Shown here one piece after another: positions 1 to 64,000 of a stretch of 64,000 nucleotides of DNA. Numbering within the stretch: the stretch's first letter is position 1; each line of letters begins with the position of its first letter. The notes under the pieces were generated by a model. It was not told the origin of the DNA. It saw only the letters and a list, made by a program, of their open reading frames with translations, and made no database searches. Source of the DNA: Comamonadaceae bacterium (lineage in GTDB: Bacteria; Pseudomonadota; Gammaproteobacteria; Burkholderiales; Burkholderiaceae_C); NCBI GenBank assembly GCA_027488985.1, contig JAIYAR010000017.1:53281-117280 (forward strand), written 5' to 3'. The position numbers and the translations under genes are program-made.

Positions 1-2
1 TG

Positions 3-311
3 AAGGATGCCGGTTCGCTCCTGCATTTTTACCGTCAGCTGCTGCGCTGGCGCAAGACCCGCCCCAGCTTGGTATCTGGCGCCTTGGAAGTGCTCGAAGC
101 ACATCCGCAGGTGCTGGCCTATGTACGTCGCTTTGGGGGTGAGACGACTTTGTGTGTCTTCAACTTCAGCCCTGAGCCCGTCCAGTGGTCTGTACCCGCG
201 GAGTTCTCGTCCTTGAGTCTGGTGGATGGAAGTGGCCTGGCACAAGTTCATCTGCAGGCCGCAGTGCTCGCACTTCCCGCATGGGGCGGTGCATTTTTGG
301 GTGCAGCCTGA
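3..311 (+). CDS. C-terminal end of a GH13 alpha-glucosidase/amylase-type enzyme (partial)
   Basis: Open frame entering from the left edge and stopping at 309-311. The first visible residues (SLLHFYRQLLRWRKTRPSL, 18-74) match the conserved helix that ends the catalytic barrel of GH13 enzymes of the oligo-1,6-glucosidase/alpha-glucosidase group, where short alpha-glucosides are hydrolysed or transglycosylated. The rest resembles the C-terminal beta-sandwich (TTLCVFNFSPEPV, then a run of strands). The active-site residues lie outside the window, so substrate cannot be assigned. No signal peptide can be judged. A MATE transporter gene follows after 37 bases on the same strand. Confidence 0.75.
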   Translation, partial: KDAGSLLHFYRQLLRWRKTRPSLVSGALEVLEAHPQVLAYVRRFGGETTLCVFNFSPEPVQWSVPAEFSSLSLVDGSGLAQVHLQAAVLALPAWGGAFLGAA

Positions 312-348
312 GCAACATGCTGAACGCTAACAGGGGTACAGTGCTCTC

Positions 349-1704
349 ATGAGTACTCCACCCCGGTTGCGGCTGAATACGATCGCCGGGCCTTTGCTCG
401 GCGAATTTCTTTTGGGCATGACGGTGGCCATGGGGGGCTTGTGGCTGGCATCCCACGAGTCCGATGTTGCGGCCGGGGCCTTCGGCCTGGTCAACCAGAT
501 TCTTGAAACCCTCAGCGTTGCATTCCGGGTGCTGGCCATTGGGCTTGGGGTGATGGTGACACAGTATCTGGGTGCTGCCCAACTTGCTGCAGCCCGGCGG
601 GCCGCGCTGTTGGCATTGGGCGCCAGTACTTGGGTAGGCGCGTCGATCATGGTGTTGGTAGTCGCCGGGAATGACCAAGCGCTGGAATGGCTCAATGCCC
701 CGAAGGAGGTAGCGGTCCTGGCTGCCCCGTATCTGCAATGGTTCGCACCAGCACTTCTGCTGGATGCCTACAACCTGAGCATGGCTGCGGTTCTGCGCGC
801 GCATTTGTTTGCCAAGGATTCTTTGCGCATCATGGTCGTGATGCATGCCTCCCATTTGGGTTTGGCGTTTCTGATCATGCGGGGCTGGGGCGAATGGGAC
901 GGCATGGGCTTGGAGGGCTATGCGATTGCCATGTTAATCAGCCGCGCGTTGGGCTTGGTGTTGCACCTGTGGTTCTGGCGGGTACGCATGCAACTGATCC
1001 CTGCCACGCGGGATTGGTGGGCCTTTTCGTGGAAGGACCTGGCCCCGGTGCTGCGTGTAGGTGTTCCCGGCGCCGGGGTCGAGATGACCTACCGCGCAGC
1101 CTTTATGGTGTCGGTAGCCGCCACCGCCCGTCTGGGTGTGACCGCCTTGGCTACCCACTCCTACACCTTGCAGCTTCTGAAATACGTGCTGCTCACCAGC
1201 ATGGCCATTGGATGGGCCTGCGAAATCATGGTTGGGCGTTTGATCGGTGCGGGCGACTTGCGGGAGGCAAATGGGCTGGTACGCAAAGCCGTGCGCAACG
1301 GCTTACTCGCATCCGGCTCACTGGCTCTGCTTGCGGCCCTTGGCGCCCCCTGGCTGATGCGGGCCTTCACCAAGGACGCCGCCGTGATCGAGGCTGCACA
1401 AACCTTGCTCTGGCTTTCGCTGCTTCTGGAAACCGGTCGTGTATTCAACCTGATTTTGAATGGTGCCCTGCGTGCGACCGGCGATGCCATCTTTCCAGCA
1501 GCGTCCAGTGTGGCTTCGTTGGTGCTGGTGCTTGGTGTGGGTTCGTTCTGGTTGGGGCGTTTGTTCGGCCTGCCAGGTATCTGGCTGGCTTATGCCATTG
1601 ACGAGTGGATCCGCGGACTTTTGTTGCTGGCCCGCTGGGTGTGGCGCGGCTGGCTGCCCAATGCCCGGGACAGCCGCCGACGCTTGCGAGCCGATACGTC
1701 TTAA
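349..1704 (+). CDS. MATE family multidrug/toxin efflux transporter
   Basis: A 451-residue, very hydrophobic protein with about twelve membrane segments, the usual size and topology of MATE (NorM/DinF) exporters, which expel cationic drugs or metabolites using a Na+ or H+ gradient. The N-terminal region (TIAGPLLGEFLLGM) and the repeated half near residue 235 (VLRVGVPGAGVEMTYR) have the pseudo-symmetric pattern of the two six-helix bundles. Its stop codon overlaps the end of the convergent lactonase gene by 4 bases, so the two mRNAs overlap at their 3' ends. Substrate is unknown; the family call is secure. Confidence 0.85.
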   Translation: MSTPPRLRLNTIAGPLLGEFLLGMTVAMGGLWLASHESDVAAGAFGLVNQILETLSVAFRVLAIGLGVMVTQYLGAAQLAAARRAALLALGASTWVGASIMVLVVAGNDQALEWLNAPKEVAVLAAPYLQWFAPALLLDAYNLSMAAVLRAHLFAKDSLRIMVVMHASHLGLAFLIMRGWGEWDGMGLEGYAIAMLISRALGLVLHLWFWRVRMQLIPATRDWWAFSWKDLAPVLRVGVPGAGVEMTYRAAFMVSVAATARLGVTALATHSYTLQLLKYVLLTSMAIGWACEIMVGRLIGAGDLREANGLVRKAVRNGLLASGSLALLAALGAPWLMRAFTKDAAVIEAAQTLLWLSLLLETGRVFNLILNGALRATGDAIFPAASSVASLVLVLGVGSFWLGRLFGLPGIWLAYAIDEWIRGLLLLARWVWRGWLPNARDSRRRLRADTS

Positions 1705-2588
1705 CCAAAGGCGAGCGGTAGCACTCCGGTTGCGTTTGTTTGCAAGGTAAACACGCTGCCGGAGAGCGGGTATTCGGCCAGGACCGCATCGCTCAGTCCA
1801 ACGCGGGCGGAGGTAACCAACATGGTCTTCAGGTCTTCGCCGCCGAAGCTGATGCTCGTGATCTGTGTGGCCGGCATCGCAATGGTTTGCAGGCATTCAC
1901 CTTCCGGTGTGAAGAGGCGTATGCAAGCGCCGCCCCAGAATGCAATCCAGACGTTCCCTGAGGCGTCCAATGTCATACCGTCAGGAGTGCCTTCCTGGTC
2001 GGTGAACACACGCCACACGGTTTTCTCAGTGAGATTGCCTTGCGCATCCATGCGATAGCGGTACACCGTGTTCAGGAAGCTGTCGGTGTGCAGCATCCAA
2101 GAGGCATCCGCTGCAATGGCGGGGCCATTGGCGATGTAGATGTCTTTTTCAAAGATATCGCAAGTGCCATCCGCACTGAGCCTTGCCAACTGCCCTTTGC
2201 GACGACCGGGGTCGTCGTTGTCCATGGACCCGGCCCAGATCCGGCCGCAGGCATCCGCCTTGGCGTCGTTCAGCCGCACTGAGGGTTGGTCTGCATGGGG
2301 TTGGGCTACCGGCTCCCAGCGTACCGATGGCTCTAGCCAAAGCCGGACGATACCGCTCTGAAAGCCGGCCATGAAGCCATCGCCGTCTTTACGGGGAATC
2401 AGCCAGCCCACGCGCTCAGGCATCTTCCAGCTCTGGCGAAGATCAGTGGAAGGCATCCAAGCGTGAACCGCACATCCGTGGATGTCCACAAAGAAAAACC
2501 GCTTGCTGGGTGCGTGCCACAAGGGACCTTCGCCCAGCAGCAAGTCTGCCGGCCAGACAGGGGTAGGGGGCGTATGCATCAGGTCCAT
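1701..2588 (-). CDS. SMP-30/gluconolactonase family sugar lactonase
   Basis: A 295-residue six-bladed propeller of the SMP-30/gluconolactonase/LRE family, which opens sugar-acid lactones with a bound divalent metal. Visible family marks: LLGEGPLWH near residue 17 (metal-ligand Glu), the RLNDAKADACGRIWAGSMD segment near 105 (Asn ligand), and GTPDGMTLD near 200 (Asp). The start overlaps the end of the upstream dehydrogenase: ATG at 2588, or a second ATG at 2579 that shares one base with that gene's stop (TGATG). The pairing implies it hydrolyses the lactone produced by the dehydrogenase, probably galactono- or a related aldonolactone; the exact sugar is inference. Confidence 0.85.
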   Translation of the reverse strand: MDLMHTPPTPVWPADLLLGEGPLWHAPSKRFFFVDIHGCAVHAWMPSTDLRQSWKMPERVGWLIPRKDGDGFMAGFQSGIVRLWLEPSVRWEPVAQPHADQPSVRLNDAKADACGRIWAGSMDNDDPGRRKGQLARLSADGTCDIFEKDIYIANGPAIAADASWMLHTDSFLNTVYRYRMDAQGNLTEKTVWRVFTDQEGTPDGMTLDASGNVWIAFWGGACIRLFTPEGECLQTIAMPATQITSISFGGEDLKTMLVTSARVGLSDAVLAEYPLSGSVFTLQTNATGVLPLAFG

Positions 2589-3358
2589 CCCGCGTCCACC
2601 ACAAAGTCCTGCGCAGTCACCATGCCGCTGTCAGCCGCCGACAAAAACAGCGCCATGTTGGCGACGTCCGCGCCAAGGATGCGCCCCGGTAGGCAATGGT
2701 TCTCTTTCATGGCACGTTCGCCGGCTTCGTCCACCCACATGGCCAGCTGCTTGTCCGTCATGATCCAACCCGGAGTGAGCGTGTTCACCCGGATATTGAA
2801 TTCGCCCAGCTCGCGCGCCAGGCTGCGGGTCAGCCCCACGGTGGCAGATTTGCAGGTGGCGTACACGGGGTAGCCCTTGCCCTTGATTTTCCAGCTGGTA
2901 GAGCCCAGGTTCACGATGGCACCGCCGCCTGAGCGCTTCATGCCTTCGACCACGGCCTGTGCCGCAAAGAAGTGGGGCCGCAGATTGACAGAGACACACC
3001 AATCGAAATCGTCGGCCGTAACCTCTGAGAGCTCATGACGCTGGTCATTCGCCACGTTGTTCACCAGCACCGTGATATCGCCAAAACGCGCTGCCGCCGT
3101 GGCAATGGCCGCTTTCAAAGCATCCACGTCTGCCGCATCACTCTGCAAAAACAGGGGTTCGGGTCCGAGCGCTTTGGCTGCATCAATGACTTGTTGAGCC
3201 GCCTCTGCATTGCGGCCGGTAAAAGCGACTTGCGCGCCCTGGCGCGCAAAGGCGATCACGATGTCGCCGCCGATGCCGGAGCTGCCGCCGGTCACGAAGA
3301 CTCTACGACCTTTCAGGCTGGGGTACTGCGCGAAGTGGGAGAGTGATTCCGGCTTCAT
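2579..3358 (-). CDS. SDR family sugar dehydrogenase (probable galactose/aldose 1-dehydrogenase)
   Basis: A 259-residue classical short-chain dehydrogenase: nucleotide-binding TGGSSGIG near residue 23, NNVAND in place of the usual NNAG, catalytic Ser in LGSTSW and the Tyr-Lys pair in YATCKSA, and a C-terminal FVVDAGWT. It is translationally coupled to the downstream lactonase and sits in a cluster with DgoK and DgoA, which suggests oxidation of a sugar to its lactone as the first step of a De Ley-Doudoroff route. Annotation pipelines would often call such genes 3-oxoacyl-ACP reductase; the context argues against that. Substrate is not proven by sequence. Confidence 0.8.
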   Translation of the reverse strand: MKPESLSHFAQYPSLKGRRVFVTGGSSGIGGDIVIAFARQGAQVAFTGRNAEAAQQVIDAAKALGPEPLFLQSDAADVDALKAAIATAAARFGDITVLVNNVANDQRHELSEVTADDFDWCVSVNLRPHFFAAQAVVEGMKRSGGGAIVNLGSTSWKIKGKGYPVYATCKSATVGLTRSLARELGEFNIRVNTLTPGWIMTDKQLAMWVDEAGERAMKENHCLPGRILGADVANMALFLSAADSGMVTAQDFVVDAGWT

Positions 3359-3394
3359 AGGCTTCCAAAGGGTTAAAAATGCGCCATTGTAGGT

Positions 3395-3414
3395 CTATTC
3401 ATCATACAAATAAA
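3395..3414. promoter_or_regulatory. Candidate DgoR operator upstream of the dehydrogenase-lactonase operon
   Basis: CTATTCATCATACAAATAAA, 37 bases before the dehydrogenase start, matches 13 of 20 positions of a sequence in the divergent promoter at 4191-4210, with the block TCATCATA identical. The reverse complement begins TTTATTTGTATGATGA, close to the TTGTATGAT-type half sites bound by FCD-subfamily GntR regulators. Binding is inference. Confidence 0.45.
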
Positions 3415-3429
3415 CTGCCAAAAGTAGCC

Positions 3430-4161
3430 CTAAGCGTCCGGCTGGATGGTTGCGCGGATCAAGCTGCGGGTATCAGACAACATGCCCGCCATGCGATGCA
3501 GCGCGTTTTGCGGCTCCTGCAGGCGGATGGCATCGAACACTTTCTGGTGGTCCGGCAAGGCTTGTTTGAAGTTGTCTGACGTGCGTGCCGTCACGCCCAG
3601 CAAAGACTCCAGCGCGCTGCCGATGATGGCTGCCAAAGGCATCAGCAACGGGTTATTGGTGGCTTTGAGAACCGCGGTGTGGAATTCCAGATCTGCCTGA
3701 ACCCACTGCGCGATGGAGGTGGCCGTCTCCATGGTGCGCAGGGCTTGCGCAATGGCTTCCAGCTGCTCCGGGCTGCGGCTGGTGGCGGCGAGCGCTGCCG
3801 CTGAGGGTTCAATGATCTCGCGCAGCTCTGTGAGGTGGCGCAAAAAATCCGCATCCACACCGGTGGCGCAGCGCCAGGCCAGAATGTCCGGGTCCAGCAA
3901 ATTCCATTGGTCTTTGGTGCGCACACGCGTACCGATGCGTGGCCGGGCTTCCAGCAGCCCCTTGGCTGCGAGCACCTTTACTGCTTCGCGCAAAGCGGTG
4001 CGGCTGACAGCGAGCTCCTGGCACAACAGTTCTTCGTTAGGCAGCACTCTGTCCGCAGGGTAATGCCCGCCGACGACACGACGCCCCAGTTCCTGAACGA
4101 CTTGTCCATGGAGTTTTCTGCCGGTGTAGGTGGTGTGGGGCGCTGCAAATGGGCTGTTCAT
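3430..4161 (-). CDS. dgoR: GntR/FadR-type (FCD domain) transcriptional regulator, DgoR-like
   Basis: A 243-residue regulator. An N-terminal winged helix-turn-helix spans about residues 15-85 (VLPNEELLCQELAVSRTALR and the wing RIGTRVR), followed by an all-helical FCD ligand domain with the metal/ligand-binding pattern ELREIIEPSAAALA and DLEFHTAVLKATNNPLL. FadR-subfamily regulators of this type commonly repress sugar-acid genes and are released by the acid. It is transcribed divergently from dgoK and lies between the two catabolic transcripts, so local repression of both is likely. The effector (galactonate or similar) is inferred from neighbours. Confidence 0.8.
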   Translation of the reverse strand: MNSPFAAPHTTYTGRKLHGQVVQELGRRVVGGHYPADRVLPNEELLCQELAVSRTALREAVKVLAAKGLLEARPRIGTRVRTKDQWNLLDPDILAWRCATGVDADFLRHLTELREIIEPSAAALAATSRSPEQLEAIAQALRTMETATSIAQWVQADLEFHTAVLKATNNPLLMPLAAIIGSALESLLGVTARTSDNFKQALPDHQKVFDAIRLQEPQNALHRMAGMLSDTRSLIRATIQPDA

Positions 4162-4190
4162 GGTGGCGAGAGTATGCGCCGGAAACCGGT

Positions 4191-4210
4191 TGAATCATCA
4201 TATGTTTAAA
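4191..4210. promoter_or_regulatory. Candidate DgoR operator in the dgoR-dgoK divergent promoter
   Basis: TGAATCATCATATGTTTAAA lies in the 78-base gap between the divergent dgoR and dgoK starts and shares TCATCATA and the AT-rich flank with the site at 3395-3414. Two related sites in the only two promoter regions of the cluster are what a local repressor would need. The assignment rests on this similarity only. Confidence 0.45.
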
Positions 4211-4239
4211 TCGGGGGCTCAACACAGGCGAAACTTCCA

Positions 4240-5154
4240 ATGTCTTTGAATACTTCAGCGTCCATTGTCGGTGTGGATTGGGGGACCACCCACCGCCGCG
4301 CCTATGCCATCACCCCATACGGCGAATGCTTGAGCGACATGAGCGATAGCGATGGCGCCATGGGGTGCAAAGGCCGCTTTCCGCAGGCATTGGTTGCTGC
4401 GATTGATCAACTCAACACCACGCCTTCGCTGGTGGTTGCCTCGGGCATGGTGGGCAGTGCACTGGGCTGGCACGAAGTGCCGTATGTGGATGCCTCGGTA
4501 CCGCTGCATGCGCTGGCGGAACACGCGTTTCGCGTATCGGATGCACCTGCCGCCGCGCCCGTGTTGCTCTTGCCGGGCTATTGCATCCGCAACTCGGCGG
4601 GCGTGCCGGACGTGATGCGCGGAGAGGAAACGCAACTTCTGGGCGCGTGGGCTTTGGGGCACACATCGGGTTGGTTTGTGCTGCCCGGCACCCACAGCAA
4701 ATGGGTGCTGCTGCAAGACGGCGTGGTGCGCAAACTGCGTACTTACATGACTGGCGAACTCTACGACTTGCTGCGCAAACAGGGCACGCTGGCCGCTGCA
4801 GCCGGCGGACAGACAGAGTGGGACGACGCAGCGTTTGCAGCAGGTGTGGACGCGGCAGGTACCCATGCGCTGAGCCATGTGTTGTTCAGTGCCAGGGCAC
4901 GTGTGGTCAGCAAAGACATGCCGGCTCAGTCCACGGCGTCCTATCTGAGCGGCGTCCTGATCGGCACCGAGCTGAAAGATGTGCTCGGTGTGGATACGGG
5001 GGAAGTCCCCACCTTCCAGCTGATCGGTTCCCCCCAGCTTGCGGAGCTGTATCAAAAAGCGGCTGCGCGCCTGAGCTGCCGCTTTGACATTCTGGATGCC
5101 CGCCAGGCCTTTATCGCAGCGGTGCAACACATTCATTCCCATTGGAGCGCTTGA
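4240..5154 (+). CDS. dgoK: 2-dehydro-3-deoxygalactonokinase
   Basis: A 304-residue DgoK family kinase (ASKHA fold). It phosphorylates 2-keto-3-deoxygalactonate with ATP, giving the substrate of DgoA. The first phosphate-binding loop is visible as GVDWGTTHRRAYAI at residues 11-24, and the mid-region VMRGEETQLLGAW with LPGTHSKWVLL is characteristic of the family. Its stop codon shares a base with the ATG of dgoA (TGATG), so the two are co-translated. The galactonate dehydratase (DgoD) that should make its substrate is not in this window. Confidence 0.92.
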   Translation: MSLNTSASIVGVDWGTTHRRAYAITPYGECLSDMSDSDGAMGCKGRFPQALVAAIDQLNTTPSLVVASGMVGSALGWHEVPYVDASVPLHALAEHAFRVSDAPAAAPVLLLPGYCIRNSAGVPDVMRGEETQLLGAWALGHTSGWFVLPGTHSKWVLLQDGVVRKLRTYMTGELYDLLRKQGTLAAAAGGQTEWDDAAFAAGVDAAGTHALSHVLFSARARVVSKDMPAQSTASYLSGVLIGTELKDVLGVDTGEVPTFQLIGSPQLAELYQKAAARLSCRFDILDARQAFIAAVQHIHSHWSA

Positions 5155-5792
5155 TGACTTCCGTTTTTCCCTTGTTGGCGCAAGCCCGCCAATTGCCCTT
5201 GATTGCCATACTGCGTGGGCTCAAGCCTGAAGAAGCACTGGATATTGGACAGGCCTTGTATGGGGCTGGGTTCCGTACTCTCGAAGTGCCGCTGAATCGA
5301 CTCGGCGCTATCGAATGTATAGCTGCTCTCGCAGGTGGATTGGGCGCTGACGCTCTGATTGGCGGTGGAACCATGTTGACTGTGGCCCATGTGGAAGCCG
5401 TGCATGCAGCGGGTGGCCGCTTGATGGTTTCGCCCAATTGCGAACCGGCTGTGATCCGCCGCGCAGTGGAGTTGGGCATGCTGGCAGCCCCCGGTGTGGC
5501 CACCCCCACCGAGGCCTTTGCTGCCTTGGCAGCCGGCGCGCACGCATTGAAGCTGTTCCCCGCAGAGTCGCTGGGGCATGGCGGCTTGAAGGCGCTCAAG
5601 TCTGTTGTGCCCAGCGGCACAGACTTGTGGCCCGTGGGTGGCATTACTCCCGAGAGCATGGGGCCTTGGGTCAACGCCGGCGCCACCGGCTTCGGTATCG
5701 GCAGTCAGTTGTTTGCACCGGGTGTCACAGCGGCGCAGGTCTACGAGCGTGCCAGCGCTTATGTGCAGGCCTGGCAGGCTGCTACGGCCTAG
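5154..5792 (+). CDS. dgoA: 2-dehydro-3-deoxy-6-phosphogalactonate aldolase
   Basis: A 212-residue KDPG/KDPGal aldolase: class I (Schiff base) cleavage to pyruvate and glyceraldehyde 3-phosphate. Marks are PLIAILRG near residue 15, catalytic Glu in FRTLEVPLN, LIGGGTML, and the Schiff-base Lys in HALKLFPAE. I chose the ATG at 5154 that overlaps the dgoK stop, because it begins directly before the conserved region; an in-frame ATG at 5142 would add four residues inside dgoK. Residues 52-65 (AIECIAALAGGLGA) coincide with a copy of the dispersed repeat and include a rare ATA codon. The gene overlaps the end of convergent rsmI by 4 bases. Confidence 0.92.
   Translation: MTSVFPLLAQARQLPLIAILRGLKPEEALDIGQALYGAGFRTLEVPLNRLGAIECIAALAGGLGADALIGGGTMLTVAHVEAVHAAGGRLMVSPNCEPAVIRRAVELGMLAAPGVATPTEAFAALAAGAHALKLFPAESLGHGGLKALKSVVPSGTDLWPVGGITPESMGPWVNAGATGFGIGSQLFAPGVTAAQVYERASAYVQAWQAATA
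5307..5348 (+). repeat. Dispersed GCTAT-type repeat, copy A (inside dgoA)
   Basis: GCTATCGAATGTATAGC then TGCTCTCGCA: 23 of 27 positions agree with copy C in putA (16996), followed by GGGCGCT at the same distance. It is in frame and supplies dgoA residues 52-65. The protein length here equals that of E. coli DgoA as I recall it, so the segment replaces rather than lengthens the loop. Confidence 0.6.
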
Positions 5793-6712
5793 TCTTCGCT
5801 GCCAGAGCCCTGCTTGAGCAGCAAGGCGCGCTCGTACAGGGCGTTGCGCGGTTCGCCGGTGATGTCTGCTGCTAGCTTCACTGCCGATTTGAGTGGTAGT
5901 TGCTCTAGCAGCAGGCTTAGCACGCGGTCATCCGCCGTGCTGGCGGCTGCGGCCGCAGGGTGAATGACCAGCGCGAACTCGCCGCGCAAGCGGTTGGTAT
6001 CTGCGGCTAACCAGGCGCTGAACTCGCTCGCATCCACAGTGGCCACCTCTTCAAACTGCTTGGTCAGCTCCCGGCCTACCGTGACTTTGCGTGCGCCCAG
6101 AGGTGCAAGCGCTTTGGCCAGCGCTTCCAGCCGGTGTGGCGCCTCGAGCAAAACCACCGCGTCGGGCTGCGCGGCTATCCCCGCCACCTCGTTCGCGCGC
6201 TCGGTGGCCTTGGAAGACAGAAACCCCCGGAAAACAAAACCGCCATGGCCTTCGCCTGCAGCGACCAGTCCGGCCACTGAAATGGCGGTCACCACGCTGC
6301 TGGCCCCCGGCAGGGGAATAGCGCGCAAACCATGCGAGCGCACTTGCGCCACCAGCCGTGCGCCGGGGTCGCTCACGCCGGGTGTGCCGGCGTCGCTCAC
6401 ATAGGCTACGCGTTGGCCCTCCTGCAGGCGGGCGATCACCGTCTGCGCGGCTTCGGTTTCGTTGTGCTGGTGCACGGCCAGCAGGCCTGAGCCCGCTTTG
6501 TCGATGCCATAGGCGCGCAACATCTGCTGGGTGTGGCGTGTGTCTTCACAGGCGATGCAATCGACAAGCCCCAGCACATGCAGGGCGCGCAGGGTGATGT
6601 CGGCCAGATTCCCAATGGGCGTGGCGACCACATAGAGGCAGCCTTGCGGATAATGCTGCTCACCAGCCGCCTCCTTGGCGGCCTGGATGGCTGAAGAAAA
6701 AGACGCACTCAT
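5789..6712 (-). CDS. rsmI: 16S rRNA (cytidine1402-2'-O)-methyltransferase
   Basis: A 307-residue tetrapyrrole-methylase-fold enzyme that 2'-O-methylates C1402 in the ribosomal P site using SAM. Clear family motifs are LYVVATPIGNLADIT near residue 27, CEDTRHT near 55, and the SAM-site loop SDAGTPGVSDPGA near 105, with a C-terminal helix-turn-helix-like segment (LPLKSAVKLAADITGEPRN). Its start codon directly abuts that of divergent yraN, with no base between them. The rsmI/yraN-diaA-dolP arrangement matches the E. coli yraL-yraN-diaA-yraP region. Confidence 0.95.
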   Translation of the reverse strand: MSASFSSAIQAAKEAAGEQHYPQGCLYVVATPIGNLADITLRALHVLGLVDCIACEDTRHTQQMLRAYGIDKAGSGLLAVHQHNETEAAQTVIARLQEGQRVAYVSDAGTPGVSDPGARLVAQVRSHGLRAIPLPGASSVVTAISVAGLVAAGEGHGGFVFRGFLSSKATERANEVAGIAAQPDAVVLLEAPHRLEALAKALAPLGARKVTVGRELTKQFEEVATVDASEFSAWLAADTNRLRGEFALVIHPAAAAASTADDRVLSLLLEQLPLKSAVKLAADITGEPRNALYERALLLKQGSGSED

Positions 6713-7099
6713 ATGGGCTTACTTCCATCACGACCGGCCCGTGCCACCACCAAACAGGTCGGTGACGCGGCAGAAGAGCAGGCCTTGGGTTTTTTGCAAG
6801 CCAAAGGGCTGCAATTCGTTGCGCGCAATTATCGGACGCCGGGGCGCGGTGGCGGTGAAATCGACCTTATCCTGCGCGACAAAGACGGGACCCTGGTCTT
6901 TGTGGAGGTGCGCAAGCGCAACCGCACCGACCATGGCGGCGCCGCAGCCAGCATCGGGTATGTGAAGCAGCGGCGCATCATCTTTGCTGCCAGGCACTAT
7001 TTGTTGAATTTGCGCACCATGCCGCCCTGCCGGTTTGATGTGGTGGTGATCGATGGTGATGCAGTGGAATGGTTGCGCGGGGCGTTTGACGCATCCTGA
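6713..7099 (+). CDS. yraN: YraN family (UPF0102) endonuclease-like protein
   Basis: A 128-residue UPF0102 protein with the Holliday-junction-resolvase/restriction-endonuclease-like core: GEIDLI (acidic residues), FVEVRKR, then IGYVKQRRI and CRFDVVVID. These correspond to the E, D, E-x-K type catalytic pattern of the PD-(D/E)XK fold. Function in cells is unresolved in the family. The ATG at 6713 starts exactly at the end of rsmI's start codon, so its promoter must lie inside rsmI. diaA follows after 58 bases. Confidence 0.92.
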
Positions 7100-7157
7100 T
7101 ACAACCCTTAAGCGCGCTGTAACAAGGGCTTCTGGGGGGCACGGTATCATGCCGCCC

Positions 7158-7757
7158 ATGCTGGAACAACGTATACAACAACACTTTATCGACAGCGCGG
7201 ACCTCAAATACCAATCCGCGCAGGGCTTGAGTAAGCCCATCGCAGACGCTGTGCAAGCCATGCTGGCCTGTGTCACCAGTGGCGGCAAAGTGCTGGCCTG
7301 CGGCAACGGTGGCTCGGCAGCTGATGCCCAACACTTCGCTGCAGAATTTGTAGGTCGCTTCGAACGTGAACGGCCCGAGCTGGGCGCCATTGCGCTGACC
7401 ACCGACACTTCCATCATCACTGCCATTGCCAACGATTACGACTTCAACGTGATCTTCTCCCGGCAGGTGCGCGCCTTGGGTGCACCGGGTGATGTGTTGC
7501 TGGCTATTTCGACCAGTGGCAACTCTGCCAACGTGCTTGCAGCGATTGAAGCCGCGCACGAGCGCGAAATGGTGGTGGTCGGGCTCACAGGCAAAGGCGG
7601 CGGCAAGATGGCCCAAGTGCTGCGGGACACCGACGTGCACATTTCTGTGCCTCACGACCGCACGGCCCGTATTCAAGAAGTCCATATTCTGGCGCTCCAC
7701 TGTATTTGTGATGCAGTCGACGCCCAACTCCTCGGTGAACAGGAAACCCAATCATGA
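7158..7757 (+). CDS. diaA: SIS-domain protein, DiaA/GmhA family (DnaA initiator-associating protein)
   Basis: A 199-residue single SIS domain. [20 protein letters not shown] near residue 48 and [12 protein letters not shown] near 113 are the sugar-phosphate-binding loops shared by phosphoheptose isomerase GmhA and DiaA. Position between yraN and dolP favours DiaA, the tetrameric DnaA-binding protein that promotes replication initiation; GmhA activity cannot be ruled out from sequence. Start at 7158 fits the family N-terminus ([10 protein letters not shown]); an ATG at 7149, eight bases after GGGGGGC, is an alternative adding MPP. Its stop overlaps dolP (ATGA). Confidence 0.85.
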
Positions 7758-8386
7758 AAAAAATCATCTCCCGTATCGTCATCGGTACCTTGCTCGCCTC
7801 CAGCCTGAGCGGCTGCTTCCCCCTTTTGGTGGGTGGCGCTGTTGTGGGCACTGGCTTGGTTGCTACCGACCGCCGCACTTCCGGTAGCCTGGTGGAGGAT
7901 GAAGGCATTGAATTGCGCGCCTCCAGCCGCATCCGCGAAAACCTCGGTGAGCGTGTGCACGTGAACGTGACCAGCTACAACCGCCAGGTGCTTTTGACGG
8001 GCGAAGTGCCCAATCTGCAGGACAAGCAGCTGGTTGAGAAAATTGTGTCCGGTGTCGACAACGTGCGCAACATCGTCAACGAGCTCGATGTGATGGGTAA
8101 CTCCACCCTGACCCAGCGTTCGTCTGATTCGCTGGTGACCGGCCGTGCCAAAGCGGCCCTGGTGGACGCCAAAGACCTGTTCGCCAGCGCCTTCAAGTTG
8201 ACCACAGAGCGTGGAACGGTCTATGTGATGGGCCGCGTGACCGCACGCGAGGCCAAGCGCGCCACCGACATCATCAGCAACACCAGCGGCGTACAGCGTG
8301 TGGTGCGTATTCTGGAAATCATTTCTGAAGAAGAGCTGGCACGCACTTTGCCGCAGCAGCCTGCTCCGCAACCTGCCAAGAAATAA
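7754..8386 (+). CDS. dolP: Outer-membrane lipoprotein with two BON domains (DolP/YraP)
   Basis: A 210-residue lipoprotein: basic N-terminus, hydrophobic segment and lipobox LSGC with Cys at about residue 17, then two BON domains (about 50-120 and 128-195). The phrase [14 protein letters not shown] after the N-terminus matches DolP of E. coli (ATDPRSVGTQVDD). DolP binds phospholipid at division sites and supports outer-membrane integrity and BAM function. The C-terminus has a [11 protein letters not shown] tail not found in the E. coli protein. It is translationally coupled to diaA and ends just before a strong terminator. Confidence 0.9.
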
Positions 8387-8392
8387 GTCTCT

Positions 8393-8450
8393 CCGCACCC
8401 TCAAAAGCAAACGGCCTGCAGGTGCAGGCCGTTTGCTTTTGAGGGTGCGG
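8393..8450. terminator. Bidirectional terminator with 28-bp perfect stem
   Basis: Arms 8393-8420 and 8423-8450 are perfect reverse complements, separated only by GG. The stem contains a GC core (GGCCTGCA) flanked by an A-rich/T-rich block (AAAAGCAAAC / GTTTGCTTTT), so it can terminate dolP rightward and the oxidoreductase gene leftward; the latter's stop codon begins 2 bases away. Confidence 0.85.
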
Positions 8451-8451
8451 C

Positions 8452-9384
8452 TTACTTCAGCCGCTTGATCAGGCTGCTGGTGTCCCAGCGGTTGCCACCC
8501 ATGAGTTGCACGTCGGCATAGAACTGGTCGACCAGCGCCGTCACTGGCAGGCGGGCGCCATTGCGCTTGGCTTCGTCCAGCACCAGACCCAAGTCCTTGC
8601 GCATCCAGTCCACGGCAAAACCGAAATCAAACTTGTCTGCCACCATCGTCTTGCCGCGGTTGTCCATCTGCCAGCTTTGCGCCGCGCCTTTGCCGATGAC
8701 ATCCAACACCTGGCTCATGTCCAGCCCGGCACGCTGACCGAAAGCCACCGCTTCTGACAATCCTTGCACCAATCCTGCAATGCAGATCTGGTTCACCATT
8801 TTGGCCAGCTGGCCTGAGCCGCTGTCACCTAAGAGTGTGAACGCACGGGAAAACGCCATGGCCACCGGCTTGACCGCTTCAAAGGCAGTCGCGTCGCCAC
8901 CGCACATGACGGTGAGCATGCCGTTTTGCGCACCCGCCTGTCCACCGGAGACAGGGGCATCGATGAACTGCAAGCCACGCGCCTGGGCCACTGCGCTTAA
9001 CTCCCGCGCCACGTCGGCAGAAGCGGTGGTGTGATCCACAAAAATAGCTCCGGATTTCATGCCCGCAAAAGCGCCATCTGCACCCAAAACAACGCTGCGC
9101 AAATCCGCATCGTTACCGACGCAGCAAAACACAATGTCGGCGTTTAGCACAGCCTCACGCGGGGTGGCTGCGTGCGAATGGGCGCCCAGTTGGCTGCTGG
9201 CGCTCGCAAATTCTTCGCACCATGCTATGGATTTGGTAGCGGTACGGTTGTAGACCGCGACCTGGTGACCTGCGCGAGCCAGGTGCCCGGCCATGGGGTA
9301 GCCCATGACGCCCAAGCCTAGAAAGGCAACTGAGTAAGCGGGGGAGGGTTCGTAGGTTTTGTCGTTGATATTGGGCATGGTCAC
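8452..9384 (-). CDS. NAD(P)-dependent beta-hydroxyacid dehydrogenase (3-hydroxyisobutyrate / tartronate semialdehyde reductase family)
   Basis: A 310-residue two-domain oxidoreductase: Rossmann loop FLGLGVMGYPMAGHL at about 24-38, substrate-binding VDHTTA and DAPVSGG near 150, and catalytic Lys in GQLAKMVNQ near 198. The family includes 3-hydroxyisobutyrate dehydrogenase, GarR and GLYR-type succinic semialdehyde reductases; sequence alone does not fix the substrate. The start is either a GTG at 9384 overlapping the pilU stop (GTGA) or the ATG at 9378. The coupling to pilU is probably not functional. Confidence 0.85.
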   Translation of the reverse strand: MTMPNINDKTYEPSPAYSVAFLGLGVMGYPMAGHLARAGHQVAVYNRTATKSIAWCEEFASASSQLGAHSHAATPREAVLNADIVFCCVGNDADLRSVVLGADGAFAGMKSGAIFVDHTTASADVARELSAVAQARGLQFIDAPVSGGQAGAQNGMLTVMCGGDATAFEAVKPVAMAFSRAFTLLGDSGSGQLAKMVNQICIAGLVQGLSEAVAFGQRAGLDMSQVLDVIGKGAAQSWQMDNRGKTMVADKFDFGFAVDWMRKDLGLVLDEAKRNGARLPVTALVDQFYADVQLMGGNRWDTSSLIKRLK

Positions 9385-10517
9385 ATGATGGCAAAGTTTT
9401 CAGTACCGGCCGACAAGTCGTGAGACTTGCCACGGTGGCTGTTGAGCTTGATCTGCAGGCGCAGGTCGTTGAGCGAGTCGGCATTGCGCAGCGCATCTTC
9501 ATAGGTGATGGCGTGGCCTTCGTACAGATCGAACAGGGCCTGGTCGAAAGTTTGCATGCCTGCTTGGCGGCTCTTTTTCATGATCTCTTTCACTTCCGAG
9601 ACTTCGCCCTTGAAGATCAGGTCGGAGATCAGTGGGGAGTTGATCATCACTTCCACCGCAGCAACGCGGCCCTTGCCGTCTTGCTTGGGGATAAGTCGTT
9701 GGGACACCATGGCCCGCAGGTTAAGCGACAAGTCCATCAGCAACTGGCTGCGACGCTCTTCGGGGAAAAAGTTGATCACGCGGTCCAGGGCCTGGTTGGC
9801 GCTGTTGGCGTGCAGGGTGGCCAAGCACAAGTGACCGGTTTCCGAAAATGCAATCGCGTGCTCCATGGTTTCGCGGTCGCGGATCTCGCCCATCAGGATC
9901 ACATCCGGCGCCTGGCGCAGGGTGTTTTTCAGGGCGGCTTCCCAGCTGTCTGTGTCCAACCCGACTTCGCGTTGGGTGATCACGCAGTTCTTGTGGGCGT
10001 GCACGAACTCCACCGGATCTTCAATGGTGATGATGTGGCCATAGGAGTTTTCATTGCGCCAGTCCACCATGGCAGCCAGCGTGGTGGACTTGCCGGAGCC
10101 GGTTGCCCCCACCAGAATGCACAGCCCGCGCTTGGATTGCACAATGTCCTTGAGCACCGGCGGCACACCCAAACCGTCAATCGTGGGCAGCACCTGCGGG
10201 ATCACCCGAAGCACCATGCCGACCTTGCCCTGCTGGATAAAGGCATTCACCCGGAAGCGGCCGATGGCAGCAGGTGCAATGGCGAAATTGCTCTCCTTGG
10301 AGCGTTCGAACTCGGCGATCTGCTTGTCGTTCATGATGGAACGCGCCAGCGCCATGGTGTGCGCCGCATTCAGTGGCTGGGGCGACACCTTGGTGACCTT
10401 GCCATCCACCTTGATGGCGGGCGGAAACTCGGCGGTGATGAACAAGTCGCTGCCATTGCGGCTGACCATCAGCTTAAGCAGATCGTTGATAAATTTCGTG
10501 GCTTGATCGCGTTCCAT
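9381..10517 (-). CDS. pilU: Type IV pilus retraction ATPase PilU
   Basis: A 378-residue PilT/GspE family ATPase. Walker A GATGSGKST near residue 135, Asp-box TIEDPVEFVH, Walker B VILMGEIRDRET and His-box HLCLATLHANSA are all present. It differs from PilT in the C-terminal region (HAITYEDALRNADSLNDLRL), which is characteristic of PilU. PilU is a PilT-dependent accessory motor that increases the force of pilus retraction in twitching motility. It lies 20 bases downstream of pilT in the conserved pilT-pilU order. Confidence 0.95.
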   Translation of the reverse strand: MERDQATKFINDLLKLMVSRNGSDLFITAEFPPAIKVDGKVTKVSPQPLNAAHTMALARSIMNDKQIAEFERSKESNFAIAPAAIGRFRVNAFIQQGKVGMVLRVIPQVLPTIDGLGVPPVLKDIVQSKRGLCILVGATGSGKSTTLAAMVDWRNENSYGHIITIEDPVEFVHAHKNCVITQREVGLDTDSWEAALKNTLRQAPDVILMGEIRDRETMEHAIAFSETGHLCLATLHANSANQALDRVINFFPEERRSQLLMDLSLNLRAMVSQRLIPKQDGKGRVAAVEVMINSPLISDLIFKGEVSEVKEIMKKSRQAGMQTFDQALFDLYEGHAITYEDALRNADSLNDLRLQIKLNSHRGKSHDLSAGTENFAIM

Positions 10518-10537
10518 CAGAACACCTACCTTTCTGT

Positions 10538-11581
10538 CTAGCCTGGGAAGTTCTCAGGAATCTTGGCTTTGCTGCGTGCTTCAGCTGCACTGATCATGTT
10601 GCGCTTGACCAGTTCGGTAAGGTTCTGGTCCAGGGTCTGCATGCCCACGCTATTGCCGGTCTGGATGGCGGAATACATCTGCGCCACCTTGGCCTCGCGG
10701 ATCAGGTTGCGGATGGCGCTGGTGCCCAGCATGATTTCATGCGCGGCCACGCGGCCCTGGCCGTCTTTGGTTTTGCACAAGGTTTGTGAAATTACGGCTT
10801 GCAGTGACTCGGACAACATGGCCCGCACCATTTCTTTTTCTTCGGACGGGAACACGTCAATGATCCGGTCAATCGTTTTGGCGGCACTTGAGGTGTGCAG
10901 AGTGCCGAACACCAAGTGCCCGGTTTCGGCGGCCGTCATGGCCAGGCGGATGGTTTCCAGATCGCGCATTTCACCCACCAGAATCGCGTCCGGGTCTTCC
11001 CGCAGCGCGGACTTCAGGGCGGCCGCAAAGCTCAGGGTGTGGGGGCCGACTTCGCGCTGGTTGACCAGGCATTTTTTGGATTCGTGCACGAATTCGATCG
11101 GGTCTTCCACCGTCAGGATGTGGCCGAACTCGGTCTCGTTCAGGAAGTTCACCATCGCAGCCAGAGTGGTGGACTTGCCGGAACCGGTGGGGCCGGTCAC
11201 CAGTACCAGACCGCGGGGTTTCAAGGCCAGATCGGCAAAGATGCGCGGGGCGTTGAGCTGTTCCAGCGAGAGGATTTTGCTTGGAATCGTCCGGAACACT
11301 GCACCCGCACCGCGGTTGTGGTTGAAGGCGTTGACGCGGAAGCGGGCCAGGCCATCGATCTCGAACGAGAAGTCGATCTCCAGAAACTCTTCGTACATCT
11401 TGCGCTGGGTGTCGTTCATGATGTCGTACACCATGGCGTGAACCTGCTTGTGGTCCAGGGGTTCAACGTTGATGCGGCGCACATCGCCATGCACCCGGAT
11501 CATCGGCGGCAGGCCTGCCGAGAGGTGCAAGTCAGACGCTTTGTTTTTGACGCTAAATGCGAGCAGCTGGGTAATGTCCAC
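10538..11581 (-). CDS. pilT: Type IV pilus twitching motility ATPase PilT
   Basis: A 347-residue hexameric retraction motor at the cytoplasmic base of the type IV pilus. Walker A GPTGSGKST near 133, TVEDPIEFVH, Walker B DAILVGEMRDLET, and HLVFGTLHTSSA are intact, and the PilT-specific C-terminal motif AIRNLIREAK is present. It begins 46 bases from divergent yggS, the arrangement seen in many proteobacteria. Heads the pilT-pilU transcript. Confidence 0.97.
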   Translation of the reverse strand: MDITQLLAFSVKNKASDLHLSAGLPPMIRVHGDVRRINVEPLDHKQVHAMVYDIMNDTQRKMYEEFLEIDFSFEIDGLARFRVNAFNHNRGAGAVFRTIPSKILSLEQLNAPRIFADLALKPRGLVLVTGPTGSGKSTTLAAMVNFLNETEFGHILTVEDPIEFVHESKKCLVNQREVGPHTLSFAAALKSALREDPDAILVGEMRDLETIRLAMTAAETGHLVFGTLHTSSAAKTIDRIIDVFPSEEKEMVRAMLSESLQAVISQTLCKTKDGQGRVAAHEIMLGTSAIRNLIREAKVAQMYSAIQTGNSVGMQTLDQNLTELVKRNMISAAEARSKAKIPENFPG

Positions 11582-11627
11582 GGAGTCCTCTCTAGGCGAA
11601 TGGCAGGTTTGTTACGCTCGGGAGATT

Positions 11628-12326
11628 ATGACGATGATTGCCGACAATCTCCACGCTGTTGCACAGCGTATTGCGCAAGCGTGCACCCAGTCCGGACGGC
11701 CGGTGGACAGTGTGCGCCTGCTGGCTGTTTCCAAGACCTTCGGGCCTGAGGCTGTGCAGCAGGCGTTTGATGCCGGGCAGCGCGCCTTCGGCGAAAACTA
11801 CATCCAGGAAGCGGTCGACAAGATCACTGCGCTCAGCGCCCTGCCCATTGAGTGGCACTGCATAGGCCCTATCCAGAGCAACAAGACCCGCCTGGTGGCC
11901 GAGCATTTTCAGTGGGTCCAAACGGTGGACCGGCTCAAAATTGCCCAGCGCCTGAGCGACCAACGCCCGCCGCACTTGCCGCCTTTGCAGGTGTGCATCC
12001 AGGTGAATGTGGACGGTGGCCCCACCAAGTCCGGCGTCAGCCCGCAAGAAGCGGTGGCGCTGGCACAGGCGGTGGCGGAACTGCCGCGCCTGCAGCTCCG
12101 GGGCATCATGTGCATCCCGGAGCCTGCTCCTGATTTTATAGCTGCTCGCGCAGTATTCATGAGCGCCAAGTCCGTATTTGATGCCATCGTGGCGCAAGGG
12201 CTGCCGCTCGATACGCTCTCCATGGGCATGAGTGGTGACCTGGATGCGGCGATTGCCGGCGGCAGCACCATGGTGCGGGTGGGCAGCGCGATTTTCGGGG
12301 CCCGCCCAACCCCGGCGACTGCTTAA
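11628..12326 (+). CDS. yggS: YggS family pyridoxal 5'-phosphate homeostasis protein (PLPBP)
   Basis: A 232-residue alanine-racemase-like barrel that binds PLP but has no known catalytic reaction; it buffers vitamin B6 and amino acid pools. The PLP Lys lies in LLAVSKTF (about residue 35), followed by FGENYIQEA, WHCIGPIQSNKTR, and MGMSGDLDAAI near the C-terminus with GSAIFGAR. The ATG at 11628 places the start at the conserved region; longer in-frame starts run into pilT. Residues about 169-185 (PDFIAARAVFMSAKS) are encoded by a dispersed repeat copy. The end overlaps the convergent binding-protein gene by 4 bases. Confidence 0.93.
   Translation: MTMIADNLHAVAQRIAQACTQSGRPVDSVRLLAVSKTFGPEAVQQAFDAGQRAFGENYIQEAVDKITALSALPIEWHCIGPIQSNKTRLVAEHFQWVQTVDRLKIAQRLSDQRPPHLPPLQVCIQVNVDGGPTKSGVSPQEAVALAQAVAELPRLQLRGIMCIPEPAPDFIAARAVFMSAKSVFDAIVAQGLPLDTLSMGMSGDLDAAIAGGSTMVRVGSAIFGARPTPATA
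12130..12184 (+). repeat. Dispersed GCTAT-type repeat, copy B (inside yggS)
   Basis: Contains TTTATAGCTGCTCGCGCA then ATTCATGAGCGCC and GTATTTGATGCC; it aligns along about 50 bases with intergenic copy E at 32995. It is in frame, reading FIAARA..MSA. It replaces the variable helix between CIPEP and LDTLSMGMS, and the spacing between those motifs is the same as in ordinary YggS proteins. Confidence 0.75.
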
Positions 12327-13450
12327 GTCCGCACTCGGCCGTCGCCGGTCAGCATGGACATCTCCACAAAGGTGGATGCTGCATGGTCAGAGCGGGAAAA
12401 GTTCACGTTGAAGCCGCCGAATGGCTGGCCGTTGATGCTTTCCATGGCGGCAACCAGCGCATCTGCCCCGCCCTTGCCACCACTGCGGCGCAGGGCCTCA
12501 GCCACCACTTTGGCGGCAATGTAGCCCTCCATGCTGGAAAAGTTGGCTTGTACCGCGCCGTTGGTCTTGCGCACTGCTTCGGCAAACTCGCGGGAAATTG
12601 GTTTGTTGCCCACATAGGGCGAGGGCACTACTTGGGACACCACCACGCCGGCGCCGTCCTTGCCCAGTTCGTCGGCCAAAGCTTGGGTGCCCACGAAGGA
12701 CACGTTGTAAAACCCGCCGCCGTAGCCAGCCTTGCGGGCCGCACGGATGTACGCCGCGCTGGACTTGTAGGCCGTGATTTGCACCACCGCTTCGGGGGCC
12801 GCCGCGTTGAGAGTCTCTACCGCTTTGGCCACGTCGACTGAATTGCGCTCCACGGTGGCAAGTGCCACGGGCTTGAGGTTCAGGGCCGTCAGAGCAGCCT
12901 GCACGCCGTCCAAGCCGGCTTTGCCGTAGGCGTCGTTCTGGTAGAACACGGCCACTTTGGTAATGCCCACGTTGTGTAGCTGCTTGACGATGAGGGCAGT
13001 CTCGTCGTTGTACGAGGCGCGCACATGGAAGGCGAAGCGGTTGAACGGGTTGCGCAGCGCCATGGCACCGGTAAACGGGGCAATGAAAGGGACCCGGGCC
13101 TTGGTGGCCAGCGGCAAGGCTACGGCACTGGTGGGGGTGCCTACAAAAGCGAACAGGGCGGTGACCTCTTCTTCCAGCAGTTTGCGGGTGTTTTCTTCGC
13201 AGCGGCCCGGTTCGTACCCGTCGTCCAGCTTGCGGATCTCCACACTGCGACCGCCGATACCGCCTTGGGCGTTGAGCTGATCGAAATACAGCTTGGCGCC
13301 CGCGTGGAGCTGGATGCCGAGTTGGGCAGCGGGGCCGGTGAAAGCGGCAGACTGGCCGAGCACGATTTTGTCGGACTGGGCATGGACTGCGGGGAAGCCG
13401 GTCAGCGCTGTAGCGCCGGCGGCGAGGGTGAAATGACGTCGGTTAAGCAT
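12323..13450 (-). CDS. ABC transporter substrate-binding protein, branched-chain amino acid/amide type (LivK-like)
   Basis: A 375-residue periplasmic binding protein with a Tat-like or Sec signal ([18 protein letters not shown], cleavage near AVHA-Q). The body has family features: IVLGQSAAFTGPAAQLG, FDQLNAQGGIGGR, FGTPTS-type loop and KVAVFYQNDAYG. Such proteins deliver amino acids, amides, urea or aromatic acids to Liv-type ABC transporters. No permease or ATPase gene is next to it, so it is an orphan here and its ligand is unknown. An Lrp-type regulator lies immediately upstream. Confidence 0.88.
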   Translation of the reverse strand: MLNRRHFTLAAGATALTGFPAVHAQSDKIVLGQSAAFTGPAAQLGIQLHAGAKLYFDQLNAQGGIGGRSVEIRKLDDGYEPGRCEENTRKLLEEEVTALFAFVGTPTSAVALPLATKARVPFIAPFTGAMALRNPFNRFAFHVRASYNDETALIVKQLHNVGITKVAVFYQNDAYGKAGLDGVQAALTALNLKPVALATVERNSVDVAKAVETLNAAAPEAVVQITAYKSSAAYIRAARKAGYGGGFYNVSFVGTQALADELGKDGAGVVVSQVVPSPYVGNKPISREFAEAVRKTNGAVQANFSSMEGYIAAKVVAEALRRSGGKGGADALVAAMESINGQPFGGFNVNFSRSDHAASTFVEMSMLTGDGRVRT

Positions 13451-13470
13451 CCTGTCATTCTCCCTGAATA

Positions 13471-13499
13471 GTTGTAACAGCCGTGGCGCTTGTTACAAC
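13471..13499. promoter_or_regulatory. Inverted repeat between the Lrp-type regulator and the binding-protein gene
   Basis: GTTGTAACA (13471-13479) and TGTTACAAC (13491-13499) are perfect 9-base arms with an 11-base loop, and they overlap the last codons of the Lrp-type gene. No T-run follows, so an operator or mRNA-processing hairpin is more likely than a terminator. The function is not shown by sequence. Confidence 0.5.
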
Positions 13500-13963
13500 T
13501 TGAGATGGGTGGTGTTTTTCACTTCTTCCATCACCGCGTAGGTGCGGGTCTCGCGCACGCCGGGCAGTTGCCAGAGCACGGTGCCGGCAAAGTGCCGGTA
13601 GGCGGCCATATCGGCCATGCGAGTTTTGAGCAGGTAATCAAAGCCACCAGCCACCATGTGGCACTCCATGATTTCGGAGTGCACTTGCACGGCGGCTTTG
13701 AATGCCTCAAAGACATTAGGTGTGGTGCGGTCCAGTAGCACCTCGACAAACACCATCATCCCCGCGCCCAGCTTGAGCGGGTTCAGTCGGGCCTCATAAC
13801 CCAATATGTAGCCTTCCTTGCTGAGCTTTTGTACGCGGGCGAGTACGGCAGTGGGTGAGAGCCCCACCGCCTCCGCTAGCTTCAGGTTGGCAATGCGCCC
13901 GTCGGCTTGCAGGAAGCTCAGGATGCGCAGGTCAATGCGGTCGAGTTCGGTGTGTTCATTCAC
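13493..13963 (-). CDS. Lrp/AsnC family transcriptional regulator
   Basis: A 156-residue regulator: N-terminal helix-turn-helix (LDRIDLRILSFLQADGRI, then LAEAVGLSPTAVLARVQKL) and a C-terminal RAM/ACT-like ligand domain (about 70-150) with MECHMVAGGFDYLLKTR. Lrp-like proteins respond to amino acids and often act on neighbouring transport or catabolic genes. The gene is 42 bases upstream of the amino-acid binding protein gene, and putA lies beyond the chemoreceptor gene, so either could be a target; this is inference. Confidence 0.9.
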   Translation of the reverse strand: MNEHTELDRIDLRILSFLQADGRIANLKLAEAVGLSPTAVLARVQKLSKEGYILGYEARLNPLKLGAGMMVFVEVLLDRTTPNVFEAFKAAVQVHSEIMECHMVAGGFDYLLKTRMADMAAYRHFAGTVLWQLPGVRETRTYAVMEEVKNTTHLKL

Positions 13964-13972
13964 ACCCTGAGC

Positions 13973-15937
13973 TTACTTCAGCTTGAAGAACGACACCTCT
14001 TCCGCCAGGCGCGTTGCCTGGTCAGACAGGGCAGATGCCGCCGCAGCGGTCTCCTCTACCAGCGCAGCGTTTTGCTGGGTGTTCTGGTCCAGGTCGTGCA
14101 CGGCAGCGCCCACCTGGTTCACCCCGAGTGATTGCTCCTTGGTGGCATTGGCGATTTCGGTCATCAGCGTATCGATGCGACCTGCGTTGTTGACGATGTC
14201 TTCAATCGCACTACCTGCTTCACCCACCACCTGGGTGCCACGTTCCACCTGCTCGATGCTGGCATTGATCAGGCTCTTGATTTCTTTGGCTGCTTCGGCG
14301 CTACGCCCGGCCAGCGATCGCACTTCACTGGCTACCACCGCAAAACCACGACCCTGCTCTCCGGCGCGCGCGGCTTCTACCGCAGCATTCAGGGCCAGGA
14401 TGTTGGTCTGAAAGGCGATGCCGTCAATCACGCTGATGATGTCGGCAATCTTATTTGACGAGGCATTGATGCCCTGCATGGTGCTCACCACCTGCGAGAT
14501 CACTTCACCACCGCGCTTGGCAGACTGGGCGTTCGAGCGAACGATCTCGGCTGCGCCTGCCACGGTGTCCGAGGTGCGCTGCACAGTCTCGGAGATTTGC
14601 GTCATGGTGGCTGCGGTTTGTTCCAGCGCAGCGGCGCTGGCTTCGGTGCGGCGGGACAGGTCTTGCGAGGCCGAGGCAATCTCTTCGCTCGCGGTATTCA
14701 CATTGCCCGCTCCGTCGAGGGTGTTGCGCACGATCACGCGCAGGCTGGCTTCCATGTCCCGCAGTGTGATCATGAGGTGGGCGGCTTCGTCCTTGCCCCA
14801 TGGGGTGGGCGCAGTCACCAGGTTGCCCTTGGTGATTTGCTCCAAGTGGCCTGTGACCTCGCGCAGACCGCCCATCATCACCTTGTAAAACGCCAACAGC
14901 ATGTAGAAGGCAACAGCGACAAAAAAGCCGGACAGCGCTATGTCTTTCCATAGCTCTTTTTCAAGTTCCACGATCCGCTCGCCCAAGCGCAGTTCCAGCT
15001 GCAGCATCATTTTTTCATTCAGTTGGCGCTCTGCGTCCAGCGCGGAAGAGCCGAGTTTGAGATAGGCGTCAGCATCCCCCGAAAGAGTCTCACTCACCAC
15101 TTGTTTACGGCTTGCGTCCTGAAAGGCATCGTAGGCGTCATCATTGGCTTTCATGCCGTATTTCGCGTCGGCTTCGGGGGTGCCGCCGGTGGCGCGGATG
15201 TAGGCGTTTTCAACTATGTTGTCCACGAAGCGCAGGATGCCGAAGTTCTCGTCAATCCGCTCCCGCGAGTACTCGGTTTTCTTGCCTGCCTTCAAAGTCG
15301 TCCATCCGAGTACCGAGAGTTCCGACACGTTTTCCATTTGTTGCGGGCCGAATAGCACCGCGTAGTTCATCAGGTGGAAGGTTTCCAGCTGAGGGTCCAG
15401 GGCGAGTTCGGAGGTGTCGGAGACGTGTTCACCCAGCGCCAGCAAGGCATCGATGAATTCGTCGTGGGCCTCGAAGCTGGCTTCATCGTCTTTGCCAATC
15501 GGGTTGGCCAACAGTGCTTGGTGCAGTTTCTCGGCTTTTGCCAGTCCTTGCGCCGTATCCAGGAACTTGCCCAGTTCTTTGTCTGCCGCAAGTAATTTGC
15601 CGAACCCCTGGGTCACTGCCGTCTGACTAGTACTGAGTTCAGGGGATTTAGTGATGACTTGCAGCCGGCGCAACTGCGCTAGGCGTATAAGTTCGTGCAG
15701 GGGTTTGACATAGGCCACACCCTGCAGCTCGTGCCGTGTGGATGCAATTTGGGCCCGGGTATTGCCCCAGATATCCGCCAGCAGCAGCAAGATGGGAAGC
15801 AGGAACATGACCGCAATCCAAGCCGACTTGGCGGGAAAACTCAGGCTGCGGAATAACCTTACGCCCGGGGACAGCCAGCCGTGGTAACGAAAGAAGGAAC
15901 CAAACCCGGCGTCGCCGGCCAACGTCGTCTTGCTCAC
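13973..15937 (-). CDS. Methyl-accepting chemotaxis protein
   Basis: A 654-residue transmembrane receptor. One membrane segment lies near residues 34-55 ([19 protein letters not shown]), a periplasmic helical sensor of about 280 residues follows, then TM2 near 345-365, HAMP, and a cytoplasmic signalling domain with the conserved hairpin tip ([20 protein letters not shown]). Start is GTG at 15937 with GGGGA upstream. The C-terminus (VSFFKLK) lacks the WE(S/T)F pentapeptide used to tether CheR/CheB, unlike two receptors at the right end. Ligand unknown. Confidence 0.93.
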
Positions 15938-16350
15938 GAAATCCCCTTTATTAAGCGGGTTAATTTGAACGAATCATAACGGCGCGATGCTGATTCAAAC
16001 GAATTTGAAAAGGAGCAATGTCGCCTCATTCAGACGCCCCTAGACACTAGTTCACGGGCAGCCCACGATGAGTAGCAATAGAAAACGTCGTATTCAAGTA
16101 ATTCCGAAACAAGCTCGGCAAACCTGAAAACAAAGCCCATGTTTGAAAGCACGATTTTGCCGAAATTAATACAAAAACGCAATAATTAATCTAATTTGTA
16201 TTGCATGCTTTCGAAGTTGAGCGGTGAGTAGCTGGGAAAGGCGAAGGGATATTGAATTCACTATCTATGGGTAAAAATATAGTGAAAAATTCAGCTCAAG
16301 CACCGAAAGAATAGGGACATATCATTTCGTTGCCTTGTGCAGGAGTCGCT
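15938..16350. other. Intergenic region between the divergent chemoreceptor and putA genes
   Basis: A 413-base region without a gene, clearly more AT-rich than its flanks. It must hold the promoters of both divergent genes. It contains two inverted repeats: GAAAGCA (16145-16151) with TGCTTTC (16206-16212), and inside them AATACAAA (16168-16175) with TTTGTATT (16195-16202). These would suit a regulator of putA such as an Lrp-type protein. I see no RNA gene or open frame with a convincing start. Confidence 0.6.
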
Positions 16351-19300
16351 ATGTCCCAGTCCACCCGTTCTACCGCGTTCACCCCCGTCCCACCCCGTTT
16401 GCCCACGCCCTATCGCGCGGAAGACCATATCGTCTCCCACCGTTTGCAGGTGTTGGAAGGCGCGCTCGACTGGGCCCAAGCCGCCCGTAGCGCCGAGCCT
16501 TGGGTGCAAGCTGTTCGTGACAACCCACCACCCTTCTGGGCGATGGAAAGCCTGCTCAAGGAATACCCCATTTCCAGTGCTGAGGGCTTGGCCCTGATGC
16601 GCCTAGCTGAGGCGCTGCTGCGCGTGCCGGATGCCGAAACCGCGATTGCGCTCACCACCGACCAACTGGGCCGCGCTGACTTTGAGGCCAGCGGCGACAA
16701 GGTGCTCTCCCGCCTGTCCAGCACCGCCATTGCCCTGTCGAAACACTTTTTGCCGGATGCTCAGAACGAGCCCGGCTTGATGGCCAAGCTCGGCGCCCGC
16801 ACCGTGGTGGCCGCCACCTTGCGCGCGGTGCAGCTGCTGGGCCGTCAGTTTGTGCTCGGGCAGACCATGCCGGAGGCGATGAAAGAGGCCGATGTGTCTC
16901 GCAAAAAGGCCAATGTGCGCTTCAGCTACGACATGCTGGGCGAAGGCGCCCGCACCGACAAGGACGCGCTGCGCTACCTCAAGAGCTATGCGGATGCTAT
17001 TGAATTCATAGCTGCTCGCGCAAACAAGACGGGCGCTTTGGCCGAAAACGATGGCATTTCCATCAAGCTCAGCGCCCTGTACCCCCGCTATGAAGACGCA
17101 CACCGGCAAGCAGTCTTGGACGAGTTGGTGCCCCGCGTCTGGACGCTGTGCGAGGCCGCGGCTGCCGCCAACATCAACCTCACCATCGACGCTGAAGAGG
17201 TGGACCGCCTGGAGCTGTCACTCGAAGTTCTGGAGGCTCTGCTGGTGAAAGTGGCTGCGCACTGCCCGCAGTGGGCCGGACTGGGGCTGGCCATGCAGGC
17301 TTACCAGACCCGTGCGCAGGAGTTGATCGAGCACATCACTCTGCTGGCCCGCAAATACAAAATCAAGCTGATGTGCCGCCTGGTCAAAGGCGCTTATTGG
17401 GATGCCGAAGTCAAGCGCGCCCAAGAGCTGGGCCTGCCGCACTACCCCGTGTTCACCCACAAGCACCACACCGATGTGTCCTACCTGGCCTGCGCCCGTG
17501 CGCTGCTGGCGGTGCCCGATGCGATTTACCCCCAGTTCGCCGGCCACAACGCCGGCACTATCGCCGCCATCCTGCAAATGGGCGCCAAAACGGGCGCGCC
17601 CTTTGAGCTGCAGCGCCTGCACGGCATGGGCGAGGGCATCTTCCGCGAAGTGCTCAAAAACCCCTTGGTCGCTTGCCGCGTCTACGCCCCGGTGGGCGCC
17701 CACAAAGATTTGCTGGCCTACCTCGTGCGCCGCCTGCTCGAGAACGGCGCCAATTCCAGCTTTGTGCACCAACTTGCCGACGAGTCGGTGGGCATGAGTG
17801 AACTGCTGATTTCGCCTTTGCGCCTGGAGCCACACCCCAGCCTGCCGTTGCCGGCCGACCTGTTCGGCAAGCACCCCGGCAGCCGCGCCAACAGCACCGG
17901 GCTGGACCTGACGGTAGCCGACATGCGCGATCCACTGCTGGCCGCGTTGCAGACCGCGCCCGTGCCAGTGGTGCCGGAGTTTGATGTCAAAAACATCCCC
18001 GGCGCTTATGCAAGCTGCGCGAGCAGCTATCAAAAGTGGAGCAAAGTGCCGGTGGAAGAGCGCGCTGCCACCCTGCGCCGCGCGGCTGATGCGCTGCAAA
18101 TCGCCATGCCGCAGTTCTGCGCGCTCTTGGTGAAAGAAGCCTTCAAGACCTGGGGCGACGCGGTCAGCGAAGTGCGTGAGGCGGTGGACTTTTTGCGCTA
18201 CTACGCCGACGAGGCGCAGCGCATCATGCAGCCCATTTCGTGCCCTGTCGTCGCTAACGCGCAAGTGGGTTTCCAGTATGGCGTGACCGGCGAAACTAAC
18301 ACCTTGCGTCTCACGTCACGAGGCGTGTGGGTGTGCATCAGCCCGTGGAACTTCCCGCTGGCCATCTTCATGGGCCAGGTCGCTGCCGCACTGGCTACCG
18401 GCAACACTGTGCTGGCCAAGCCGGCTGAGCAAACGCCCGGAGTGGCAAAAGCCGCCGTGGATTTGATGGTCGCGGCCGGTGTGCCTGCAGATGCGCTGCA
18501 GCTCTTGCACGGCGCTGGCGAGACCGTAGGCGCAGCACTCGTCGCTCAGCCCGGCGTGGCCGGTGTGGTGTTCACCGGCTCCACCCAAGTGGCCAAAATC
18601 ATCCAGCGCGCGCTGGCCGCCAAAGACGGCCCTATCGTCCCGCTGATTGCCGAGACCGGCGGCATAAACGCCATGCTGGTCGACAGCAGCGCGCTGCCCG
18701 AGCAGGTGGTGGACGCTGTGGTGATGAGCGCCTTCCGGTCCGCCGGCCAACGCTGCTCCGCGCTGCGCTTGCTGGTGGTGCACAGCGCGATTGCCGATGG
18801 CGTTATCGAGATGCTGCAGGGCGCCGCCCAAGAGCTGCGCATTGGCAACCCGGCGGACTTGGCAACCGACCTCGGACCGGTGATTGACCGCGAGGCGTTT
18901 GACAACATCCAACGCCATATCAGTCGCCTGAAAAATGAGTCAAAGGTGCTGGTCGGAGCGGGCGCGGCAACGCGTTTTGCGCAGGTCAAGGAGGAGCCCG
19001 CAACGCGGGCGGGGGACACGGAGCAAAACGCGTTGTCGCGTCCGCTCATAGCTAACCTGATCGCGCCCCATGCGTTTGAGGTGGAAAGCATCGCGCAAGT
19101 GAAGGCCGAAATCTTCGGCCCCGTGCTGCAAGTGGTGCGCTGGGGCACGGGGGATACCAGCAACCCCGAGGACGTGATCCACCAGATCAACGCCCTGGGC
19201 TACGGCCTGACGCTGGGCATCCAGACCCGCATCGACAGCCGGGCCCAAGCACTGGCCGCTGCTGCGCACGTGGGCAACATCTACATCAACCGCAACATGA

Positions 19301-19467
19301 TTGGCGCGGTGGTGGGTGTGCAGCCCTTCGGTGGCGAAGGTTTGTCAGGCACCGGCCCCAAAGCCGGTGGCCCGCACTACCTGTACCGCTTCTGCGCCGA
19401 GCAAACTGTGACGGTGAACACCACTGCGGCAGGGGGAAATGCGGCGCTGCTGGCGAGTTTCCATTGA
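16351..19467 (+). CDS. putA: Bifunctional proline dehydrogenase / L-glutamate gamma-semialdehyde dehydrogenase
   Basis: A 1038-residue PutA oxidising proline to glutamate with FAD then NAD+. The N-terminal PRODH barrel (to about residue 500) shows DGISIKLSALYPRY, KLMCRLVKGAYWDAE and AGHNAGTIAAI; the C-terminal P5C dehydrogenase shows SPWNFPLAIFMG, catalytic Glu768 (AETGG) and Cys802 (SAGQRC). It lacks the N-terminal ribbon-helix-helix of trifunctional E. coli PutA, so it should not repress itself. The ATG at 16351 is preceded by AGGAG at 5 bases. Three repeat-derived segments are embedded: about residues 216-233, 551-563 and 871-897. Confidence 0.97.
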   Translation: MSQSTRSTAFTPVPPRLPTPYRAEDHIVSHRLQVLEGALDWAQAARSAEPWVQAVRDNPPPFWAMESLLKEYPISSAEGLALMRLAEALLRVPDAETAIALTTDQLGRADFEASGDKVLSRLSSTAIALSKHFLPDAQNEPGLMAKLGARTVVAATLRAVQLLGRQFVLGQTMPEAMKEADVSRKKANVRFSYDMLGEGARTDKDALRYLKSYADAIEFIAARANKTGALAENDGISIKLSALYPRYEDAHRQAVLDELVPRVWTLCEAAAAANINLTIDAEEVDRLELSLEVLEALLVKVAAHCPQWAGLGLAMQAYQTRAQELIEHITLLARKYKIKLMCRLVKGAYWDAEVKRAQELGLPHYPVFTHKHHTDVSYLACARALLAVPDAIYPQFAGHNAGTIAAILQMGAKTGAPFELQRLHGMGEGIFREVLKNPLVACRVYAPVGAHKDLLAYLVRRLLENGANSSFVHQLADESVGMSELLISPLRLEPHPSLPLPADLFGKHPGSRANSTGLDLTVADMRDPLLAALQTAPVPVVPEFDVKNIPGAYASCASSYQKWSKVPVEERAATLRRAADALQIAMPQFCALLVKEAFKTWGDAVSEVREAVDFLRYYADEAQRIMQPISCPVVANAQVGFQYGVTGETNTLRLTSRGVWVCISPWNFPLAIFMGQVAAALATGNTVLAKPAEQTPGVAKAAVDLMVAAGVPADALQLLHGAGETVGAALVAQPGVAGVVFTGSTQVAKIIQRALAAKDGPIVPLIAETGGINAMLVDSSALPEQVVDAVVMSAFRSAGQRCSALRLLVVHSAIADGVIEMLQGAAQELRIGNPADLATDLGPVIDREAFDNIQRHISRLKNESKVLVGAGAATRFAQVKEEPATRAGDTEQNALSRPLIANLIAPHAFEVESIAQVKAEIFGPVLQVVRWGTGDTSNPEDVIHQINALGYGLTLGIQTRIDSRAQALAAAAHVGNIYINRNMIGAVVGVQPFGGEGLSGTGPKAGGPHYLYRFCAEQTVTVNTTAAGGNAALLASFH
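16996..17050 (+). repeat. Dispersed GCTAT-type repeat, copy C (inside putA)
   Basis: Clearest core of the family: GCTATTGAATTCATAGC, a 5-bp inverted repeat around TGAATTC, then TGCTCGCGCA and GGGCGCT. In frame as AIEFIAARA..TGA at residues 216-229, between the PutA motifs RYLKSYA and DGISIKL. It contains ATA and other codons unusual for this gene. Confidence 0.8.
18001..18038 (-). repeat. Dispersed GCTAT-type repeat, copy D (inside putA, inverted)
   Basis: Reverse complement reads TTTTGATAGCTGCTCGCGCA then GCATAAGCGCC, matching copies B, C and G. On the putA strand it encodes GAYASCASSYQKW in the linker between the PRODH and P5CDH domains, where sequence is free to vary. Confidence 0.75.
18962..19040. 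repeat. Double-hairpin element embedded in putA
   Basis: Outer arms 18963-18982 and 19021-19040 match at 18 of 20 positions as reverse complements (CGCGGCAACGCGTTTTGC on the left). Between them lies a second hairpin, GCCCGC-AAC-GCGGGC (18997-19011). It is in frame and encodes a segment with the pieces FAQVKEEPATRAG and DTEQNAL inside the P5CDH domain, just before a variable strand ahead of FEVESIAQVKAEIFGP. No gain of function is apparent. Confidence 0.65.
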
Positions 19468-19547
19468 ATGTTCCGTCACACCTAAGCTGCGGGTTGGATG
19501 CACCTCGTCAATCAACAAGAGGCATTTCGGATTCGAAAAAGCATTCA

Positions 19548-20312
19548 CTAAATTGGCGCAGTTGGGTTAGGGTTAGGGTTAGGGTTAGGGTTAGGGTTAG
19601 GCGTTGGACTAGGTGTCGGGTTAGAAGTGACAGCAGCGGGCACGATGGATGCTTTTCCCACACTAGAAACATTGTTCCCACTGATCGTGATGGACTGCCG
19701 TAAATCCGGCAATTCAAGGCTGGCCAGGGGGGCTGTCTCGCGGGGCAGGGTGTTGTTGTCCTGCACAACTACGGTTTGACCCACGCCCAAGCCCACACAA
19801 CCGGCCCGGTTGCAGACCTCAATTTCATCGAGCTCCCCAGAGACGCTTACCGACCCATCCGGGTTGTAGACACTGCTGAAGCCCGACCCCCGGATACCGA
19901 TGGTCGAGGCGGAGGTTTGCACTTTGTAGTTGTCCCGGTTGCGCTTGCCAATCAGTCCGGTAATGGCCCGCAAGCCTCCGCGTACAAAGTTCACCAGAAA
20001 AGTGTCCTGAGAGCCGTCTTTGGCGTCTACATAACGCTGAATGACCAACTGGCTATCGGGGCTGAGGGACATGACGCCACCGTCGGTGAACTTCACCTGC
20101 GCGCGCCCTTGGGGACCTGTGCTAAGCACGTCACCGCTTTCAACAGAGTCGCCTTTGGCAAGTGGGGTGTTCTTGCCGGACCGCTGCACCTGGACTTCAC
20201 CAAAAGTGAATTGCGCGACCCCCGCCGCTGCATGGCCATCGAGCGACACGCTGCCAAGCAGGACCAGGACTGTGAGGCAGGCCAGTGCGCGTGGGGAAAG
20301 TAGAGTTCGCAT
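19548..20312 (-). CDS. FecR-domain exported protein with Pro-Asn repeat tail
   Basis: A 254-residue protein with a Sec signal peptide (cleavage near DGHA-AA) and a FecR domain at about residues 35-150 (GDSVESGDVLSTGPQGRAQV, then LRAITGLIGKRNRDNYKV and TIGIRGSGF). There is no membrane anchor, so it is periplasmic or secreted rather than an anti-sigma factor of the FecR type. A Cys pair (CNRAGC) lies near 168. The tail is a Thr/Pro segment followed by Pro-Asn repeats encoded by tandem hexamers. It follows the TPR/beta-barrel gene by 23 bases, so the two are probably one transcript. Function unknown. Confidence 0.82.
   Translation of the reverse strand: MRTLLSPRALACLTVLVLLGSVSLDGHAAAGVAQFTFGEVQVQRSGKNTPLAKGDSVESGDVLSTGPQGRAQVKFTDGGVMSLSPDSQLVIQRYVDAKDGSQDTFLVNFVRGGLRAITGLIGKRNRDNYKVQTSASTIGIRGSGFSSVYNPDGSVSVSGELDEIEVCNRAGCVGLGVGQTVVVQDNNTLPRETAPLASLELPDLRQSITISGNNVSSVGKASIVPAAVTSNPTPSPTPNPNPNPNPNPNPTAPI
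19564..19599. repeat. Six perfect GGGTTA hexamer repeats in the fecR-like gene
   Basis: Six uninterrupted GGGTTA units, identical to the vertebrate telomere hexamer, followed by a degenerate GGCGTT unit. Read on the minus strand they encode Asn-Pro dipeptides at the protein C-terminus. Because the unit is six bases, slippage would change tail length without shifting the frame. Confidence 0.95.
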
Positions 20313-20335
20313 AATTACGTTTCCTCGTCGCAGTG

Positions 20336-21655
20336 TCAGAAATCACGCCGCACAGCGATGGATGCGCTGGTCTTGGCGTAGGTGTTGATGCTGATGGTCG
20401 AGTCGCTCCGGACCCAGGTGAGCAGTGGGGTGATCCGCCATTGGGGCGCCGGCACCCAGGAAAGTCCGATGTCAAACATGTTCTGCTTGTCGTTACGGGT
20501 GGCCTGGAACAGACTGTCGTCTCCACCATATGTTCGGTTTTCGAAGCCCCAGCCTGCGAAACCGGCGAGGGTGGATGTCCAAGCCATTTGTGCACCCAGT
20601 CGCACGCCGCCCAGGTTGTGCCCCAGAACATTCTGGTCTGCGGCAAAAGGGCGTTCGTTGCCCACATACAGGCCGCCGTATGCCGTTACCCCGGAGGGGA
20701 ACACCTGAACGTAGGTACTGCCGATCACTTGGCGCTTCATGTCGCGCACCGATTGGCTGGCATAGCGCAACTCGCCGAGCTGAACAAAAGTGCCGAACTG
20801 CCGGAAACCGTCCAGTCGGTACACCCACTCACCCAAAAGCCCGCCTTGTTGACGGAATGCATTGCTATAGAGCTCTTCATTAACAGCCTGCCAGCCCAGG
20901 CTGAACTCGCTCTTCTCATGGCGGTAACTGACGCCGCCCAGCAATGCATAGCTGCGAGTATCGAACTGGTTTGTGCTGTTCTCATGGGCCCGCAGGCCTG
21001 CGCTGGCCCTGCCATACAAGGACCATGCGTGTGTCAGCGCGTGACGGGTGGAAATGCCGGTGCGGACGGTGGCAAAGTTGGCGCGCTGTTTGAGGCCATC
21101 TGCGTTGAGCGACACCACAGACCCTCCGAAGGCCGGGACAGCTACGGTGTTTTCATCCGGCGCGCCGTTGACGTTGGTGTCCATGCCAAAAGAGCCCTCA
21201 AGGTACGCCTTGAAGTTCCTGCGACCTTTGGCGTCCACCTTGTCCAGGGACTGCAGGAACTGATCCATGGTGCTCGACACCTCAACCGGCGCACCCTCTG
21301 CGCGCGCGCGGCTCAATACTTCTCTTGCCTGGGCGCTTTGCCCGACCGCATACAGGGCGCGCGCCAATTCGGTACTGGCTTGCCTGTTATCGGGTTGAAC
21401 CAGCAGAACCCGCTCTAACGCAAAAATCGCACGACTGAATTGCTTGGTCCGATTGGCTGCAATACCGAGTGCCAAGTCGAAATCCGCGTCGCCTGCGCGC
21501 CTCTCCTCCAAGGCGACAAGGCGATCAAACGCCTCGGCGGGCTTGCCGGCCAGTGTGTCTGCCATGGCCTTGACGATGGTGTCATCAATCTCAGCGTGTG
21601 CTGTCACACAGAGGGGCATCAACCCCGCCAGCAGCCAAGTTCTTGCGACTCTCAT
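20336..21655 (-). CDS. Outer-membrane protein with N-terminal TPR domain and C-terminal beta-barrel
   Basis: A 439-residue exported protein: signal peptide (cleavage near VTAHA-E), two or three TPR-like helical repeats at about 30-140 (AFDRLVALEER, AIFALERVLLVQPDNRQASTELARALYAVGQ), then about 290 residues of alternating aromatic beta-strands. It ends in Phe (IAVRRDF), the usual C-terminal signal for BAM-dependent barrel insertion. The layout resembles surface lipoprotein assembly modifiers (Slam, DUF560), but family membership needs a profile search. It is the gene directly upstream of the FecR-domain gene and may export, anchor or assemble that protein; this is inference. Confidence 0.75.
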   Translation of the reverse strand: MRVARTWLLAGLMPLCVTAHAEIDDTIVKAMADTLAGKPAEAFDRLVALEERRAGDADFDLALGIAANRTKQFSRAIFALERVLLVQPDNRQASTELARALYAVGQSAQAREVLSRARAEGAPVEVSSTMDQFLQSLDKVDAKGRRNFKAYLEGSFGMDTNVNGAPDENTVAVPAFGGSVVSLNADGLKQRANFATVRTGISTRHALTHAWSLYGRASAGLRAHENSTNQFDTRSYALLGGVSYRHEKSEFSLGWQAVNEELYSNAFRQQGGLLGEWVYRLDGFRQFGTFVQLGELRYASQSVRDMKRQVIGSTYVQVFPSGVTAYGGLYVGNERPFAADQNVLGHNLGGVRLGAQMAWTSTLAGFAGWGFENRTYGGDDSLFQATRNDKQNMFDIGLSWVPAPQWRITPLLTWVRSDSTISINTYAKTSASIAVRRDF

Positions 21656-21811
21656 TCATCCCCCTTGCTGCACTCTAAAAGTGATCTCAATTCTGTTGAT
21701 TTTATGAACGCAAGCTGCAAGCCCAGTGACCGTTGAGCGGATAGCGTACTGCGCTGCCATAAGCGCGGCATAAAACCAACAATGGCGGCGAGAAAAACCG
21801 CTCGCGCGTGC

Positions 21812-23533
21812 TCAAGCGGTGTGGATTCTCAAGCTCCGCCTCAGCAAGCTGCGCAACTTGGCAGGTTGGAGAGGCTTTTTCAGCAAGACGAGACCGGCCC
21901 GATGGGCTTGGTGCTTAACGTCTTCTTCGAGGTCTCCGGTAATGAGGCAGGCCGGCACCTCACGCCCCAATTGTTCGCGCAAAGCCAATATGGCGCCTAT
22001 CCCGTTTTGTTTGTTGCGCAGGCGGAAGTCACTGATGATGAAGTCCGGTGCGTCGCCGGATTGGGCGGCGTCGAGAGCTTGGGCGGCATCTTCAAACAGG
22101 CGGGCCCGGCACCCCCAGGATTCCAGCAAACCTTGCAGGGCCTGCCCGCCTAGCAGGTTGTCCTCGATCAGCCAGATCTTGCTGTCTTGCACGTCGCCTG
22201 TGGCGGACTGCTCGTCTGCCAGTGCAATAGCGGTAGCTTCCGGGCGGGCGAGGGTGGTTGTTGCCGTCACAGTAATGCGGGTGCCGCAGCCCAGACTGGA
22301 ACGCAAGGCCAAGGGGTGCCCGAGCAATCGGCAGGAGCGATCCACCATACTCAGGCCGAGGCCCAGCCCTTTGGCCCGATCACGCTCCGGATTTTCAACC
22401 TGGAAGAATTCCTCGAATACGGTTTGGTGCAGCGACTGGTCAATTCCTATGCCGCTGTCCCACACCTGAATGTGTGCCTGCCCCCCTTGCCCGCCTGGTC
22501 TGCAGCTTACCAGCACGGTACCGCGGGGCGTGTATTCCAAGGCATTGCTAACCAGATTCAGCAACACGCGCTGCAACAACACCGGGTCGCTCTTGACCCA
22601 GAGTGGCGTGGGGCGGATGCGCAAGTGCAGACCCTTGGAGACAGCCGTATTGGAGAACAGCAGTCGGAGCTGTTCAAAGATGTCATTGACGCATACCGGC
22701 CGAAGCGCGTTGCCCGACGCATTGGATTCGAGCCGCGAGTAGTCAAACAAGACGTCCAGCAGTTCCTGCAGCGCCTGTGCGGACGCCGTTACGCCTTGCA
22801 CCAGCGCAGCGCCCCCTTCCCGGTCCTGCGTACCCGCATTCCGCTCGGAATGAATCTGGCTCAGCCGAGCGACGAACATGCCCAAAGCGTGGGCGGGCTG
22901 GCGCAAGTCATGGCTGGCGGCCGCCAGAAAGCGGGATTTGGCGACATACGCTGCCTCGACCCGCTCGTTGGCAATTTGTAGTTCACGGTTGCGCGACTCG
23001 GACTCCAGCAAAGCCTGATTTTTCGTGCTCTCGAAAATCTGGGTGAGTACAAAGAGCAGGAGCACGAAGCCAAAGAGGCTGTTGCTGAAAAACACGTGTG
23101 TCAGCTCCACGTTGTAACGCACTGGTGGTGTGAGGCCCAGGGATGGCATAACCCCGAACGTCACAACGGCGGCCAGTGTCATGCTGAGCCAGAAAACCGT
23201 TTTTGCGGTAAAACCGAAAAGCAGCGTGGCCGCAATCGGGGCCAGTGCAATCCATACGATGACCGGAGACTGAACGCCCCCTGAGAAATAGGTCACTCCT
23301 ACCACCGCCGCAAAGCAAATGGCGGTTTGCGCCATGGCCAGTCGGTTGTAGTGGTGCTGGTTGCGTAGGCGCGATAACCAGAGTTGGTTGGCCATCAGCA
23401 ATGCGCCGTTACCCACCATGATCCAGATGCCGGGGTAAAAGCCCATCAGCCAGTTAAAGCCCGCATAGAGCAGACTCGACGACGCTACCGCGGAACCAAA
23501 GTGGCTCAGCAGTTTCTGCTTTTTCGGGTCCAA
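21812..23533 (-). CDS. Membrane hybrid histidine kinase with C-terminal receiver domain
   Basis: About 573 residues. Five to six membrane segments fill roughly residues 10-165, followed by a coiled linker, a HisKA domain with phospho-acceptor His208 (AAASHDLRQP), an ATPase domain (NLVSNALEYTPRG, DSGIGID, GLGLGLSMV) and a receiver (IWLIEDN, DFIISDFRL, conserved Lys in LLKKPLQP). Start: TTG at 23533 follows GAGGAG by six bases, whereas GTG at 23557 overlaps the upstream stop (GTGA) without a visible ribosome site; I prefer the TTG. It is the second gene after the PAS-GGDEF-EAL-receiver gene, which may be its phosphotransfer partner. Confidence 0.88.
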   Translation of the reverse strand: MDPKKQKLLSHFGSAVASSSLLYAGFNWLMGFYPGIWIMVGNGALLMANQLWLSRLRNQHHYNRLAMAQTAICFAAVVGVTYFSGGVQSPVIVWIALAPIAATLLFGFTAKTVFWLSMTLAAVVTFGVMPSLGLTPPVRYNVELTHVFFSNSLFGFVLLLFVLTQIFESTKNQALLESESRNRELQIANERVEAAYVAKSRFLAAASHDLRQPAHALGMFVARLSQIHSERNAGTQDREGGAALVQGVTASAQALQELLDVLFDYSRLESNASGNALRPVCVNDIFEQLRLLFSNTAVSKGLHLRIRPTPLWVKSDPVLLQRVLLNLVSNALEYTPRGTVLVSCRPGGQGGQAHIQVWDSGIGIDQSLHQTVFEEFFQVENPERDRAKGLGLGLSMVDRSCRLLGHPLALRSSLGCGTRITVTATTTLARPEATAIALADEQSATGDVQDSKIWLIEDNLLGGQALQGLLESWGCRARLFEDAAQALDAAQSGDAPDFIISDFRLRNKQNGIGAILALREQLGREVPACLITGDLEEDVKHQAHRAGLVLLKKPLQPAKLRSLLRRSLRIHTA

Positions 23534-23553
23534 TGCCCGCTCCTCGGGCCGAT

Positions 23554-26136
23554 TCACTCGCGCGCGGCTTCCATGAAGTCCGGGACATACGGTGTTCCGC
23601 CCAGCACCTGCCGCAAGGCGTGGCGCATGGTGCGCAAGCCTGCAGATTTGGGGCAATACCCATCGGCACCGGCTTCCATGGCGGCATGGAAGTCTGCGGG
23701 GTCTTCAGACCCGGATACCACCAGAACCGGTAAGGCAGGCTGTATCTGTCTGATCTGGCGTATGGTCGGGATGCCTCCCAATGGCACCATCTCCAGGTCC
23801 ACCAAGACCGCTTTGATCCGTGGATGCGCTTCCAGGAGCTCCAGCCCGCGTGCACCGTCGCCAGCTTCCAGAATTTCAACTCCTTCTTGCAGTTGACGCA
23901 GGGCCGCTACCATGCCTTGGCGCACGATGGGGTGGTCATCAATCACAAGCAGTTGCATGCCTTGGAGTGTAGTCGCCGGAACCCAGCGCCCACCTAAACC
24001 TGGGTCCGACAGCAAGGCTTGCAGTTGGCTTGCCGGTAATGGTCGAGAGAAAAAATAGCCTTGCGCAAAGTCGCAGCCGGCTTCAATGAGTAGATCGCGC
24101 TGCTGCGCAGTTTCCACACCTTCCGCCACGACCCGCAGTCCCAACGCGTGGGCCATCACCACCATCGCTTTGCATAGTACAAATTGGGTGCCCCCGGGCT
24201 CCAGCCCCTGCACAAACGACTGGTCTATCTTGATGAAGTCGATGTCCAGTTTCTGCAGGTAGGCGAGTGAGGAGTACCCGGTTCCGAAGTCGTCGAGCGC
24301 GACCTGAATGCCTGAGTCACGCCACTCCAGCAATTGCGCAGACACTGCCTCATTGGTTTCGAGCAGTAGGCCTTCGGTAATTTCGACAACCAAGCTCATC
24401 CCCGGAAGACCCATGGCCTCCAAACGCTGGACCCACGAGGCTTCTGCAGGGCACCGGCGGCGGAATTGCACTGGCGAGCTGTTCATGCTGACCTGGAAAT
24501 GCGGATGCAAACCGGTGCGCCAGATTTGTAGTTGTTGCGTGACAGCAGTGAACACCCACTCGCCGATGTCAACGATCAAGTCGCTGGCTTCAGCGATCGG
24601 AATGAAGTCTGCCGGGCTGATCATCCCTCTTGTGGGATGCCGCCAGCGCAATAGTGCCTCCGCTTTGCGGACCTCCCCATTGCGGAGGTCGACTATCGGC
24701 TGGTAGTGCAGCTCAAACTGTTGGCCGGTCAGAGCCTCGTGCAAGTCATTGGTGATTCTGGCGCGTTGCACGGCAGCTTCATGCAGGGCCGGGGTGAAAA
24801 AACTGTAACGGTTGCGGCCGGCGCCCTTGGCCTCGTACATGGCCTGATCTGCGTTTTTGTACAGGGTTTCTACTTCGGTACCGTCCTCCGGACAGATCGT
24901 GACGCCAATGCTGGCCGATACAAAAACCCGTTCCCGGTGCAGTGCAAAAGGGCTGGAGAGGGTGACCAACAGTTTTTGGAGCAGCGGCTCCAGATGCTCG
25001 CCGGTCTCCAGCTCTGTAATCAGAAGAGTGAACTCGTCGCCACCCATTCGCGCAACGGTGTCGTGTTCTCTGACACATGCGCGCAGTCGGCTTGCCGCCT
25101 CTACGAGGAGCAAGTCTCCCGCATCGTGCCCCATCGTGTCATTCACTTCCTTGAAATGGTCAAGGTCAATAAACAAGACGGCCATTTTTTTGCCATCACG
25201 CCGGTTGCGTTTGATTTCCTGCTCGATGCGGTCGCGCAGCATGCGCCGGTTGGGCAGGCCGGTGAGCGGGTCGAAATACGCTTGCTGGCGGACAAGCGCC
25301 TCGGCTTGTTTGCTGGACGTGATGTCGGTGTGCGTACCCACCATACGCAGGGGCTTGCCTGTCGCATCCCGGCTCACCACCATGCCACGGGTCAATATCC
25401 ATTTCCAGGTACCGTCTTTGCAGCGCACCCGGTGTTCGTTGCGGTAGGTCGGTGTGATCCCGTCGAAATGGGACTGCCGGTCATTGAGCATCTGCGCGAG
25501 ATCGTCCGGGTGGGTGCGGCTGTCCAGCGCATCAGGGTTCTGCTGGAGCTCTTCTTCGGTAAACCCGTACATTTCCAGCAGACGCTTGGAAAAAAACTCT
25601 CTGCCTTCCTGGACATGCCAGTCCCAGATTCCGTCTCCGGTGCTCTCCATGGCGAGCTTCCAGCGCTCTTCACTCTGTTGGAGCAGCGTCTCCGCTTGCT
25701 TTCGCTCTTCAATGTCGACGTGGGTGCCGATCATCCGCAAGGGTTTGCCCGCGTTGTCTCTGCGCACCACCATGCCACTGGTCAGAATCCACTTCCAACT
25801 GCCATCTTTGCAGAGTAGCCGCAATTCGGTGGAATAGATCTCGGTCTTGCCTTCAAGGTACAGGTTGAATGAGCGCTCCACTCGCTCTCGGTCTTCCGGG
25901 TGAATGCGCTGCACAAAACTGCGGTTGTGTGCCTCAATCTCACCGTAGCTGTAACCCAGCATCTCCTGCCACCGGTGGGAGTGGAACTGCTCACCGGTTT
26001 GCATGTTCCAGTCCCATGCGCCGGCTCCGGAGCCTTCCAAAGCAAGTTTCCACAGACTTGCGTCGTTCTCATCGAAACGAGTTTCGCCACCGGTTGGGGG
26101 CTTGGCGTCATGGATGAAGGGTTTTGGAGGAGTCAC
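23554..26136 (-). CDS. PAS-PAS-GGDEF-EAL protein with C-terminal NarL-type receiver
   Basis: An 860-residue soluble c-di-GMP enzyme. Two PAS/PAC units (about 25-145 and 150-275), GGDEF domain with intact RMGGDEF and inhibitory-site REHD five residues before it, EAL domain with KAEALLRW, NSS-type Asn, DDFGTGYSS and EGVET, so both cyclase and phosphodiesterase residues are present. The last about 130 residues form a receiver (LLVIDDHPIVRQGM, phospho-Asp in AVLVDLEM, Lys in YCPKSAG) that resembles LuxR/NarL regulators but has no DNA-binding helix-turn-helix. The gene is joined to a hybrid kinase gene, which suggests phosphorylation-controlled c-di-GMP turnover. Confidence 0.9.
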   Translation of the reverse strand: MTPPKPFIHDAKPPTGGETRFDENDASLWKLALEGSGAGAWDWNMQTGEQFHSHRWQEMLGYSYGEIEAHNRSFVQRIHPEDRERVERSFNLYLEGKTEIYSTELRLLCKDGSWKWILTSGMVVRRDNAGKPLRMIGTHVDIEERKQAETLLQQSEERWKLAMESTGDGIWDWHVQEGREFFSKRLLEMYGFTEEELQQNPDALDSRTHPDDLAQMLNDRQSHFDGITPTYRNEHRVRCKDGTWKWILTRGMVVSRDATGKPLRMVGTHTDITSSKQAEALVRQQAYFDPLTGLPNRRMLRDRIEQEIKRNRRDGKKMAVLFIDLDHFKEVNDTMGHDAGDLLLVEAASRLRACVREHDTVARMGGDEFTLLITELETGEHLEPLLQKLLVTLSSPFALHRERVFVSASIGVTICPEDGTEVETLYKNADQAMYEAKGAGRNRYSFFTPALHEAAVQRARITNDLHEALTGQQFELHYQPIVDLRNGEVRKAEALLRWRHPTRGMISPADFIPIAEASDLIVDIGEWVFTAVTQQLQIWRTGLHPHFQVSMNSSPVQFRRRCPAEASWVQRLEAMGLPGMSLVVEITEGLLLETNEAVSAQLLEWRDSGIQVALDDFGTGYSSLAYLQKLDIDFIKIDQSFVQGLEPGGTQFVLCKAMVVMAHALGLRVVAEGVETAQQRDLLIEAGCDFAQGYFFSRPLPASQLQALLSDPGLGGRWVPATTLQGMQLLVIDDHPIVRQGMVAALRQLQEGVEILEAGDGARGLELLEAHPRIKAVLVDLEMVPLGGIPTIRQIRQIQPALPVLVVSGSEDPADFHAAMEAGADGYCPKSAGLRTMRHALRQVLGGTPYVPDFMEAARE

Positions 26137-26318
26137 AGTCGTGGACAGAGTGATATTTTCACTTTACCCGAAGGAGCGCTCGCTGACGCAGCGTGATGTG
26201 TGAAATTTATTAGGCGCGGGCGTGCGAAAAGCCTTGGATTTGCAGGTCTCATTCGATGAATCATTGAGCACTGCAGGGGTTAAATTTATTTAATTCATTA
26301 AAAATGTAAGGATGAGCC

Positions 26319-27734
26319 ATGGCCAATGCTCGAACCCGCACCAGTACTGAAGCTCTTGCCATGCTGGGAGATCGCGTTCTCCTCAGCTATATCGTCCTCT
26401 CCGCGGTAGCGGCTGTAATTTTGGGCTTTTCCTTTGTGGACAGCGGATTGGCCATAGGCGCCACGGTAGTGCTGCTGGGAGCCGCGATCGGCGTATTTGC
26501 TGTTGCTCGTTACACCGTGTTGAGCCGCTTTGTGTTGGCATTTATTCTGGTGGCTTTCGTTGCGCTGCACATTCAGTTGGCGCGTGGCATGGAAGAGATG
26601 CACTTCGGTGTGTTCGTGTCACTCGCACTCTTTTTGACCTACCGCGATTGGCGCGTCATAGTGTTCGGAGCCGTTTTGTTCGCAGTTCACCACGTGGCCT
26701 TTGACCGACTGCAGGCGGCAGGTTTCGGCTTGTATTGCATCAGCGAGCCCGACTTCGGTCGTATCGTGATCCATGCGGTTTACGTCATCATCCAGACGAG
26801 TGTGGAGTCGGTCATGGCGATCAACATGGCGCGTGCTGCCCGTGAGGGGGACGAGTTGCGGGTGCTCGTGGCTCAAGTCAATCGTGATGCCACCATTGAC
26901 CTGAATGTCCATGACGTAAAAACCACCACCAAAGGCGGTGACATGTTGCGCGAGACCTTGGCCCGAATGGAAGTCGCGGTCGCAGCGGTGCGCAGCAACT
27001 CTGCAAGCATCGAGGTGGCTTGCTCTGAAATCGCCAGCGGCAACCAAGACTTGAGCAACCGGACAGAGCAGACGGCTGCCAATTTGCAGCGTACCTCCAG
27101 CAGCATGACCCAGCTGACCAGTGCGGTCCAACAGTCCGCAGAAAATGCGCGGGAGGCCAACCAACTGGCCATGACGGCCAGTACCACCGCCACCAAGGGT
27201 GGCGAAGTGGTGAGCCAAGTGGTCCAGACCATGCAGGGCATCAACGAAGCCAGCCGAAAGATCAGCGACATCATCAGCGTGATCGACGGCATCGCTTTTC
27301 AGACCAATATCCTTGCCTTGAATGCGGCGGTGGAGGCCGCACGTGCCGGCGAGCAAGGCCGTGGCTTTGCCGTGGTGGCAAGCGAGGTCCGCTCACTCGC
27401 TGGCCGAAGCGCAGAAGCCGCAAAGGAAATCAAGACCCTCATCAACGCCAGTGTTGAGCGCGTGGAACAAGGCAGCGCACTGGTGAACCATGCAGGGGAG
27501 ACCATGACGGAAGTCGTGACCAGCATCCGCCGTGTGACCGACATCATGAGTGAGATCAGCGCCGCCAGTACCGCTCAGGCCCAAGGCGTCAGCGAGGTCA
27601 GTGAAGCGGTCACGGAGATGGACCAGGCGACACAACAGAACGCGGCGCTGGTGGAAGAGATGGCAGCGGCAGCCGGCAGCTTGCGTAGCCAGGCCCAAGA
27701 GCTGGTACAGACGGTTTCGGTGTTTCACCAATAA
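26319..27734 (+). CDS. Methyl-accepting chemotaxis protein with multi-pass membrane sensor
   Basis: A 471-residue receptor in which the N-terminal 190 residues form about six membrane segments instead of a periplasmic sensor. Within it are conserved-looking polar positions ([36 protein letters not shown]), suggesting an intramembrane or cofactor-binding sensor. The C-terminal half is a standard signalling domain ([17 protein letters not shown]). There is no HAMP that I can recognise and no WESF tail (ends VSVFHQ). GTAAGGATGAGCC precedes the ATG. Stimulus unknown. Confidence 0.9.
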
Positions 27735-27787
27735 GCGGCAACAGGCCTGATCTGCCCTTATGTCTCCCGGTCTTTTCCGGCTGAGGC

Positions 27788-28834
27788 ATGATCAGTGCGT
27801 CCATTGTTTCTGGTCGCGCTATGTCCTCTGAACTCCGTCCTGCACACCGGTTCGCCAACTCCGATCCCGGGGTGGTGATCGGTAATTTCCCGTGGTACGA
27901 GATGGTCTGGCGCTCGCTGAGAGGTGATTTCAAGCCCAAGGCTGAACCCGCAGACGGGTATGCCGGCTTTGAAAAGGCCTGGTCGGTGCCTGTTGATCAC
28001 GCGCGGCTGCTGCAGCGGCAGGATGCGCCTCGCGTGACCTGGCTGGGTCATGTGACTGTTCTGTTGCAAGTGGCCGGACTCAATGTGTTGATGGATCCGA
28101 CCCTCGCCGATTTTGCCGGCCCCATGGGCAAGTTCGGCGCACGCCGCAGAGTGCGTGCTCCCCTCAGCCCTGAGCAATTGCCGCCCATTGATCTGGTGCT
28201 TATTTCGCACAACCATTACGACCACTTGTGCCATGCCACGATCACGCGCCTGTTGGCTGCGGGCCAGACCCCTGATTTTCTGGTGCCCAAGGGCCTGAAA
28301 GCCTGGTTTGATCGCCGGGGTATTGCCAACGTGACCGAGTTGGATTGGTGGCAGTCCGTGGACATGCCCCACAAGGTCAAGCTGCACTTCACGCCATCGC
28401 AGCATTGGAGCCGGCGCACACCCTGGGATACCAATGCATCGTTGTGGGGCGGATATTGCCTGGAGTGGTCACGTCCCGGGGCTCAGCCGTGGCGCTTCCT
28501 ATTCCCCGGCGATACCGGCTACAGCAAGGACTTCAAAGACATACGCCAGCGCATAGGCGCCATGGACTTTGTGGCTTTGCCCATAGGCGCTTATCTGCCA
28601 CGTGACTTCATGAAACCCATGCATGTGAACCCGACCGATGCGGTGCAGATGCTGCTGGATCTGGATGCGCCGCTGGCAATGGGTGTGCACTGGGGCACCT
28701 TCATGCTTACTCAAGAAGCCTTTGACCAACCGCCACACGATCTGGCCGCTGCGCTGCAGGCTCAAGGGCTGGCGCAAGATCGCGTGTGGTTGTTGCGGCA
28801 TGGCGAAACCCGCGCCATACCGCTGCCTGCCTGA
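27788..28834 (+). CDS. MBL-fold metallo-hydrolase, NAPE-PLD/RomA-like
   Basis: A 348-residue metallo-beta-lactamase-fold protein. The metal motif SHNHYDHL at about residue 139, preceding TWLGHVTVLLQ and LMDPTL, and downstream ligands LFPGDTGYS and GVHWGTF fit the N-acyl-phosphatidylethanolamine phospholipase D/RomA branch. No signal peptide; probably cytoplasmic. Substrate unknown. I kept the ATG at 27788; ATG 27821 (MSSELRP) is also possible. It ends 6 bases before the convergent purT stop. Confidence 0.85.
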   Translation: MISASIVSGRAMSSELRPAHRFANSDPGVVIGNFPWYEMVWRSLRGDFKPKAEPADGYAGFEKAWSVPVDHARLLQRQDAPRVTWLGHVTVLLQVAGLNVLMDPTLADFAGPMGKFGARRRVRAPLSPEQLPPIDLVLISHNHYDHLCHATITRLLAAGQTPDFLVPKGLKAWFDRRGIANVTELDWWQSVDMPHKVKLHFTPSQHWSRRTPWDTNASLWGGYCLEWSRPGAQPWRFLFPGDTGYSKDFKDIRQRIGAMDFVALPIGAYLPRDFMKPMHVNPTDAVQMLLDLDAPLAMGVHWGTFMLTQEAFDQPPHDLAAALQAQGLAQDRVWLLRHGETRAIPLPA

Positions 28835-28840
28835 GCGGCG

Positions 28841-30058
28841 TTATGCCGCGCGGGGCTTGACCTTGGAGGCTGCCAGCTTCGCGTTGGTACGCGCCGTGTC
28901 GGTATCGGTCGCGCGGGCCAAGGCCACACCCATGCGTCGCTTGGTAAAGCTCTCGGGTTTGCCGAACAGGCGCAGGTCAGTGTTGGGCACACGCAGGGCT
29001 TCTTCCACACCATCAAACACAATGCCCTTTGCATCCACGCCACCGTAAATGACAGCGCTGGCGCCCGGGTTGCGTAAAGAAGTGTCCACCGGCAAGCCCA
29101 GTATGGCGCGTGCGTGTAGTTCAAACTCACTTTGGTGCTGTGTGCACAAAGTGACGAGACCGGTGTCATGCGGGCGTGGGCTCACTTCGCTGAACCACAC
29201 CTGGTTGCCCTTCACAAACAACTCCACACCGAACAAGCCCTGGCCACCAAGGTTGTCGGTCACCGCTTTGGACACCTCACGCGCACGCTCCAACGCGGCA
29301 GGGTGCATCGCCATGGGTTGCCAGCTTTCCACATAGTCGCCGCTGACCTGAATGTGGCCGATAGGATCGCAAAAACCGGTCACGATGTTTCCTTCCGCGC
29401 CCACAGAGCGTACGGTCAATTGGGTGATTTCGTAGTCGAAATCGATGAAGCCTTCCACGATCACTCGACCATGGCTGACGCGGCCGCCAGCCATGGCGTA
29501 GTCCCATGCTTTTTGTACGTCAGCCGGGCCGTTAATCTTGCTTTGGCCCTTGCCGGAGCTGCTCATTACCGGCTTGACGATGCAGGGGTAGCCGATGCCT
29601 GGCTTGCCATTCACACCCTCAATCGCTGCCTGGAGTTCAGCCAGCGAGTCGCAGAATTGGTAGGGGCTGGTGGGCAAGCCCAGTGTTTCCGCTGCAAGGC
29701 GGCGGATACCTTCGCGGTCCATGGTCAGGCGTGCTGCACGTGCAGTCGGAATCACGCGGACGGTGCCAGCGGCCTCCAGCTCCTCCAGCATGGGGGTGGC
29801 AATGGCTTCAATCTCGGGGACGACCAGCATCGGGCGCTCCGCTTCCACCAGCGCCTTGAGCTGGGCCGGGTCGCTCATGGTGATGGTGCGTGCATGGTGG
29901 GCGACTTGCTGGCCGGGTGCGTTGTCATAGCGGTCCACCGCAATGGATTCCACGCCCAGGCGTTGCAAGGCGATCAATACCTCTTTGCCCAGTTCTCCGC
30001 TGCCTAGCAGCATGACTTTGGTGGCGTTGGGCGACAGGGGGGTTCCAAGGGTGGTCAT
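28841..30058 (-). CDS. purT: Formate-dependent phosphoribosylglycinamide formyltransferase
   Basis: A 405-residue ATP-grasp enzyme that converts GAR, formate and ATP to formyl-GAR in purine synthesis. Evidence: GSGELGKEV near residue 16, [18 protein letters not shown]-grasp loop SSSGKGQS near 163, and the metal/ATP segment [14 protein letters not shown] near 280. Length matches E. coli PurT. It is monocistronic here. The formate used could come from purU (48759-49607) and from formaldehyde oxidation by the fghA route, both in this window. Confidence 0.97.
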
Positions 30059-30115
30059 AACGGAATGGTGAAAAAAATGAAAACAAATCAGGTTCTATGG
30101 TGATCAGCGACCCGG

Positions 30116-31030
30116 CTATTTGCGCATTAAGGTGCTCTTTCCGAACAGCGACTCGATCAAGTCGACCGCTACTTCCGCTGTGCGATTGCGCTCATCCAGC
30201 GCGGGGTTGAGCTCAAACACATCGAGGCTGGCCATGCGGCCGGTGTCGGCAATCATCTCCATGCACAGCTGCGCTTCGCGGTAAGTGGGGCCACCGCGTA
30301 CGGTGGTACCCACGCCGGGTGCGATGTCGGGGTCCAGAAAGTCCACGTCAAAGCTCACATGCAAATGGGTGTTGCTGTCGATAAGCGCCAAGGCCAATTC
30401 CATGGCGGAGCGCATACCCATTTCGTCGATGTAACGCATGTCAAAGACCTCAAGGTCCTGCTCATGCACAAAGCGCTTTTCGCCCTCGTCCACACTTCGG
30501 ATGCCGATCTGGCGCACCCACTTGGGGCTGATGGCCGGCACCTGCCCGCCAATCTCGACCAGCTCCTGCGGTCCGAAGCCACAGAGGCAGGCCACCGGCA
30601 TGCCGTGGATGTTGCCGCTGGGGGTGAGTGTGTTGGTGTTGAAGTCGGCATGGGCGTCCAGCCACAGCACCCGCAGTTTTTTGCCGGTATCGCGGCAGTG
30701 GCGTGCCACTGCGCTGATGGACCCTATGCCCAGGCAGTGGTCCCCACCCAGCACGATGGGCAGGCGGCCGTCCTGCAGCTCGGCGTACACCGCTTCATGC
30801 AGGCTGCGGTTCCAGGCAGTCACTTCGGGCAGGTGGCGGTAGCCGTTAACCGGAGGTTGCCACGGGTTACTCGGGCCGCTCAGGTTCCCCTTGTCCAACA
30901 CTTCCAGGCCATGGCTTTGCAGCACGCTGGTGATGTTGGCCACGCGCAGGGCTTCCGGGCCCATGCTGGCGCCGCGGCTGCCCGCGCCGATGTCCGTAGG
31001 GGCGCCTATCAGGCTGATCTTGTGGTTCAT
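30116..31030 (-). CDS. rocF: Arginase (ureohydrolase family)
   Basis: A 304-residue binuclear-manganese ureohydrolase. Ligand motifs are GGDHCLGIGS near 97, DAHADFNT near 122 and SFDVDFLDPDIAPGVGT near 225. IGAPTDIGAGSRGASMGPEALR at the start is arginase-like rather than agmatinase-like. It hydrolyses arginine to ornithine and urea. The ATG at 31030 overlaps the asparaginase stop (ATGA), so translation is coupled. Formiminoglutamase or guanidinobutyrase activity is less likely but not excluded. Confidence 0.92.
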   Translation of the reverse strand: MNHKISLIGAPTDIGAGSRGASMGPEALRVANITSVLQSHGLEVLDKGNLSGPSNPWQPPVNGYRHLPEVTAWNRSLHEAVYAELQDGRLPIVLGGDHCLGIGSISAVARHCRDTGKKLRVLWLDAHADFNTNTLTPSGNIHGMPVACLCGFGPQELVEIGGQVPAISPKWVRQIGIRSVDEGEKRFVHEQDLEVFDMRYIDEMGMRSAMELALALIDSNTHLHVSFDVDFLDPDIAPGVGTTVRGGPTYREAQLCMEMIADTGRMASLDVFELNPALDERNRTAEVAVDLIESLFGKSTLMRK

Positions 31031-32034
31031 GGTGTTTGCAACTGAAATACAGGAAGACGTTCGCCCACCAGCAGGCCGCGTGCGTTGCGGATTTCGGCGG
31101 CTCGCCAGGGCTTTAGGGCGGCGCGTTGCGCATCGTCCAGCCAACCCAGTTGGTCCAGCACCTCGACGCTGGCGGCAAACAGGGCGGGTTTGTTACCGTC
31201 AATGATCTTGAGGGCAAAAGCCTCGCCACGGCTTTTGCTGCCGACCACCTGCACCCCGTCGGCGCCGACTTTGCTGACCCAGTCGCCCCGGCCCACGCGC
31301 ATAAAGTCCAGGTCGTTGCGGCCGGTACCGCTCACCATCTCAGGGTAGGCGGTCATGGCTTCGCTCAGCAGGCCAAAGCTGGCACCAAACTCAGGGTCTT
31401 GTGCGCCACTGGCCAGACGTGCATAACCGCGTGCCAGCTTGGAGAGGGGCATGGCGAAATTGGGTGCGGAGCAGCCGTCGATGCCGCGTGGCATGTCTTG
31501 TACATCCATTCCCACAGCGCGCGCCACATCGCGGGCGATGGCCTGCTGCAAAGGGTGGTCCGGTGCGGTGTAGTCGTCCAGCGGCAGGCCGTGCTGCTCG
31601 CAATACGCCACAAAACCCGCATGCTTGCCGCTGCAGTTGTTGTGGGCCTCGGTGTAAGTGGCGCCTTCGGGGGCGCCCTTGTCAAAATAGCTGAACAGCA
31701 GCGGCACATGGCAGCCGCATCGCAAGGTTTTGTAGCTGTGCCCGGCCTTGGTCAACATGCTGTTGGCGGCATCCACGTGCATGGCTTCGCCGTTATGGCT
31801 GGCGCAGAGCAGCGCGTTCTCGGCTTGGTTGAAGCCGAACTGTGCAGGCCCGCCGGCTTCGACAAAAGGCAAAGCTTGCAAGGCCTTGAGCGTGGAACGG
31901 GTGAAGGTCACCAGATGCGGGTCGCCGGCAAAAGCTTTGAGCCTGCCGGTACGGTCGGTCACGGCGACTGCGCCGAAGTGCAAACATTCGGGCGTGCCGC
32001 CACGGGTGAGTTGGATCAGGGGTGTGAGGTTCAA
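31027..32034 (-). CDS. L-asparaginase, PF06089 family (rhizobial AnsA type)
   Basis: A 335-residue protein of the class 3 asparaginase family represented by the Rhizobium etli enzyme. A Ser-x-x-Lys pair lies in TRSTLKALQ near residue 47, a second Ser in LCASHNGEA, and the zinc-site motif CSGK (in NNCSGKHAG) with a later Cys in GIDGCSAP fits that family. It is unrelated to the usual bacterial AnsB fold. It forms an operon with arginase, so the pair releases nitrogen from asparagine and arginine. Cytoplasmic: no signal peptide. Confidence 0.88.
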   Translation of the reverse strand: MNLTPLIQLTRGGTPECLHFGAVAVTDRTGRLKAFAGDPHLVTFTRSTLKALQALPFVEAGGPAQFGFNQAENALLCASHNGEAMHVDAANSMLTKAGHSYKTLRCGCHVPLLFSYFDKGAPEGATYTEAHNNCSGKHAGFVAYCEQHGLPLDDYTAPDHPLQQAIARDVARAVGMDVQDMPRGIDGCSAPNFAMPLSKLARGYARLASGAQDPEFGASFGLLSEAMTAYPEMVSGTGRNDLDFMRVGRGDWVSKVGADGVQVVGSKSRGEAFALKIIDGNKPALFAASVEVLDQLGWLDDAQRAALKPWRAAEIRNARGLLVGERLPVFQLQTP

Positions 32035-32137
32035 GGGGGTGTCTCTCCTGCGCCAGAGCGTAGCCGAATTTGGGTATATCGGCGTCGCGGCTGTCTATAC
32101 TGAAACGCTATTGCCACTGCCAACATTTGCATAGCCC

Positions 32138-32992
32138 ATGCTGACACCTGAACAGAAAACCCGTTACGTACAGGACGGCTACATCATCCTGCCGGATTTC
32201 AAGTCTGCTGCCGAGATCGCCGCCTTGCGCGCACGGGCAGAGGCCATCGTCGAAGCCTTTGACCCCAATGAGAGCAAAACCATCTTCACCACCAATGACC
32301 AGGTGCGCAAGGTGGATCGCTACTTCCTGGACTCAGCGGATCGCATCAGCTGCTTTTTCGAAGAGGAGGCGTTCGGTCCCGATGGTGAGCTGCGCCAAGC
32401 CAAAGCCCTGTCGATCAACAAAATCGGCCACGCCATGCACGACCAAGACCCGGTGTTTGAGGCTTTTTCGCATGGCCCGGCACTGGCGGAGGTCGCGGCG
32501 GATGTGGGGCTCATCCGTCCCCAGGTTTGGCAGTCCATGTACATCTTCAAGCAGCCCGGTATCGGCGGTGAAGTGGGCTGGCACCAGGACGCCACCTTTT
32601 TTGACACCACGCCCATCAGCGTGACCACCTTCTGGTTCGCCCTGGAAGACGCCACCCTGTCCAACGGTTGCCTGTGGACCGAGCCCGGTGGTCACCGTGG
32701 TCCCCGCGGTGTACTGCGAGAGCGTTTTGAGCGCCATGGTGATGTGGTCACCATGAACAAGCTCGATGCCACTCCGTGGCCTGCCAGCAATGTGAATGCA
32801 ATTCCTCTCGAGGTGAAGGCAGGTGCGCTGGTGGTATTCCATGGCTTGTTGCCGCACTACAGCGCGCCCAACCGCTCTGCGGTTTCGCGCCATGCCTACA
32901 CCTTGCATGTAACGGACGCCAGCACCCACTATGCAGCTACCAACTGGCTGCAACGGAATGCAGGTCAGTCGGTACGTGGTTTCCTGCTTTAA
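32138..32992 (+). CDS. Phytanoyl-CoA dioxygenase (PhyH) family Fe(II)/2-oxoglutarate oxygenase
   Basis: A 284-residue non-haem iron oxygenase. The iron ligands appear as His-x-Asp in GWHQDATFF near residue 148 and His in HGLLPHYSAPNRS near 240, with the 2-oxoglutarate Arg in that same motif. The N-terminus (YVQDGYIILPDF) is typical of the family and the sequence resembles the PHYHD1-like branch. Substrate unknown: family members act on acyl-CoAs, ectoine, polyamines or natural products. Transcribed alone; a repeat copy fills the gap to the convergent EAL gene. Confidence 0.85.
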   Translation: MLTPEQKTRYVQDGYIILPDFKSAAEIAALRARAEAIVEAFDPNESKTIFTTNDQVRKVDRYFLDSADRISCFFEEEAFGPDGELRQAKALSINKIGHAMHDQDPVFEAFSHGPALAEVAADVGLIRPQVWQSMYIFKQPGIGGEVGWHQDATFFDTTPISVTTFWFALEDATLSNGCLWTEPGGHRGPRGVLRERFERHGDVVTMNKLDATPWPASNVNAIPLEVKAGALVVFHGLLPHYSAPNRSAVSRHAYTLHVTDASTHYAATNWLQRNAGQSVRGFLL

Positions 32993-32994
32993 TT

Positions 32995-33056
32995 TTGCTA
33001 TCTATTTCATAGCTGCTTGCGCATATTTCATGGGCGCTAGAGCCCTATTCTGGCAT
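32995..33056 (+). repeat. Dispersed GCTAT-type repeat, copy E (intergenic)
   Basis: The most complete intergenic copy: TTTTGCTATCTATTTCATAG, then CTGCTTGCGCA, TTCATGGGCGCTAGAGCCC and TTCTGGCATG. It fills the 67 bases between the stop codons of the convergent PhyH and EAL genes almost exactly. It aligns along its whole length with copy H in ycnI. Confidence 0.85.
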
Positions 33057-33059
33057 GAA

Positions 33060-34724
33060 CTAAGCGGTGGCGGTGGCGGTGGCGATTTCGGTCTTCGTTA
33101 CCGTATCGGGGCCGGGTTGGTAGGCGCCTAAAAAGGTCATCAGGTCCGCAATCGGCATTGGCTTGCCGAAGAAGTAGCCTTGGGCGTAGTCGACCCCCAT
33201 GTCTTGCAACAGGCGGGCTTGCTCCGCGTTCTCGACGCCTTCGGCCAGCACTTTGGCACCCACAGCGCGGGCGAGCAGCACCATCTCCGGAATCAGGCTG
33301 GAGCGCAAGGAGCGCTTTTCCATGTCCATGACAAAAGATCGGTCGATCTTCAGGGTTTCCGGGTGCAGGTCGCTCAGCAACTTCAGGTTGGAGAATCCGG
33401 TACCAAAGTCGTCAATCGAGATGTGGAATCCGGCGTGTCGCAGTTTGCGTACCTCGGTCACCAGGGATTCGGACATGTTGTATTCAGTGATTTCCAGATC
33501 CAGGGTGATGTGAGGCGGAATGTCCGGTTGATCCTTGGGGCGCAAGTGTTCCGACAGCACCGAAGCACGGATGCTGTCCGGGAAAAAATTGAAGGCCACC
33601 CGGAATGGCCGGTCCGCAGGCAAATGCGACAGCAATTCATCGAGTGCCTTGCGGCTCACGGCACGGTCGAGTTGCCATGTCAGCTGGCGGGCGATGATGG
33701 CGGGTATTGCCTCGTCCGGCATGATTAAATGGTGCCCGTCCTTCAAGCGCATCAACACCTCGCAGCCCACTATTTCACGACTACGCAGGTCCAGCAAGGG
33801 TTGGTACATGCAAACCACATGTTGTGGCTTGCACAGCTTGTGTATCCGGCCTTCAAGGTCATTTCGCTTGCGCAGGTAAGGAAGCAGCGTCAAATAACCC
33901 AGAACCGATACGGACAGCGCAATAAGGACAAGCGCTCCGACAAACACCTCCTGCGTAGCCAGCAAGGTAGTCCAAGTCAAACGGGTCTGCAGGGTATAGG
34001 CGCCATCCGGCTTGGCTGAAGTCACCAGAATCCCGTGCTGGGTCCAGCGCGTGTTGCTCCCTTCCGGGTCGCGCAGGAAATAACGCTTGAAGAGTTGGAG
34101 ATCATCGGAGGACACCCATTCCGCCACATGGGCTACGCCGCGGCGTTCGCCCTTGCGATACCACATGACGTCCACCTGATTGGTCAACAGATCGAGCACA
34201 TAAGGCTCCACGACTAGGTGGAATCGACCGCGCTGAATCGTGGAGGCCCTGACCCGTCCTTGCGTGATGTCAACAGGCACTTGGTAGCGGGTCAGGGTGC
34301 CGTCTTCGAACAGAACACTCTCGCCCGAAGTCGGCACCGGTGTGAGCAGCAGGCCGTGACTGGTCGAACACACGAGCGCGTTTGACCCGTTCAGCAGGCC
34401 GATTTCTCTGAAGTAGCGGTACTCAAACAGGAAGGCGTGCAGCTTGCGAAGGTTGGCGCTGTCACATTCAATGCCGTCTTCCAATTCCAGGCGCAGCAAC
34501 AGTTGCTCTGCTTCGATACTGACTTCGTCCTGGATCCGGAAAGCCGCCTGGTGCGTTTCATCCAGCTTCTGGGACACTTGTACCGTGAGGACGCCCATCC
34601 CCAAAGCGCACACGACCAGAAAAATCACACATGCCGCAGCGGACGCCATGGTGCGGATGGGTTGGTCAATCCAGAAACGTGGGGGGACCATGGGCGCTTG
34701 GGCTGTTGTGACAGGGGCGAACAT
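33060..34724 (-). CDS. Membrane c-di-GMP phosphodiesterase with periplasmic CSS sensor and EAL domain
   Basis: A 554-residue protein. TM1 at about residues 28-52, a periplasmic CSS-type domain with the diagnostic VCSTSHG near 112, TM2 near 250-275, then an EAL domain. In E. coli such proteins (PdeB, PdeC and relatives) sense periplasmic thiol redox state through the CSS cysteines. The EAL signature reads CEVLMRL, keeping the catalytic Glu and Leu; other active-site residues (NFF, DLEITEY, DDFGTGFSNLK, LKIDRSF, EGVENAEQ, YAQGYFFGKP) are intact, so activity is likely. Confidence 0.9.
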   Translation of the reverse strand: MFAPVTTAQAPMVPPRFWIDQPIRTMASAAACVIFLVVCALGMGVLTVQVSQKLDETHQAAFRIQDEVSIEAEQLLLRLELEDGIECDSANLRKLHAFLFEYRYFREIGLLNGSNALVCSTSHGLLLTPVPTSGESVLFEDGTLTRYQVPVDITQGRVRASTIQRGRFHLVVEPYVLDLLTNQVDVMWYRKGERRGVAHVAEWVSSDDLQLFKRYFLRDPEGSNTRWTQHGILVTSAKPDGAYTLQTRLTWTTLLATQEVFVGALVLIALSVSVLGYLTLLPYLRKRNDLEGRIHKLCKPQHVVCMYQPLLDLRSREIVGCEVLMRLKDGHHLIMPDEAIPAIIARQLTWQLDRAVSRKALDELLSHLPADRPFRVAFNFFPDSIRASVLSEHLRPKDQPDIPPHITLDLEITEYNMSESLVTEVRKLRHAGFHISIDDFGTGFSNLKLLSDLHPETLKIDRSFVMDMEKRSLRSSLIPEMVLLARAVGAKVLAEGVENAEQARLLQDMGVDYAQGYFFGKPMPIADLMTFLGAYQPGPDTVTKTEIATATATA

Positions 34725-34890
34725 ACCTGAATAAAGGCCACCGGGATAATGTATTCGCCAGAAACCCGAAGAAACCGCTCGGCAAAGGGCGTACGGCGGC
34801 TACAAACTGTTGCAGAAAGCTGGCTATTTCTGCTTTTCAAGCCGGCAGGCTTGTGCCACAGTGGATTCTCGAGTGTGTCAGGAGTGCGCC

Positions 34891-35301
34891 ATGAAAGCCC
34901 TAGCCTTCGCATCCCTCAGCTGTGCCGTGCTGGCGGGGCCCGTGTGCGCGCAAGAGCTGATTTCGCTCAATCGCCTGCCATCCGGCGCAGCGCCATCACT
35001 CAACCAGTCAGATCGCAGCCTGCTGGCGAAGTCTGTCTCGGACCGCAAAGCTATCGAAGCTTCCCTGCAAAACACGCTGGTCGCGTTTGACACCCGGCAT
35101 GATGGTGCCCGGAAAAAGCTCGGTGTCTCGCTCACTTCGTTTAGCAGCAGCCCCTTGGAGCTGGCCTACGACCCCAACAGCAAAAATCTGATGGCCCAGT
35201 GGCGCTCGGTGTACACCACGGCAGCGGGGCAGTCATTCCAGTACCAGGCTTTTGTGGGAGAGTCCGGTACGGTCAATTTTGTGATCAGTTCGAAGTTCTA
35301 A
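34891..35301 (+). CDS. Secreted hypothetical protein
   Basis: A 136-residue protein with a clear signal peptide (MKALAFASLSCAVLAGPVCA, cleavage before QELIS) and a mature part rich in Ser and basic residues with a predicted alternating strand pattern at the C-terminus (VYTTAAGQSFQYQAFVG). ATG 34891 is preceded by AGGAG at 6 bases; longer upstream starts lack this. No cysteine in the mature part. I do not recognise the family. It is followed directly by a terminator. Confidence 0.65.
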   Translation: MKALAFASLSCAVLAGPVCAQELISLNRLPSGAAPSLNQSDRSLLAKSVSDRKAIEASLQNTLVAFDTRHDGARKKLGVSLTSFSSSPLELAYDPNSKNLMAQWRSVYTTAAGQSFQYQAFVGESGTVNFVISSKF

Positions 35302-35330
35302 AAAAAAGCCCCTGCGAAAGGGGCTTTTTT
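35302..35330. terminator. Bidirectional rho-independent terminator
   Basis: AAAAAAGCCCC (35302-35312) and GGGGCTTTTTT (35320-35330) form a perfect 11-bp stem with a 7-base loop. A- and T-runs on both sides allow it to end both the secreted hypothetical gene and the convergent bor-like gene. Confidence 0.92.
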
Positions 35331-35344
35331 GGAGTGGCTTTGAT

Positions 35345-35641
35345 TTACTTGCAATACACCCGTGCAGTGCGGGGGGTGTAGATGCCGAGGGTGATCATGC
35401 CAAACAGCACGTCAGTTGCGGATTGCTCCACTGCAACGCCTTCCACCTTGGCAGCCCCACCGCAAACTTGTGATGCGTTCACGGTTTGCTTCTGCCCGAT
35501 GCCGCTCACGAAGAAGGTCTGACTGTCTTCCGACTTGGCAGAGGGAGTGGCGGACAGCTCACCTGCAACGTTGAAACGTTGGTTTGCGCAACCTGTCATC
35601 AACGCTGCGGCCATTACTATTGCGAGAACTGGTTTATTCAC
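35345..35641 (-). CDS. bor: Bor/Iss family lipoprotein
   Basis: A 98-residue lipoprotein: signal with lipobox MTGC (Cys near residue 17), then the highly conserved core FFVSGIGQK and QVCGGA, LGMITLGIY-type segment (here FGMITLGIYTPRTARVYC). This matches phage lambda Bor and E. coli Iss almost residue for residue in the core. In E. coli these surface lipoproteins raise serum (complement) resistance. The start is GTG at 35641 with GGGAGT seven bases upstream. No phage genes surround it, so here it is a resident chromosomal gene with unknown role. Confidence 0.88.
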   Translation of the reverse strand: MNKPVLAIVMAAALMTGCANQRFNVAGELSATPSAKSEDSQTFFVSGIGQKQTVNASQVCGGAAKVEGVAVEQSATDVLFGMITLGIYTPRTARVYCK

Positions 35642-35769
35642 GGGTGTTACTCCCAAAAAGTTTGAAAAGCGTCTCAAGCAAGACCAAATCATTATAGGAA
35701 CGGGAACTGACAGAAACCGAGTCCCGCAGCAGGCCTGTTTGCTCCAGCTGTCACCCTCACCCAGAATTA

Positions 35770-37269
35770 TCAGAACCGGGGCAGGTCCGGATGCTTAATC
35801 TTGCCGCCGCGCACCAGTTCCTTGCCGTACTCCGCGCAGCGGTGCAGGGTGGGGATGACCTTGCCGGGGTTGAGCAGGCTCTTGGGGTCGAACGCCTCTT
35901 TAAGGGCGAACATCTGGGCGTTCTCCTGCGCGCTGAACTGCACGCACATGCTGTTGAGCTTTTCCACGCCCACGCCATGCTCGCCGGTCACGGTGCCGCC
36001 CATGGCCACGCTGGTTTCCAGAATTTCGGCACCAAACAGCTCGCAGCGGTGCAGCTGGTCGGGGTCGTTCGCATCAAACAAGATCAGCGGGTGCAGGTTG
36101 CCGTCGCCGGCATGGAACACGTTGGCGCAGCGCAGCTGGTACTTCTTCTCCATCTCTGCAATCGCCAGCAGGATGTCGGCCAGCCGCGCACGGGGAATGG
36201 TGCTGTCCATGCACATGTAGTCAGGGCTGATGCGGCCGCTGGCGGGGAACGCGTTTTTGCGCCCGCTCCAAAAGCGTAGGCGTTCTGCCTCGCTGTTGCT
36301 CACCGCAATGCCGGTGGCACCGGCCGCGCGCAGCACTTCGCTCATGCGGCCGATTTCCTCTTCCACTTCTTCGGGTGTACCGTCGCTTTCGCACAGCAGA
36401 ATGGCCTCGGCGCTCAGGTCGTAGCCCGCATGCACAAAGTCTTCCACCGCGGCAGTCATGGGCTTGTCCATCATCTCCAGCCCGGCGGGGATGATGCCGG
36501 CGGCGATCACCGCAGCCACCGCATCGCCCGCTTTGCGCAAGTCGTCAAAGCTGGCCATGATGCAGCGGGCGAGCTGGGGCTTGGGCACCAGCTTGACGGT
36601 GACCTCGGTGGTCACGGCCAGCATGCCCTCACTGCCGACCACCACGCTCATCAGGTCGTAGCCGGGGGCGTCGAGCGCGTCACCACCAAACACGATGGGC
36701 TCGCCTTCCATGGTGAAGCCGCGCACCTTGAGCACGTTGTGCAACGTCAGGCCGTATTTCAGGCAGTGCACACCGCCGGAGTTCTCGGCCACGTTGCCGC
36801 CAATCGTGCAGGCAATCTGGCTGCTGGGGTCCGGCGCGTAATACAGCCCGTAGGGCGCTGCCGCTTCGCTGATGGCCAGGTTGCGCACGCCGCACTGCAC
36901 CACCGCCGTGCGGCTGCGCTTGTCCACCTTCAGGATTTTGTTGAACTTGGCAAGAGATAGCGTTACCCCCATGGCATGGGGCATGGCACCGCCAGACAAG
37001 CCGGTGCCCGCGCCGCGCGCCACCACCGGCACATTCAAGCCATGGCACACCCGCAGCACTGCCGCCACTTGCTCCTCAGTTTCCGGCAGGGCCACCAACA
37101 AGGGGCGCTGGCGGTAAGCGGTCAGGCCATCGCACTCGTAGGGCGTGGTGTCTTCTGTCTGGTACAGCAGCGAATGCGGTGCCAGGTAAGGCTTGAACCC
37201 ATTTAAAAGTTGCTTGAGAAGCGCTGCTTTTTGGACGGGGTCCGTGGTGTTTACATCAGTGGCTTGCAT
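35770..37269 (-). CDS. glcD: FAD-linked oxidase, glycolate oxidase subunit GlcD-like
   Basis: A 499-residue PCMH/VAO-type flavoprotein. FAD-binding motif ARGAGTGLSGGAMP near residue 85, TIGGNVAENSGGVHCLKYG near 140, and C-terminal cap with NVFHAGDGNLHP near 400 and TGEHGVGVEK. It oxidises glycolate or a 2-hydroxy acid such as D-lactate. The partner subunits GlcE and GlcF are not adjacent within this stretch, so this may be a separate D-lactate or 2-hydroxyglutarate type dehydrogenase. It is divergent from the flavin amine oxidase gene, sharing a 168-base promoter region. Confidence 0.9.
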   Translation of the reverse strand: MQATDVNTTDPVQKAALLKQLLNGFKPYLAPHSLLYQTEDTTPYECDGLTAYRQRPLLVALPETEEQVAAVLRVCHGLNVPVVARGAGTGLSGGAMPHAMGVTLSLAKFNKILKVDKRSRTAVVQCGVRNLAISEAAAPYGLYYAPDPSSQIACTIGGNVAENSGGVHCLKYGLTLHNVLKVRGFTMEGEPIVFGGDALDAPGYDLMSVVVGSEGMLAVTTEVTVKLVPKPQLARCIMASFDDLRKAGDAVAAVIAAGIIPAGLEMMDKPMTAAVEDFVHAGYDLSAEAILLCESDGTPEEVEEEIGRMSEVLRAAGATGIAVSNSEAERLRFWSGRKNAFPASGRISPDYMCMDSTIPRARLADILLAIAEMEKKYQLRCANVFHAGDGNLHPLILFDANDPDQLHRCELFGAEILETSVAMGGTVTGEHGVGVEKLNSMCVQFSAQENAQMFALKEAFDPKSLLNPGKVIPTLHRCAEYGKELVRGGKIKHPDLPRF

Positions 37270-37437
37270 GGCATGGGTTGGGAACGTTGCTAACTATAGG
37301 GCTTTCGAGACGATGTGGAGGTTGAAACATTTTTCAGCTGTCCGTGAATATTTCGCGAGTCTGGTATGTAATGGAATGAGTGGCTCTGTTGGTCATTGGC
37401 CAACGGTCCGTTTATCTTCGATTACAAGGGGTACAGC

Positions 37438-38802
37438 ATGGTGCAACGTCGATCCTTTTTGGCTGCAACGGCGGGTGGTTTCGCGTGGTCTTGGCCCGTG
37501 GCAAAGGCACAAAAACCTAAGTCCATTATTGTGATCGGCGCCGGCGTTGCCGGCTTGGGCGCTGCCGTGCAGCTTGCTGCTGCGGGCCATCAAGTGACGG
37601 TTCTGGAGGCTCGGGATCGGGTCGGAGGCCGGGTTGTTACCGACCGAAAGGAGCTTGGTTTCCCTTGCGATACGGGTGCTGGATGGATTCACGGGCCCGA
37701 CGGAGGAAACCCTGTCACTGAGTTGGCCTCGAAGGCCAATTCCAAGACCTATTTAACCAAAGACGACTCGGTGAGGGTGTTTGACTCGACGGGGCAGGAT
37801 GTCAGCAAGGAGCAGTTTGGTTCGCGGGGAGACGGCAAATTCAAAGCCTTGCTTGCCAAGGTGGAGTCCTGGGGCGAGGAACATGCAGGGAGCGACCAGT
37901 CACTGTTCGACGTCATTCGTCAATTTGACGCTGGTGCGTTGGCGGATCCCTACATCCAGTATCCCTTGACGGCATATGTTGAGTTTGATGCGGGGGGACC
38001 TCTCGAAAAGTTATCGGCGTTGCACTGGGCTGGGGATGAGAAATTCCCCGGAGATGATGTTATTTTCCCTGCCGGGTATGACGCAATACCTTTGTGGCTA
38101 GCGCAGCAGGCAAAACAAGCGGGCGTGCAGATACTGCTTGGCACCCAGGTAGTTAGGGTAGACCACAGTGCCTCTGCTGTGTCGGTAGTAACCGACAAAG
38201 GCGTCTTCAATGGTCAGGCGGCGGTGTGCACCTTGCCGTTGGGGGTGTTGAAGTCTGGCAAGGTGACTTTTCAGCCTGCATTGCCAAGTGCCCAGCAGGC
38301 TTCTATCGCCCGCATCGGCGTAGGAAGTGTGAACAAAGTGTTCTGTAGCTTTGATAAGCCTTTTTGGCCGGAGGATGTGCAGTACTTTGGATACCACGCA
38401 CCGCAACGCGGCCTAATGGCGTATTGGCTGAACTACCGCACCTTTAGCGACATCAATTGCTTGGTAGGTATCTGCATGGGCAATGCAGGGTTTACAGTGG
38501 AAGCCTTGTCGGATGCGCAGGTGAAAGCCGAAGCAACCAAAGCGCTCCGGACCATGTTTGGGGCGAAGGCGCAGGAACCGAAGGCCATTTTGTGCACACG
38601 CTGGAGTGCAGACCCCCTAGCGCTCGGTGCCTATTCGTTCAATGCCAAAGGGGCAAGCTCCGCAGACTTTTCGCAATTGGCCAAGCCGGTAAGCTCTTCA
38701 TTGATCTTGGCTGGCGAACACACCAGTGAAAAATACCGTGCCACGGTCCATGGCGCCTATCTTTCGGGGTTGCGCGCAGCCAAACTGGTGTCCGAACTGT
38801 AG
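37438..38802 (+). CDS. Exported flavin-containing amine oxidase (Tat signal)
   Basis: A 454-residue monoamine/polyamine-oxidase family protein. The N-terminus MVQRRSFLAATAGG is a twin-arginine signal ending near VAKA-Q; the FAD loop IVIGAGVAGLGAAVQLAAAG follows, with LEARDRVGGRV, TGAGWIHG and C-terminal LAGEHTSEKYRATVHGAYLSG. It should act in the periplasm on an amine or amino acid. The ATG at 37438 follows AAGGGG. The gene is noticeably less G+C-rich than its neighbours, so recent acquisition is possible. Substrate unknown. Confidence 0.88.
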   Translation: MVQRRSFLAATAGGFAWSWPVAKAQKPKSIIVIGAGVAGLGAAVQLAAAGHQVTVLEARDRVGGRVVTDRKELGFPCDTGAGWIHGPDGGNPVTELASKANSKTYLTKDDSVRVFDSTGQDVSKEQFGSRGDGKFKALLAKVESWGEEHAGSDQSLFDVIRQFDAGALADPYIQYPLTAYVEFDAGGPLEKLSALHWAGDEKFPGDDVIFPAGYDAIPLWLAQQAKQAGVQILLGTQVVRVDHSASAVSVVTDKGVFNGQAAVCTLPLGVLKSGKVTFQPALPSAQQASIARIGVGSVNKVFCSFDKPFWPEDVQYFGYHAPQRGLMAYWLNYRTFSDINCLVGICMGNAGFTVEALSDAQVKAEATKALRTMFGAKAQEPKAILCTRWSADPLALGAYSFNAKGASSADFSQLAKPVSSSLILAGEHTSEKYRATVHGAYLSGLRAAKLVSEL

Positions 38803-38807
38803 GCAGC

Positions 38808-39680
38808 CTATAGCACTGCTTTTTTCAACCAGTCCGCAAACGCTGTCACTTCCCAGCGGTCCATGGCGCCGGTGCGCCAGCACAGGTAGTGGGCGTGGGG
38901 GCTTGGCGCGTTGTTGTCATGCAACCGCACCAGCGCGCCGGATTCCAGCCAGGGCGCGCCCAGCTTCAGGCGGATCAGGCCGACGCCCATGCCGGCGGCC
39001 GCGCCATCACACATCAAGCCAATGTCATTGAACTGCGAGCCCTCCACAGGCTCGGGCCAGTCCAGCCCGTTGGCCGCAAACCAGGTGCGCCAGGGCTCCA
39101 GCGGGCTGCGCAGCAGAGGCAGGTTTTGCAGGTCGTGCGGGGTATCGAAGGGCCCGTGCTCGCGCACAAAAGCGGGCGAAGCCAGTGGCGTCACTTCGTC
39201 CTTCATCAGGCACACGTGCTCCATGTCGGCATAGCGCCCGGGGCCAAAGCGCACCATCAGGTCGGCGTCCTCGGCCACCACATCCAGCAGGGGTATGGAC
39301 ACTTGCAGCGTCAGGTCAATTTCGGGGTAGGCATCGGTGAACTGGCGCAGGCGCGGAATGAGGATGGAGCGCGAAAATGTGGGCGTGACCGCCAGCCGCA
39401 ACTTGCGCTTGCCCGGCGCGGCCGAGGCACTAGGAAACTTCTGCAGGATGGCCAGCCCCTCGCGCACATGGGCCAGGTACTCGCTGCCCTCCGTGGTCAG
39501 CGAAAAGTCGGCTCGGCCAAACAACTTCGTGCCAATGATTTGCTCCAGCTGCCGCACCCGGTGGCTCACCGCGCTGGGTGTGACAAACAGCTCTTCTGCC
39601 GCCAGGGTGACCGAGCGCAGGCGCGCCAAGGCCTCAAAGGTCAACAGGCACTGAATCGGGGGGATGCGGGAGGCACTCAT
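38808..39680 (-). CDS. LysR family transcriptional regulator (GcvA-like)
   Basis: A 290-residue LysR-type regulator: winged helix-turn-helix at residues 7-66 (LLTFEALARLRSVTLAAEELFVTPSAVSHRVRQLE as separate helices) and a periplasmic-binding-protein-like effector domain. The order AVSHRVRQLE and the FEAxAR start place it in the GcvA/AmpR-like branch. It is convergent with the amine oxidase gene, ending 5 bases after it, so the oxidase is not an obvious divergent target. Effector unknown. Confidence 0.92.
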   Translation of the reverse strand: MSASRIPPIQCLLTFEALARLRSVTLAAEELFVTPSAVSHRVRQLEQIIGTKLFGRADFSLTTEGSEYLAHVREGLAILQKFPSASAAPGKRKLRLAVTPTFSRSILIPRLRQFTDAYPEIDLTLQVSIPLLDVVAEDADLMVRFGPGRYADMEHVCLMKDEVTPLASPAFVREHGPFDTPHDLQNLPLLRSPLEPWRTWFAANGLDWPEPVEGSQFNDIGLMCDGAAAGMGVGLIRLKLGAPWLESGALVRLHDNNAPSPHAHYLCWRTGAMDRWEVTAFADWLKKAVL

Positions 39681-39824
39681 GGCGGGGATGATGCCACTGA
39701 TACCCCCCGCCTATCCATCCTTCACGGTGAGCCACATCGCTGCTCAGCCAGCTGGCGGCAAGGTTCAGCCGTTAGGATTCAATACGTTCCTCAATGAAAA
39801 GCGCTCCTAGGGGCTATCTTGAAC

Positions 39825-39882
39825 GCTACTTTTTTGATAGCTTTCTACCCATATTTTCTAAGCGCAGAAGCTTGATTTGGCT
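39825..39882 (+). repeat. Dispersed GCTAT-type repeat, copy F (upstream of marR-type gene)
   Basis: A diverged copy: GCTACTTTTTTGATAGC, then CCCATATTTTCTAAGCGC, AGAAGCTTGATTTGGC. The tail reaches the TTG start region of the MarR-type gene, so the repeat contributes its 5' leader. Less well conserved than copies C, E and H. Confidence 0.6.
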
Positions 39883-40425
39883 CTTAATCTTTTGAAAAAA
39901 ACCGCTTTACCTACCAAATCACCTGCCGCCAAGCTCAAGTCGGCATCGGCGCGCGTGCGCAAAGTTGACCTCCCTGAGGCTGGTCCGGTAGAGCCTGTGG
40001 ACACTAGTTATTTGCGCACGCTGGTGGGCTACAACGCCCGGCGCGCGTCACTCGCGATCATCGAGACCTTCATGGTGCGCATGGCGCCCTACGACCTGAA
40101 GGTGGTGGATTTCTCGGTGCTCTCCTTGGTAGCCCACAATCCGGGCATCACCTCCCGCCAGCTGTGCGCAGCGCTCAACGTGCTGCCGCCCAACCTCGTG
40201 GGTTTGATAGCTGCCTTGGAGCGGCGGGGCCTGATTGAGCGTTTGCCCCACCCGAGCGACGGCCGGGCCATGGGGGTGCACCTCACGCCCCAAGGTATGG
40301 AGCTGATGGTGCAAGCCGAGAAAACCGCATTCGACCTGGAGATGGACGCCACCTCCCGTTTGACGGATGCAGAGCGCAAAACCCTGATCCGCCTGCTGCA
40401 AAAGGTCTACACCCCGGTCGACTGA
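39877..40425 (+). CDS. MarR family transcriptional regulator
   Basis: A 182-residue MarR protein with a basic, low-complexity N-terminal extension of about 35 residues. The winged helix core is clear: VLSLVAHNPGITSRQLCAAL, LPPNLVGLIAALERRGLIER and the wing HPSDGRAMGVHLT. No ATG is available; TTG at 39877 or TTG at 39892 (MKKTALPTK) must be used, so the start is uncertain. It lies 1.0 kb from the hydroxycinnamate operon and is the natural candidate to bind the palindrome at 41432-41454, like MarR-type regulators of ferulate and coumarate genes. Confidence 0.85.
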   Translation: MALNLLKKTALPTKSPAAKLKSASARVRKVDLPEAGPVEPVDTSYLRTLVGYNARRASLAIIETFMVRMAPYDLKVVDFSVLSLVAHNPGITSRQLCAALNVLPPNLVGLIAALERRGLIERLPHPSDGRAMGVHLTPQGMELMVQAEKTAFDLEMDATSRLTDAERKTLIRLLQKVYTPVD

Positions 40426-40433
40426 GCGGCGCT

Positions 40434-41318
40434 TTACTCGCCGGCTACCGCCGTCGGGTCCAGGCGCAGCAAACGCACCGCGTTGTCTTTCACGATGCCG
40501 GGCATCACCTCGGGCTTGAAGCCTGCTTCCTGGAAGTCTTTCATCCACCGCTCCGGGGTGATGAGCGGGTAATCCGAGCCGAACAAGACGCGGTCTTTGA
40601 GTAGGGTGTTGGCGTATTGCACCAGTTGCTTGGGAAAGTATTTGGGGCTCCAGCCCGATAAGTCGATCCAGACATTGGGCTTGTGGGTGGCTACGCTCAA
40701 GGCCTCATCTTGCCAGGGGAAGCTGGGGTGGGCCATGACGATTTGCATGTCCGGGAAGTCGATGGCTACATCGTCCAGGTGCATCGGGTTGCTGTATTCG
40801 AGTCGCAGTCCGCCGCCGCAGCGCATGCCGCTGCCGATGCCACTGTGGCCGGTGTGAAAAATGGCGGGCATGCCGTATTCGGCAATCACCTCGTAAATGG
40901 GCCAGGCCATTTTGTCGTAGGGGTGGTAGGCCTGCACCGTGGGGTGGAACTTGAAGCCCTTGATGCCGTGCTCCTCGATCAGCTTGCGCGCCTCGCGCGC
41001 GCCCATCTTGCCTTTGTGCGGGTCGATGCTGGCAAAGGCCGTCATCATGTCGCTGTTGGCTTTGGCGGCTTCGGCAATCTCTTCGTTGGGAATGCGGCGG
41101 CGGCCCATTTTGGACTCCGCGTCCACGGTGAACATGACCAAGCCGATTTTCTGTTCCCGGTAATACGCCACGGTTTCTGCAATCGTGGGGCGTCGCCCGT
41201 TTTTGAAGTACTTGTCGGCGGCGCGGTCGTATTCCTCGCCGTAGTTGTCAAACGGGTTCCAGCAACTCACTTCCGCGTGGGTGTGGATATCGATGGCGCG
41301 CAGGTTTTTGTAGTCCAT
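40434..41318 (-). CDS. Amidohydrolase family protein (PF04909-type decarboxylase/hydrolase)
   Basis: A 294-residue TIM-barrel metal enzyme. Metal ligands: His-x-His in IDIHTHAE at residue 9-16, FKFHPTVQ, FHTGHSG near 155, IVMAHPSFPW near 195 and Asp in FGSDYPL near 250. The branch includes gamma-resorcylate and aminocarboxymuconate-semialdehyde decarboxylases and 4-oxalomesaconate hydratase. Position beside the feruloyl-CoA genes suggests an aromatic-acid substrate, for example a ring carboxylate, but no motif decides this. It is divergent from the crotonase gene across the operator palindrome. Confidence 0.85.
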   Translation of the reverse strand: MDYKNLRAIDIHTHAEVSCWNPFDNYGEEYDRAADKYFKNGRRPTIAETVAYYREQKIGLVMFTVDAESKMGRRRIPNEEIAEAAKANSDMMTAFASIDPHKGKMGAREARKLIEEHGIKGFKFHPTVQAYHPYDKMAWPIYEVIAEYGMPAIFHTGHSGIGSGMRCGGGLRLEYSNPMHLDDVAIDFPDMQIVMAHPSFPWQDEALSVATHKPNVWIDLSGWSPKYFPKQLVQYANTLLKDRVLFGSDYPLITPERWMKDFQEAGFKPEVMPGIVKDNAVRLLRLDPTAVAGE

Positions 41319-41431
41319 GGTTGTCTCCTGTGGGTTGTCTTTGGACGCACGGAGGCAGCCTCCCTCATTGCGGTCTTCCGGGGAAGGGGCTGAGGGAAAC
41401 TACCTAGAAAAAGAGTTTTCAGGTCACTTGA

Positions 41432-41454
41432 TTTGGTTATTAACTATAACCAAA
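41432..41454. promoter_or_regulatory. Operator palindrome of the hydroxycinnamate operon
   Basis: TTTGGTTAT (41432-41440) and ATAACCAAA (41446-41454) are perfect 9-base arms separated by TAACT. The site ends 11 bases before the crotonase ATG, so a bound protein would block transcription start or early elongation. Size and symmetry suit a MarR dimer; the nearby MarR-type protein is the likely binder. Confidence 0.8.
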
Positions 41455-41465
41455 ATTGCGCCATT

Positions 41466-42263
41466 ATGAAAACTTTTACGCAACACCCCGATATCCATTT
41501 CGAACGCCTCGGTGCGGAACAAGAAGTGGCGGTGATCCGCCTTACTCGCGGCGCCAAGCGCAATGCACTGAACGACGGACTCATCCTCGCGCTGCGTGAT
41601 CTGTTCGAAAACATGCCCGAAGGCGTGCGCGCCGCGGTGATCGCCGGCGAGGGCCCGCATTTCTGTGCAGGCCTGGACTTGAGTGAACTCAAAGAGCGGG
41701 ACGCCGGCCAGGGCTTGCACCATTCCCGCATGTGGCACGCCGCGCTGGAGCGTGTGCAATACGGCCCCGTTCCTGTGATCGCAGCTCTGCAAGGTGCTGT
41801 GGTGGGCGGAGGCTTGGAGTTGGCAAGCGCTTGCCACATTCGCGTGGCCGATGCTTCTGCGTTCTATGCCTTGCCGGAGGGTTCCCGCGGCATTTTTGTG
41901 GGCGGCGGCGGTGCGGTGCGCATTCCCAAATTGATCGGTGCGGCCCGCATGACCGACATGATGCTCACCGGCCGTGTGTACAACGCGCAGGATGGCGAGC
42001 GCATTGGTCTTGCGCAATACCTGGTGCCCGAAGGGGCTGCCTTTGACAAGGCGCTGGAGCTGGCGGTGCGCGTAGCGCAAAACGCACCGCTGACGAACTA
42101 CGCCTTGATGCACGCCTTGCCGCGCATCGCCGAGCAACCGGCCGACCAAGGGCTGTTCACCGAAGCCATGATGGCCGCTATTGCCCAAAGCGCACCGGAA
42201 GCCAAGACCCGCCTGAACGACTTTTTGGAAGGTCGCGCCGCCAAGGTGCGCAAGCAGGACTGA
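41466..42263 (+). CDS. Crotonase/enoyl-CoA hydratase family protein
   Basis: A 265-residue crotonase. Oxyanion-hole loops are visible in HFCAGLDLSEL near residue 62 and GGGLELASACHIRVAD near 110, and a catalytic Glu in LPEGSRGIFVGGG near 133. As first gene of the operon with feruloyl-CoA synthase it should hydrate (and perhaps cleave) a hydroxycinnamoyl-CoA. It is not close to the classical vanillin-forming Ech sequence, so a beta-oxidative hydratase is equally possible. ATG 41466 sits just after the operator palindrome. Four bases separate it from fcs. Confidence 0.88.
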   Translation: MKTFTQHPDIHFERLGAEQEVAVIRLTRGAKRNALNDGLILALRDLFENMPEGVRAAVIAGEGPHFCAGLDLSELKERDAGQGLHHSRMWHAALERVQYGPVPVIAALQGAVVGGGLELASACHIRVADASAFYALPEGSRGIFVGGGGAVRIPKLIGAARMTDMMLTGRVYNAQDGERIGLAQYLVPEGAAFDKALELAVRVAQNAPLTNYALMHALPRIAEQPADQGLFTEAMMAAIAQSAPEAKTRLNDFLEGRAAKVRKQD

Positions 42264-42267
42264 GGCC

Positions 42268-44139
42268 ATGAGCGACATGCAACTCCCCACCCCGCGTTAC
42301 CGCGAGACCAAATTCGGCGTCACCCGCATCACCGTCACCGACGGCGCGCCCGGCGTCCGCTATCTGCAGGCCGATCTGGCATTGGGTGCCTATGCCCGCC
42401 GGATCGCTGATTACCTCGTGCATTGGGCAGAGATCACGCCGGACCAGGCGTTCTTAGCCCGTCGCCGGCAGTTGCCGGACGGCACGACCGGCGAATGGCT
42501 ACACATCACCTATGCCCAGGCGCTGGAAAGCGCCCGCAGCATCGGGCAGGCACTGTTAGACCGGGGCTTGAGCCCCGAACGGCCAGTCGTCATCCTGAGC
42601 GAAAACAGCCTCGAGCACGCCATGATGGCGCTGGGCTGCCTGTATGCCGGCGTGCCCTACTGCCCGGTGTCCCCGGCCTATGCCACCGTGAGCCAGGACT
42701 ACGAAAAACTGCGCCATGTGATGGACACCCTGACGCCGGGGCTGGTCTTTGTGGCAGATGCATCTCGCTATGGCGCAGGCGTAGCCGCCACGGTCGGGCT
42801 GGATGTGGAAGTGGTAGCTGCAGCCGGGCAGATGCAAGGCCGGGAGGCAACTTCCTATGCGTCCCTGTTGGCCGCACCGGCCACGCCTGTCGTGGAAGCT
42901 GCCATGCATGCCACCGGCCCGGGCACCATCGTGAAGTTTTTGTTCACCAGCGGCTCGACCAAGCTGCCCAAGCCGGTCATCAACACACAGCGTATGTGGT
43001 GTGCCAACCTGCAGCAGATATCCCTGTCGCTGCCCGTGTTTGCCGAAGCGCCGCCGGTGTTGGTGGACTGGCTGCCTTGGAACCACACGTTTGGTGGCAA
43101 CCACAACTTCGGGCTCACCCTGCAACACGGTGGCACGCTGTACATCGATGACGGCAAGCCCACTGCGGCGCTTATTGGCGAGACGCTGCGCAACCTGCGA
43201 GAGATCGCGCCGACGGTGTACTTCAATGTGCCCACGGGCTTCGAGATGATTGCGTCGGCCATGGAGTCGGATGCGACATTGCGCACGACCCTGCTGTCGC
43301 GCCTGAAGGTGTTCTTCTATTCCGGTGCAGGGTTGTCTCAACCCGTGTGGGACAAGCTGCACACTATCCAGGAGTCCGCCATCGGCGAGCGCATTGTGAT
43401 GGCCACCGGGTTGGGCATGACCGAGTCTTCGCCCTCTGCCATGTTCGTGAACAGCCCGGATGTGGCGTCCGGGGACATCGGCGTTCCAGTGCCGGGTATG
43501 ACGCTCAAGCTGGTGGAGGTGGGTGGAAAAACCGAAGTGCGCTACCGCGGGCCCAACGTGACCCCCGGCTATTGGCGCACCGAGGCCGCCACCCGGGACG
43601 CATTTGATGAGGAAGGTTACCTCTGCACTGGCGACGCGGTGAAGTGGATTTCCGAGTCTGATATCCACCGTGGCCTGCGCTTTGATGGCCGGATCGCGGA
43701 GGATTTCAAGCTTTCTACGGGTACCTTCGTCAGCGTGGGTCCCATGCGCGCCAAGATCGTGGTGTCGGGCGCGCCCTACATCCAGGACGCGGTGATTACC
43801 GGACTGAACCGCAAAGAAGTCGGGGCGCTGCTGTTTTTGTCTGCAGCTTGCCGCGACGTAGCGAATCTTCCAGCGGATGCGCCTTGGGCTGAAGTGGTGC
43901 AGAGCGCTGCAGTGCGCCAGCGCATAGAAGCCGTTGTAGACCAACTGGCCCGCGAAGCCACAGGCAGTGCCAGCCGCATCGCCCGCGCACTGCTGATGGT
44001 GGAGCCTCCGTCCGCCGAAAAGGGCGAGATCACCGACAAGGGCTCGCTGAACCAACGGGCTGTGTTGAAACACCGCCATACCTTGGTCGAGGGGCTGCAC
44101 GACGACGCCCTGCCTTTCATCATCAAACCCACGGCCTGA
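42268..44139 (+). CDS. fcs: Feruloyl-CoA synthase
   Basis: A 623-residue acyl-adenylate-forming ligase that activates ferulate (and related hydroxycinnamates) to CoA thioesters. The phosphate loop FTSGSTKLPKPVINTQ near residue 229 is the version typical of feruloyl-CoA synthases; DWLPWNHTFGGNHN, TGLGMTESSP near 376 and the adenylate motif YLCTGDAVKW near 452 follow. It is second in the operon, with the crotonase upstream and an SDR 25 bases downstream. The substrate call rests on family resemblance plus context. Confidence 0.93.
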   Translation: MSDMQLPTPRYRETKFGVTRITVTDGAPGVRYLQADLALGAYARRIADYLVHWAEITPDQAFLARRRQLPDGTTGEWLHITYAQALESARSIGQALLDRGLSPERPVVILSENSLEHAMMALGCLYAGVPYCPVSPAYATVSQDYEKLRHVMDTLTPGLVFVADASRYGAGVAATVGLDVEVVAAAGQMQGREATSYASLLAAPATPVVEAAMHATGPGTIVKFLFTSGSTKLPKPVINTQRMWCANLQQISLSLPVFAEAPPVLVDWLPWNHTFGGNHNFGLTLQHGGTLYIDDGKPTAALIGETLRNLREIAPTVYFNVPTGFEMIASAMESDATLRTTLLSRLKVFFYSGAGLSQPVWDKLHTIQESAIGERIVMATGLGMTESSPSAMFVNSPDVASGDIGVPVPGMTLKLVEVGGKTEVRYRGPNVTPGYWRTEAATRDAFDEEGYLCTGDAVKWISESDIHRGLRFDGRIAEDFKLSTGTFVSVGPMRAKIVVSGAPYIQDAVITGLNRKEVGALLFLSAACRDVANLPADAPWAEVVQSAAVRQRIEAVVDQLAREATGSASRIARALLMVEPPSAEKGEITDKGSLNQRAVLKHRHTLVEGLHDDALPFIIKPTA

Positions 44140-44164
44140 GTGCGCCTCAGCCCAGGAAAAAGAC

Positions 44165-44950
44165 ATGCAACTTCAAGGACAAACCGCACTGGTGACCGGT
44201 GCAGCATCGGGTTTGGGTGAGGCGACTGCCCGCGAGCTGGCCAGACTGGGCGCAAAAGTCGCCGTGCTGGACATCAACGAGGCACAAGCAGGAGCTGTGG
44301 CGTCCGCGATCAGGGCAGAGTTCGGGGAAGACCGCGCCATCGCGCTGCGTTGCGACATCACGCAGACCGACAGTGTGCAAGCTGCTTTGGATGCATCCGA
44401 ACGCTCCTTGGGTGCCGCGCGCATCCTGATGAACGTGGCCGGCATCGGCAGCGCCAAGCGCGTGGTGCAGCGGGATGGAACTGCAGCACCCTTGGACGAC
44501 TTTGCGCGCGTGGTGTCTATCAACCTCATCGGCGCTTACAACATCAGCCGTTTGTTCGCAGCCGCCTGCAGCAAGCTGGCGCCGCTGGACAACGGCGAGC
44601 GTGGCGTGATGATGTTCACGGCATCGGTCGCAGCGTTTGACGGCCAAGTGGGTCAGCAGGCCTACAGCGCATCCAAGGGCGGTCTGGTCGGCATGACCCT
44701 GCCCATGGCTCGAGACCTCGCGCAGCACGCGATTCGGGTGTGCACGGTGGCCCCCGGCTTGTTCGCCACCCCTTTGATGAAGGAGTTGCCGGAAGCCGTG
44801 CAGCAATCTCTTGCGGCCAGCATCCCCTTCCCGCCCCGTTTGGGCAAGCCGCAAGAGTTCGCTGAACTGGCTTGCCACATCGTGACCAATGGGCACCTCA
44901 ATGGAGAGGTGATCCGGCTCGATGGCGCGCTGCGCATGGCGCCGCGCTAA
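44165..44950 (+). CDS. SDR family 3-hydroxyacyl-CoA dehydrogenase (HSD10-like)
   Basis: A 261-residue short-chain dehydrogenase: TGAASGLGEATAREL at the start, MNVAGIG in place of NNAG, Ser in TASVAAFDGQ and Tyr-Lys in YSASKGG. The long loop NGERGVMMFTASVAAFDGQ (residues about 142-160) and C-terminal GEVIRLDGALRM are typical of type-2 3-hydroxyacyl-CoA dehydrogenases. With the hydratase and synthase it could perform the third step of a beta-oxidation-like side-chain shortening of feruloyl-CoA; no thiolase gene follows in the window. Confidence 0.88.
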   Translation: MQLQGQTALVTGAASGLGEATARELARLGAKVAVLDINEAQAGAVASAIRAEFGEDRAIALRCDITQTDSVQAALDASERSLGAARILMNVAGIGSAKRVVQRDGTAAPLDDFARVVSINLIGAYNISRLFAAACSKLAPLDNGERGVMMFTASVAAFDGQVGQQAYSASKGGLVGMTLPMARDLAQHAIRVCTVAPGLFATPLMKELPEAVQQSLAASIPFPPRLGKPQEFAELACHIVTNGHLNGEVIRLDGALRMAPR

Positions 44951-45004
44951 CTCAGCAGCATTTCTTTCCCTGTGCAACCTGCCAATTAAAAATAGGAGAC
45001 AACC

Positions 45005-45991
45005 ATGTTCACTCGCAGGCAACTCATCCAGGCCTTGGGCAGCAGCGCTGTTTTGGGCGCGCTGTATCCACTCACTGCGCAAGCGCAGGTAGACCAAGTC
45101 AAGGTGTACTTCGGCTTCCCGCCGGGCAGTTCCGGTGATACCGTGGCGCGCCGGGTCGCGGAAAAGTGGGCGGGTACGGCCTTCAGCAAAAACGCAGGCA
45201 TTGTTGAAAACAAGCCCGGCGCTGGCGGTCGTATCGCCCTCGAGGCCCTCAAAAGCGCGCCGGCCGATGGCTCGGTGCTGGCACTTTCGCAGGTGTCAGC
45301 GCTTGCTAACTATCCGCACATCTTCAACAAGATGCCGTACACCGACAAGGACTTTGCCCCTGTCTCCATCGCGGCCATCATGCACCACGGCCTGGCGGTG
45401 GGCCCCATGGTGCCTGCCAATGTCCGGACAGTGAAGGATTTCCTGGCGTGGGCCAAGGCCAACCCCAAAGACGCGAGTTACGGTTCGCCCGGTGCGGGCT
45501 CCACACCGCATTTCATTGGCGCTTTGCTGGGCATCAATAGCGGGGTGGACCTCCGGCATGTGCCGTATCGCGGCTCGGTGCCCGGGGTTACCGATCTGGT
45601 GGGGGGGCAGGTGGCCGCCATGGTGACGCCGCACGGCGACTACCTGGCCAATTACAAGGCTGGCAAGTTGCGCATTCTGGCAACCTCCGGCCCCAACCGC
45701 TCGCCCTACGCCCCCGAGGTTCCCACTTTTGCCGAGCAGGGCTTCCCGGAGCTGACGACCGAAGAGTGGTTCGGTTTCTATGCGCCTGCAAATACTCCGA
45801 AGCCAGTGGTGATGGCCGCCAATACGGCGATCAACGCAGCCTTGAAAGAAAAATCGGTCATCGATAGCCTGGCGCTCGTTGGCTTGATTCCCCGCGGCTC
45901 CACGCCTGAAGAGCAAGCCCGCTGGCAAAAATCAGAGTTCGACACCTGGGGGCCCTTGATTAAAAGGATCGGATTCACAGCTGACTCTTGA
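45005..45991 (+). CDS. Bug-type extracytoplasmic solute-binding protein (tripartite tricarboxylate family)
   Basis: A 328-residue periplasmic binding protein of the large Bug family of Burkholderiales. Signal peptide MFTRRQLIQALGSSAVLG with cleavage near AQA-Q; then the family pattern VYFGFPPGSSGDTVARR, VENKPGAGGRIALEALKSAPADG and the C-terminal PEEQARWQKSEFDTWGPLI. It follows the feruloyl operon by 54 bases with GGAG before the ATG, so its ligand may be an aromatic or hydroxycinnamic acid. No TctAB permease genes are nearby. Confidence 0.92.
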   Translation: MFTRRQLIQALGSSAVLGALYPLTAQAQVDQVKVYFGFPPGSSGDTVARRVAEKWAGTAFSKNAGIVENKPGAGGRIALEALKSAPADGSVLALSQVSALANYPHIFNKMPYTDKDFAPVSIAAIMHHGLAVGPMVPANVRTVKDFLAWAKANPKDASYGSPGAGSTPHFIGALLGINSGVDLRHVPYRGSVPGVTDLVGGQVAAMVTPHGDYLANYKAGKLRILATSGPNRSPYAPEVPTFAEQGFPELTTEEWFGFYAPANTPKPVVMAANTAINAALKEKSVIDSLALVGLIPRGSTPEEQARWQKSEFDTWGPLIKRIGFTADS

Positions 45992-46130
45992 GAGGCTAGT
46001 TAGGGGCGTTTATCTTTTCGGCCCCGATTCGGGATACTTAGGCGCTGCTTCCGACTCATAGGGGGAAACGCTCTACGGAGAAAAGGAAGCGTCAGTAGAA
46101 TGGCCCTCTTTTTCTCTCGGGAGCCCCCCT

Positions 46131-46970
46131 GTGTCCGACGCCCTTGCTGTACTCCCGCAATACCTTCTCCCCAAAAAAGCACTGACCGCCTTTGCGGGGG
46201 TGATTGCCGGTGCACGGGGCGGCAAAGCCACCGCGGCGCTAATCCGCTGGTTCATCGGGAAGTACAAGGTGAACATGGCCGAAGCGGCCAACCCTGATCC
46301 CGCGGCCTATCCCACATTCAATGAGTTTTTTACCCGGGCCTTGAAACCCGGTGTCCGTCCGCTGGCCAATGTGCCTTTTGTGTGCCCCGTGGATGGAGCC
46401 ATCAGCCAGTTCGGTGCGATAGACCAAGATCAAATTTTTCAAGCCAAGGGTCACCACTACAGCAGCACTGCATTGGTGGGAGGCGATGCTCAGTTGGCAG
46501 CCCAGTTCGACAACGGCACCTTTGCCACGATTTACCTCAGCCCGCGCGACTATCACCGCATCCACATGCCCTGTGACGGTGAATTGCGCCGCATGATTTA
46601 TGTGCCGGGCGATCTGTTTTCAGTCAACCCCACGACCGCCCGCGGCGTGCCGGGCCTGTTTGCGCGCAACGAGCGGGTGGTCTGCGTGTTCGATTCGCCC
46701 CATGGTGAGTTTGTGTTGACTTTGGTCGGTGCCACTGTGGTCGGCAGTATGGCGACCACCTGGCATGGCGTGGTGAATCCCCCGCGCTTGCCACAGGTGA
46801 CAGAGTGGCACTACGAGCCAGGCAATGTGGTTCTCAAGAAGGGCGATGAGATGGGCCGTTTCTTGCTTGGCTCTACTGTCGTTTTGCTATTTCGCAAAGA
46901 TGCGCTGAACTTCAACCCCGAATGGTCGCCCGCCAAACCCGTACAACTGGGTGAAAGCATGGGTATTTAG
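46131..46970 (+). CDS. psd: Phosphatidylserine decarboxylase proenzyme
   Basis: A 279-residue Psd that makes phosphatidylethanolamine. The self-cleavage site FLLGSTVVLLF near residue 244 (LGST) yields the pyruvoyl-bearing alpha chain; YPTFNEFFTRAL, CPVDGAISQFG, KGHHYSSTALVGG, YLSPRDYHRIHMP and SPHGEF support the assignment and include the Asp-His-Ser charge-relay residues. The start is GTG at 46131. Inner-membrane associated. Preceded by a 139-base gap and followed 60 bases later by a chemoreceptor gene. Confidence 0.96.
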   Translation: MSDALAVLPQYLLPKKALTAFAGVIAGARGGKATAALIRWFIGKYKVNMAEAANPDPAAYPTFNEFFTRALKPGVRPLANVPFVCPVDGAISQFGAIDQDQIFQAKGHHYSSTALVGGDAQLAAQFDNGTFATIYLSPRDYHRIHMPCDGELRRMIYVPGDLFSVNPTTARGVPGLFARNERVVCVFDSPHGEFVLTLVGATVVGSMATTWHGVVNPPRLPQVTEWHYEPGNVVLKKGDEMGRFLLGSTVVLLFRKDALNFNPEWSPAKPVQLGESMGI

Positions 46971-47030
46971 TTGAGCAAACAGCTCTGAATTTCAGTATCC
47001 TGAGTTTTTGGAACCCCAAAGAGGGAAAGT

Positions 47031-48695
47031 ATGAACAACGTTGCCATCGTGAACGAATTACCCGTTTCCGTCATTGGAGAGAGTGGCACCCCTGAGCCCG
47101 CGCCGTATCAGCGCACCCGCATCACTGCGCTGGAAAATATGACTGTGCGCTCCAGCTTGTGGCTCGCATTCGCCAGCGTGTTGTTGGGCGCAGTGGTCAT
47201 TGGAGTCTTTTCCTTGTTCCAAATGGGACGCTTGAATGCGTCGACCAAGGCCATTTACGAGCAGGAATACGCAGCCGGCCAAGCAGCCGAAGAGGCGCGC
47301 GGCCTGATCTTGCGTGCCAGCCGGGCACAGACCCAGTTGCTGACGGCCACTACGGCTGCAGAACGCAATACGCTCGGTGCAGCCATTGAATCCAGTCTGT
47401 CTGATATCGGAAAGCGCTTGGACGTTATCAAAGGGCTGTCTGATTCCGAGGAAACCACCGCGACCAGCCAGCAATTGATCGACGGTATGGCAAGTTGGTC
47501 CAAGCGCCAGCGTGCTTACATCACCCTCGTTAAAGAGCAACCTCTGGACCTGATGCAGATGAGCACTGATGTGCCGACAGAGGACGCCCGGCTTCTCAAT
47601 GACACCCGTAAGCTGGAAAAGCTGGTGGATGCCTTGGTGGAACAGCGTGCGCAGTCTGCCAAGGCAACCATTGAAAATGCAGGTCAGATTTACCAATCCT
47701 CCCAGATGTGGGTGGTCGGCATCATGGTGCTGCTGTTGATTCTGTCCCTGGTGATTAGCGCTTGGGTTACGGGGCGCCTCTCCCGTCAATTAGGCGGTGA
47801 GCCGGCCTACGCCAAGTCCATTGCCAGCCGTATTGCAGATGGCGATCTGACGATGCAAATCCAGCTCGCACCCAAAGACAATGACAGCCTGCTGTACTCC
47901 TTGCGTGACATGCAGATGAAGTTGTCGGAGACCATGCGCGACATCGCGGATAGCTCCAAGCAAGTCGCAAATGCCTCACGCGAGATTTCTATGGGGAACC
48001 TGGACTTATCACAGCGTACTGAGCAACAAAGCGCCTCTCTGGAAAAAACAAGCACCAATGTGGAGCAAATGGCGTCATTGACAAGGCGCTATGCCGAAAG
48101 CGCTGCCGAGGCAGCACAACTCTCCGGCAATGCCAGCCGCTCGGCCCGATTGGGAGGTGAAGTGGTCGCTGATGTGGTCAGCACCATGGAGAAGATCAGC
48201 AAGAGCACCCAAGCCATTCACGGCAACATAAGCGTGATTGAAGGCATCGCGTTTCAGACCAACATCTTGGCGCTCAATGCGGCGGTTGAAGCGGCGCACG
48301 CCGGTGAGCAGGGGCGTGGGTTCGCGGTAGTGGCGCAAGAGGTGCGATCGCTCGCGGAACGCAGTGCCAAGGCTGCCCGTGAGATTAATGCACTGATTGA
48401 AGAGTCCACTCGCCAAGTCAAAGAAGGTGCGGAGCTGGCCAGCAAAGCCGGCCAGACCATCAGTGAAATGGCGGGTACGGTTCAACAAACCAGCGCCGTG
48501 ATGGAAGAGATTTCCGGTGCCTCGGCCCAACAAAGTCATGGGATTGAAGAGATCAACCGGGCGGTTACCCAGCTGGACGACAGCACCCAGCAGAACGCTG
48601 CACTGGTGGAAGAAGCCGCTGCCGCAGCGCAATCCTTGGATGAACAGGCGCAGTCGCTGGATCAGTTGGTCGGGCGCTTCCACTTGCGCAGTTAA
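47031..48695 (+). CDS. Methyl-accepting chemotaxis protein (Tar-like topology)
   Basis: A 554-residue receptor. An N-terminal cytoplasmic stretch of about 40 residues precedes TM1 ([20 protein letters not shown]), then a four-helix-bundle periplasmic sensor, TM2 near 225-245, HAMP and signalling domain. The signalling domain differs from the other five receptors here ([12 protein letters not shown] with His for the usual Arg at the tip; [16 protein letters not shown]). No WESF tail; ends GRFHLRS. AGAGGGAAAGT precedes the ATG. A strong terminator follows. Confidence 0.93.
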
Positions 48696-48714
48696 GCCCA
48701 CCCAAAGTATCAAA

Positions 48715-48743
48715 AAAAACGGCGGCCAATGGCCGCCGTTTTT
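48715..48743. terminator. Bidirectional rho-independent terminator
   Basis: AAAAACGGCGGCC and GGCCGCCGTTTTT are perfect 13-base arms around the loop AAT, with an A-run to the left and T-run to the right. It lies between the convergent chemoreceptor and purU genes and can stop both. Confidence 0.92.
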
Positions 48744-48758
48744 GCATCCGGGGACTGC

Positions 48759-49607
48759 TTACCGGAATATCACGGTCTTGTGGCCATTCAAGAGCACGCG
48801 GTGTTCGCTATGCCACTTGACGGCGCGCGCCAGCACCTGGCTTTCGGTGTCTCGGCCCAGCGTGGTCAGGTCTTCCACGGTACGGCTGTGGTCCACGCGG
48901 GCCACGTCCTGCTCAATGATGGGGCCCTCATCCAGGTCTGCCGTCACGTAATGGGCGGTGGCGCCAATCAACTTCACACCGCGGTCATGCGCTTGGTAGT
49001 AAGGCTTGGCACCTTTGAAACTGGGCAGGAAGCTGTGATGGATGTTGATGGCGCGGCCGTTGAGTTGCCGGCACATGTTGTCGCTCAGGATTTGCATGTA
49101 GCGGGCCAATACCACCAGCTCGGCCCCTTCTGCTTCAATGATTTCCAATTGCTTGGCTTCGGCCTGCTCTTTCGTGGCTGCAGTCACCGGAATATGGTGG
49201 AAGGGCACGTTGTAGCTGGCGGCGAGCTGATAAAACTCGCGGTGGTTGGACACGATGGCCCGGATGTCCAGGGGCAGCAAGCCGCTCTTCCACCGGAATA
49301 GCAAGTCATTTAGGCAATGGCCTTCCTTGCTGACCATGATGACCGTGCGCATGGGCTGCGCCATGGTCTGCAGGTTCCATTGGAGTTTGAGAGGTTCGGC
49401 AAAAGTGCCCAGTTGGGACTTCAGCTCGCCGTGGCTCAGCTGGCTGCAGCTGAATTGCACCCGCATGAAAAACAGACCCGTGTCGTGGTCGTTGTACTGG
49501 GCTGCTTCTTCAATGTTGCCACCGCGTTCCAGCAAAAAACCCGAAACAGCGTGGACAAGCCCCAAGCGGTCGGGGCAGGAAAACGTAAGGATGTAAGTCT
49601 GGCTCAT
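48759..49607 (-). CDS. purU: Formyltetrahydrofolate deformylase
   Basis: A 282-residue enzyme with an N-terminal ACT domain (ILTFSCPDRLGLVHAVSGFL) and a C-terminal formyltransferase-like hydrolase domain. Catalytic region: LARYMQILS, HHSFLPSFKGAKPY (His and Asn/His set) and GATAHYVTADLDEGPIIEQD. It hydrolyses 10-formyl-THF to THF and formate, balancing one-carbon units and supplying formate for PurT, which is encoded at 28841-30058. Length equals the family norm. Confidence 0.96.
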   Translation of the reverse strand: MSQTYILTFSCPDRLGLVHAVSGFLLERGGNIEEAAQYNDHDTGLFFMRVQFSCSQLSHGELKSQLGTFAEPLKLQWNLQTMAQPMRTVIMVSKEGHCLNDLLFRWKSGLLPLDIRAIVSNHREFYQLAASYNVPFHHIPVTAATKEQAEAKQLEIIEAEGAELVVLARYMQILSDNMCRQLNGRAINIHHSFLPSFKGAKPYYQAHDRGVKLIGATAHYVTADLDEGPIIEQDVARVDHSRTVEDLTTLGRDTESQVLARAVKWHSEHRVLLNGHKTVIFR

Positions 49608-49662
49608 CCCCCGATTGTCGCAGTTCCGCGCAACAGGGGCGGGCCGTGGACCGCTTGCCCGT

Positions 49663-49965
49663 TCAGTGCACCTGGACAGGCGTCTGCGCGAGCTCGGCGT
49701 ACTGTTCCAGCGTGTCTTCTACCTCTTCCTGGGTCGGAGTATTCACTTGCCAGGCCATGATGTGTTGCTGAAAGAGTTCGGCCCAGGAACCGTCCAAGTA
49801 CACCTCTTTGTTGGAGCGTTTGTCCACGATTTCAAAGCCGTGGCGGGCCAGGCTGGGTACCCCCAGAGGATAGCGCTCGGTTTTTTCCGGTGCCTGATCC
49901 TCAGATTCGCCGTTGGCGAGCATGTGGGTGACGGAGAAAGAATCGGATTCGTAGAGCGTATGCAT
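49663..49965 (-). CDS. DUF3567 domain protein
   Basis: A 100-residue small protein of the DUF3567 family, which is largely confined to Betaproteobacteria. Typical features: MHTLYESDSFSVTHM start, GFEIVDKRSNKEVYLDG core with SWAELFQQH, and TPTQEEVEDTLEQYAELAQTPV end. Compared with others I recall, it has an additional about 15-residue acidic insert (ESEDQAPEKTE) before the core. Cytoplasmic, function unknown. It lies upstream of the DUF3108 pair but on the same strand as purU, 55 bases before it. Confidence 0.85.
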   Translation of the reverse strand: MHTLYESDSFSVTHMLANGESEDQAPEKTERYPLGVPSLARHGFEIVDKRSNKEVYLDGSWAELFQQHIMAWQVNTPTQEEVEDTLEQYAELAQTPVQVH

Positions 49966-50050
49966 AGGTGATTTCAGAGAGATGATCCGTAAATAGATGC
50001 CATCTGCACCGATTCAAGAGTAGCAGCAAAAATGCGTGTCTGTGCAAAGC

Positions 50051-50809
50051 TCAACGGTTTTGGCTATTTGCCCACACTAAATCCAGGTAATCGCCGTTGG
50101 ATTCCGTAATGCGGATGCGAACCGGCAAAAACTGCAAATTCGGTGCGTACCAGAGCTCCAGTCTTTGCTTGCGTTCTGCACTGGGTTCATGCGTGAACTT
50201 GATGGCCGATACAGGCCCGTTGGCAAGTTTGACCATTTCCGGAGCGCCCGCTTTGAACGTCCATTGCTCCGCATAGCGGTCCCCGATGGCCTGCAGGCTG
50301 ATGCTTTTCCCTGCAGCACCCTGTGCGCTGTTGCCCGCCAGCAAGCTGGCCAGTTGCATAAACACACTCAGCTGGTCCTGGGCGCCGACTTGCAATAGTG
50401 CATCGGAGGTTCCCTCGCTGAAGGAAATCCGTCCGGCGCTGCGCTGAAAGCGTGCATTGATTTCAGATTGCCCCAGGCGTTTGCTGGTGAATTTGTCAGG
50501 TTCCAGGCCGCGCTCCGTCAAGGTGCCTTGGCTGGTCCACGCCTGAAGGGTGAGGCCGAATTTGCGGATCAGTAATTGCGACTGGTAGTTCTTGCCGTCG
50601 TGGGACCACACCAATTCGGCTGTGCCGGTGTACGCGGAAGAGATGACGCCGTCTACGTCATAGGCCATGCGCACCGGGGCCGGCGCTTTGTAGGTATTGG
50701 CGACATCCGTGGCTGCCGTTTGTGCGGCCAGCGGCGAGCAGGTAAAGGCGAAAGCCATTGCCCATGCTGCAAGTAGTTTTATCAGACGAAGGTAGCTTCT
50801 CTCTGTCAT
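50051..50809 (-). CDS. DUF3108 family exported protein (first paralogue)
   Basis: A 252-residue exported protein: signal peptide with hydrophobic core LIKLLAAWAMAFAFTCSPLA and cleavage near AQT. The DUF3108 body is a beta-rich fold: VRMAYDVDGVISSAYTGTAELVW, QLSVFMQLASLLAG, WTFKAG and the terminal FLPVRIRITESNGDYLDLVW. DUF3108 proteins are periplasmic and of unknown function. ATG at 50809 lies 3 bases after the stop of its upstream paralogue. The two share the same order of motifs, so they arose by tandem duplication. Confidence 0.85.
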   Translation of the reverse strand: MTERSYLRLIKLLAAWAMAFAFTCSPLAAQTAATDVANTYKAPAPVRMAYDVDGVISSAYTGTAELVWSHDGKNYQSQLLIRKFGLTLQAWTSQGTLTERGLEPDKFTSKRLGQSEINARFQRSAGRISFSEGTSDALLQVGAQDQLSVFMQLASLLAGNSAQGAAGKSISLQAIGDRYAEQWTFKAGAPEMVKLANGPVSAIKFTHEPSAERKQRLELWYAPNLQFLPVRIRITESNGDYLDLVWANSQNR

Positions 50810-50811
50810 GC

Positions 50812-51930
50812 TTATTTGGGGATTTGGCTGTCCGTCCACACCATGTCCAGCACATTGCCGTTGGGTTCAGATAGCCGGATGTGGGCGGGCAGGTAGGCCA
50901 GCTGCGGGGCGAGCCAGATTTCCGCTTTGGTGCTGTAGTCACCGGTCGCCTCGCGAGTCAGCTTGATGGCCTGCATGTTCCCGCCCGGCACCGTAATGCG
51001 TTCTTCGGGAGACACCACAAAGGTCCAGGTTTCGGCCTGTCGGGGGCCTACGGACTGGAATGAAAGAGTGTCCCCGGCGGTCAGCCGGTTGGGCTCACCC
51101 GCCCAGAGACTGGCCAGTTGCATGAACACGCTCAAATTGTCCTGCGCGCCCGGCAACAAGGGGGCTGGTGCCGAGTTGGCGCTGAAGATCACCCTGCCCT
51201 CTTCGCGCACGAAGTGGGACGCAACCTCGGCACGGCGAAAGCCTTTCTCCCCAAAGCGCACCGGTGCAAGGCCCGCGGCTGTCAGCGCGCCTTTGCTGGT
51301 CCATTGGCGCAAGTTGATCAAGAACTTGGTCACCACCAGGCTGGCCTGGTAGTTCTCTCCGTCGTGCTTCCAGGTAATGGCCGCGCCCACCACGTTTTGC
51401 TGACCATCTGTCAGTCCGAACACGTCGTAATTCAAGACCACCGGTGGCGGAAAGGCAAACCGGGGCAATCTTTCGCTGCTGGTGACTTGCTCTGCGACCG
51501 GGGGCGACGGCTCTGCCAGTGGTGCAAGCGTCGCGCTTTCTGTGGCGGGGTTGCCTTCGGGCGCAGGGTCTGCGGCAGTGCCGGACGATGGCGACTCAGG
51601 CACCAATGCCGGCTGTACCGATCCGCCCTCTGCTGTCTCGGTAGGTTGCGTGGGAACGGATTTCACCGCAGGGGTGGTGGGCTCCTGTGCCGACGAAATG
51701 GGCGGCGGTTGTAGTGCCGGAGCGTCCTGCGGGGCCGGAATCATGCGGGTGTTTAGGGGGGCTACCGTTTCACCAGCGGTATCGGAATCACCTGGCCATA
51801 GCCCAAGCCGAAAACCGCCCAGCAGCCACCAATGCAAGGCGAGCACCGCCGCCAGCACCGCCATAAAGCTTCGCAGGGACTGAAGGGTCAAGGATGGGCG
51901 CAAGGGAGTCCCGGATAAAGCCGCTGGCAT
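50812..51930 (-). CDS. DUF3108 family protein with TM anchor and proline-rich linker (second paralogue)
   Basis: A 372-residue protein: N-terminal membrane segment at about residues 17-40 (SFMAVLAAVLALHWWLLGG), a Pro/Ala/Thr/Glu-rich linker to about 155, then a DUF3108 domain (FAFPPPVVLNYDVFGLTDGQ, NLSVFMQLASLWAGEPN, YLPAHIRLSEPNGNVLDMVW). The shape, anchor plus periplasm-spanning linker, recalls TonB-like layouts, though there is no TonB C-terminal domain. I place the start at ATG 51930; the frame stays open further upstream across the divergent FAH gene, which I reject as coding. It is immediately followed by the smaller paralogue. Confidence 0.82.
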   Translation of the reverse strand: MPAALSGTPLRPSLTLQSLRSFMAVLAAVLALHWWLLGGFRLGLWPGDSDTAGETVAPLNTRMIPAPQDAPALQPPPISSAQEPTTPAVKSVPTQPTETAEGGSVQPALVPESPSSGTAADPAPEGNPATESATLAPLAEPSPPVAEQVTSSERLPRFAFPPPVVLNYDVFGLTDGQQNVVGAAITWKHDGENYQASLVVTKFLINLRQWTSKGALTAAGLAPVRFGEKGFRRAEVASHFVREEGRVIFSANSAPAPLLPGAQDNLSVFMQLASLWAGEPNRLTAGDTLSFQSVGPRQAETWTFVVSPEERITVPGGNMQAIKLTREATGDYSTKAEIWLAPQLAYLPAHIRLSEPNGNVLDMVWTDSQIPK

Positions 51931-52008
51931 GTTCCATAGAACGCAAAAGGCCAGTGTACGGTAGACACTTGCAACCGTCTGGCGCCGAAACCCAGCGAAA
52001 ATGCCGGC

Positions 52009-53082
52009 ATGAAACTCGCAACCTATCAGGACGGTTCCCGCGATGGCCAATTGGTCGTTGTCTCCCGGGATCTGAGCCAGGCGCACTACGCCACCCACAT
52101 CGCCAACCGCCTGCAGCAGGTGCTGGACGACTGGAACTACCTCTCCCCAGCGCTGCAAGACATTTACAACCAGCTCAATCAGGGGCGGGCGCGGCATGCG
52201 TTTCCATTCGATCCTGCCCAATGCATGGCTCCCTTGCCGCGCGCTTACCAATGGCTGGATGGTTCCGCGTACCTCAACCACGTGGAGCTGGTGCGTCAGG
52301 CACGGGGTGCTGAGATGCCTGAAAGCGCCCAATCGGACCCCTTGATGTACCAGGGTGGCAGCGATGACCTTGCCGGACCCAACGCAGAGATTGTGTGCGC
52401 CAGCGAGGCTTGGGGCGTGGACTTCGAGGCCGAGTTGGCGGTCATCACTGGCGACGTGCCCATGGGCTGCGCGTCGGACCGCGCGTTGGATGCTGTGCGC
52501 CTGCTGGCATTGGTCAATGACGTGACCCTGCGTAATTTGATTACGGATGAGTTGGCCAAGGGCTTCGGCATTGTGCAGAGCAAACCTGCCACCGCGTTTG
52601 CACCGGTGGTCGTCACGCCCGACGAGCTGGGCGAGGCCTGGGCGCGGGGTCGGGTGCACCTGCCAGTGCAATGTATTTGGAATGGCCGCAAGGTCGGCAT
52701 GTGCGAGGCCGGAAGCGACATGCACTTCCACTTCGGTCAATTGATTGCTCATGCGGCCAAAACCCGCCGCTTGCGGGCCGGCTCCATCATCGGTTCCGGC
52801 ACCGTCAGCAACAAAGGCGTGGCCCGCAAAAACCGCACGGAATGGCCCAATGGCTACAGCTGTATTGCCGAAAAGCGTGCCATGGAAACCTTGCAGGACG
52901 GCCAGCCCAGCACTGAGTACATGAAGTTCGGTGACACCATCCGCATCGAAGTCAAAGGTCGGGACGGAGGCAGCGTGTTCGGCGCGATCCACCAGGAAGT
53001 GGTGCCGCTGGACGTGCGGTCCCGTGGGACACCGGTCTCCTCTGCCCCCGAGGCGGAGCCTGCATCCGGTCTTTCCACTTAA
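52009..53082 (+). CDS. Fumarylacetoacetate hydrolase family protein
   Basis: A 357-residue FAH-fold enzyme. Metal-binding acidic residues are in ASEAWGVDFEAELAVITGDV near residue 140, followed by LVNDVTLRNL, GFGIVQSKPATAFAPVVV, GSIIGSGTVSNKG and FGDTIRIEV. The family hydrolyses or decarboxylates 2,4-dioxo acids in aromatic catabolism; members of this long type are often called 2-keto-4-pentenoate hydratase or fumarylacetoacetase-like. A true tyrosine-pathway fumarylacetoacetase is possible but no homogentisate dioxygenase is adjacent. Divergent from the DUF3108 genes. Confidence 0.88.
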   Translation: MKLATYQDGSRDGQLVVVSRDLSQAHYATHIANRLQQVLDDWNYLSPALQDIYNQLNQGRARHAFPFDPAQCMAPLPRAYQWLDGSAYLNHVELVRQARGAEMPESAQSDPLMYQGGSDDLAGPNAEIVCASEAWGVDFEAELAVITGDVPMGCASDRALDAVRLLALVNDVTLRNLITDELAKGFGIVQSKPATAFAPVVVTPDELGEAWARGRVHLPVQCIWNGRKVGMCEAGSDMHFHFGQLIAHAAKTRRLRAGSIIGSGTVSNKGVARKNRTEWPNGYSCIAEKRAMETLQDGQPSTEYMKFGDTIRIEVKGRDGGSVFGAIHQEVVPLDVRSRGTPVSSAPEAEPASGLST

Positions 53083-53083
53083 A

Positions 53084-53136
53084 TTGCACTTGGCGCCCGT
53101 ATTCATTGCGCGAGCAGCTCTGTTTTTGATAGCAAA
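53084..53136 (-). repeat. Dispersed GCTAT-type repeat, copy G (upstream of fghA, inverted)
   Basis: Reverse complement reads TTTGCTATCAAAAACAGAGC, then TGCTCGCGCA, ATGAATACGGGCGC. It occupies the whole 56-base gap between the FAH hydrolase stop and the fghA ATG at 53139, so it is the 5' leader of fghA; no Shine-Dalgarno sequence is visible there. Confidence 0.75.
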
Positions 53137-53138
53137 TT

Positions 53139-54005
53139 ATGTCTGATTCCTCATTTGAATTGCAAAGCGAGCACGCTTGCTTTGGTGGTGTGCAACGTTT
53201 TTACAAACACATGTCCGAGGAAATCGGCCTGCCCATGCGCTTCGGGGTGTACTTGCCGCCGGAGGCGTCCGTGGGCCCAGTGCCTGCGCTGGTGTACCTG
53301 GCCGGCTTGACCTGTACTGAAGAAACCTTTGCCTTCAAGGCGGGTGCCCAGCGCTTGGCCGCACAGCTGGGATTGGCGCTCATTACCCCGGACACTAGTC
53401 CGCGTGGTGCAGGGCTGGTGGGCGAGGCGGACCATTGGGACTTCGGGGTGGGCGCAGGCTTTTACCTTGATGCGACGCAGGCGCCCTGGAGCGGGCACTG
53501 GTGCATGGAGAGCTATCTGGTCAAAGAACTGTTGCCGCACATTGCGCGCGACCTGCCAGTGGATGCGGCCCGACTCGGTCTATTCGGCCACTCCATGGGC
53601 GGACACGGAGCGCTGACCTTGGGCCAGCGGCATGCCGGAGTGTTTCAGACGCTATCTGCCTTTGCACCCATTTGTGCGCCCATGCAATGTCCTTGGGGCA
53701 AAAAGGCGTTCACCGGGTATTTCGGTCAGGACGAGAGCCTGTGGGCGGCTCATGACTCGGTGGCCTTGATGGAGGCGCAAACTAGAGCGCCTTTCCCTGG
53801 CGGCATCCTGGTGGACCAGGGGCTGGCGGACAAGTTTTTGGAAGAGCAGTTGCACCCGCACCTGCTGGAGGCGGCCTGCGCCAAGGCCGGGCAGCCGCTC
53901 ACGCTGCGTCGCCATGCAGGCTACGACCATGGCTACTACTTCATCAGCACCTTCATGGACGACCACCTGCGTCACCACGCCCGCGGACTGGGGCTGACGA
54001 CTTAA
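53139..54005 (+). CDS. fghA: S-formylglutathione hydrolase
   Basis: A 288-residue esterase-D-family serine hydrolase that releases formate from S-formylglutathione in formaldehyde detoxification. Family marks: YLAGLTCTEETFAFKAGAQR near 50, DTSPRG near 88, nucleophile Ser in GHSMGGHGAL near 148, the segment CPWGKKAFTGYFG, the charge-relay Asp near FPGGILVDQGLADKF, and His in GYDHGYYF. The start codon follows a repeat copy and lacks a clear ribosome site. The usual partner, glutathione-dependent formaldehyde dehydrogenase, is not adjacent here. Confidence 0.95.
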   Translation: MSDSSFELQSEHACFGGVQRFYKHMSEEIGLPMRFGVYLPPEASVGPVPALVYLAGLTCTEETFAFKAGAQRLAAQLGLALITPDTSPRGAGLVGEADHWDFGVGAGFYLDATQAPWSGHWCMESYLVKELLPHIARDLPVDAARLGLFGHSMGGHGALTLGQRHAGVFQTLSAFAPICAPMQCPWGKKAFTGYFGQDESLWAAHDSVALMEAQTRAPFPGGILVDQGLADKFLEEQLHPHLLEAACAKAGQPLTLRRHAGYDHGYYFISTFMDDHLRHHARGLGLTT

Positions 54006-54014
54006 GCGGCAGCG

Positions 54015-54623
54015 TCAGGTGGCAGCCGCCACCTGCTGCACAAAAGTCTTGATGCCGCGCAGCATCATCTCAATCGCCACGGACACCAGCACCAAGCCCA
54101 TCAGCCGCTCGGCGGCGACCACCAGCCGGTCGCCGATGATGCGTTGAATGCGTTCTGCCGACACCAGCACCACCGCGCTGACCAGCATGGTGACGCACAG
54201 CGCGCCTATCCACTCCATTCGGCGGTCGGGCTGCTGGGATACCAGCAACAGTACGGTCGCCAGTGCAGAGGGGCCCGCCACCGCTGGAATGGCCAAGGGA
54301 ACAATCAGAGGCTCGGTTTTGATTTCGGCCTCTGCGGTGGACGCCGGCGGGAACACCATGCGCAGCGCGATCAAAAACAGAATCACACCGCCGCCGATTT
54401 GGAGCGATAGCTCGCTCAGGTTCATCACCCGCAAAAAGCTCTCGCCCACAAACATGAAGGTCAACAGCAAGGTGAATGCGATCAGGATTTCCCGCAGGAT
54501 CACCTTGGGCCGGCGCTCAGGCGCCACATGTTTGAGCGCGTTGGCAAATATTGGAATATTGCCAATCGGGTCGGTAATCAGGATCAGCAGGATGGTCGCA
54601 GAGGCGAAGGTGTAATTCATCAT
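54015..54623 (-). CDS. marC: MarC family integral membrane protein
   Basis: A 202-residue, six-segment membrane protein of the MarC/NAAT family. Family marks: ILLILITDPIGNIPIF near residue 12, the paired segment LQIGGGVILFLIALRMVF near 70 and PLAIPAVAGPSALATVLLL near 100. E. coli MarC was once linked to multiple antibiotic resistance but its function is unknown. Two adjacent ATG codons (54623, 54620) are possible starts; longer in-frame starts upstream do not encode a plausible N-terminus. Confidence 0.9.
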   Translation of the reverse strand: MMNYTFASATILLILITDPIGNIPIFANALKHVAPERRPKVILREILIAFTLLLTFMFVGESFLRVMNLSELSLQIGGGVILFLIALRMVFPPASTAEAEIKTEPLIVPLAIPAVAGPSALATVLLLVSQQPDRRMEWIGALCVTMLVSAVVLVSAERIQRIIGDRLVVAAERLMGLVLVSVAIEMMLRGIKTFVQQVAAAT

Positions 54624-54702
54624 GGCGCGTAACGCCGGTGGTGCCGGCGTGGTCGAAACAGCGCCCGAGAATACCAGCCCCCCGGCGTTTGAACGGGTTG
54701 AT

Positions 54703-55062
54703 TCAGGCGCCCTCAAGGGAGCTTTGGCAATCAATGCAGCGTTCGGCATCCGGGGTGGCGCGCAACCGGGCCTCGGGGATGGTGGTGCCGCAGGCCACGC
54801 AATGGCCGTACGTGCCCAGCTCCAGCCGGTGCAGCGCGGCGTCAATGCGTCGCAGCTCGGCCTTGTCATGCTCATCCAGCGCGAACTCCAAGTCACGTGC
54901 GGTGTTGGTTTGCGCCTGGCTGTCTTCATGTCCGGCAAAGTGAGCGGCGGATGCCAGTGCCCGGGTGGGTTCGCCGCCGCGCAGCTGGTTCAGCCGGGTG
55001 CGCAGAGCTTCCCGCTGCTGCAGCAACGATGTTTGGTAGCTGTGAAGGTCAGTGTGTGTCAT
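54703..55062 (-). CDS. DksA/TraR family C4 zinc-finger protein
   Basis: A 119-residue protein: coiled-coil N-terminal half (LHSYQTSLLQQREALRTRLN and ELRRIDAALHRLELG) and a four-cysteine zinc finger CVACGTTIPEARL...CIDC near 88-112. Family members insert the coiled coil into the RNA polymerase secondary channel; DksA works with ppGpp. At 119 residues it is shorter than housekeeping DksA (about 150) and probably is a paralogue. The acidic tip typical of DksA (D-x-x-D-x-A) appears as LDEHDKAEL. Divergent from the copper module. Confidence 0.85.
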   Translation of the reverse strand: MTHTDLHSYQTSLLQQREALRTRLNQLRGGEPTRALASAAHFAGHEDSQAQTNTARDLEFALDEHDKAELRRIDAALHRLELGTYGHCVACGTTIPEARLRATPDAERCIDCQSSLEGA

Positions 55063-55186
55063 GGTGTTTTCCGGATAGGTGGACTTTCCATGGTCTGCCT
55101 GCTGGTGGAAAAGTCTTTGACGCTGATCAAGTATTCCCTAGTGTGTGAGACCCTCCGGAATGGGCGCTGGTCCATAATCGCGCTCC

Positions 55187-55564
55187 ATGGCCTTCCTCCA
55201 AACCCTGCGCGAAGCACGCTCCATCGTCCGTTGGATGTTGGTGTGGTTTGTTTTGTCCATCGGGGTGGCGGTCGCGGCACCTGTGGTCCATCCCCAGGGC
55301 TTGACCTTGATCTGCACGACCGCAGGCAACGTCCAATGGGTGTCGGACGCCACCACTGACCCCGCGGAAGGACTGCCCTTGGGCATGGCCACCCACACGC
55401 TGGATTGTGTGATGTGCCTCCCCTCCGGCGCAGCACCGGTGCCGGCTTTCTCCCCCGACTTGCCCGCCGCGGTCCGCTCCGCCGGGCCGCTTGCGCGACC
55501 GGCACTCCTGGTTGCCGGTATCGCAGAAGCACCCTCTGCGCGCGGCCCCCCGGCCTTGTTCTGA
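55187..55564 (+). CDS. DUF2946 family protein (copper-associated)
   Basis: A 125-residue protein with an N-terminal membrane/signal segment (IVRWMLVWFVLSIGVAVAAPVV) and a mature part with His and Cys residues including HTLDCVMCLPSGAAP, the conserved C-x-x-C-L-P motif of DUF2946. These small proteins are commonly encoded next to YcnI, PCuAC and TonB-dependent copper receptors. The C-terminal 35 residues are Pro/Ala-rich. It heads a module with ycnI and the PCuAC gene; a 160-base gap to ycnI may hold a hairpin or a second promoter. Confidence 0.8.
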   Translation: MAFLQTLREARSIVRWMLVWFVLSIGVAVAAPVVHPQGLTLICTTAGNVQWVSDATTDPAEGLPLGMATHTLDCVMCLPSGAAPVPAFSPDLPAAVRSAGPLARPALLVAGIAEAPSARGPPALF

Positions 55565-55724
55565 GAGCTGGGTTCAGCGCATCCCGCTGATCTTTTGCCC
55601 CGGCTGATGTGCAACTCCGGTCATTGCCGGAGCTTTGCGCCACTTGCCTGTTTTTCTCCCTTTTGCTGTTGTTCAGTCCTGTCGCGCCCATAGGTCGAGG
55701 CAGGGCACATTTACCGAGGTATCT

Positions 55725-56270
55725 ATGCATCGTTTTGCTACTTATTTTGTAGCTGCTTGCGCACTATCCATGAGCGCTGGATCTGCTTTTTCTCATGTAA
55801 CCCTGCAGGATCAGGCCGCCGCGGCCGGTGCGGGCTACCGGGGCGTGCTCCGGGTCGGTCATGGCTGCGCTGGAGCATCCACCACATCCATCACCGTCAC
55901 AATTCCTGCAGGCTTCAATGGCGCCCAGCCCTTGGTGAAAGCGGGGTGGAACGTGAGCACCAAAATCGGCAAACTGGAACAGCCCTATGAATCGCACGGC
56001 ACCAAATACACCGAAGGCGTTCAGGAAATCACCTGGACCGCCAAGGGGGCTGAAAATGCACTCCCCGATGCTTTCGCCGACGAGTTCACCTTCCGTGGTA
56101 CGACACCCAAAAAGCCCGGCGCCTTGTGGTTCAAGGTTGTGCAGGGTTGCGAGAAGGGCAGTAACGCCTGGATCGAAATCCCCGCTGCCGGTCAGGATGC
56201 GCACGGCCTGACATCCCCCGCCGCGCGTCTGGATGTGCTTGATGTACAAGCCGCCGGACACGCCCACTGA
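55725..56270 (+). CDS. ycnI: YcnI/DUF1775 family periplasmic copper-binding protein
   Basis: A 181-residue exported protein. Signal peptide residues 1-23 with predicted cleavage SAFS-H, which exposes an N-terminal His (HVTLQDQ) as in YcnI proteins, where it helps bind Cu(II). The DUF1775 body shows GYRGVLRVGHGCAGASTTSITVTIP, a Trp in KAGWNVS and ITWTAKG, and FRGTTPK. It is followed 19 bases later by the PCuAC gene. The signal peptide from about residue 4 to 23 is encoded by dispersed repeat copy H. The C-terminus ends HAH, possibly another metal site. Confidence 0.9.
   Translation: MHRFATYFVAACALSMSAGSAFSHVTLQDQAAAAGAGYRGVLRVGHGCAGASTTSITVTIPAGFNGAQPLVKAGWNVSTKIGKLEQPYESHGTKYTEGVQEITWTAKGAENALPDAFADEFTFRGTTPKKPGALWFKVVQGCEKGSNAWIEIPAAGQDAHGLTSPAARLDVLDVQAAGHAH
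55734..55795 (+). repeat. Dispersed GCTAT-type repeat, copy H (encodes the ycnI signal peptide)
   Basis: TTTTGCTACTTATTTTGTAG, then CTGCTTGCGCA, TCCATGAGCGCTGGATCTG and TTTTTCTCAT. It aligns end to end with intergenic copy E (32995-33056). It is read in the same frame as copies A, B and C, here giving FVAACALSMSA, a hydrophobic stretch suitable for a signal-peptide core. Confidence 0.85.
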
Positions 56271-56289
56271 TTTTTACGAGGAGCATTTC

Positions 56290-56772
56290 ATGACTTTTTC
56301 CCGTTGGACCTTGTCCGCCGCCTTGGCTGCCGGACTCTCCGTGATGGCTTCGGGTGCTTTTGCCCAAACCGTGGACGTGCAAAACGCCTGGGCTCGCGCC
56401 ACGGTGCAGGGCCAAAAGGCCACCGGTGCCTTTATGACACTCACTGCCCCCTCTGCATCCAAACTGGTGGGCGTGAGCTCGCCTGTGGCGGGTGTTGCCG
56501 AGGTGCACGAGATGAAGATGGAGGGCGATGTCATGAAAATGCGCGCCATCCCAGGGTTGGACTTGCCGGCTGGAAAAGCGGTGGATCTCAAGCCAGGCGG
56601 ATACCACGTGATGTTGATGGATTTGAAGCTACCCCTGCAAAAAGACACCACCATCCCGCTCACACTCGTGTTCAAAGACGCGAAAGGCGTGGAAACCAAA
56701 AAGGAGCTCAAAGTACCGGTGTCGCAGGTCGCGCCGAAGGGGGCCGCCGCCTCTGGCGAGCACAAGCACTAA
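56290..56772 (+). CDS. Periplasmic copper chaperone PCuAC
   Basis: A 160-residue exported protein (signal cleavage near GAFA-Q) of the PCuAC family, which passes Cu(I) to the CuA/CuB site of cytochrome oxidase. Typical ligands: His and Met in EVHEMKMEGDVMKM near 73-86, and the later HVMLMDLK near 110 (H(M)x10Mx21HxM pattern). The tail GEHKH adds His residues. GAGGAG lies 6 bases before ATG 56290. Together with ycnI and the DUF2946 gene it forms a copper-acquisition module. Confidence 0.92.
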   Translation: MTFSRWTLSAALAAGLSVMASGAFAQTVDVQNAWARATVQGQKATGAFMTLTAPSASKLVGVSSPVAGVAEVHEMKMEGDVMKMRAIPGLDLPAGKAVDLKPGGYHVMLMDLKLPLQKDTTIPLTLVFKDAKGVETKKELKVPVSQVAPKGAAASGEHKH

Positions 56773-56864
56773 TCCGGAAATCCTGCGCTAACCCGCTCCT
56801 CAGGCACCGCGGCTTGGAGTAAGCTTTGCGCAGGGCTTGGTGTGCAAGCCTCCAAGGAGCCACT

Positions 56865-57533
56865 ATGAGCGATTCAGACACCTCCGGTTTTGGCAAGTTT
56901 GTGCCCGGTTTTGACTTTTTGCAGAACCTGGCCAAAGGCGCCAGCACCAGCATTCCCCAGATGCCCAACCTGGGCAACTGGGTGGCTCCTACACTCAATG
57001 TGGAAGAGCTGGACAAGCGGATTGAAGAGCTCAAGAACGTGCACTTCTGGCTGGAGCAAAACTCTCGCGCGCTGGGTGCCACCATCCAGGCGCTGGAGGT
57101 CCAGAAAATGACCTTGGCCACCTTGAAGGGCATGAACTTCAACATCGGTGACATGGCGAATGCGCTCAAGCTGAAGGCTGCGGACTCGGTCTACACCGGG
57201 GTGCAGAAAGCCACTGAAAAAGCGGCCGCGACCGCCAAGACCATTAGCGATGTAGCAACCGGCAAGGCAGATGACAAGGCTGCCAAAACTTCGGCTGCGC
57301 CCTCGCTTGTCGATCCGCTCCAGCTTTGGGGCTCTCTGACCCAGCAGTTTCAGAACATTGCCGCCAGCGCCTTGAAAGAGGCGACCACCAAAACCGCCGC
57401 TGACATCACCAAGAACATGGCCACTGGCTTGGCCAAAGACGCCTTCAAGACGGCAAAGGCCGCCACCAAAAAGGCCGTGACCAAGCGGGCCGCGCCCCGC
57501 AAAGCGCCAGCCAAGAAGTCGACCGGCCGATAG
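56865..57533 (+). CDS. phaM: PhaM-like polyhydroxyalkanoate granule regulator
   Basis: A 222-residue protein with the PhaM layout: N-terminal FVPGFDFLQNLAKGA, a conserved helix NVEELDKRIEELKNVHFWLEQN, then IQALEVQKMTLATLKGMN, and a C-terminal Lys/Ala/Pro-rich tail (KKAVTKRAAPRKAPAKKSTG) like histone tails. In Ralstonia PhaM activates PHA synthase and ties storage granules to the nucleoid through this basic tail. CAAGGAG precedes the ATG. phaC and other granule genes are not in the window. An in-frame TTG start 39 bases upstream is less likely. Confidence 0.88.
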   Translation: MSDSDTSGFGKFVPGFDFLQNLAKGASTSIPQMPNLGNWVAPTLNVEELDKRIEELKNVHFWLEQNSRALGATIQALEVQKMTLATLKGMNFNIGDMANALKLKAADSVYTGVQKATEKAAATAKTISDVATGKADDKAAKTSAAPSLVDPLQLWGSLTQQFQNIAASALKEATTKTAADITKNMATGLAKDAFKTAKAATKKAVTKRAAPRKAPAKKSTGR

Positions 57534-57572
57534 CGCCCCACCCAGATCCGGACGGCACAGCCGCCACCTTCC

Positions 57573-58835
57573 ATGCGCTTGTTTCCCTACGCCCATGCCA
57601 CGCATCCGCAGTGGCCGATGGCTGCTGCCTTGGTGCTCGCCCAGTTGCGGGCCCAGATTGCTTTGCCGGACTATGCCGCTAACCCCACCCTAGCCTTGCT
57701 GTACATCACTGACCATTACGCACCGCACGCCAAAGACATCCTGGAGCACTTGAGCGGTGAGTTGCCTTTGGTGACTGATTGGTCCGGCACGGTCGGAATC
57801 GGCATCGCCAGTAACAACGTCGAATATTTCGACGAACCTGCGATGGCGGTCATGCTGATGGAGTTGCCCTCCCACCAGTACCGGGTGTTCTCCGGGGTGG
57901 CGCCTTTGGGTTTGGGCTTTGAAGCCCACACCGCGCTTGTCCACGCAGATGGGAACACCATTGAGCTGGCAGAGCTGATCCGCGAAATGGCCGGTCGCAC
58001 CAGCGCGGGCTACCTGTTCGGGGGCTTGACCAGCAGCCGGGGCCAAAGTGCGCAGTTCGCGGTGGCGGCCGATGGAAACCTCAGCGGCCATGGGTCTGCC
58101 AGTGGCGTCTTTTCCGGAGGCTTGAGTGGGGTGGCATTCACCGAAGAGGTAGGCATCGTCTCTCGCGTGACCCAAGGGTGCAGCCCGGTGTCCAAAGCGC
58201 GTACGGTGACAGACGCTGAGCACAACGTAGTGGTCGCTCTGGACGGTGAGCCCGCGCTGGATGTCATGCTGCGTGATCTGCACATTTCCCTGGATCAGCC
58301 GCAAGAGGCGCTTGAAGTTGTGCGTGCCACGCTGGTTGCGTTGGCAGAGCCCGCGCAAACATCTGCTCCTGCCATGGTGCGACACACCGGCAACCTCGGC
58401 AGTGAGGTCACGGTGCGCCACATCATCGGTTTGGACCCCGGGCGGCGCGGCATTGCAGTTGCCGAACTGGTGCAGCCCGGAGCCCAGCTGGCGTTTTGTC
58501 AACGTAACCGCGAGGCGGCAAGGGCGGACCTGGTGCGCATTTGCGCAGAAATCCGCGAAGAGCTGGAGCCCCAGGAGTTAAGTCTGGAGTTGGCCGTAGC
58601 GCTGCAAGCGGACGAGGCGCAGGCCGCGCCCCATCCGGCCCGGCGTATTGCCGGGGCGGTGTATGTGAGCTGTTCCGGCCGCGGCGGTCCTCACTTTGGC
58701 GGCGCAAGTGCCGAAATGCAGATAGTGCGCCGCGCTTTGGGCGATGTGCCGCTGGTCGGTTTTTTCGCTGCAGGCGAGATAGCTGCAGACCATGTGTACG
58801 GTTACACAGGCGTTTTGACTGTTTTTACCGAATAG
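57573..58835 (+). CDS. FIST N/C domain sensory protein
   Basis: A 420-residue cytoplasmic protein with a FIST_N domain (about 30-230) and FIST_C domain (about 240-400). Marks include VGIGIASNNVEYFDEPA, GYLFGGLTSSRG, GVAFTEEVGIVSRVTQGCSPVS, and C-terminal YVSCSGRGG...LVGFFAAGEIA. FIST domains are predicted ligand-binding modules found with signalling proteins. It lies 72 bases upstream of three chemoreceptor genes on the same strand, so it may feed a signal into them; that link is inference. Confidence 0.88.
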   Translation: MRLFPYAHATHPQWPMAAALVLAQLRAQIALPDYAANPTLALLYITDHYAPHAKDILEHLSGELPLVTDWSGTVGIGIASNNVEYFDEPAMAVMLMELPSHQYRVFSGVAPLGLGFEAHTALVHADGNTIELAELIREMAGRTSAGYLFGGLTSSRGQSAQFAVAADGNLSGHGSASGVFSGGLSGVAFTEEVGIVSRVTQGCSPVSKARTVTDAEHNVVVALDGEPALDVMLRDLHISLDQPQEALEVVRATLVALAEPAQTSAPAMVRHTGNLGSEVTVRHIIGLDPGRRGIAVAELVQPGAQLAFCQRNREAARADLVRICAEIREELEPQELSLELAVALQADEAQAAPHPARRIAGAVYVSCSGRGGPHFGGASAEMQIVRRALGDVPLVGFFAAGEIAADHVYGYTGVLTVFTE

Positions 58836-58906
58836 CATAAAAAATTAATTTTTAAGTTAAAGTGAGTCACCCGGGCTTGCTTTGCCTTGAACCTCTGGAG
58901 ACGCAC

Positions 58907-60649
58907 ATGGGCAACTTGAAAATCAGCACACGTCTGTACGCAGGCTTTGCGCTTTTGATCGCGGTGATGGTGGCGGTGGTGGTGCTGGCATTCGTGGAGC
59001 TCAATGTCTTGCGCGTTGCTACCCAGCAGATCGCCAACAATGCCCTGCCCAGCGTCCAGGAGACGAACAAGCTCAATACTTTGATTGCCGAGTTCCGCAT
59101 CATCGAGATTCAGCATGCGCTGGCCATCGAAGAGGGCACCAAGCAGGACTTGGAGAAACTGCTGGACAGCACCCAGGCCAAGATCCAGGAAACCAAGACC
59201 CGCTATGAGCCGCTGATCAGCAGCGACGAGGAGCGCAAGGGCTATGAGGAATTCAACAAATTCCGCCGTTTGTACATGGAAGCGCACAAGGAGATCAAAG
59301 ATTACTCGCGGCGCAATGACGCGGCTGGCGCGGCCATGTTGTTGGATGCGGAGTCCAAAGCCATGTTCGACCGCTCGGGCAAGGTTCTGGACAACTTGAT
59401 CCTGCTGAACCAACAGGCGGCGGATGCATCTGCTCAGGACGCTGAAAAAGCCTATGCCACAGCACGCTACGTGTTGCTGGCGTCTCTAATAGTGGGGATC
59501 GCGATCGCAGTGCTGGCCGCGACTTTCATTACCCGCTCTATCACCAAGCCTCTGGAAGAGGCGCTGTCGGTAGCCACCAATGTGGCATCCGGCGATCTGA
59601 CAGGACGCATCACCAGCAGCAGCAAAGACGAGGTAGGCAAGCTCTTGCAGGCCATGCAGGCCATGCAGGACGGACTCATCAAGGTTGTAGCCCGGGTGCG
59701 CAATGGCTCGGACAGCGTGTCCAACGCCAGTGCCGAGATTGCCCAGGGCAACAACGACTTGAGCGCACGCACCGAGCACCAGGCCAGCGCGCTGGAGCAA
59801 ACGGCTGCCAGCATGGAAGAGCTGAATGCGGCCGTAAAGCAAAACGCCGACAACGCCCGCCAGGCCAACCAGTTGGCCATGAATGCCTCCACGGTGGCGG
59901 TACAAGGCGGCGAGGTGGTGGGCCAGGTGGTCGACACCATGAAAGGTATTAACGAAGCCAGCCGCAAGATCAGCGACATCATCAGTGTGATCGACGGCAT
60001 CGCCTTCCAGACCAACATCCTGGCTTTGAATGCGGCGGTGGAAGCCGCACGCGCAGGGGAGCAGGGTCGTGGCTTTGCGGTGGTGGCTTCAGAAGTCCGC
60101 TCACTGGCAGGCCGCAGCGCGGAAGCGGCCAAGGAAATCAAGAGTCTGATCAACGCCAGCGTGGAGCGGGTGGAGCAGGGCACGGCCCTGGTCGACAAGG
60201 CGGGCGAAACCATGACCGAGGTGGTCAGCAGCATCCGTCGCGTGACAGACATCATGGGCGAGATCAGCGCAGCCAGCAACGAGCAAAGTGCCGGCGTGGC
60301 GCAGGTGGGTGAGGCCATCACCTCCATGGACCAGACCACGCAACAGAACGCCGCTCTGGTCGAAGAAATGGCCGCCGCTGCGAGCAGCCTCAAAAGCCAG
60401 GCGACAGAGCTGGTGCACGTGGTGTCTGTATTCAAGTTGGCTGCAGGCCAGCAGGTGGCAAGCACATCAGCCAGTTTGGAAGCCCCCGCTGCGCGCAGGC
60501 CAGCGCTGCCGGTGGCCTCCAAGCAGGCCATTGCCCCTGCGACCCGCCCCGCACTTGCCAAGACGGCGCCCCGTTTAGCCCCCAGCACCCCCAAGCCGCC
60601 CGCACCCGCGAAGTCATCAGGCCAGGAAGACGAGTGGGAAAGCTTCTGA
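58907..60649 (+). CDS. Methyl-accepting chemotaxis protein, first of tandem trio
   Basis: A 580-residue receptor: TM1 about residues 10-31 ([20 protein letters not shown]), four-helix-bundle periplasmic sensor, TM2 near 187-208 ([20 protein letters not shown]), HAMP, signalling domain with [13 protein letters not shown] and [12 protein letters not shown]. After a Pro/Ala-rich flexible linker it ends EDEWESF, a WE(S/T)F tether for CheR/CheB. ATG 58907 follows CTGGAG by six bases. Ligand unknown. Confidence 0.93.
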
Positions 60650-60714
60650 CGGCTTGAATAAAGCACGGCAATTTCACGCATTGCACTGCAGCAAAGCGGG
60701 TTAGCATGTTTTGA

Positions 60715-60738
60715 CGTCAGCCAATCACTGTGCTGACG
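60715..60738. promoter_or_regulatory. Hairpin in the leader of the second trio chemoreceptor gene
   Basis: CGTCAGC (60715-60721) and GCTGACG (60732-60738) are perfect 7-base arms with a 10-base loop, ending 7 bases before the AAGGAG ribosome site of the gene at 60758. It could be a weak terminator for the upstream gene or a leader hairpin; no T-run follows. Confidence 0.4.
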
Positions 60739-60757
60739 GGTACCAAGGAGTTGTCGA

Positions 60758-62533
60758 ATGAATTTCAGTCAAATGAAGGTGTCTGCGCGGCTAGCGTGGG
60801 CTTTCGGTGTGGTGCTGGTGGCCATGGTGTTGTCGGCCTCGTTTACCTTCAATCGCATGTCTGCCATGAATCGCGCGATGGAGGATATGCAGACGCAAAA
60901 CAACGTCAAGATCCAGCAGAGCACCGAGATGTCCGAAGCGATCCATGTCGTGGTGCGGGTCATGCGCAGTCTGATGCTGCTGACCGATGCCAAGCAGATC
61001 GCTGAAGGGCAAGAGCTGATCGCGGCCTCCCGCGCCAAGTACGACAAAGCCTGGCAGCAGTTGGTCTCTATGCCCGCCACCGGAAACGACAAAGAAGCAC
61101 AAGCCCAGATCGAGGCCGCCCGAAACAAGGCCCGCCCGTTGAACGACCAGGTGCTCGCACTCACGCAGGCCGGGAAGCAGGCAGAAGCGATTGACCTGCT
61201 GTTCAAAGAAGCCGGTCCCGCCGTCACCGCTTGGCAGGTGGCACTGGAAGAAAACACCGCGCTGCAGCAGTCCAATAACCGCGACGCCTTCGAGGCCGCC
61301 CAATCCAGTTATTCCCAAACCCGTACGACGCTGGTGGTGGTCAATCTCTTGTGCATCGGCTTGGCAGTGTTGCTGGGCTGGCTGGTCACCAGGTCCATCA
61401 CCCGTCAACTCGGTACCGAGCCCTCTACCGCAGCGGCGCTCGCCCGCAGCGTGGCGCAGGGCGATTTGAGCGTGCCCATCATGTTGGCGCCCGGTGACAC
61501 CGAGAGCATGATGGCGCAGCTAAAAAGCATGCAGGAGAGCCTGGCCCGAGTGGTGGTGAGTGTGCGCAAAGGGGCAGAGAGCGTGTCCACCGCCAGCGCA
61601 GAAATCGCGCAAGGCAACCATGACTTGTCTGCACGTACCGAGCAACAAGCCAGTGCCTTGGAGCAGACCGCTGCCAGCATGGAGCAGCTGGGTTCCACGG
61701 TCAAACAAAATGCCGATGGCGCCCGCCAGGCTAACCAGATGGCGGCCCAAGCGTCTGAGGTGGCTCAGCGCGGCGGTGCCGTGGTGGGTGAGGTGGTCAA
61801 CACCATGCGTGGCATCAATGAAGCCAGCCGGAAAATCAGCGACATCATCAGCGTCATTGATGGCATTGCCTTCCAAACCAACATCCTGGCCCTCAACGCG
61901 GCAGTAGAAGCCGCACGTGCCGGTGAACAGGGGCGCGGTTTTGCGGTGGTAGCCAGCGAGGTCCGGTCATTGGCCGGCCGCAGCGCTGAAGCTGCCAAGG
62001 AAATCAAGATGCTCATTAACGCCAGTGTGGAGCGTGTGGAGCAAGGTACGGCATTGGTCGATCAGGCCGGCCAGACCATGGACGAGGTGGTCAGCAGCAT
62101 CCGCCGTGCCACTGACATCATGGGTGAGATCAACGCGGCAAGCACCGAGCAAACCAACGGCGTGCTGCAAGTTGGAGAGGCGGTCAAGAATATGGACCAG
62201 GCCACACAGCAAAACGCCGCGCTGGTCGAAGAGATGGCTGCCGCCGCCAGCAGCCTCAAGTCCCAGTCGGGTGATCTGGTGGAGGTGGTGTCCATCTTCA
62301 AACTTGCGGGCAGTGAACCCGTGCACCGCGCTGCGGCGTTCGTCACGCAGCCTCCCAAGGTCACCCCCAAGCCCCTATTGGCGCCAACACGCGCGCCTGC
62401 GGTGCGGGCCACACCGGTTTCCACTTTGCCGGCACGACCGCCACAGCGCGCGACGCCGCCTGCCGCTTCGTTGCCCAAGCCGGTCAGCCGGACAACGCCT
62501 GCCGGAGGCGATGACGATTGGGAGACCTTTTAA
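60758..62533 (+). CDS. Methyl-accepting chemotaxis protein, second of tandem trio
   Basis: A 591-residue receptor: TM1 about 11-31 ([18 protein letters not shown]), periplasmic four-helix bundle, TM2 near 189-207 ([20 protein letters not shown]), HAMP ([22 protein letters not shown]) and a signalling domain nearly identical to its neighbours. A Pro/Arg/Ala-rich linker of about 60 residues precedes the C-terminal DDDWETF tether for adaptation enzymes. ATG 60758 with AAGGAG. The HAMP start GTEPS differs from the first receptor, so the sensor halves are not simple copies. Confidence 0.93.
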
Positions 62534-62636
62534 CCACAAGTCCGGTTCAGTTCTTGTCGTTTTGGTCGAAATTACGTAAATTGCCTCTCAAATCCAATAA
62601 GTTGCGCGTTGGAAGCGCCGGCCACAAAGGAAATCC

Positions 62637-64000
62637 ATGAACTTGAACCGCCTTGGCATTCGCGCCCGCATCACCGCCGGATTGGCCCTCATCTTGCTCC
62701 TGGCAGTTCTGAGTGCTGCCAATTCGCTCTACCAGAACATCTCGGTCAAGTACGAGGCCGGCGAGGTTGCTACTTCCTGGATACCCGCTATCGAAAATCT
62801 GGGGCGAATGAAAGGCCATCTGTCTGAGCACTACTTGGTGACCAATGACCGCTTGGCAGTCCAAGGCAGCTTGGATGCGGTGAGTTTCAAAAAGAAGATT
62901 CAGGAACTGGAATCCGATTTGGCCAAGGCCACGGAGGTATACGCAGCCACACTGCTGACCTACTCGGACGAGAACGCCGCGCAAGGCGACGCCGAGAAGG
63001 CCTTGTATGCCGATTACCAGGCCAAGCGCGACGCCTACTTCGCCATTGCCAAAAGCAGCAGCGATGCGGTGGAAGACGCCATGGGTGACGACAACGTGCT
63101 GAACCTCCTGCGACAGGAGTACTCGGTGAAAGGGCCTGTGGCCTTTCGCAAGGCCTATGACGCCATGGAGGCTATTCTGCAGTTCAACCTCAAGGGTACA
63201 GCGGGCGCCGCCACCCTGGTGGCTGACAAAGTGAGTACCGCGGAGCAGGCCATGGTGGCTGCCTTGGTCGTGAGCTTGCTGGTGGGGGGCGCACTGATTT
63301 GGCTGATCCCACGCAGTGTGATTGACCCGGTGAACCAGGCTGTCGCGGTCGCCCAAAGCATTGCCGAAGGCGACTTGACCCACCGGGTGCAGGTGCAAGG
63401 CAGTGACGAAATGAGCCAGCTCCTGACGAGCCTGGACCGCATGCGATCCCAGTTAGTGACCGTGGTCTCCAACGTCCGGCAGGGCTCCGAATCCGTCGCC
63501 ACCGCCAGTGCAGAAATCGCCCAAGGCAACAACGACCTCTCCGCCCGCACCGAACAACAAGCCAGCGCCCTGGAAGAAACCGCAGCTTCCATGGAAGAAC
63601 TCGGCTCCACCGTCAAACAAAACGCCGACTCCGCCCGTCAAGCCAACCAACTCGCCATGAATGCCTCTACCGTGGCTATCCAAGGTGGAGAAGTGGTTGG
63701 CCAAGTCGTAGAGACCATGAAAGGCATTAATGAGTCCAGCCGCAAGATCGCAGACATCATCAGCGTCATTGACGGCATCGCCTTCCAAACCAACATCCTG
63801 GCCCTGAATGCAGCGGTAGAAGCTGCACGCGCCGGAGAACAAGGCCGGGGCTTTGCAGTTGTTGCTTCTGAAGTCCGGTCCCTCGCAGGACGGTCTGCCG
63901 AGGCCGCCAAAGAAATCAAGAGCCTGATCAACGCCAGCGTAGAGCGGGTAGAGCAAGGAAGCAGCCTGGTAGACAAAGCCGGTGAAACCATGACCGAAGT
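62637..64000 (+). CDS. Methyl-accepting chemotaxis protein, third of tandem trio (3' end outside window)
   Basis: Frame open from ATG 62637 (AAAGGAAATCC upstream) to the window edge, 454 codons. TM1 about residues 12-30 ([20 protein letters not shown]), periplasmic helical sensor, TM2 near 205-225 ([20 protein letters not shown]), HAMP and most of the signalling domain ([17 protein letters not shown]). From about 63500 onward codon choice changes sharply: every Gln is CAA (11 of 11 by hand count), whereas the first 860 bases use CAG 11 times and CAA 4. The signalling module therefore looks imported by recombination. Confidence 0.92.

Follow-up and report, generated by a model that had tools for sequence, protein, structure and literature searches.

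The 64-kb window, which is the whole stretch of DNA analysed here, comes from a freshwater bacterium with a Rhodoferax-type genome. Copies of a dispersed motif are found within and between its genes (Table 1). A profile search placed seven of the eight copies listed in an earlier note at or near the positions given there, and left the eighth, at 39825, doubtful. A ninth copy, absent from that list, lies at 9185-9241. The top-scoring copy is flanked by convergent genes of the PhyH type (end at 32992) and the EAL type (end at 33060), and the copy at 53079-53136 overlaps the 3′ end of the fumarylacetoacetate hydrolase-type gene by 4 bp. Our simple gene caller put the start of the gene for the YcnI-like (DUF1775) protein downstream of the copy at 55735-55788; if, as we infer, the start is the ATG at 55725, this copy would make up most of the signal-peptide-like N-terminal stretch of the protein.

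Table 1. Motif copies in the 64-kb window, with profile scores and gene context.
Feature	Position	Strand	Score (bits)	Context
Motif copy	5306-5363	+	30.1	Sense frame 0, KDPG/KHG aldolase gene (DgoA-like, 5154-5792)
Degenerate motif copy	9185-9241	-	15.6	Sense frame 0, 3-hydroxyisobutyrate dehydrogenase-type gene
Motif copy	12124-12185	+	49.4	Sense frame 0, YggS (Ala_racemase_N, 11634-12326)
Motif copy	16993-17054	+	43.8	Sense frame 0, PutA (16351-19467)
Motif copy	17980-18045	-	42.1	Antisense frame 2, PutA
Motif copy	32995-33055	+	56.2	Intergenic; top score in the window
Doubtful copy	39822-39887	+	7.7	Under the 12-bit cut-off
Motif copy	53079-53136	-	39.3	Between fumarylacetoacetate hydrolase-type and esterase-type genes
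Motif copy	55735-55788	+	44.1	Sense frame 0 if the start is ATG 55725

Column information extends over ∼67 bp, from about -17 to +50 relative to TAGCTGCT, so that the motif is longer than the 40-60 bp first assigned to it. The consensus contains, in order, TGCTAY, an A/T tract, TAGCTGCTnGCGCA, an A/T patch, GnGCGCTAG and another A/T tract, and has rough dyad symmetry. The A/T tracts are spaced ∼21-22 bp apart, and columns -6 to -4 are 98-99% A/T, with A and T interchanging. When 864 kb (the window plus 800 kb of its own genome) were searched with the profile at a cut-off of 12 bits, 133 matches were obtained, or 131 once overlaps were dropped. One Markov-shuffled and one reversed 864-kb copy gave none; the excess over chance is overwhelming, which bears out what the earlier view implied. 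Extrapolation from this sample gives a copy number of ∼500 per genome. Genome-wide, TAGCTGCTNGCGCA with at most one mismatch was matched 350 times vs. 3 times with the reversed pattern. The repeat family is genuine and dispersed, and copy spacing along the genome does not depart from random.

Among the 131 copies, 64 lie wholly within genes called by our own simple caller, and these are not crowded at gene ends (2, 3, 11, 9, 8, 9, 5, 7, 5 and 5 copies in successive deciles). The earlier note had all forward coding copies in one fixed frame, the only one free of stops. Many coding copies are indeed translated in restricted frames, but there are two preferred frames, one per orientation and both alanine-rich: sense frame 0 was used by 29 copies, antisense frame 1 by 27 and the others by 8. 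Nor is the forward frame alone in being open: of 38 intergenic copies with at least 30 bits, 31 have no stop in sense frame 0 and 29 have none in antisense frame 1. Among simulated copies, 45% can be read through in sense frame 1 and 43% in antisense frame 2, yet these two frames account for only 1 of the 44 coding copies classed as strong (P 4e-8). Because these open frames are nearly unused, stop avoidance alone is insufficient to explain the two-frame preference.

The 67 non-gene copies lie near 3′ ends, at a median distance of 3 bp from a stop codon. Twenty of them are between convergent genes and only 4 between divergent pairs, yet divergent pairs make up 21% of the intergenic length. Nearness to stop codons, the convergent sites and an imperfect 12-bp inverted repeat would suit an RNA element or transcription terminator that falls in genes by chance. 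This is very unlikely, since neither hairpin shows covariation, no strand is preferred relative to gene direction (opposite in 26 copies, same in 17), genes hold about half of the copies, in both orientations, and no Rfam family matches in the 64-kb window. A hairpin or RNA reading was rejected on the covariation and Rfam results.

The earlier note had the repeats invading reading frames, with replacement through recombination. At four coding sites (in YggS, in TruB and two in PutA), 207 of 220 orthologue comparisons are ungapped, whether the motif is present or not. All 30 YggS loci align residue by residue, as do 76 of 80 and 77 of 80 PutA loci at the two sites. So do all 24 TruB loci from the same genus; the six from other families all have 1-7-residue gaps. 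A graded motif was found in 9 of the 30 YggS orthologues, those of the nine genomes richest in copies, and is absent in the other 21. In PutA, 36 of 80 orthologues carry the motif at 12 bits or more at the site 16993-17054, and 39 of 80 do so at 17980-18045. The unchanged protein length noted at the YggS site was therefore confirmed and extends to PutA and TruB. DgoA could be matched in the three nearest relatives over 211 or 212 of its 212 residues, with the site itself compared only in a ∼90% identical relative (G007). Motif-less orthologues carrying the same protein segment, ungapped, come close to the outcome that the earlier note had itself named as telling against its view, namely a segment shared by descent without the DNA motif. 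At these four coding sites the motif originated in place, and the family is not a gene invader; nor is there support for copies having spread through a repeat that recombines.

Place is also conserved between close relatives. We examined 120 copies against G007; 19 could not be aligned, and 99 of the 101 alignable copies retain their position, with one clean gap-type difference (87 bp). High-information motif columns diverge by 6.1% vs. 16.5% for low-information columns (66 copies). At four-fold sites, 13 of 177 differ (7%) in conserved motif columns vs. 965 of 3333 (29%) elsewhere in the same genes (P 6e-12), which indicates that the conserved columns are held by constraint at the DNA level. 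The copies form no subfamilies: the maximal pairwise identity is 0.797 vs. 0.783 in column-shuffled copies (n = 103), and the flanks of the most similar pairs are unrelated. With no length change, no subfamilies and a conserved place, the motif apparently took shape within sequence that was already there, and point changes at each site, rather than the arrival of a mobile copy, seem to be the source of the copies. Insertion was rejected at the tested coding sites for want of any length change, and also of subfamilies.

A mobile element (MITE, REP/RAYT or Rickettsia-palindromic-like) inserted in frame would be dispersed in hundreds of copies, many of them coding, and would have hairpin potential, as seen here. 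Rickettsia palindromic elements are small repeats in reading frames whose insertion adds a peptide; our motif also lies within reading frames but adds no residue at the tested sites, where a mobile element is close to refuted. The single clean gap, the want of subfamilies and the unrelated flanks leave this the least probable of the alternatives, with the reservation that 19 of 120 copies could not be aligned and that, in the reverse direction, 4 of 112 had no counterpart scoring 12 bits or more. REP/BIME repeats served by RAYT resemble the motif in being imperfect palindromes that follow a GTAG/GGAG-like tetranucleotide in many copies, and differ in that here the hairpins do not covary, about half of the copies are genic and no tie to a Y1 transposase is apparent. 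A Y1-type family member occurs in 20 of 25 genomes, motif-poor ones included, and the own genome has one Y1_Tnp match. Also improbable, though less so, is a templated replacement in which a short single-stranded copy made in the cell pairs with partly similar sites and replaces their sequence at equal length. It would account for length-neutral sites and for an information content that is large for base-by-base assembly; however, there are no subfamilies or near-identical copies, the segments supposedly replaced retain ancestral-looking residues (e.g., in YggS), match strength is graded among species and turnover between relatives is very low.

Parts of the motif have very probably been recorded before. 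Pairs of short words were reported in Polaromonas naphthalenivorans, ATAGCT(N)22CAAAAG, and in Acidovorax ebreus, GCTTAT(N)5AAGCG, and the highest number of motif pairs, 140, for Rhodoferax ferrireducens (PMC5217627). In our alignment, the letters and spacings of the two word pairs fit our motif and its variant in another genus (see below) at offsets -1 to 4 plus 27 to 32, and 11 to 16 plus 22 to 26, respectively, and they very probably belong to one family with it. They were reported as mostly intergenic (81 and 94%), and the passages describing them give no function (PMC5217627). The whole motif, its coding use and its in-place origin go beyond those passages. The BRE repeats of Betaproteobacteria share the Comamonadaceae host and some copies in coding sequences, but differ in being ∼90 bp long, rich in GC (69%) and arranged in tandem, and in their low number, with 4 copies in R. 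ferrireducens (PMC3110155).

Across the family, motif matches occur in 48 of 120 genomes, and the spread is patchy, even within one genus. In the sole other genus examined (genome G148), 87 exact core matches were found vs. 0, and the consensus, built from 30 of these 87, differs in detail from ours.

We consider that the motif evolved in place and is recognised as duplex DNA, most likely as a self-recognition tag for DNA uptake, and put the probability of this reading at about 0.5. Copies would be built and kept locally through base changes and DNA-level constraint, with no element being copied. In natural transformation, a receptor for DNA on a pilus or the cell surface may prefer motif-bearing fragments, and homologous recombination would then put motif-bearing alleles into the chromosome. 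The resulting drive would pile up copies where proteins tolerate them, and its limitation by protein tolerance would account for the two alanine-rich frames and the sites just behind stop codons.

Known uptake sequences have cores of 9-12 bp, and USS has A/T-rich flanking tracts. A gene-end bias of intragenic copies is reported for Pasteurellaceae, and is not defining for all DUS. Like the DUS of Neisseriaceae and the USS of Pasteurellaceae, which occur in hundreds to thousands of genic and intergenic copies, our family consists of one motif in great excess, has variants in a related genus and is length-neutral at the four coding sites compared. It differs from both in that information covers ∼67 columns, several times longer, in that two frames are about equally used, one per orientation, and in having no concentration at gene ends. 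For uptake sequences, a preferred orientation within the reading frame (PMC2346458) and dialects among related species (PMC3630211) have been reported. Our literature searches returned no account of the present motif as an uptake tag, and in them the family is not described as having uptake sequences. More tentatively, and with somewhat less than even odds, this would be a new DNA uptake tag and by far the longest, a ∼67-bp duplex with phased A/T tracts and dialects across Comamonadaceae genera, whose drive has, in the course of the family's history, altered codons and residues of many proteins. If the motif is an uptake tag, self-DNA recognition would extend to a large environmental family, such tags could span six helical turns, and dozens of genera with and without it would offer a testing ground for drive vs. 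protein constraint.

The main rival, clearly less probable, is a binding site for a chromosome-organising or nucleoid protein that bends or wraps DNA, each site being selected for chromosome structure. A DNA-bending protein would be in keeping with the dyad symmetry and with A/T tracts that are phased but split in identity between A and T. Orientation is clustered in G007, where the first 100 of its 136 exact sites form 34 runs vs. 50.7 expected (P 0.00045), although in the own-genome sample the clustering falls short of significance and orientation follows no consistent replichore pattern. ComEC is present in 117 of 120 family genomes, in motif-rich ones and others alike, and is uninformative as a marker; no link between competence genes and the motif is apparent, a point in favour of a structural site and against uptake. 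Patchiness within one genus argues against such a site, and ∼500 sites, about half of them in proteins, would be a heavy load for site-by-site selection. A chromosome-organising site of this kind would be unusually long and numerous. On either reading, an abundant repeat that looks like a coding invader is better seen as a DNA signal in pre-existing genes, with consequences for how such genomes are annotated and how rates are estimated in them. A Chi/KOPS-like polar motif was also considered and rejected: the orientation blocks in G007 (100 of 136 exact sites) do not follow the GC skew, which switches near 2.51 Mb (0.94 Mb of skew examined).

As to exchange at the copies through DNA uptake, synonymous divergence between relatives increases with distance from copies, a gradient that is strong in the raw data but mostly goes with GC3; after correction for GC3, codon score, length and protein identity, it shrinks to a partial correlation of 0.164 (P 0.011) in a test that is weak and confounded. 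Discordant gene trees are not in excess near copies (70 of 239 vs. 54 of 180), and no divergence gradient was seen within genes. Copy density is lower in the 148 kb not covered by the relative (13 copies) than in the 716 kb covered (118 copies; P 0.027); the comparison used 0.94 Mb of that relative, so some of the uncovered stretches may not be accessory. A 40-kb prophage stretch contains no copy, and one copy used as query matched none of 50,697 phage records. Among 72,556 plasmid records there was one match, a Rhodoferax antarcticus plasmid that carries 7 copies of at least 20 bits.

The motif profile (78 seeds; threshold of at least 12 bits) was applied to an in-depth sample of 864 kb of one genome, made up of the window (G000:C14:53281-117280) and a further 800 kb from the 3.56-Mb draft genome that contains it. 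The profile yielded 133 matches (131 once overlaps were removed), and Markov-shuffled or reversed versions of the same 864 kb yielded none at that threshold. The core was found 37 times exactly and 51 times with one mismatch, and the reversed pattern scored 0 and 0. Seven of the eight copies listed for the window in the earlier note were recovered, the eighth, at 7.7 bits, is doubtful, and the profile brought in one further, degenerate copy. The window PutA is nearest to those of Comamonadaceae bacterium OS-4 (96%; AP026970.1), Rhodoferax sp. UBA4409 and Rhodoferax bucti.

The motif copies do not form a family tree. Among the 103 copies scoring 30 bits or more, the most alike pair shared 79.7% identity, compared with 78.3% in ten column shuffles, and the sequences flanking the closest pairs were 20–42% identical. 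Pairwise identities spread slightly wider than after shuffling (sd 0.060 vs. 0.053), which dependence between neighboring columns may explain. At the YggS site the alignment was gap-free in 30 of 30 loci, bearing out the earlier claim of an unchanged protein length; the motif scored 21–52 bits in the nine genomes richest in copies and was absent from the other 21. Among 80 named PutA loci, the motif reached 12 bits in 36 at one site and 39 at the other, with gaps in 4 and 3 loci, respectively. TruB was gap-free in all 24 same-genus loci, seven of them with the motif at 12 bits or more, and gapped in 6/6 loci from other families. No match reached 12 bits in 27 loci (91 kb) of motif-poor relatives or in 13 loci (49 kb) of other families. 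As read from these alignments, the motif appears to have been written in place into existing genes.

The motif is held at the DNA level and is stable in position. When compared with G007, a relative ∼90% identical to the source genome, copies scoring 20 bits or more numbered 120, of which 101 could be aligned (the remaining 19 were not judgeable), and 99 of the aligned copies had a partner scoring 18 bits or better; of the two exceptions, one had decayed without a gap and one lay inside an 87-bp gap. In the reverse comparison, 112 of 138 copies were aligned, and 108 of them had a counterpart at 12 bits or above. Divergence in 66 copies was 6.1% in high-information columns, 16.5% in low-information columns and 13.7% in the flanks, figures mildly biased because the copies were chosen for having a counterpart that reached 20 bits. 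Across 35 coding copies, for which such a counterpart was not required, four-fold sites had diverged at 13/177 in high-information columns, 31/132 and 20/76 in other columns, and 965/3333 outside the motif in the same genes.

By the rough gene calls of our own simple caller, 64 of the 131 copies were wholly coding, 25 lay across a gene end and 42 were intergenic. For the non-gene copies, the median distance to a stop codon was 3 bp; they lay between co-directed (43), convergent (20) or divergent (4) genes. Coding copies had been proposed to use one fixed frame; instead, two were used, sense frame 0 (29 of 64) and antisense frame 1 (27), with 8 in others. Among simulated copies, 67 and 72% carried no stop in these frames, yet neither did 45 and 43% in sense frame 1 and antisense frame 2. 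The latter two frames account for 0 and 1 of the 44 strong coding copies; frame choice is therefore set by acceptable residues as well as by stops.

Information spans about −17 to +50 relative to TAGCTGCT. TGCTAY, left of the core, is followed by an A/T tract, RTAGCTGCTnGCGCA, an A/T patch, GnGCGCTAG, GGC and another A/T tract, and the motif closes with a short A-rich stretch; its imperfect inverted repeat is made up of the core and the right block. Across 103 copies, A/T content peaked near −5, 16, 38 and 48, and positions −6 to −4 were A or T in 98–99%, alternating, with few TpA steps. Covariation was found in neither motif hairpin (50 copies), and column-to-column dependence was almost entirely between neighbors. 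Given these alternating tracts, the lack of hairpin covariation and the mostly neighbor-to-neighbor dependence, the motif reads as one recognized as duplex DNA, by shape as well as letters.

Core matches ranged from 6 to 387 per same-genus genome, with at least 48 in nine of 25. Under strict filters and with scored candidates limited to 42, the own-type model matched in at least 48 of 120 genomes of the family, most genera being represented once, and at least 29 of the 120 had at least 27 matches each. G148, from another genus, held 87 exact core matches (0 in the control), and the 30 of these that were examined give a consensus that is a variant of the own motif; judged by a codon score from a different genome, ∼11 copies seem to be coding. 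Motif pairs published for Polaromonas and Acidovorax (PMC5217627) fit the register of this motif in our own alignment. The longest motif-free stretch coincides with a prophage. A Rhodoferax antarcticus plasmid (NZ_CP019241.1) carries seven copies scoring 20 bits or more within 32 kb, a higher density than in the chromosome sample, and several of them adjoin toxin-antitoxin and transposase genes. On G007 contig C1, copies of like orientation were grouped into blocks hundreds of kilobases long (34 runs vs. 50.7, P 0.00045; first 100 of 136 exact sites) that did not correspond to the GC-skew switch; orientation clustering in the own-genome sample was not significant.

Like uptake sequences, this motif arose in place, is constrained at the DNA level, occupies genes as well as gene ends, takes reading frames dictated by the protein, varies from genus to genus and is missing from a prophage. 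These features suggest that the motif may serve as a DNA uptake sequence, a reading to which we give roughly even odds (∼0.5). The candidate alternative, that a chromosome-organizing protein binds the motif, seems rather unlikely. The search for recombination near copies had a mixed outcome. Four-fold divergence to G007 rose from 0.281 within 500 bp of a copy to 0.416 at 4–8 kb and was 0.394 beyond 8 kb; this gradient withstood a circular-shift control in three genome pairs, but it mostly tracks GC3, and there was no excess of discordant gene trees near copies.

Coordinates of further features in the window and in the genomes compared
Location	Feature	Observation
Window 19564-19611	GGGTTA run, about six and a half units	Just behind PutA; resembles a telomere repeat of the vertebrate type, but has too few units to judge
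Window 26319-27734, 47031-48695, 58862-63991	Several related genes (families D1-D3)	Repeats at 60-83% DNA identity; probably chemoreceptor paralogues (putative name)
G000:C3:109000-149000 (source genome, L014-L016)	Prophage	Pfam: portal, capsid, tape measure, integrase
G043:C1:1836740-1837544 (motif-rich genome)	ComEC family match	Split into three pieces
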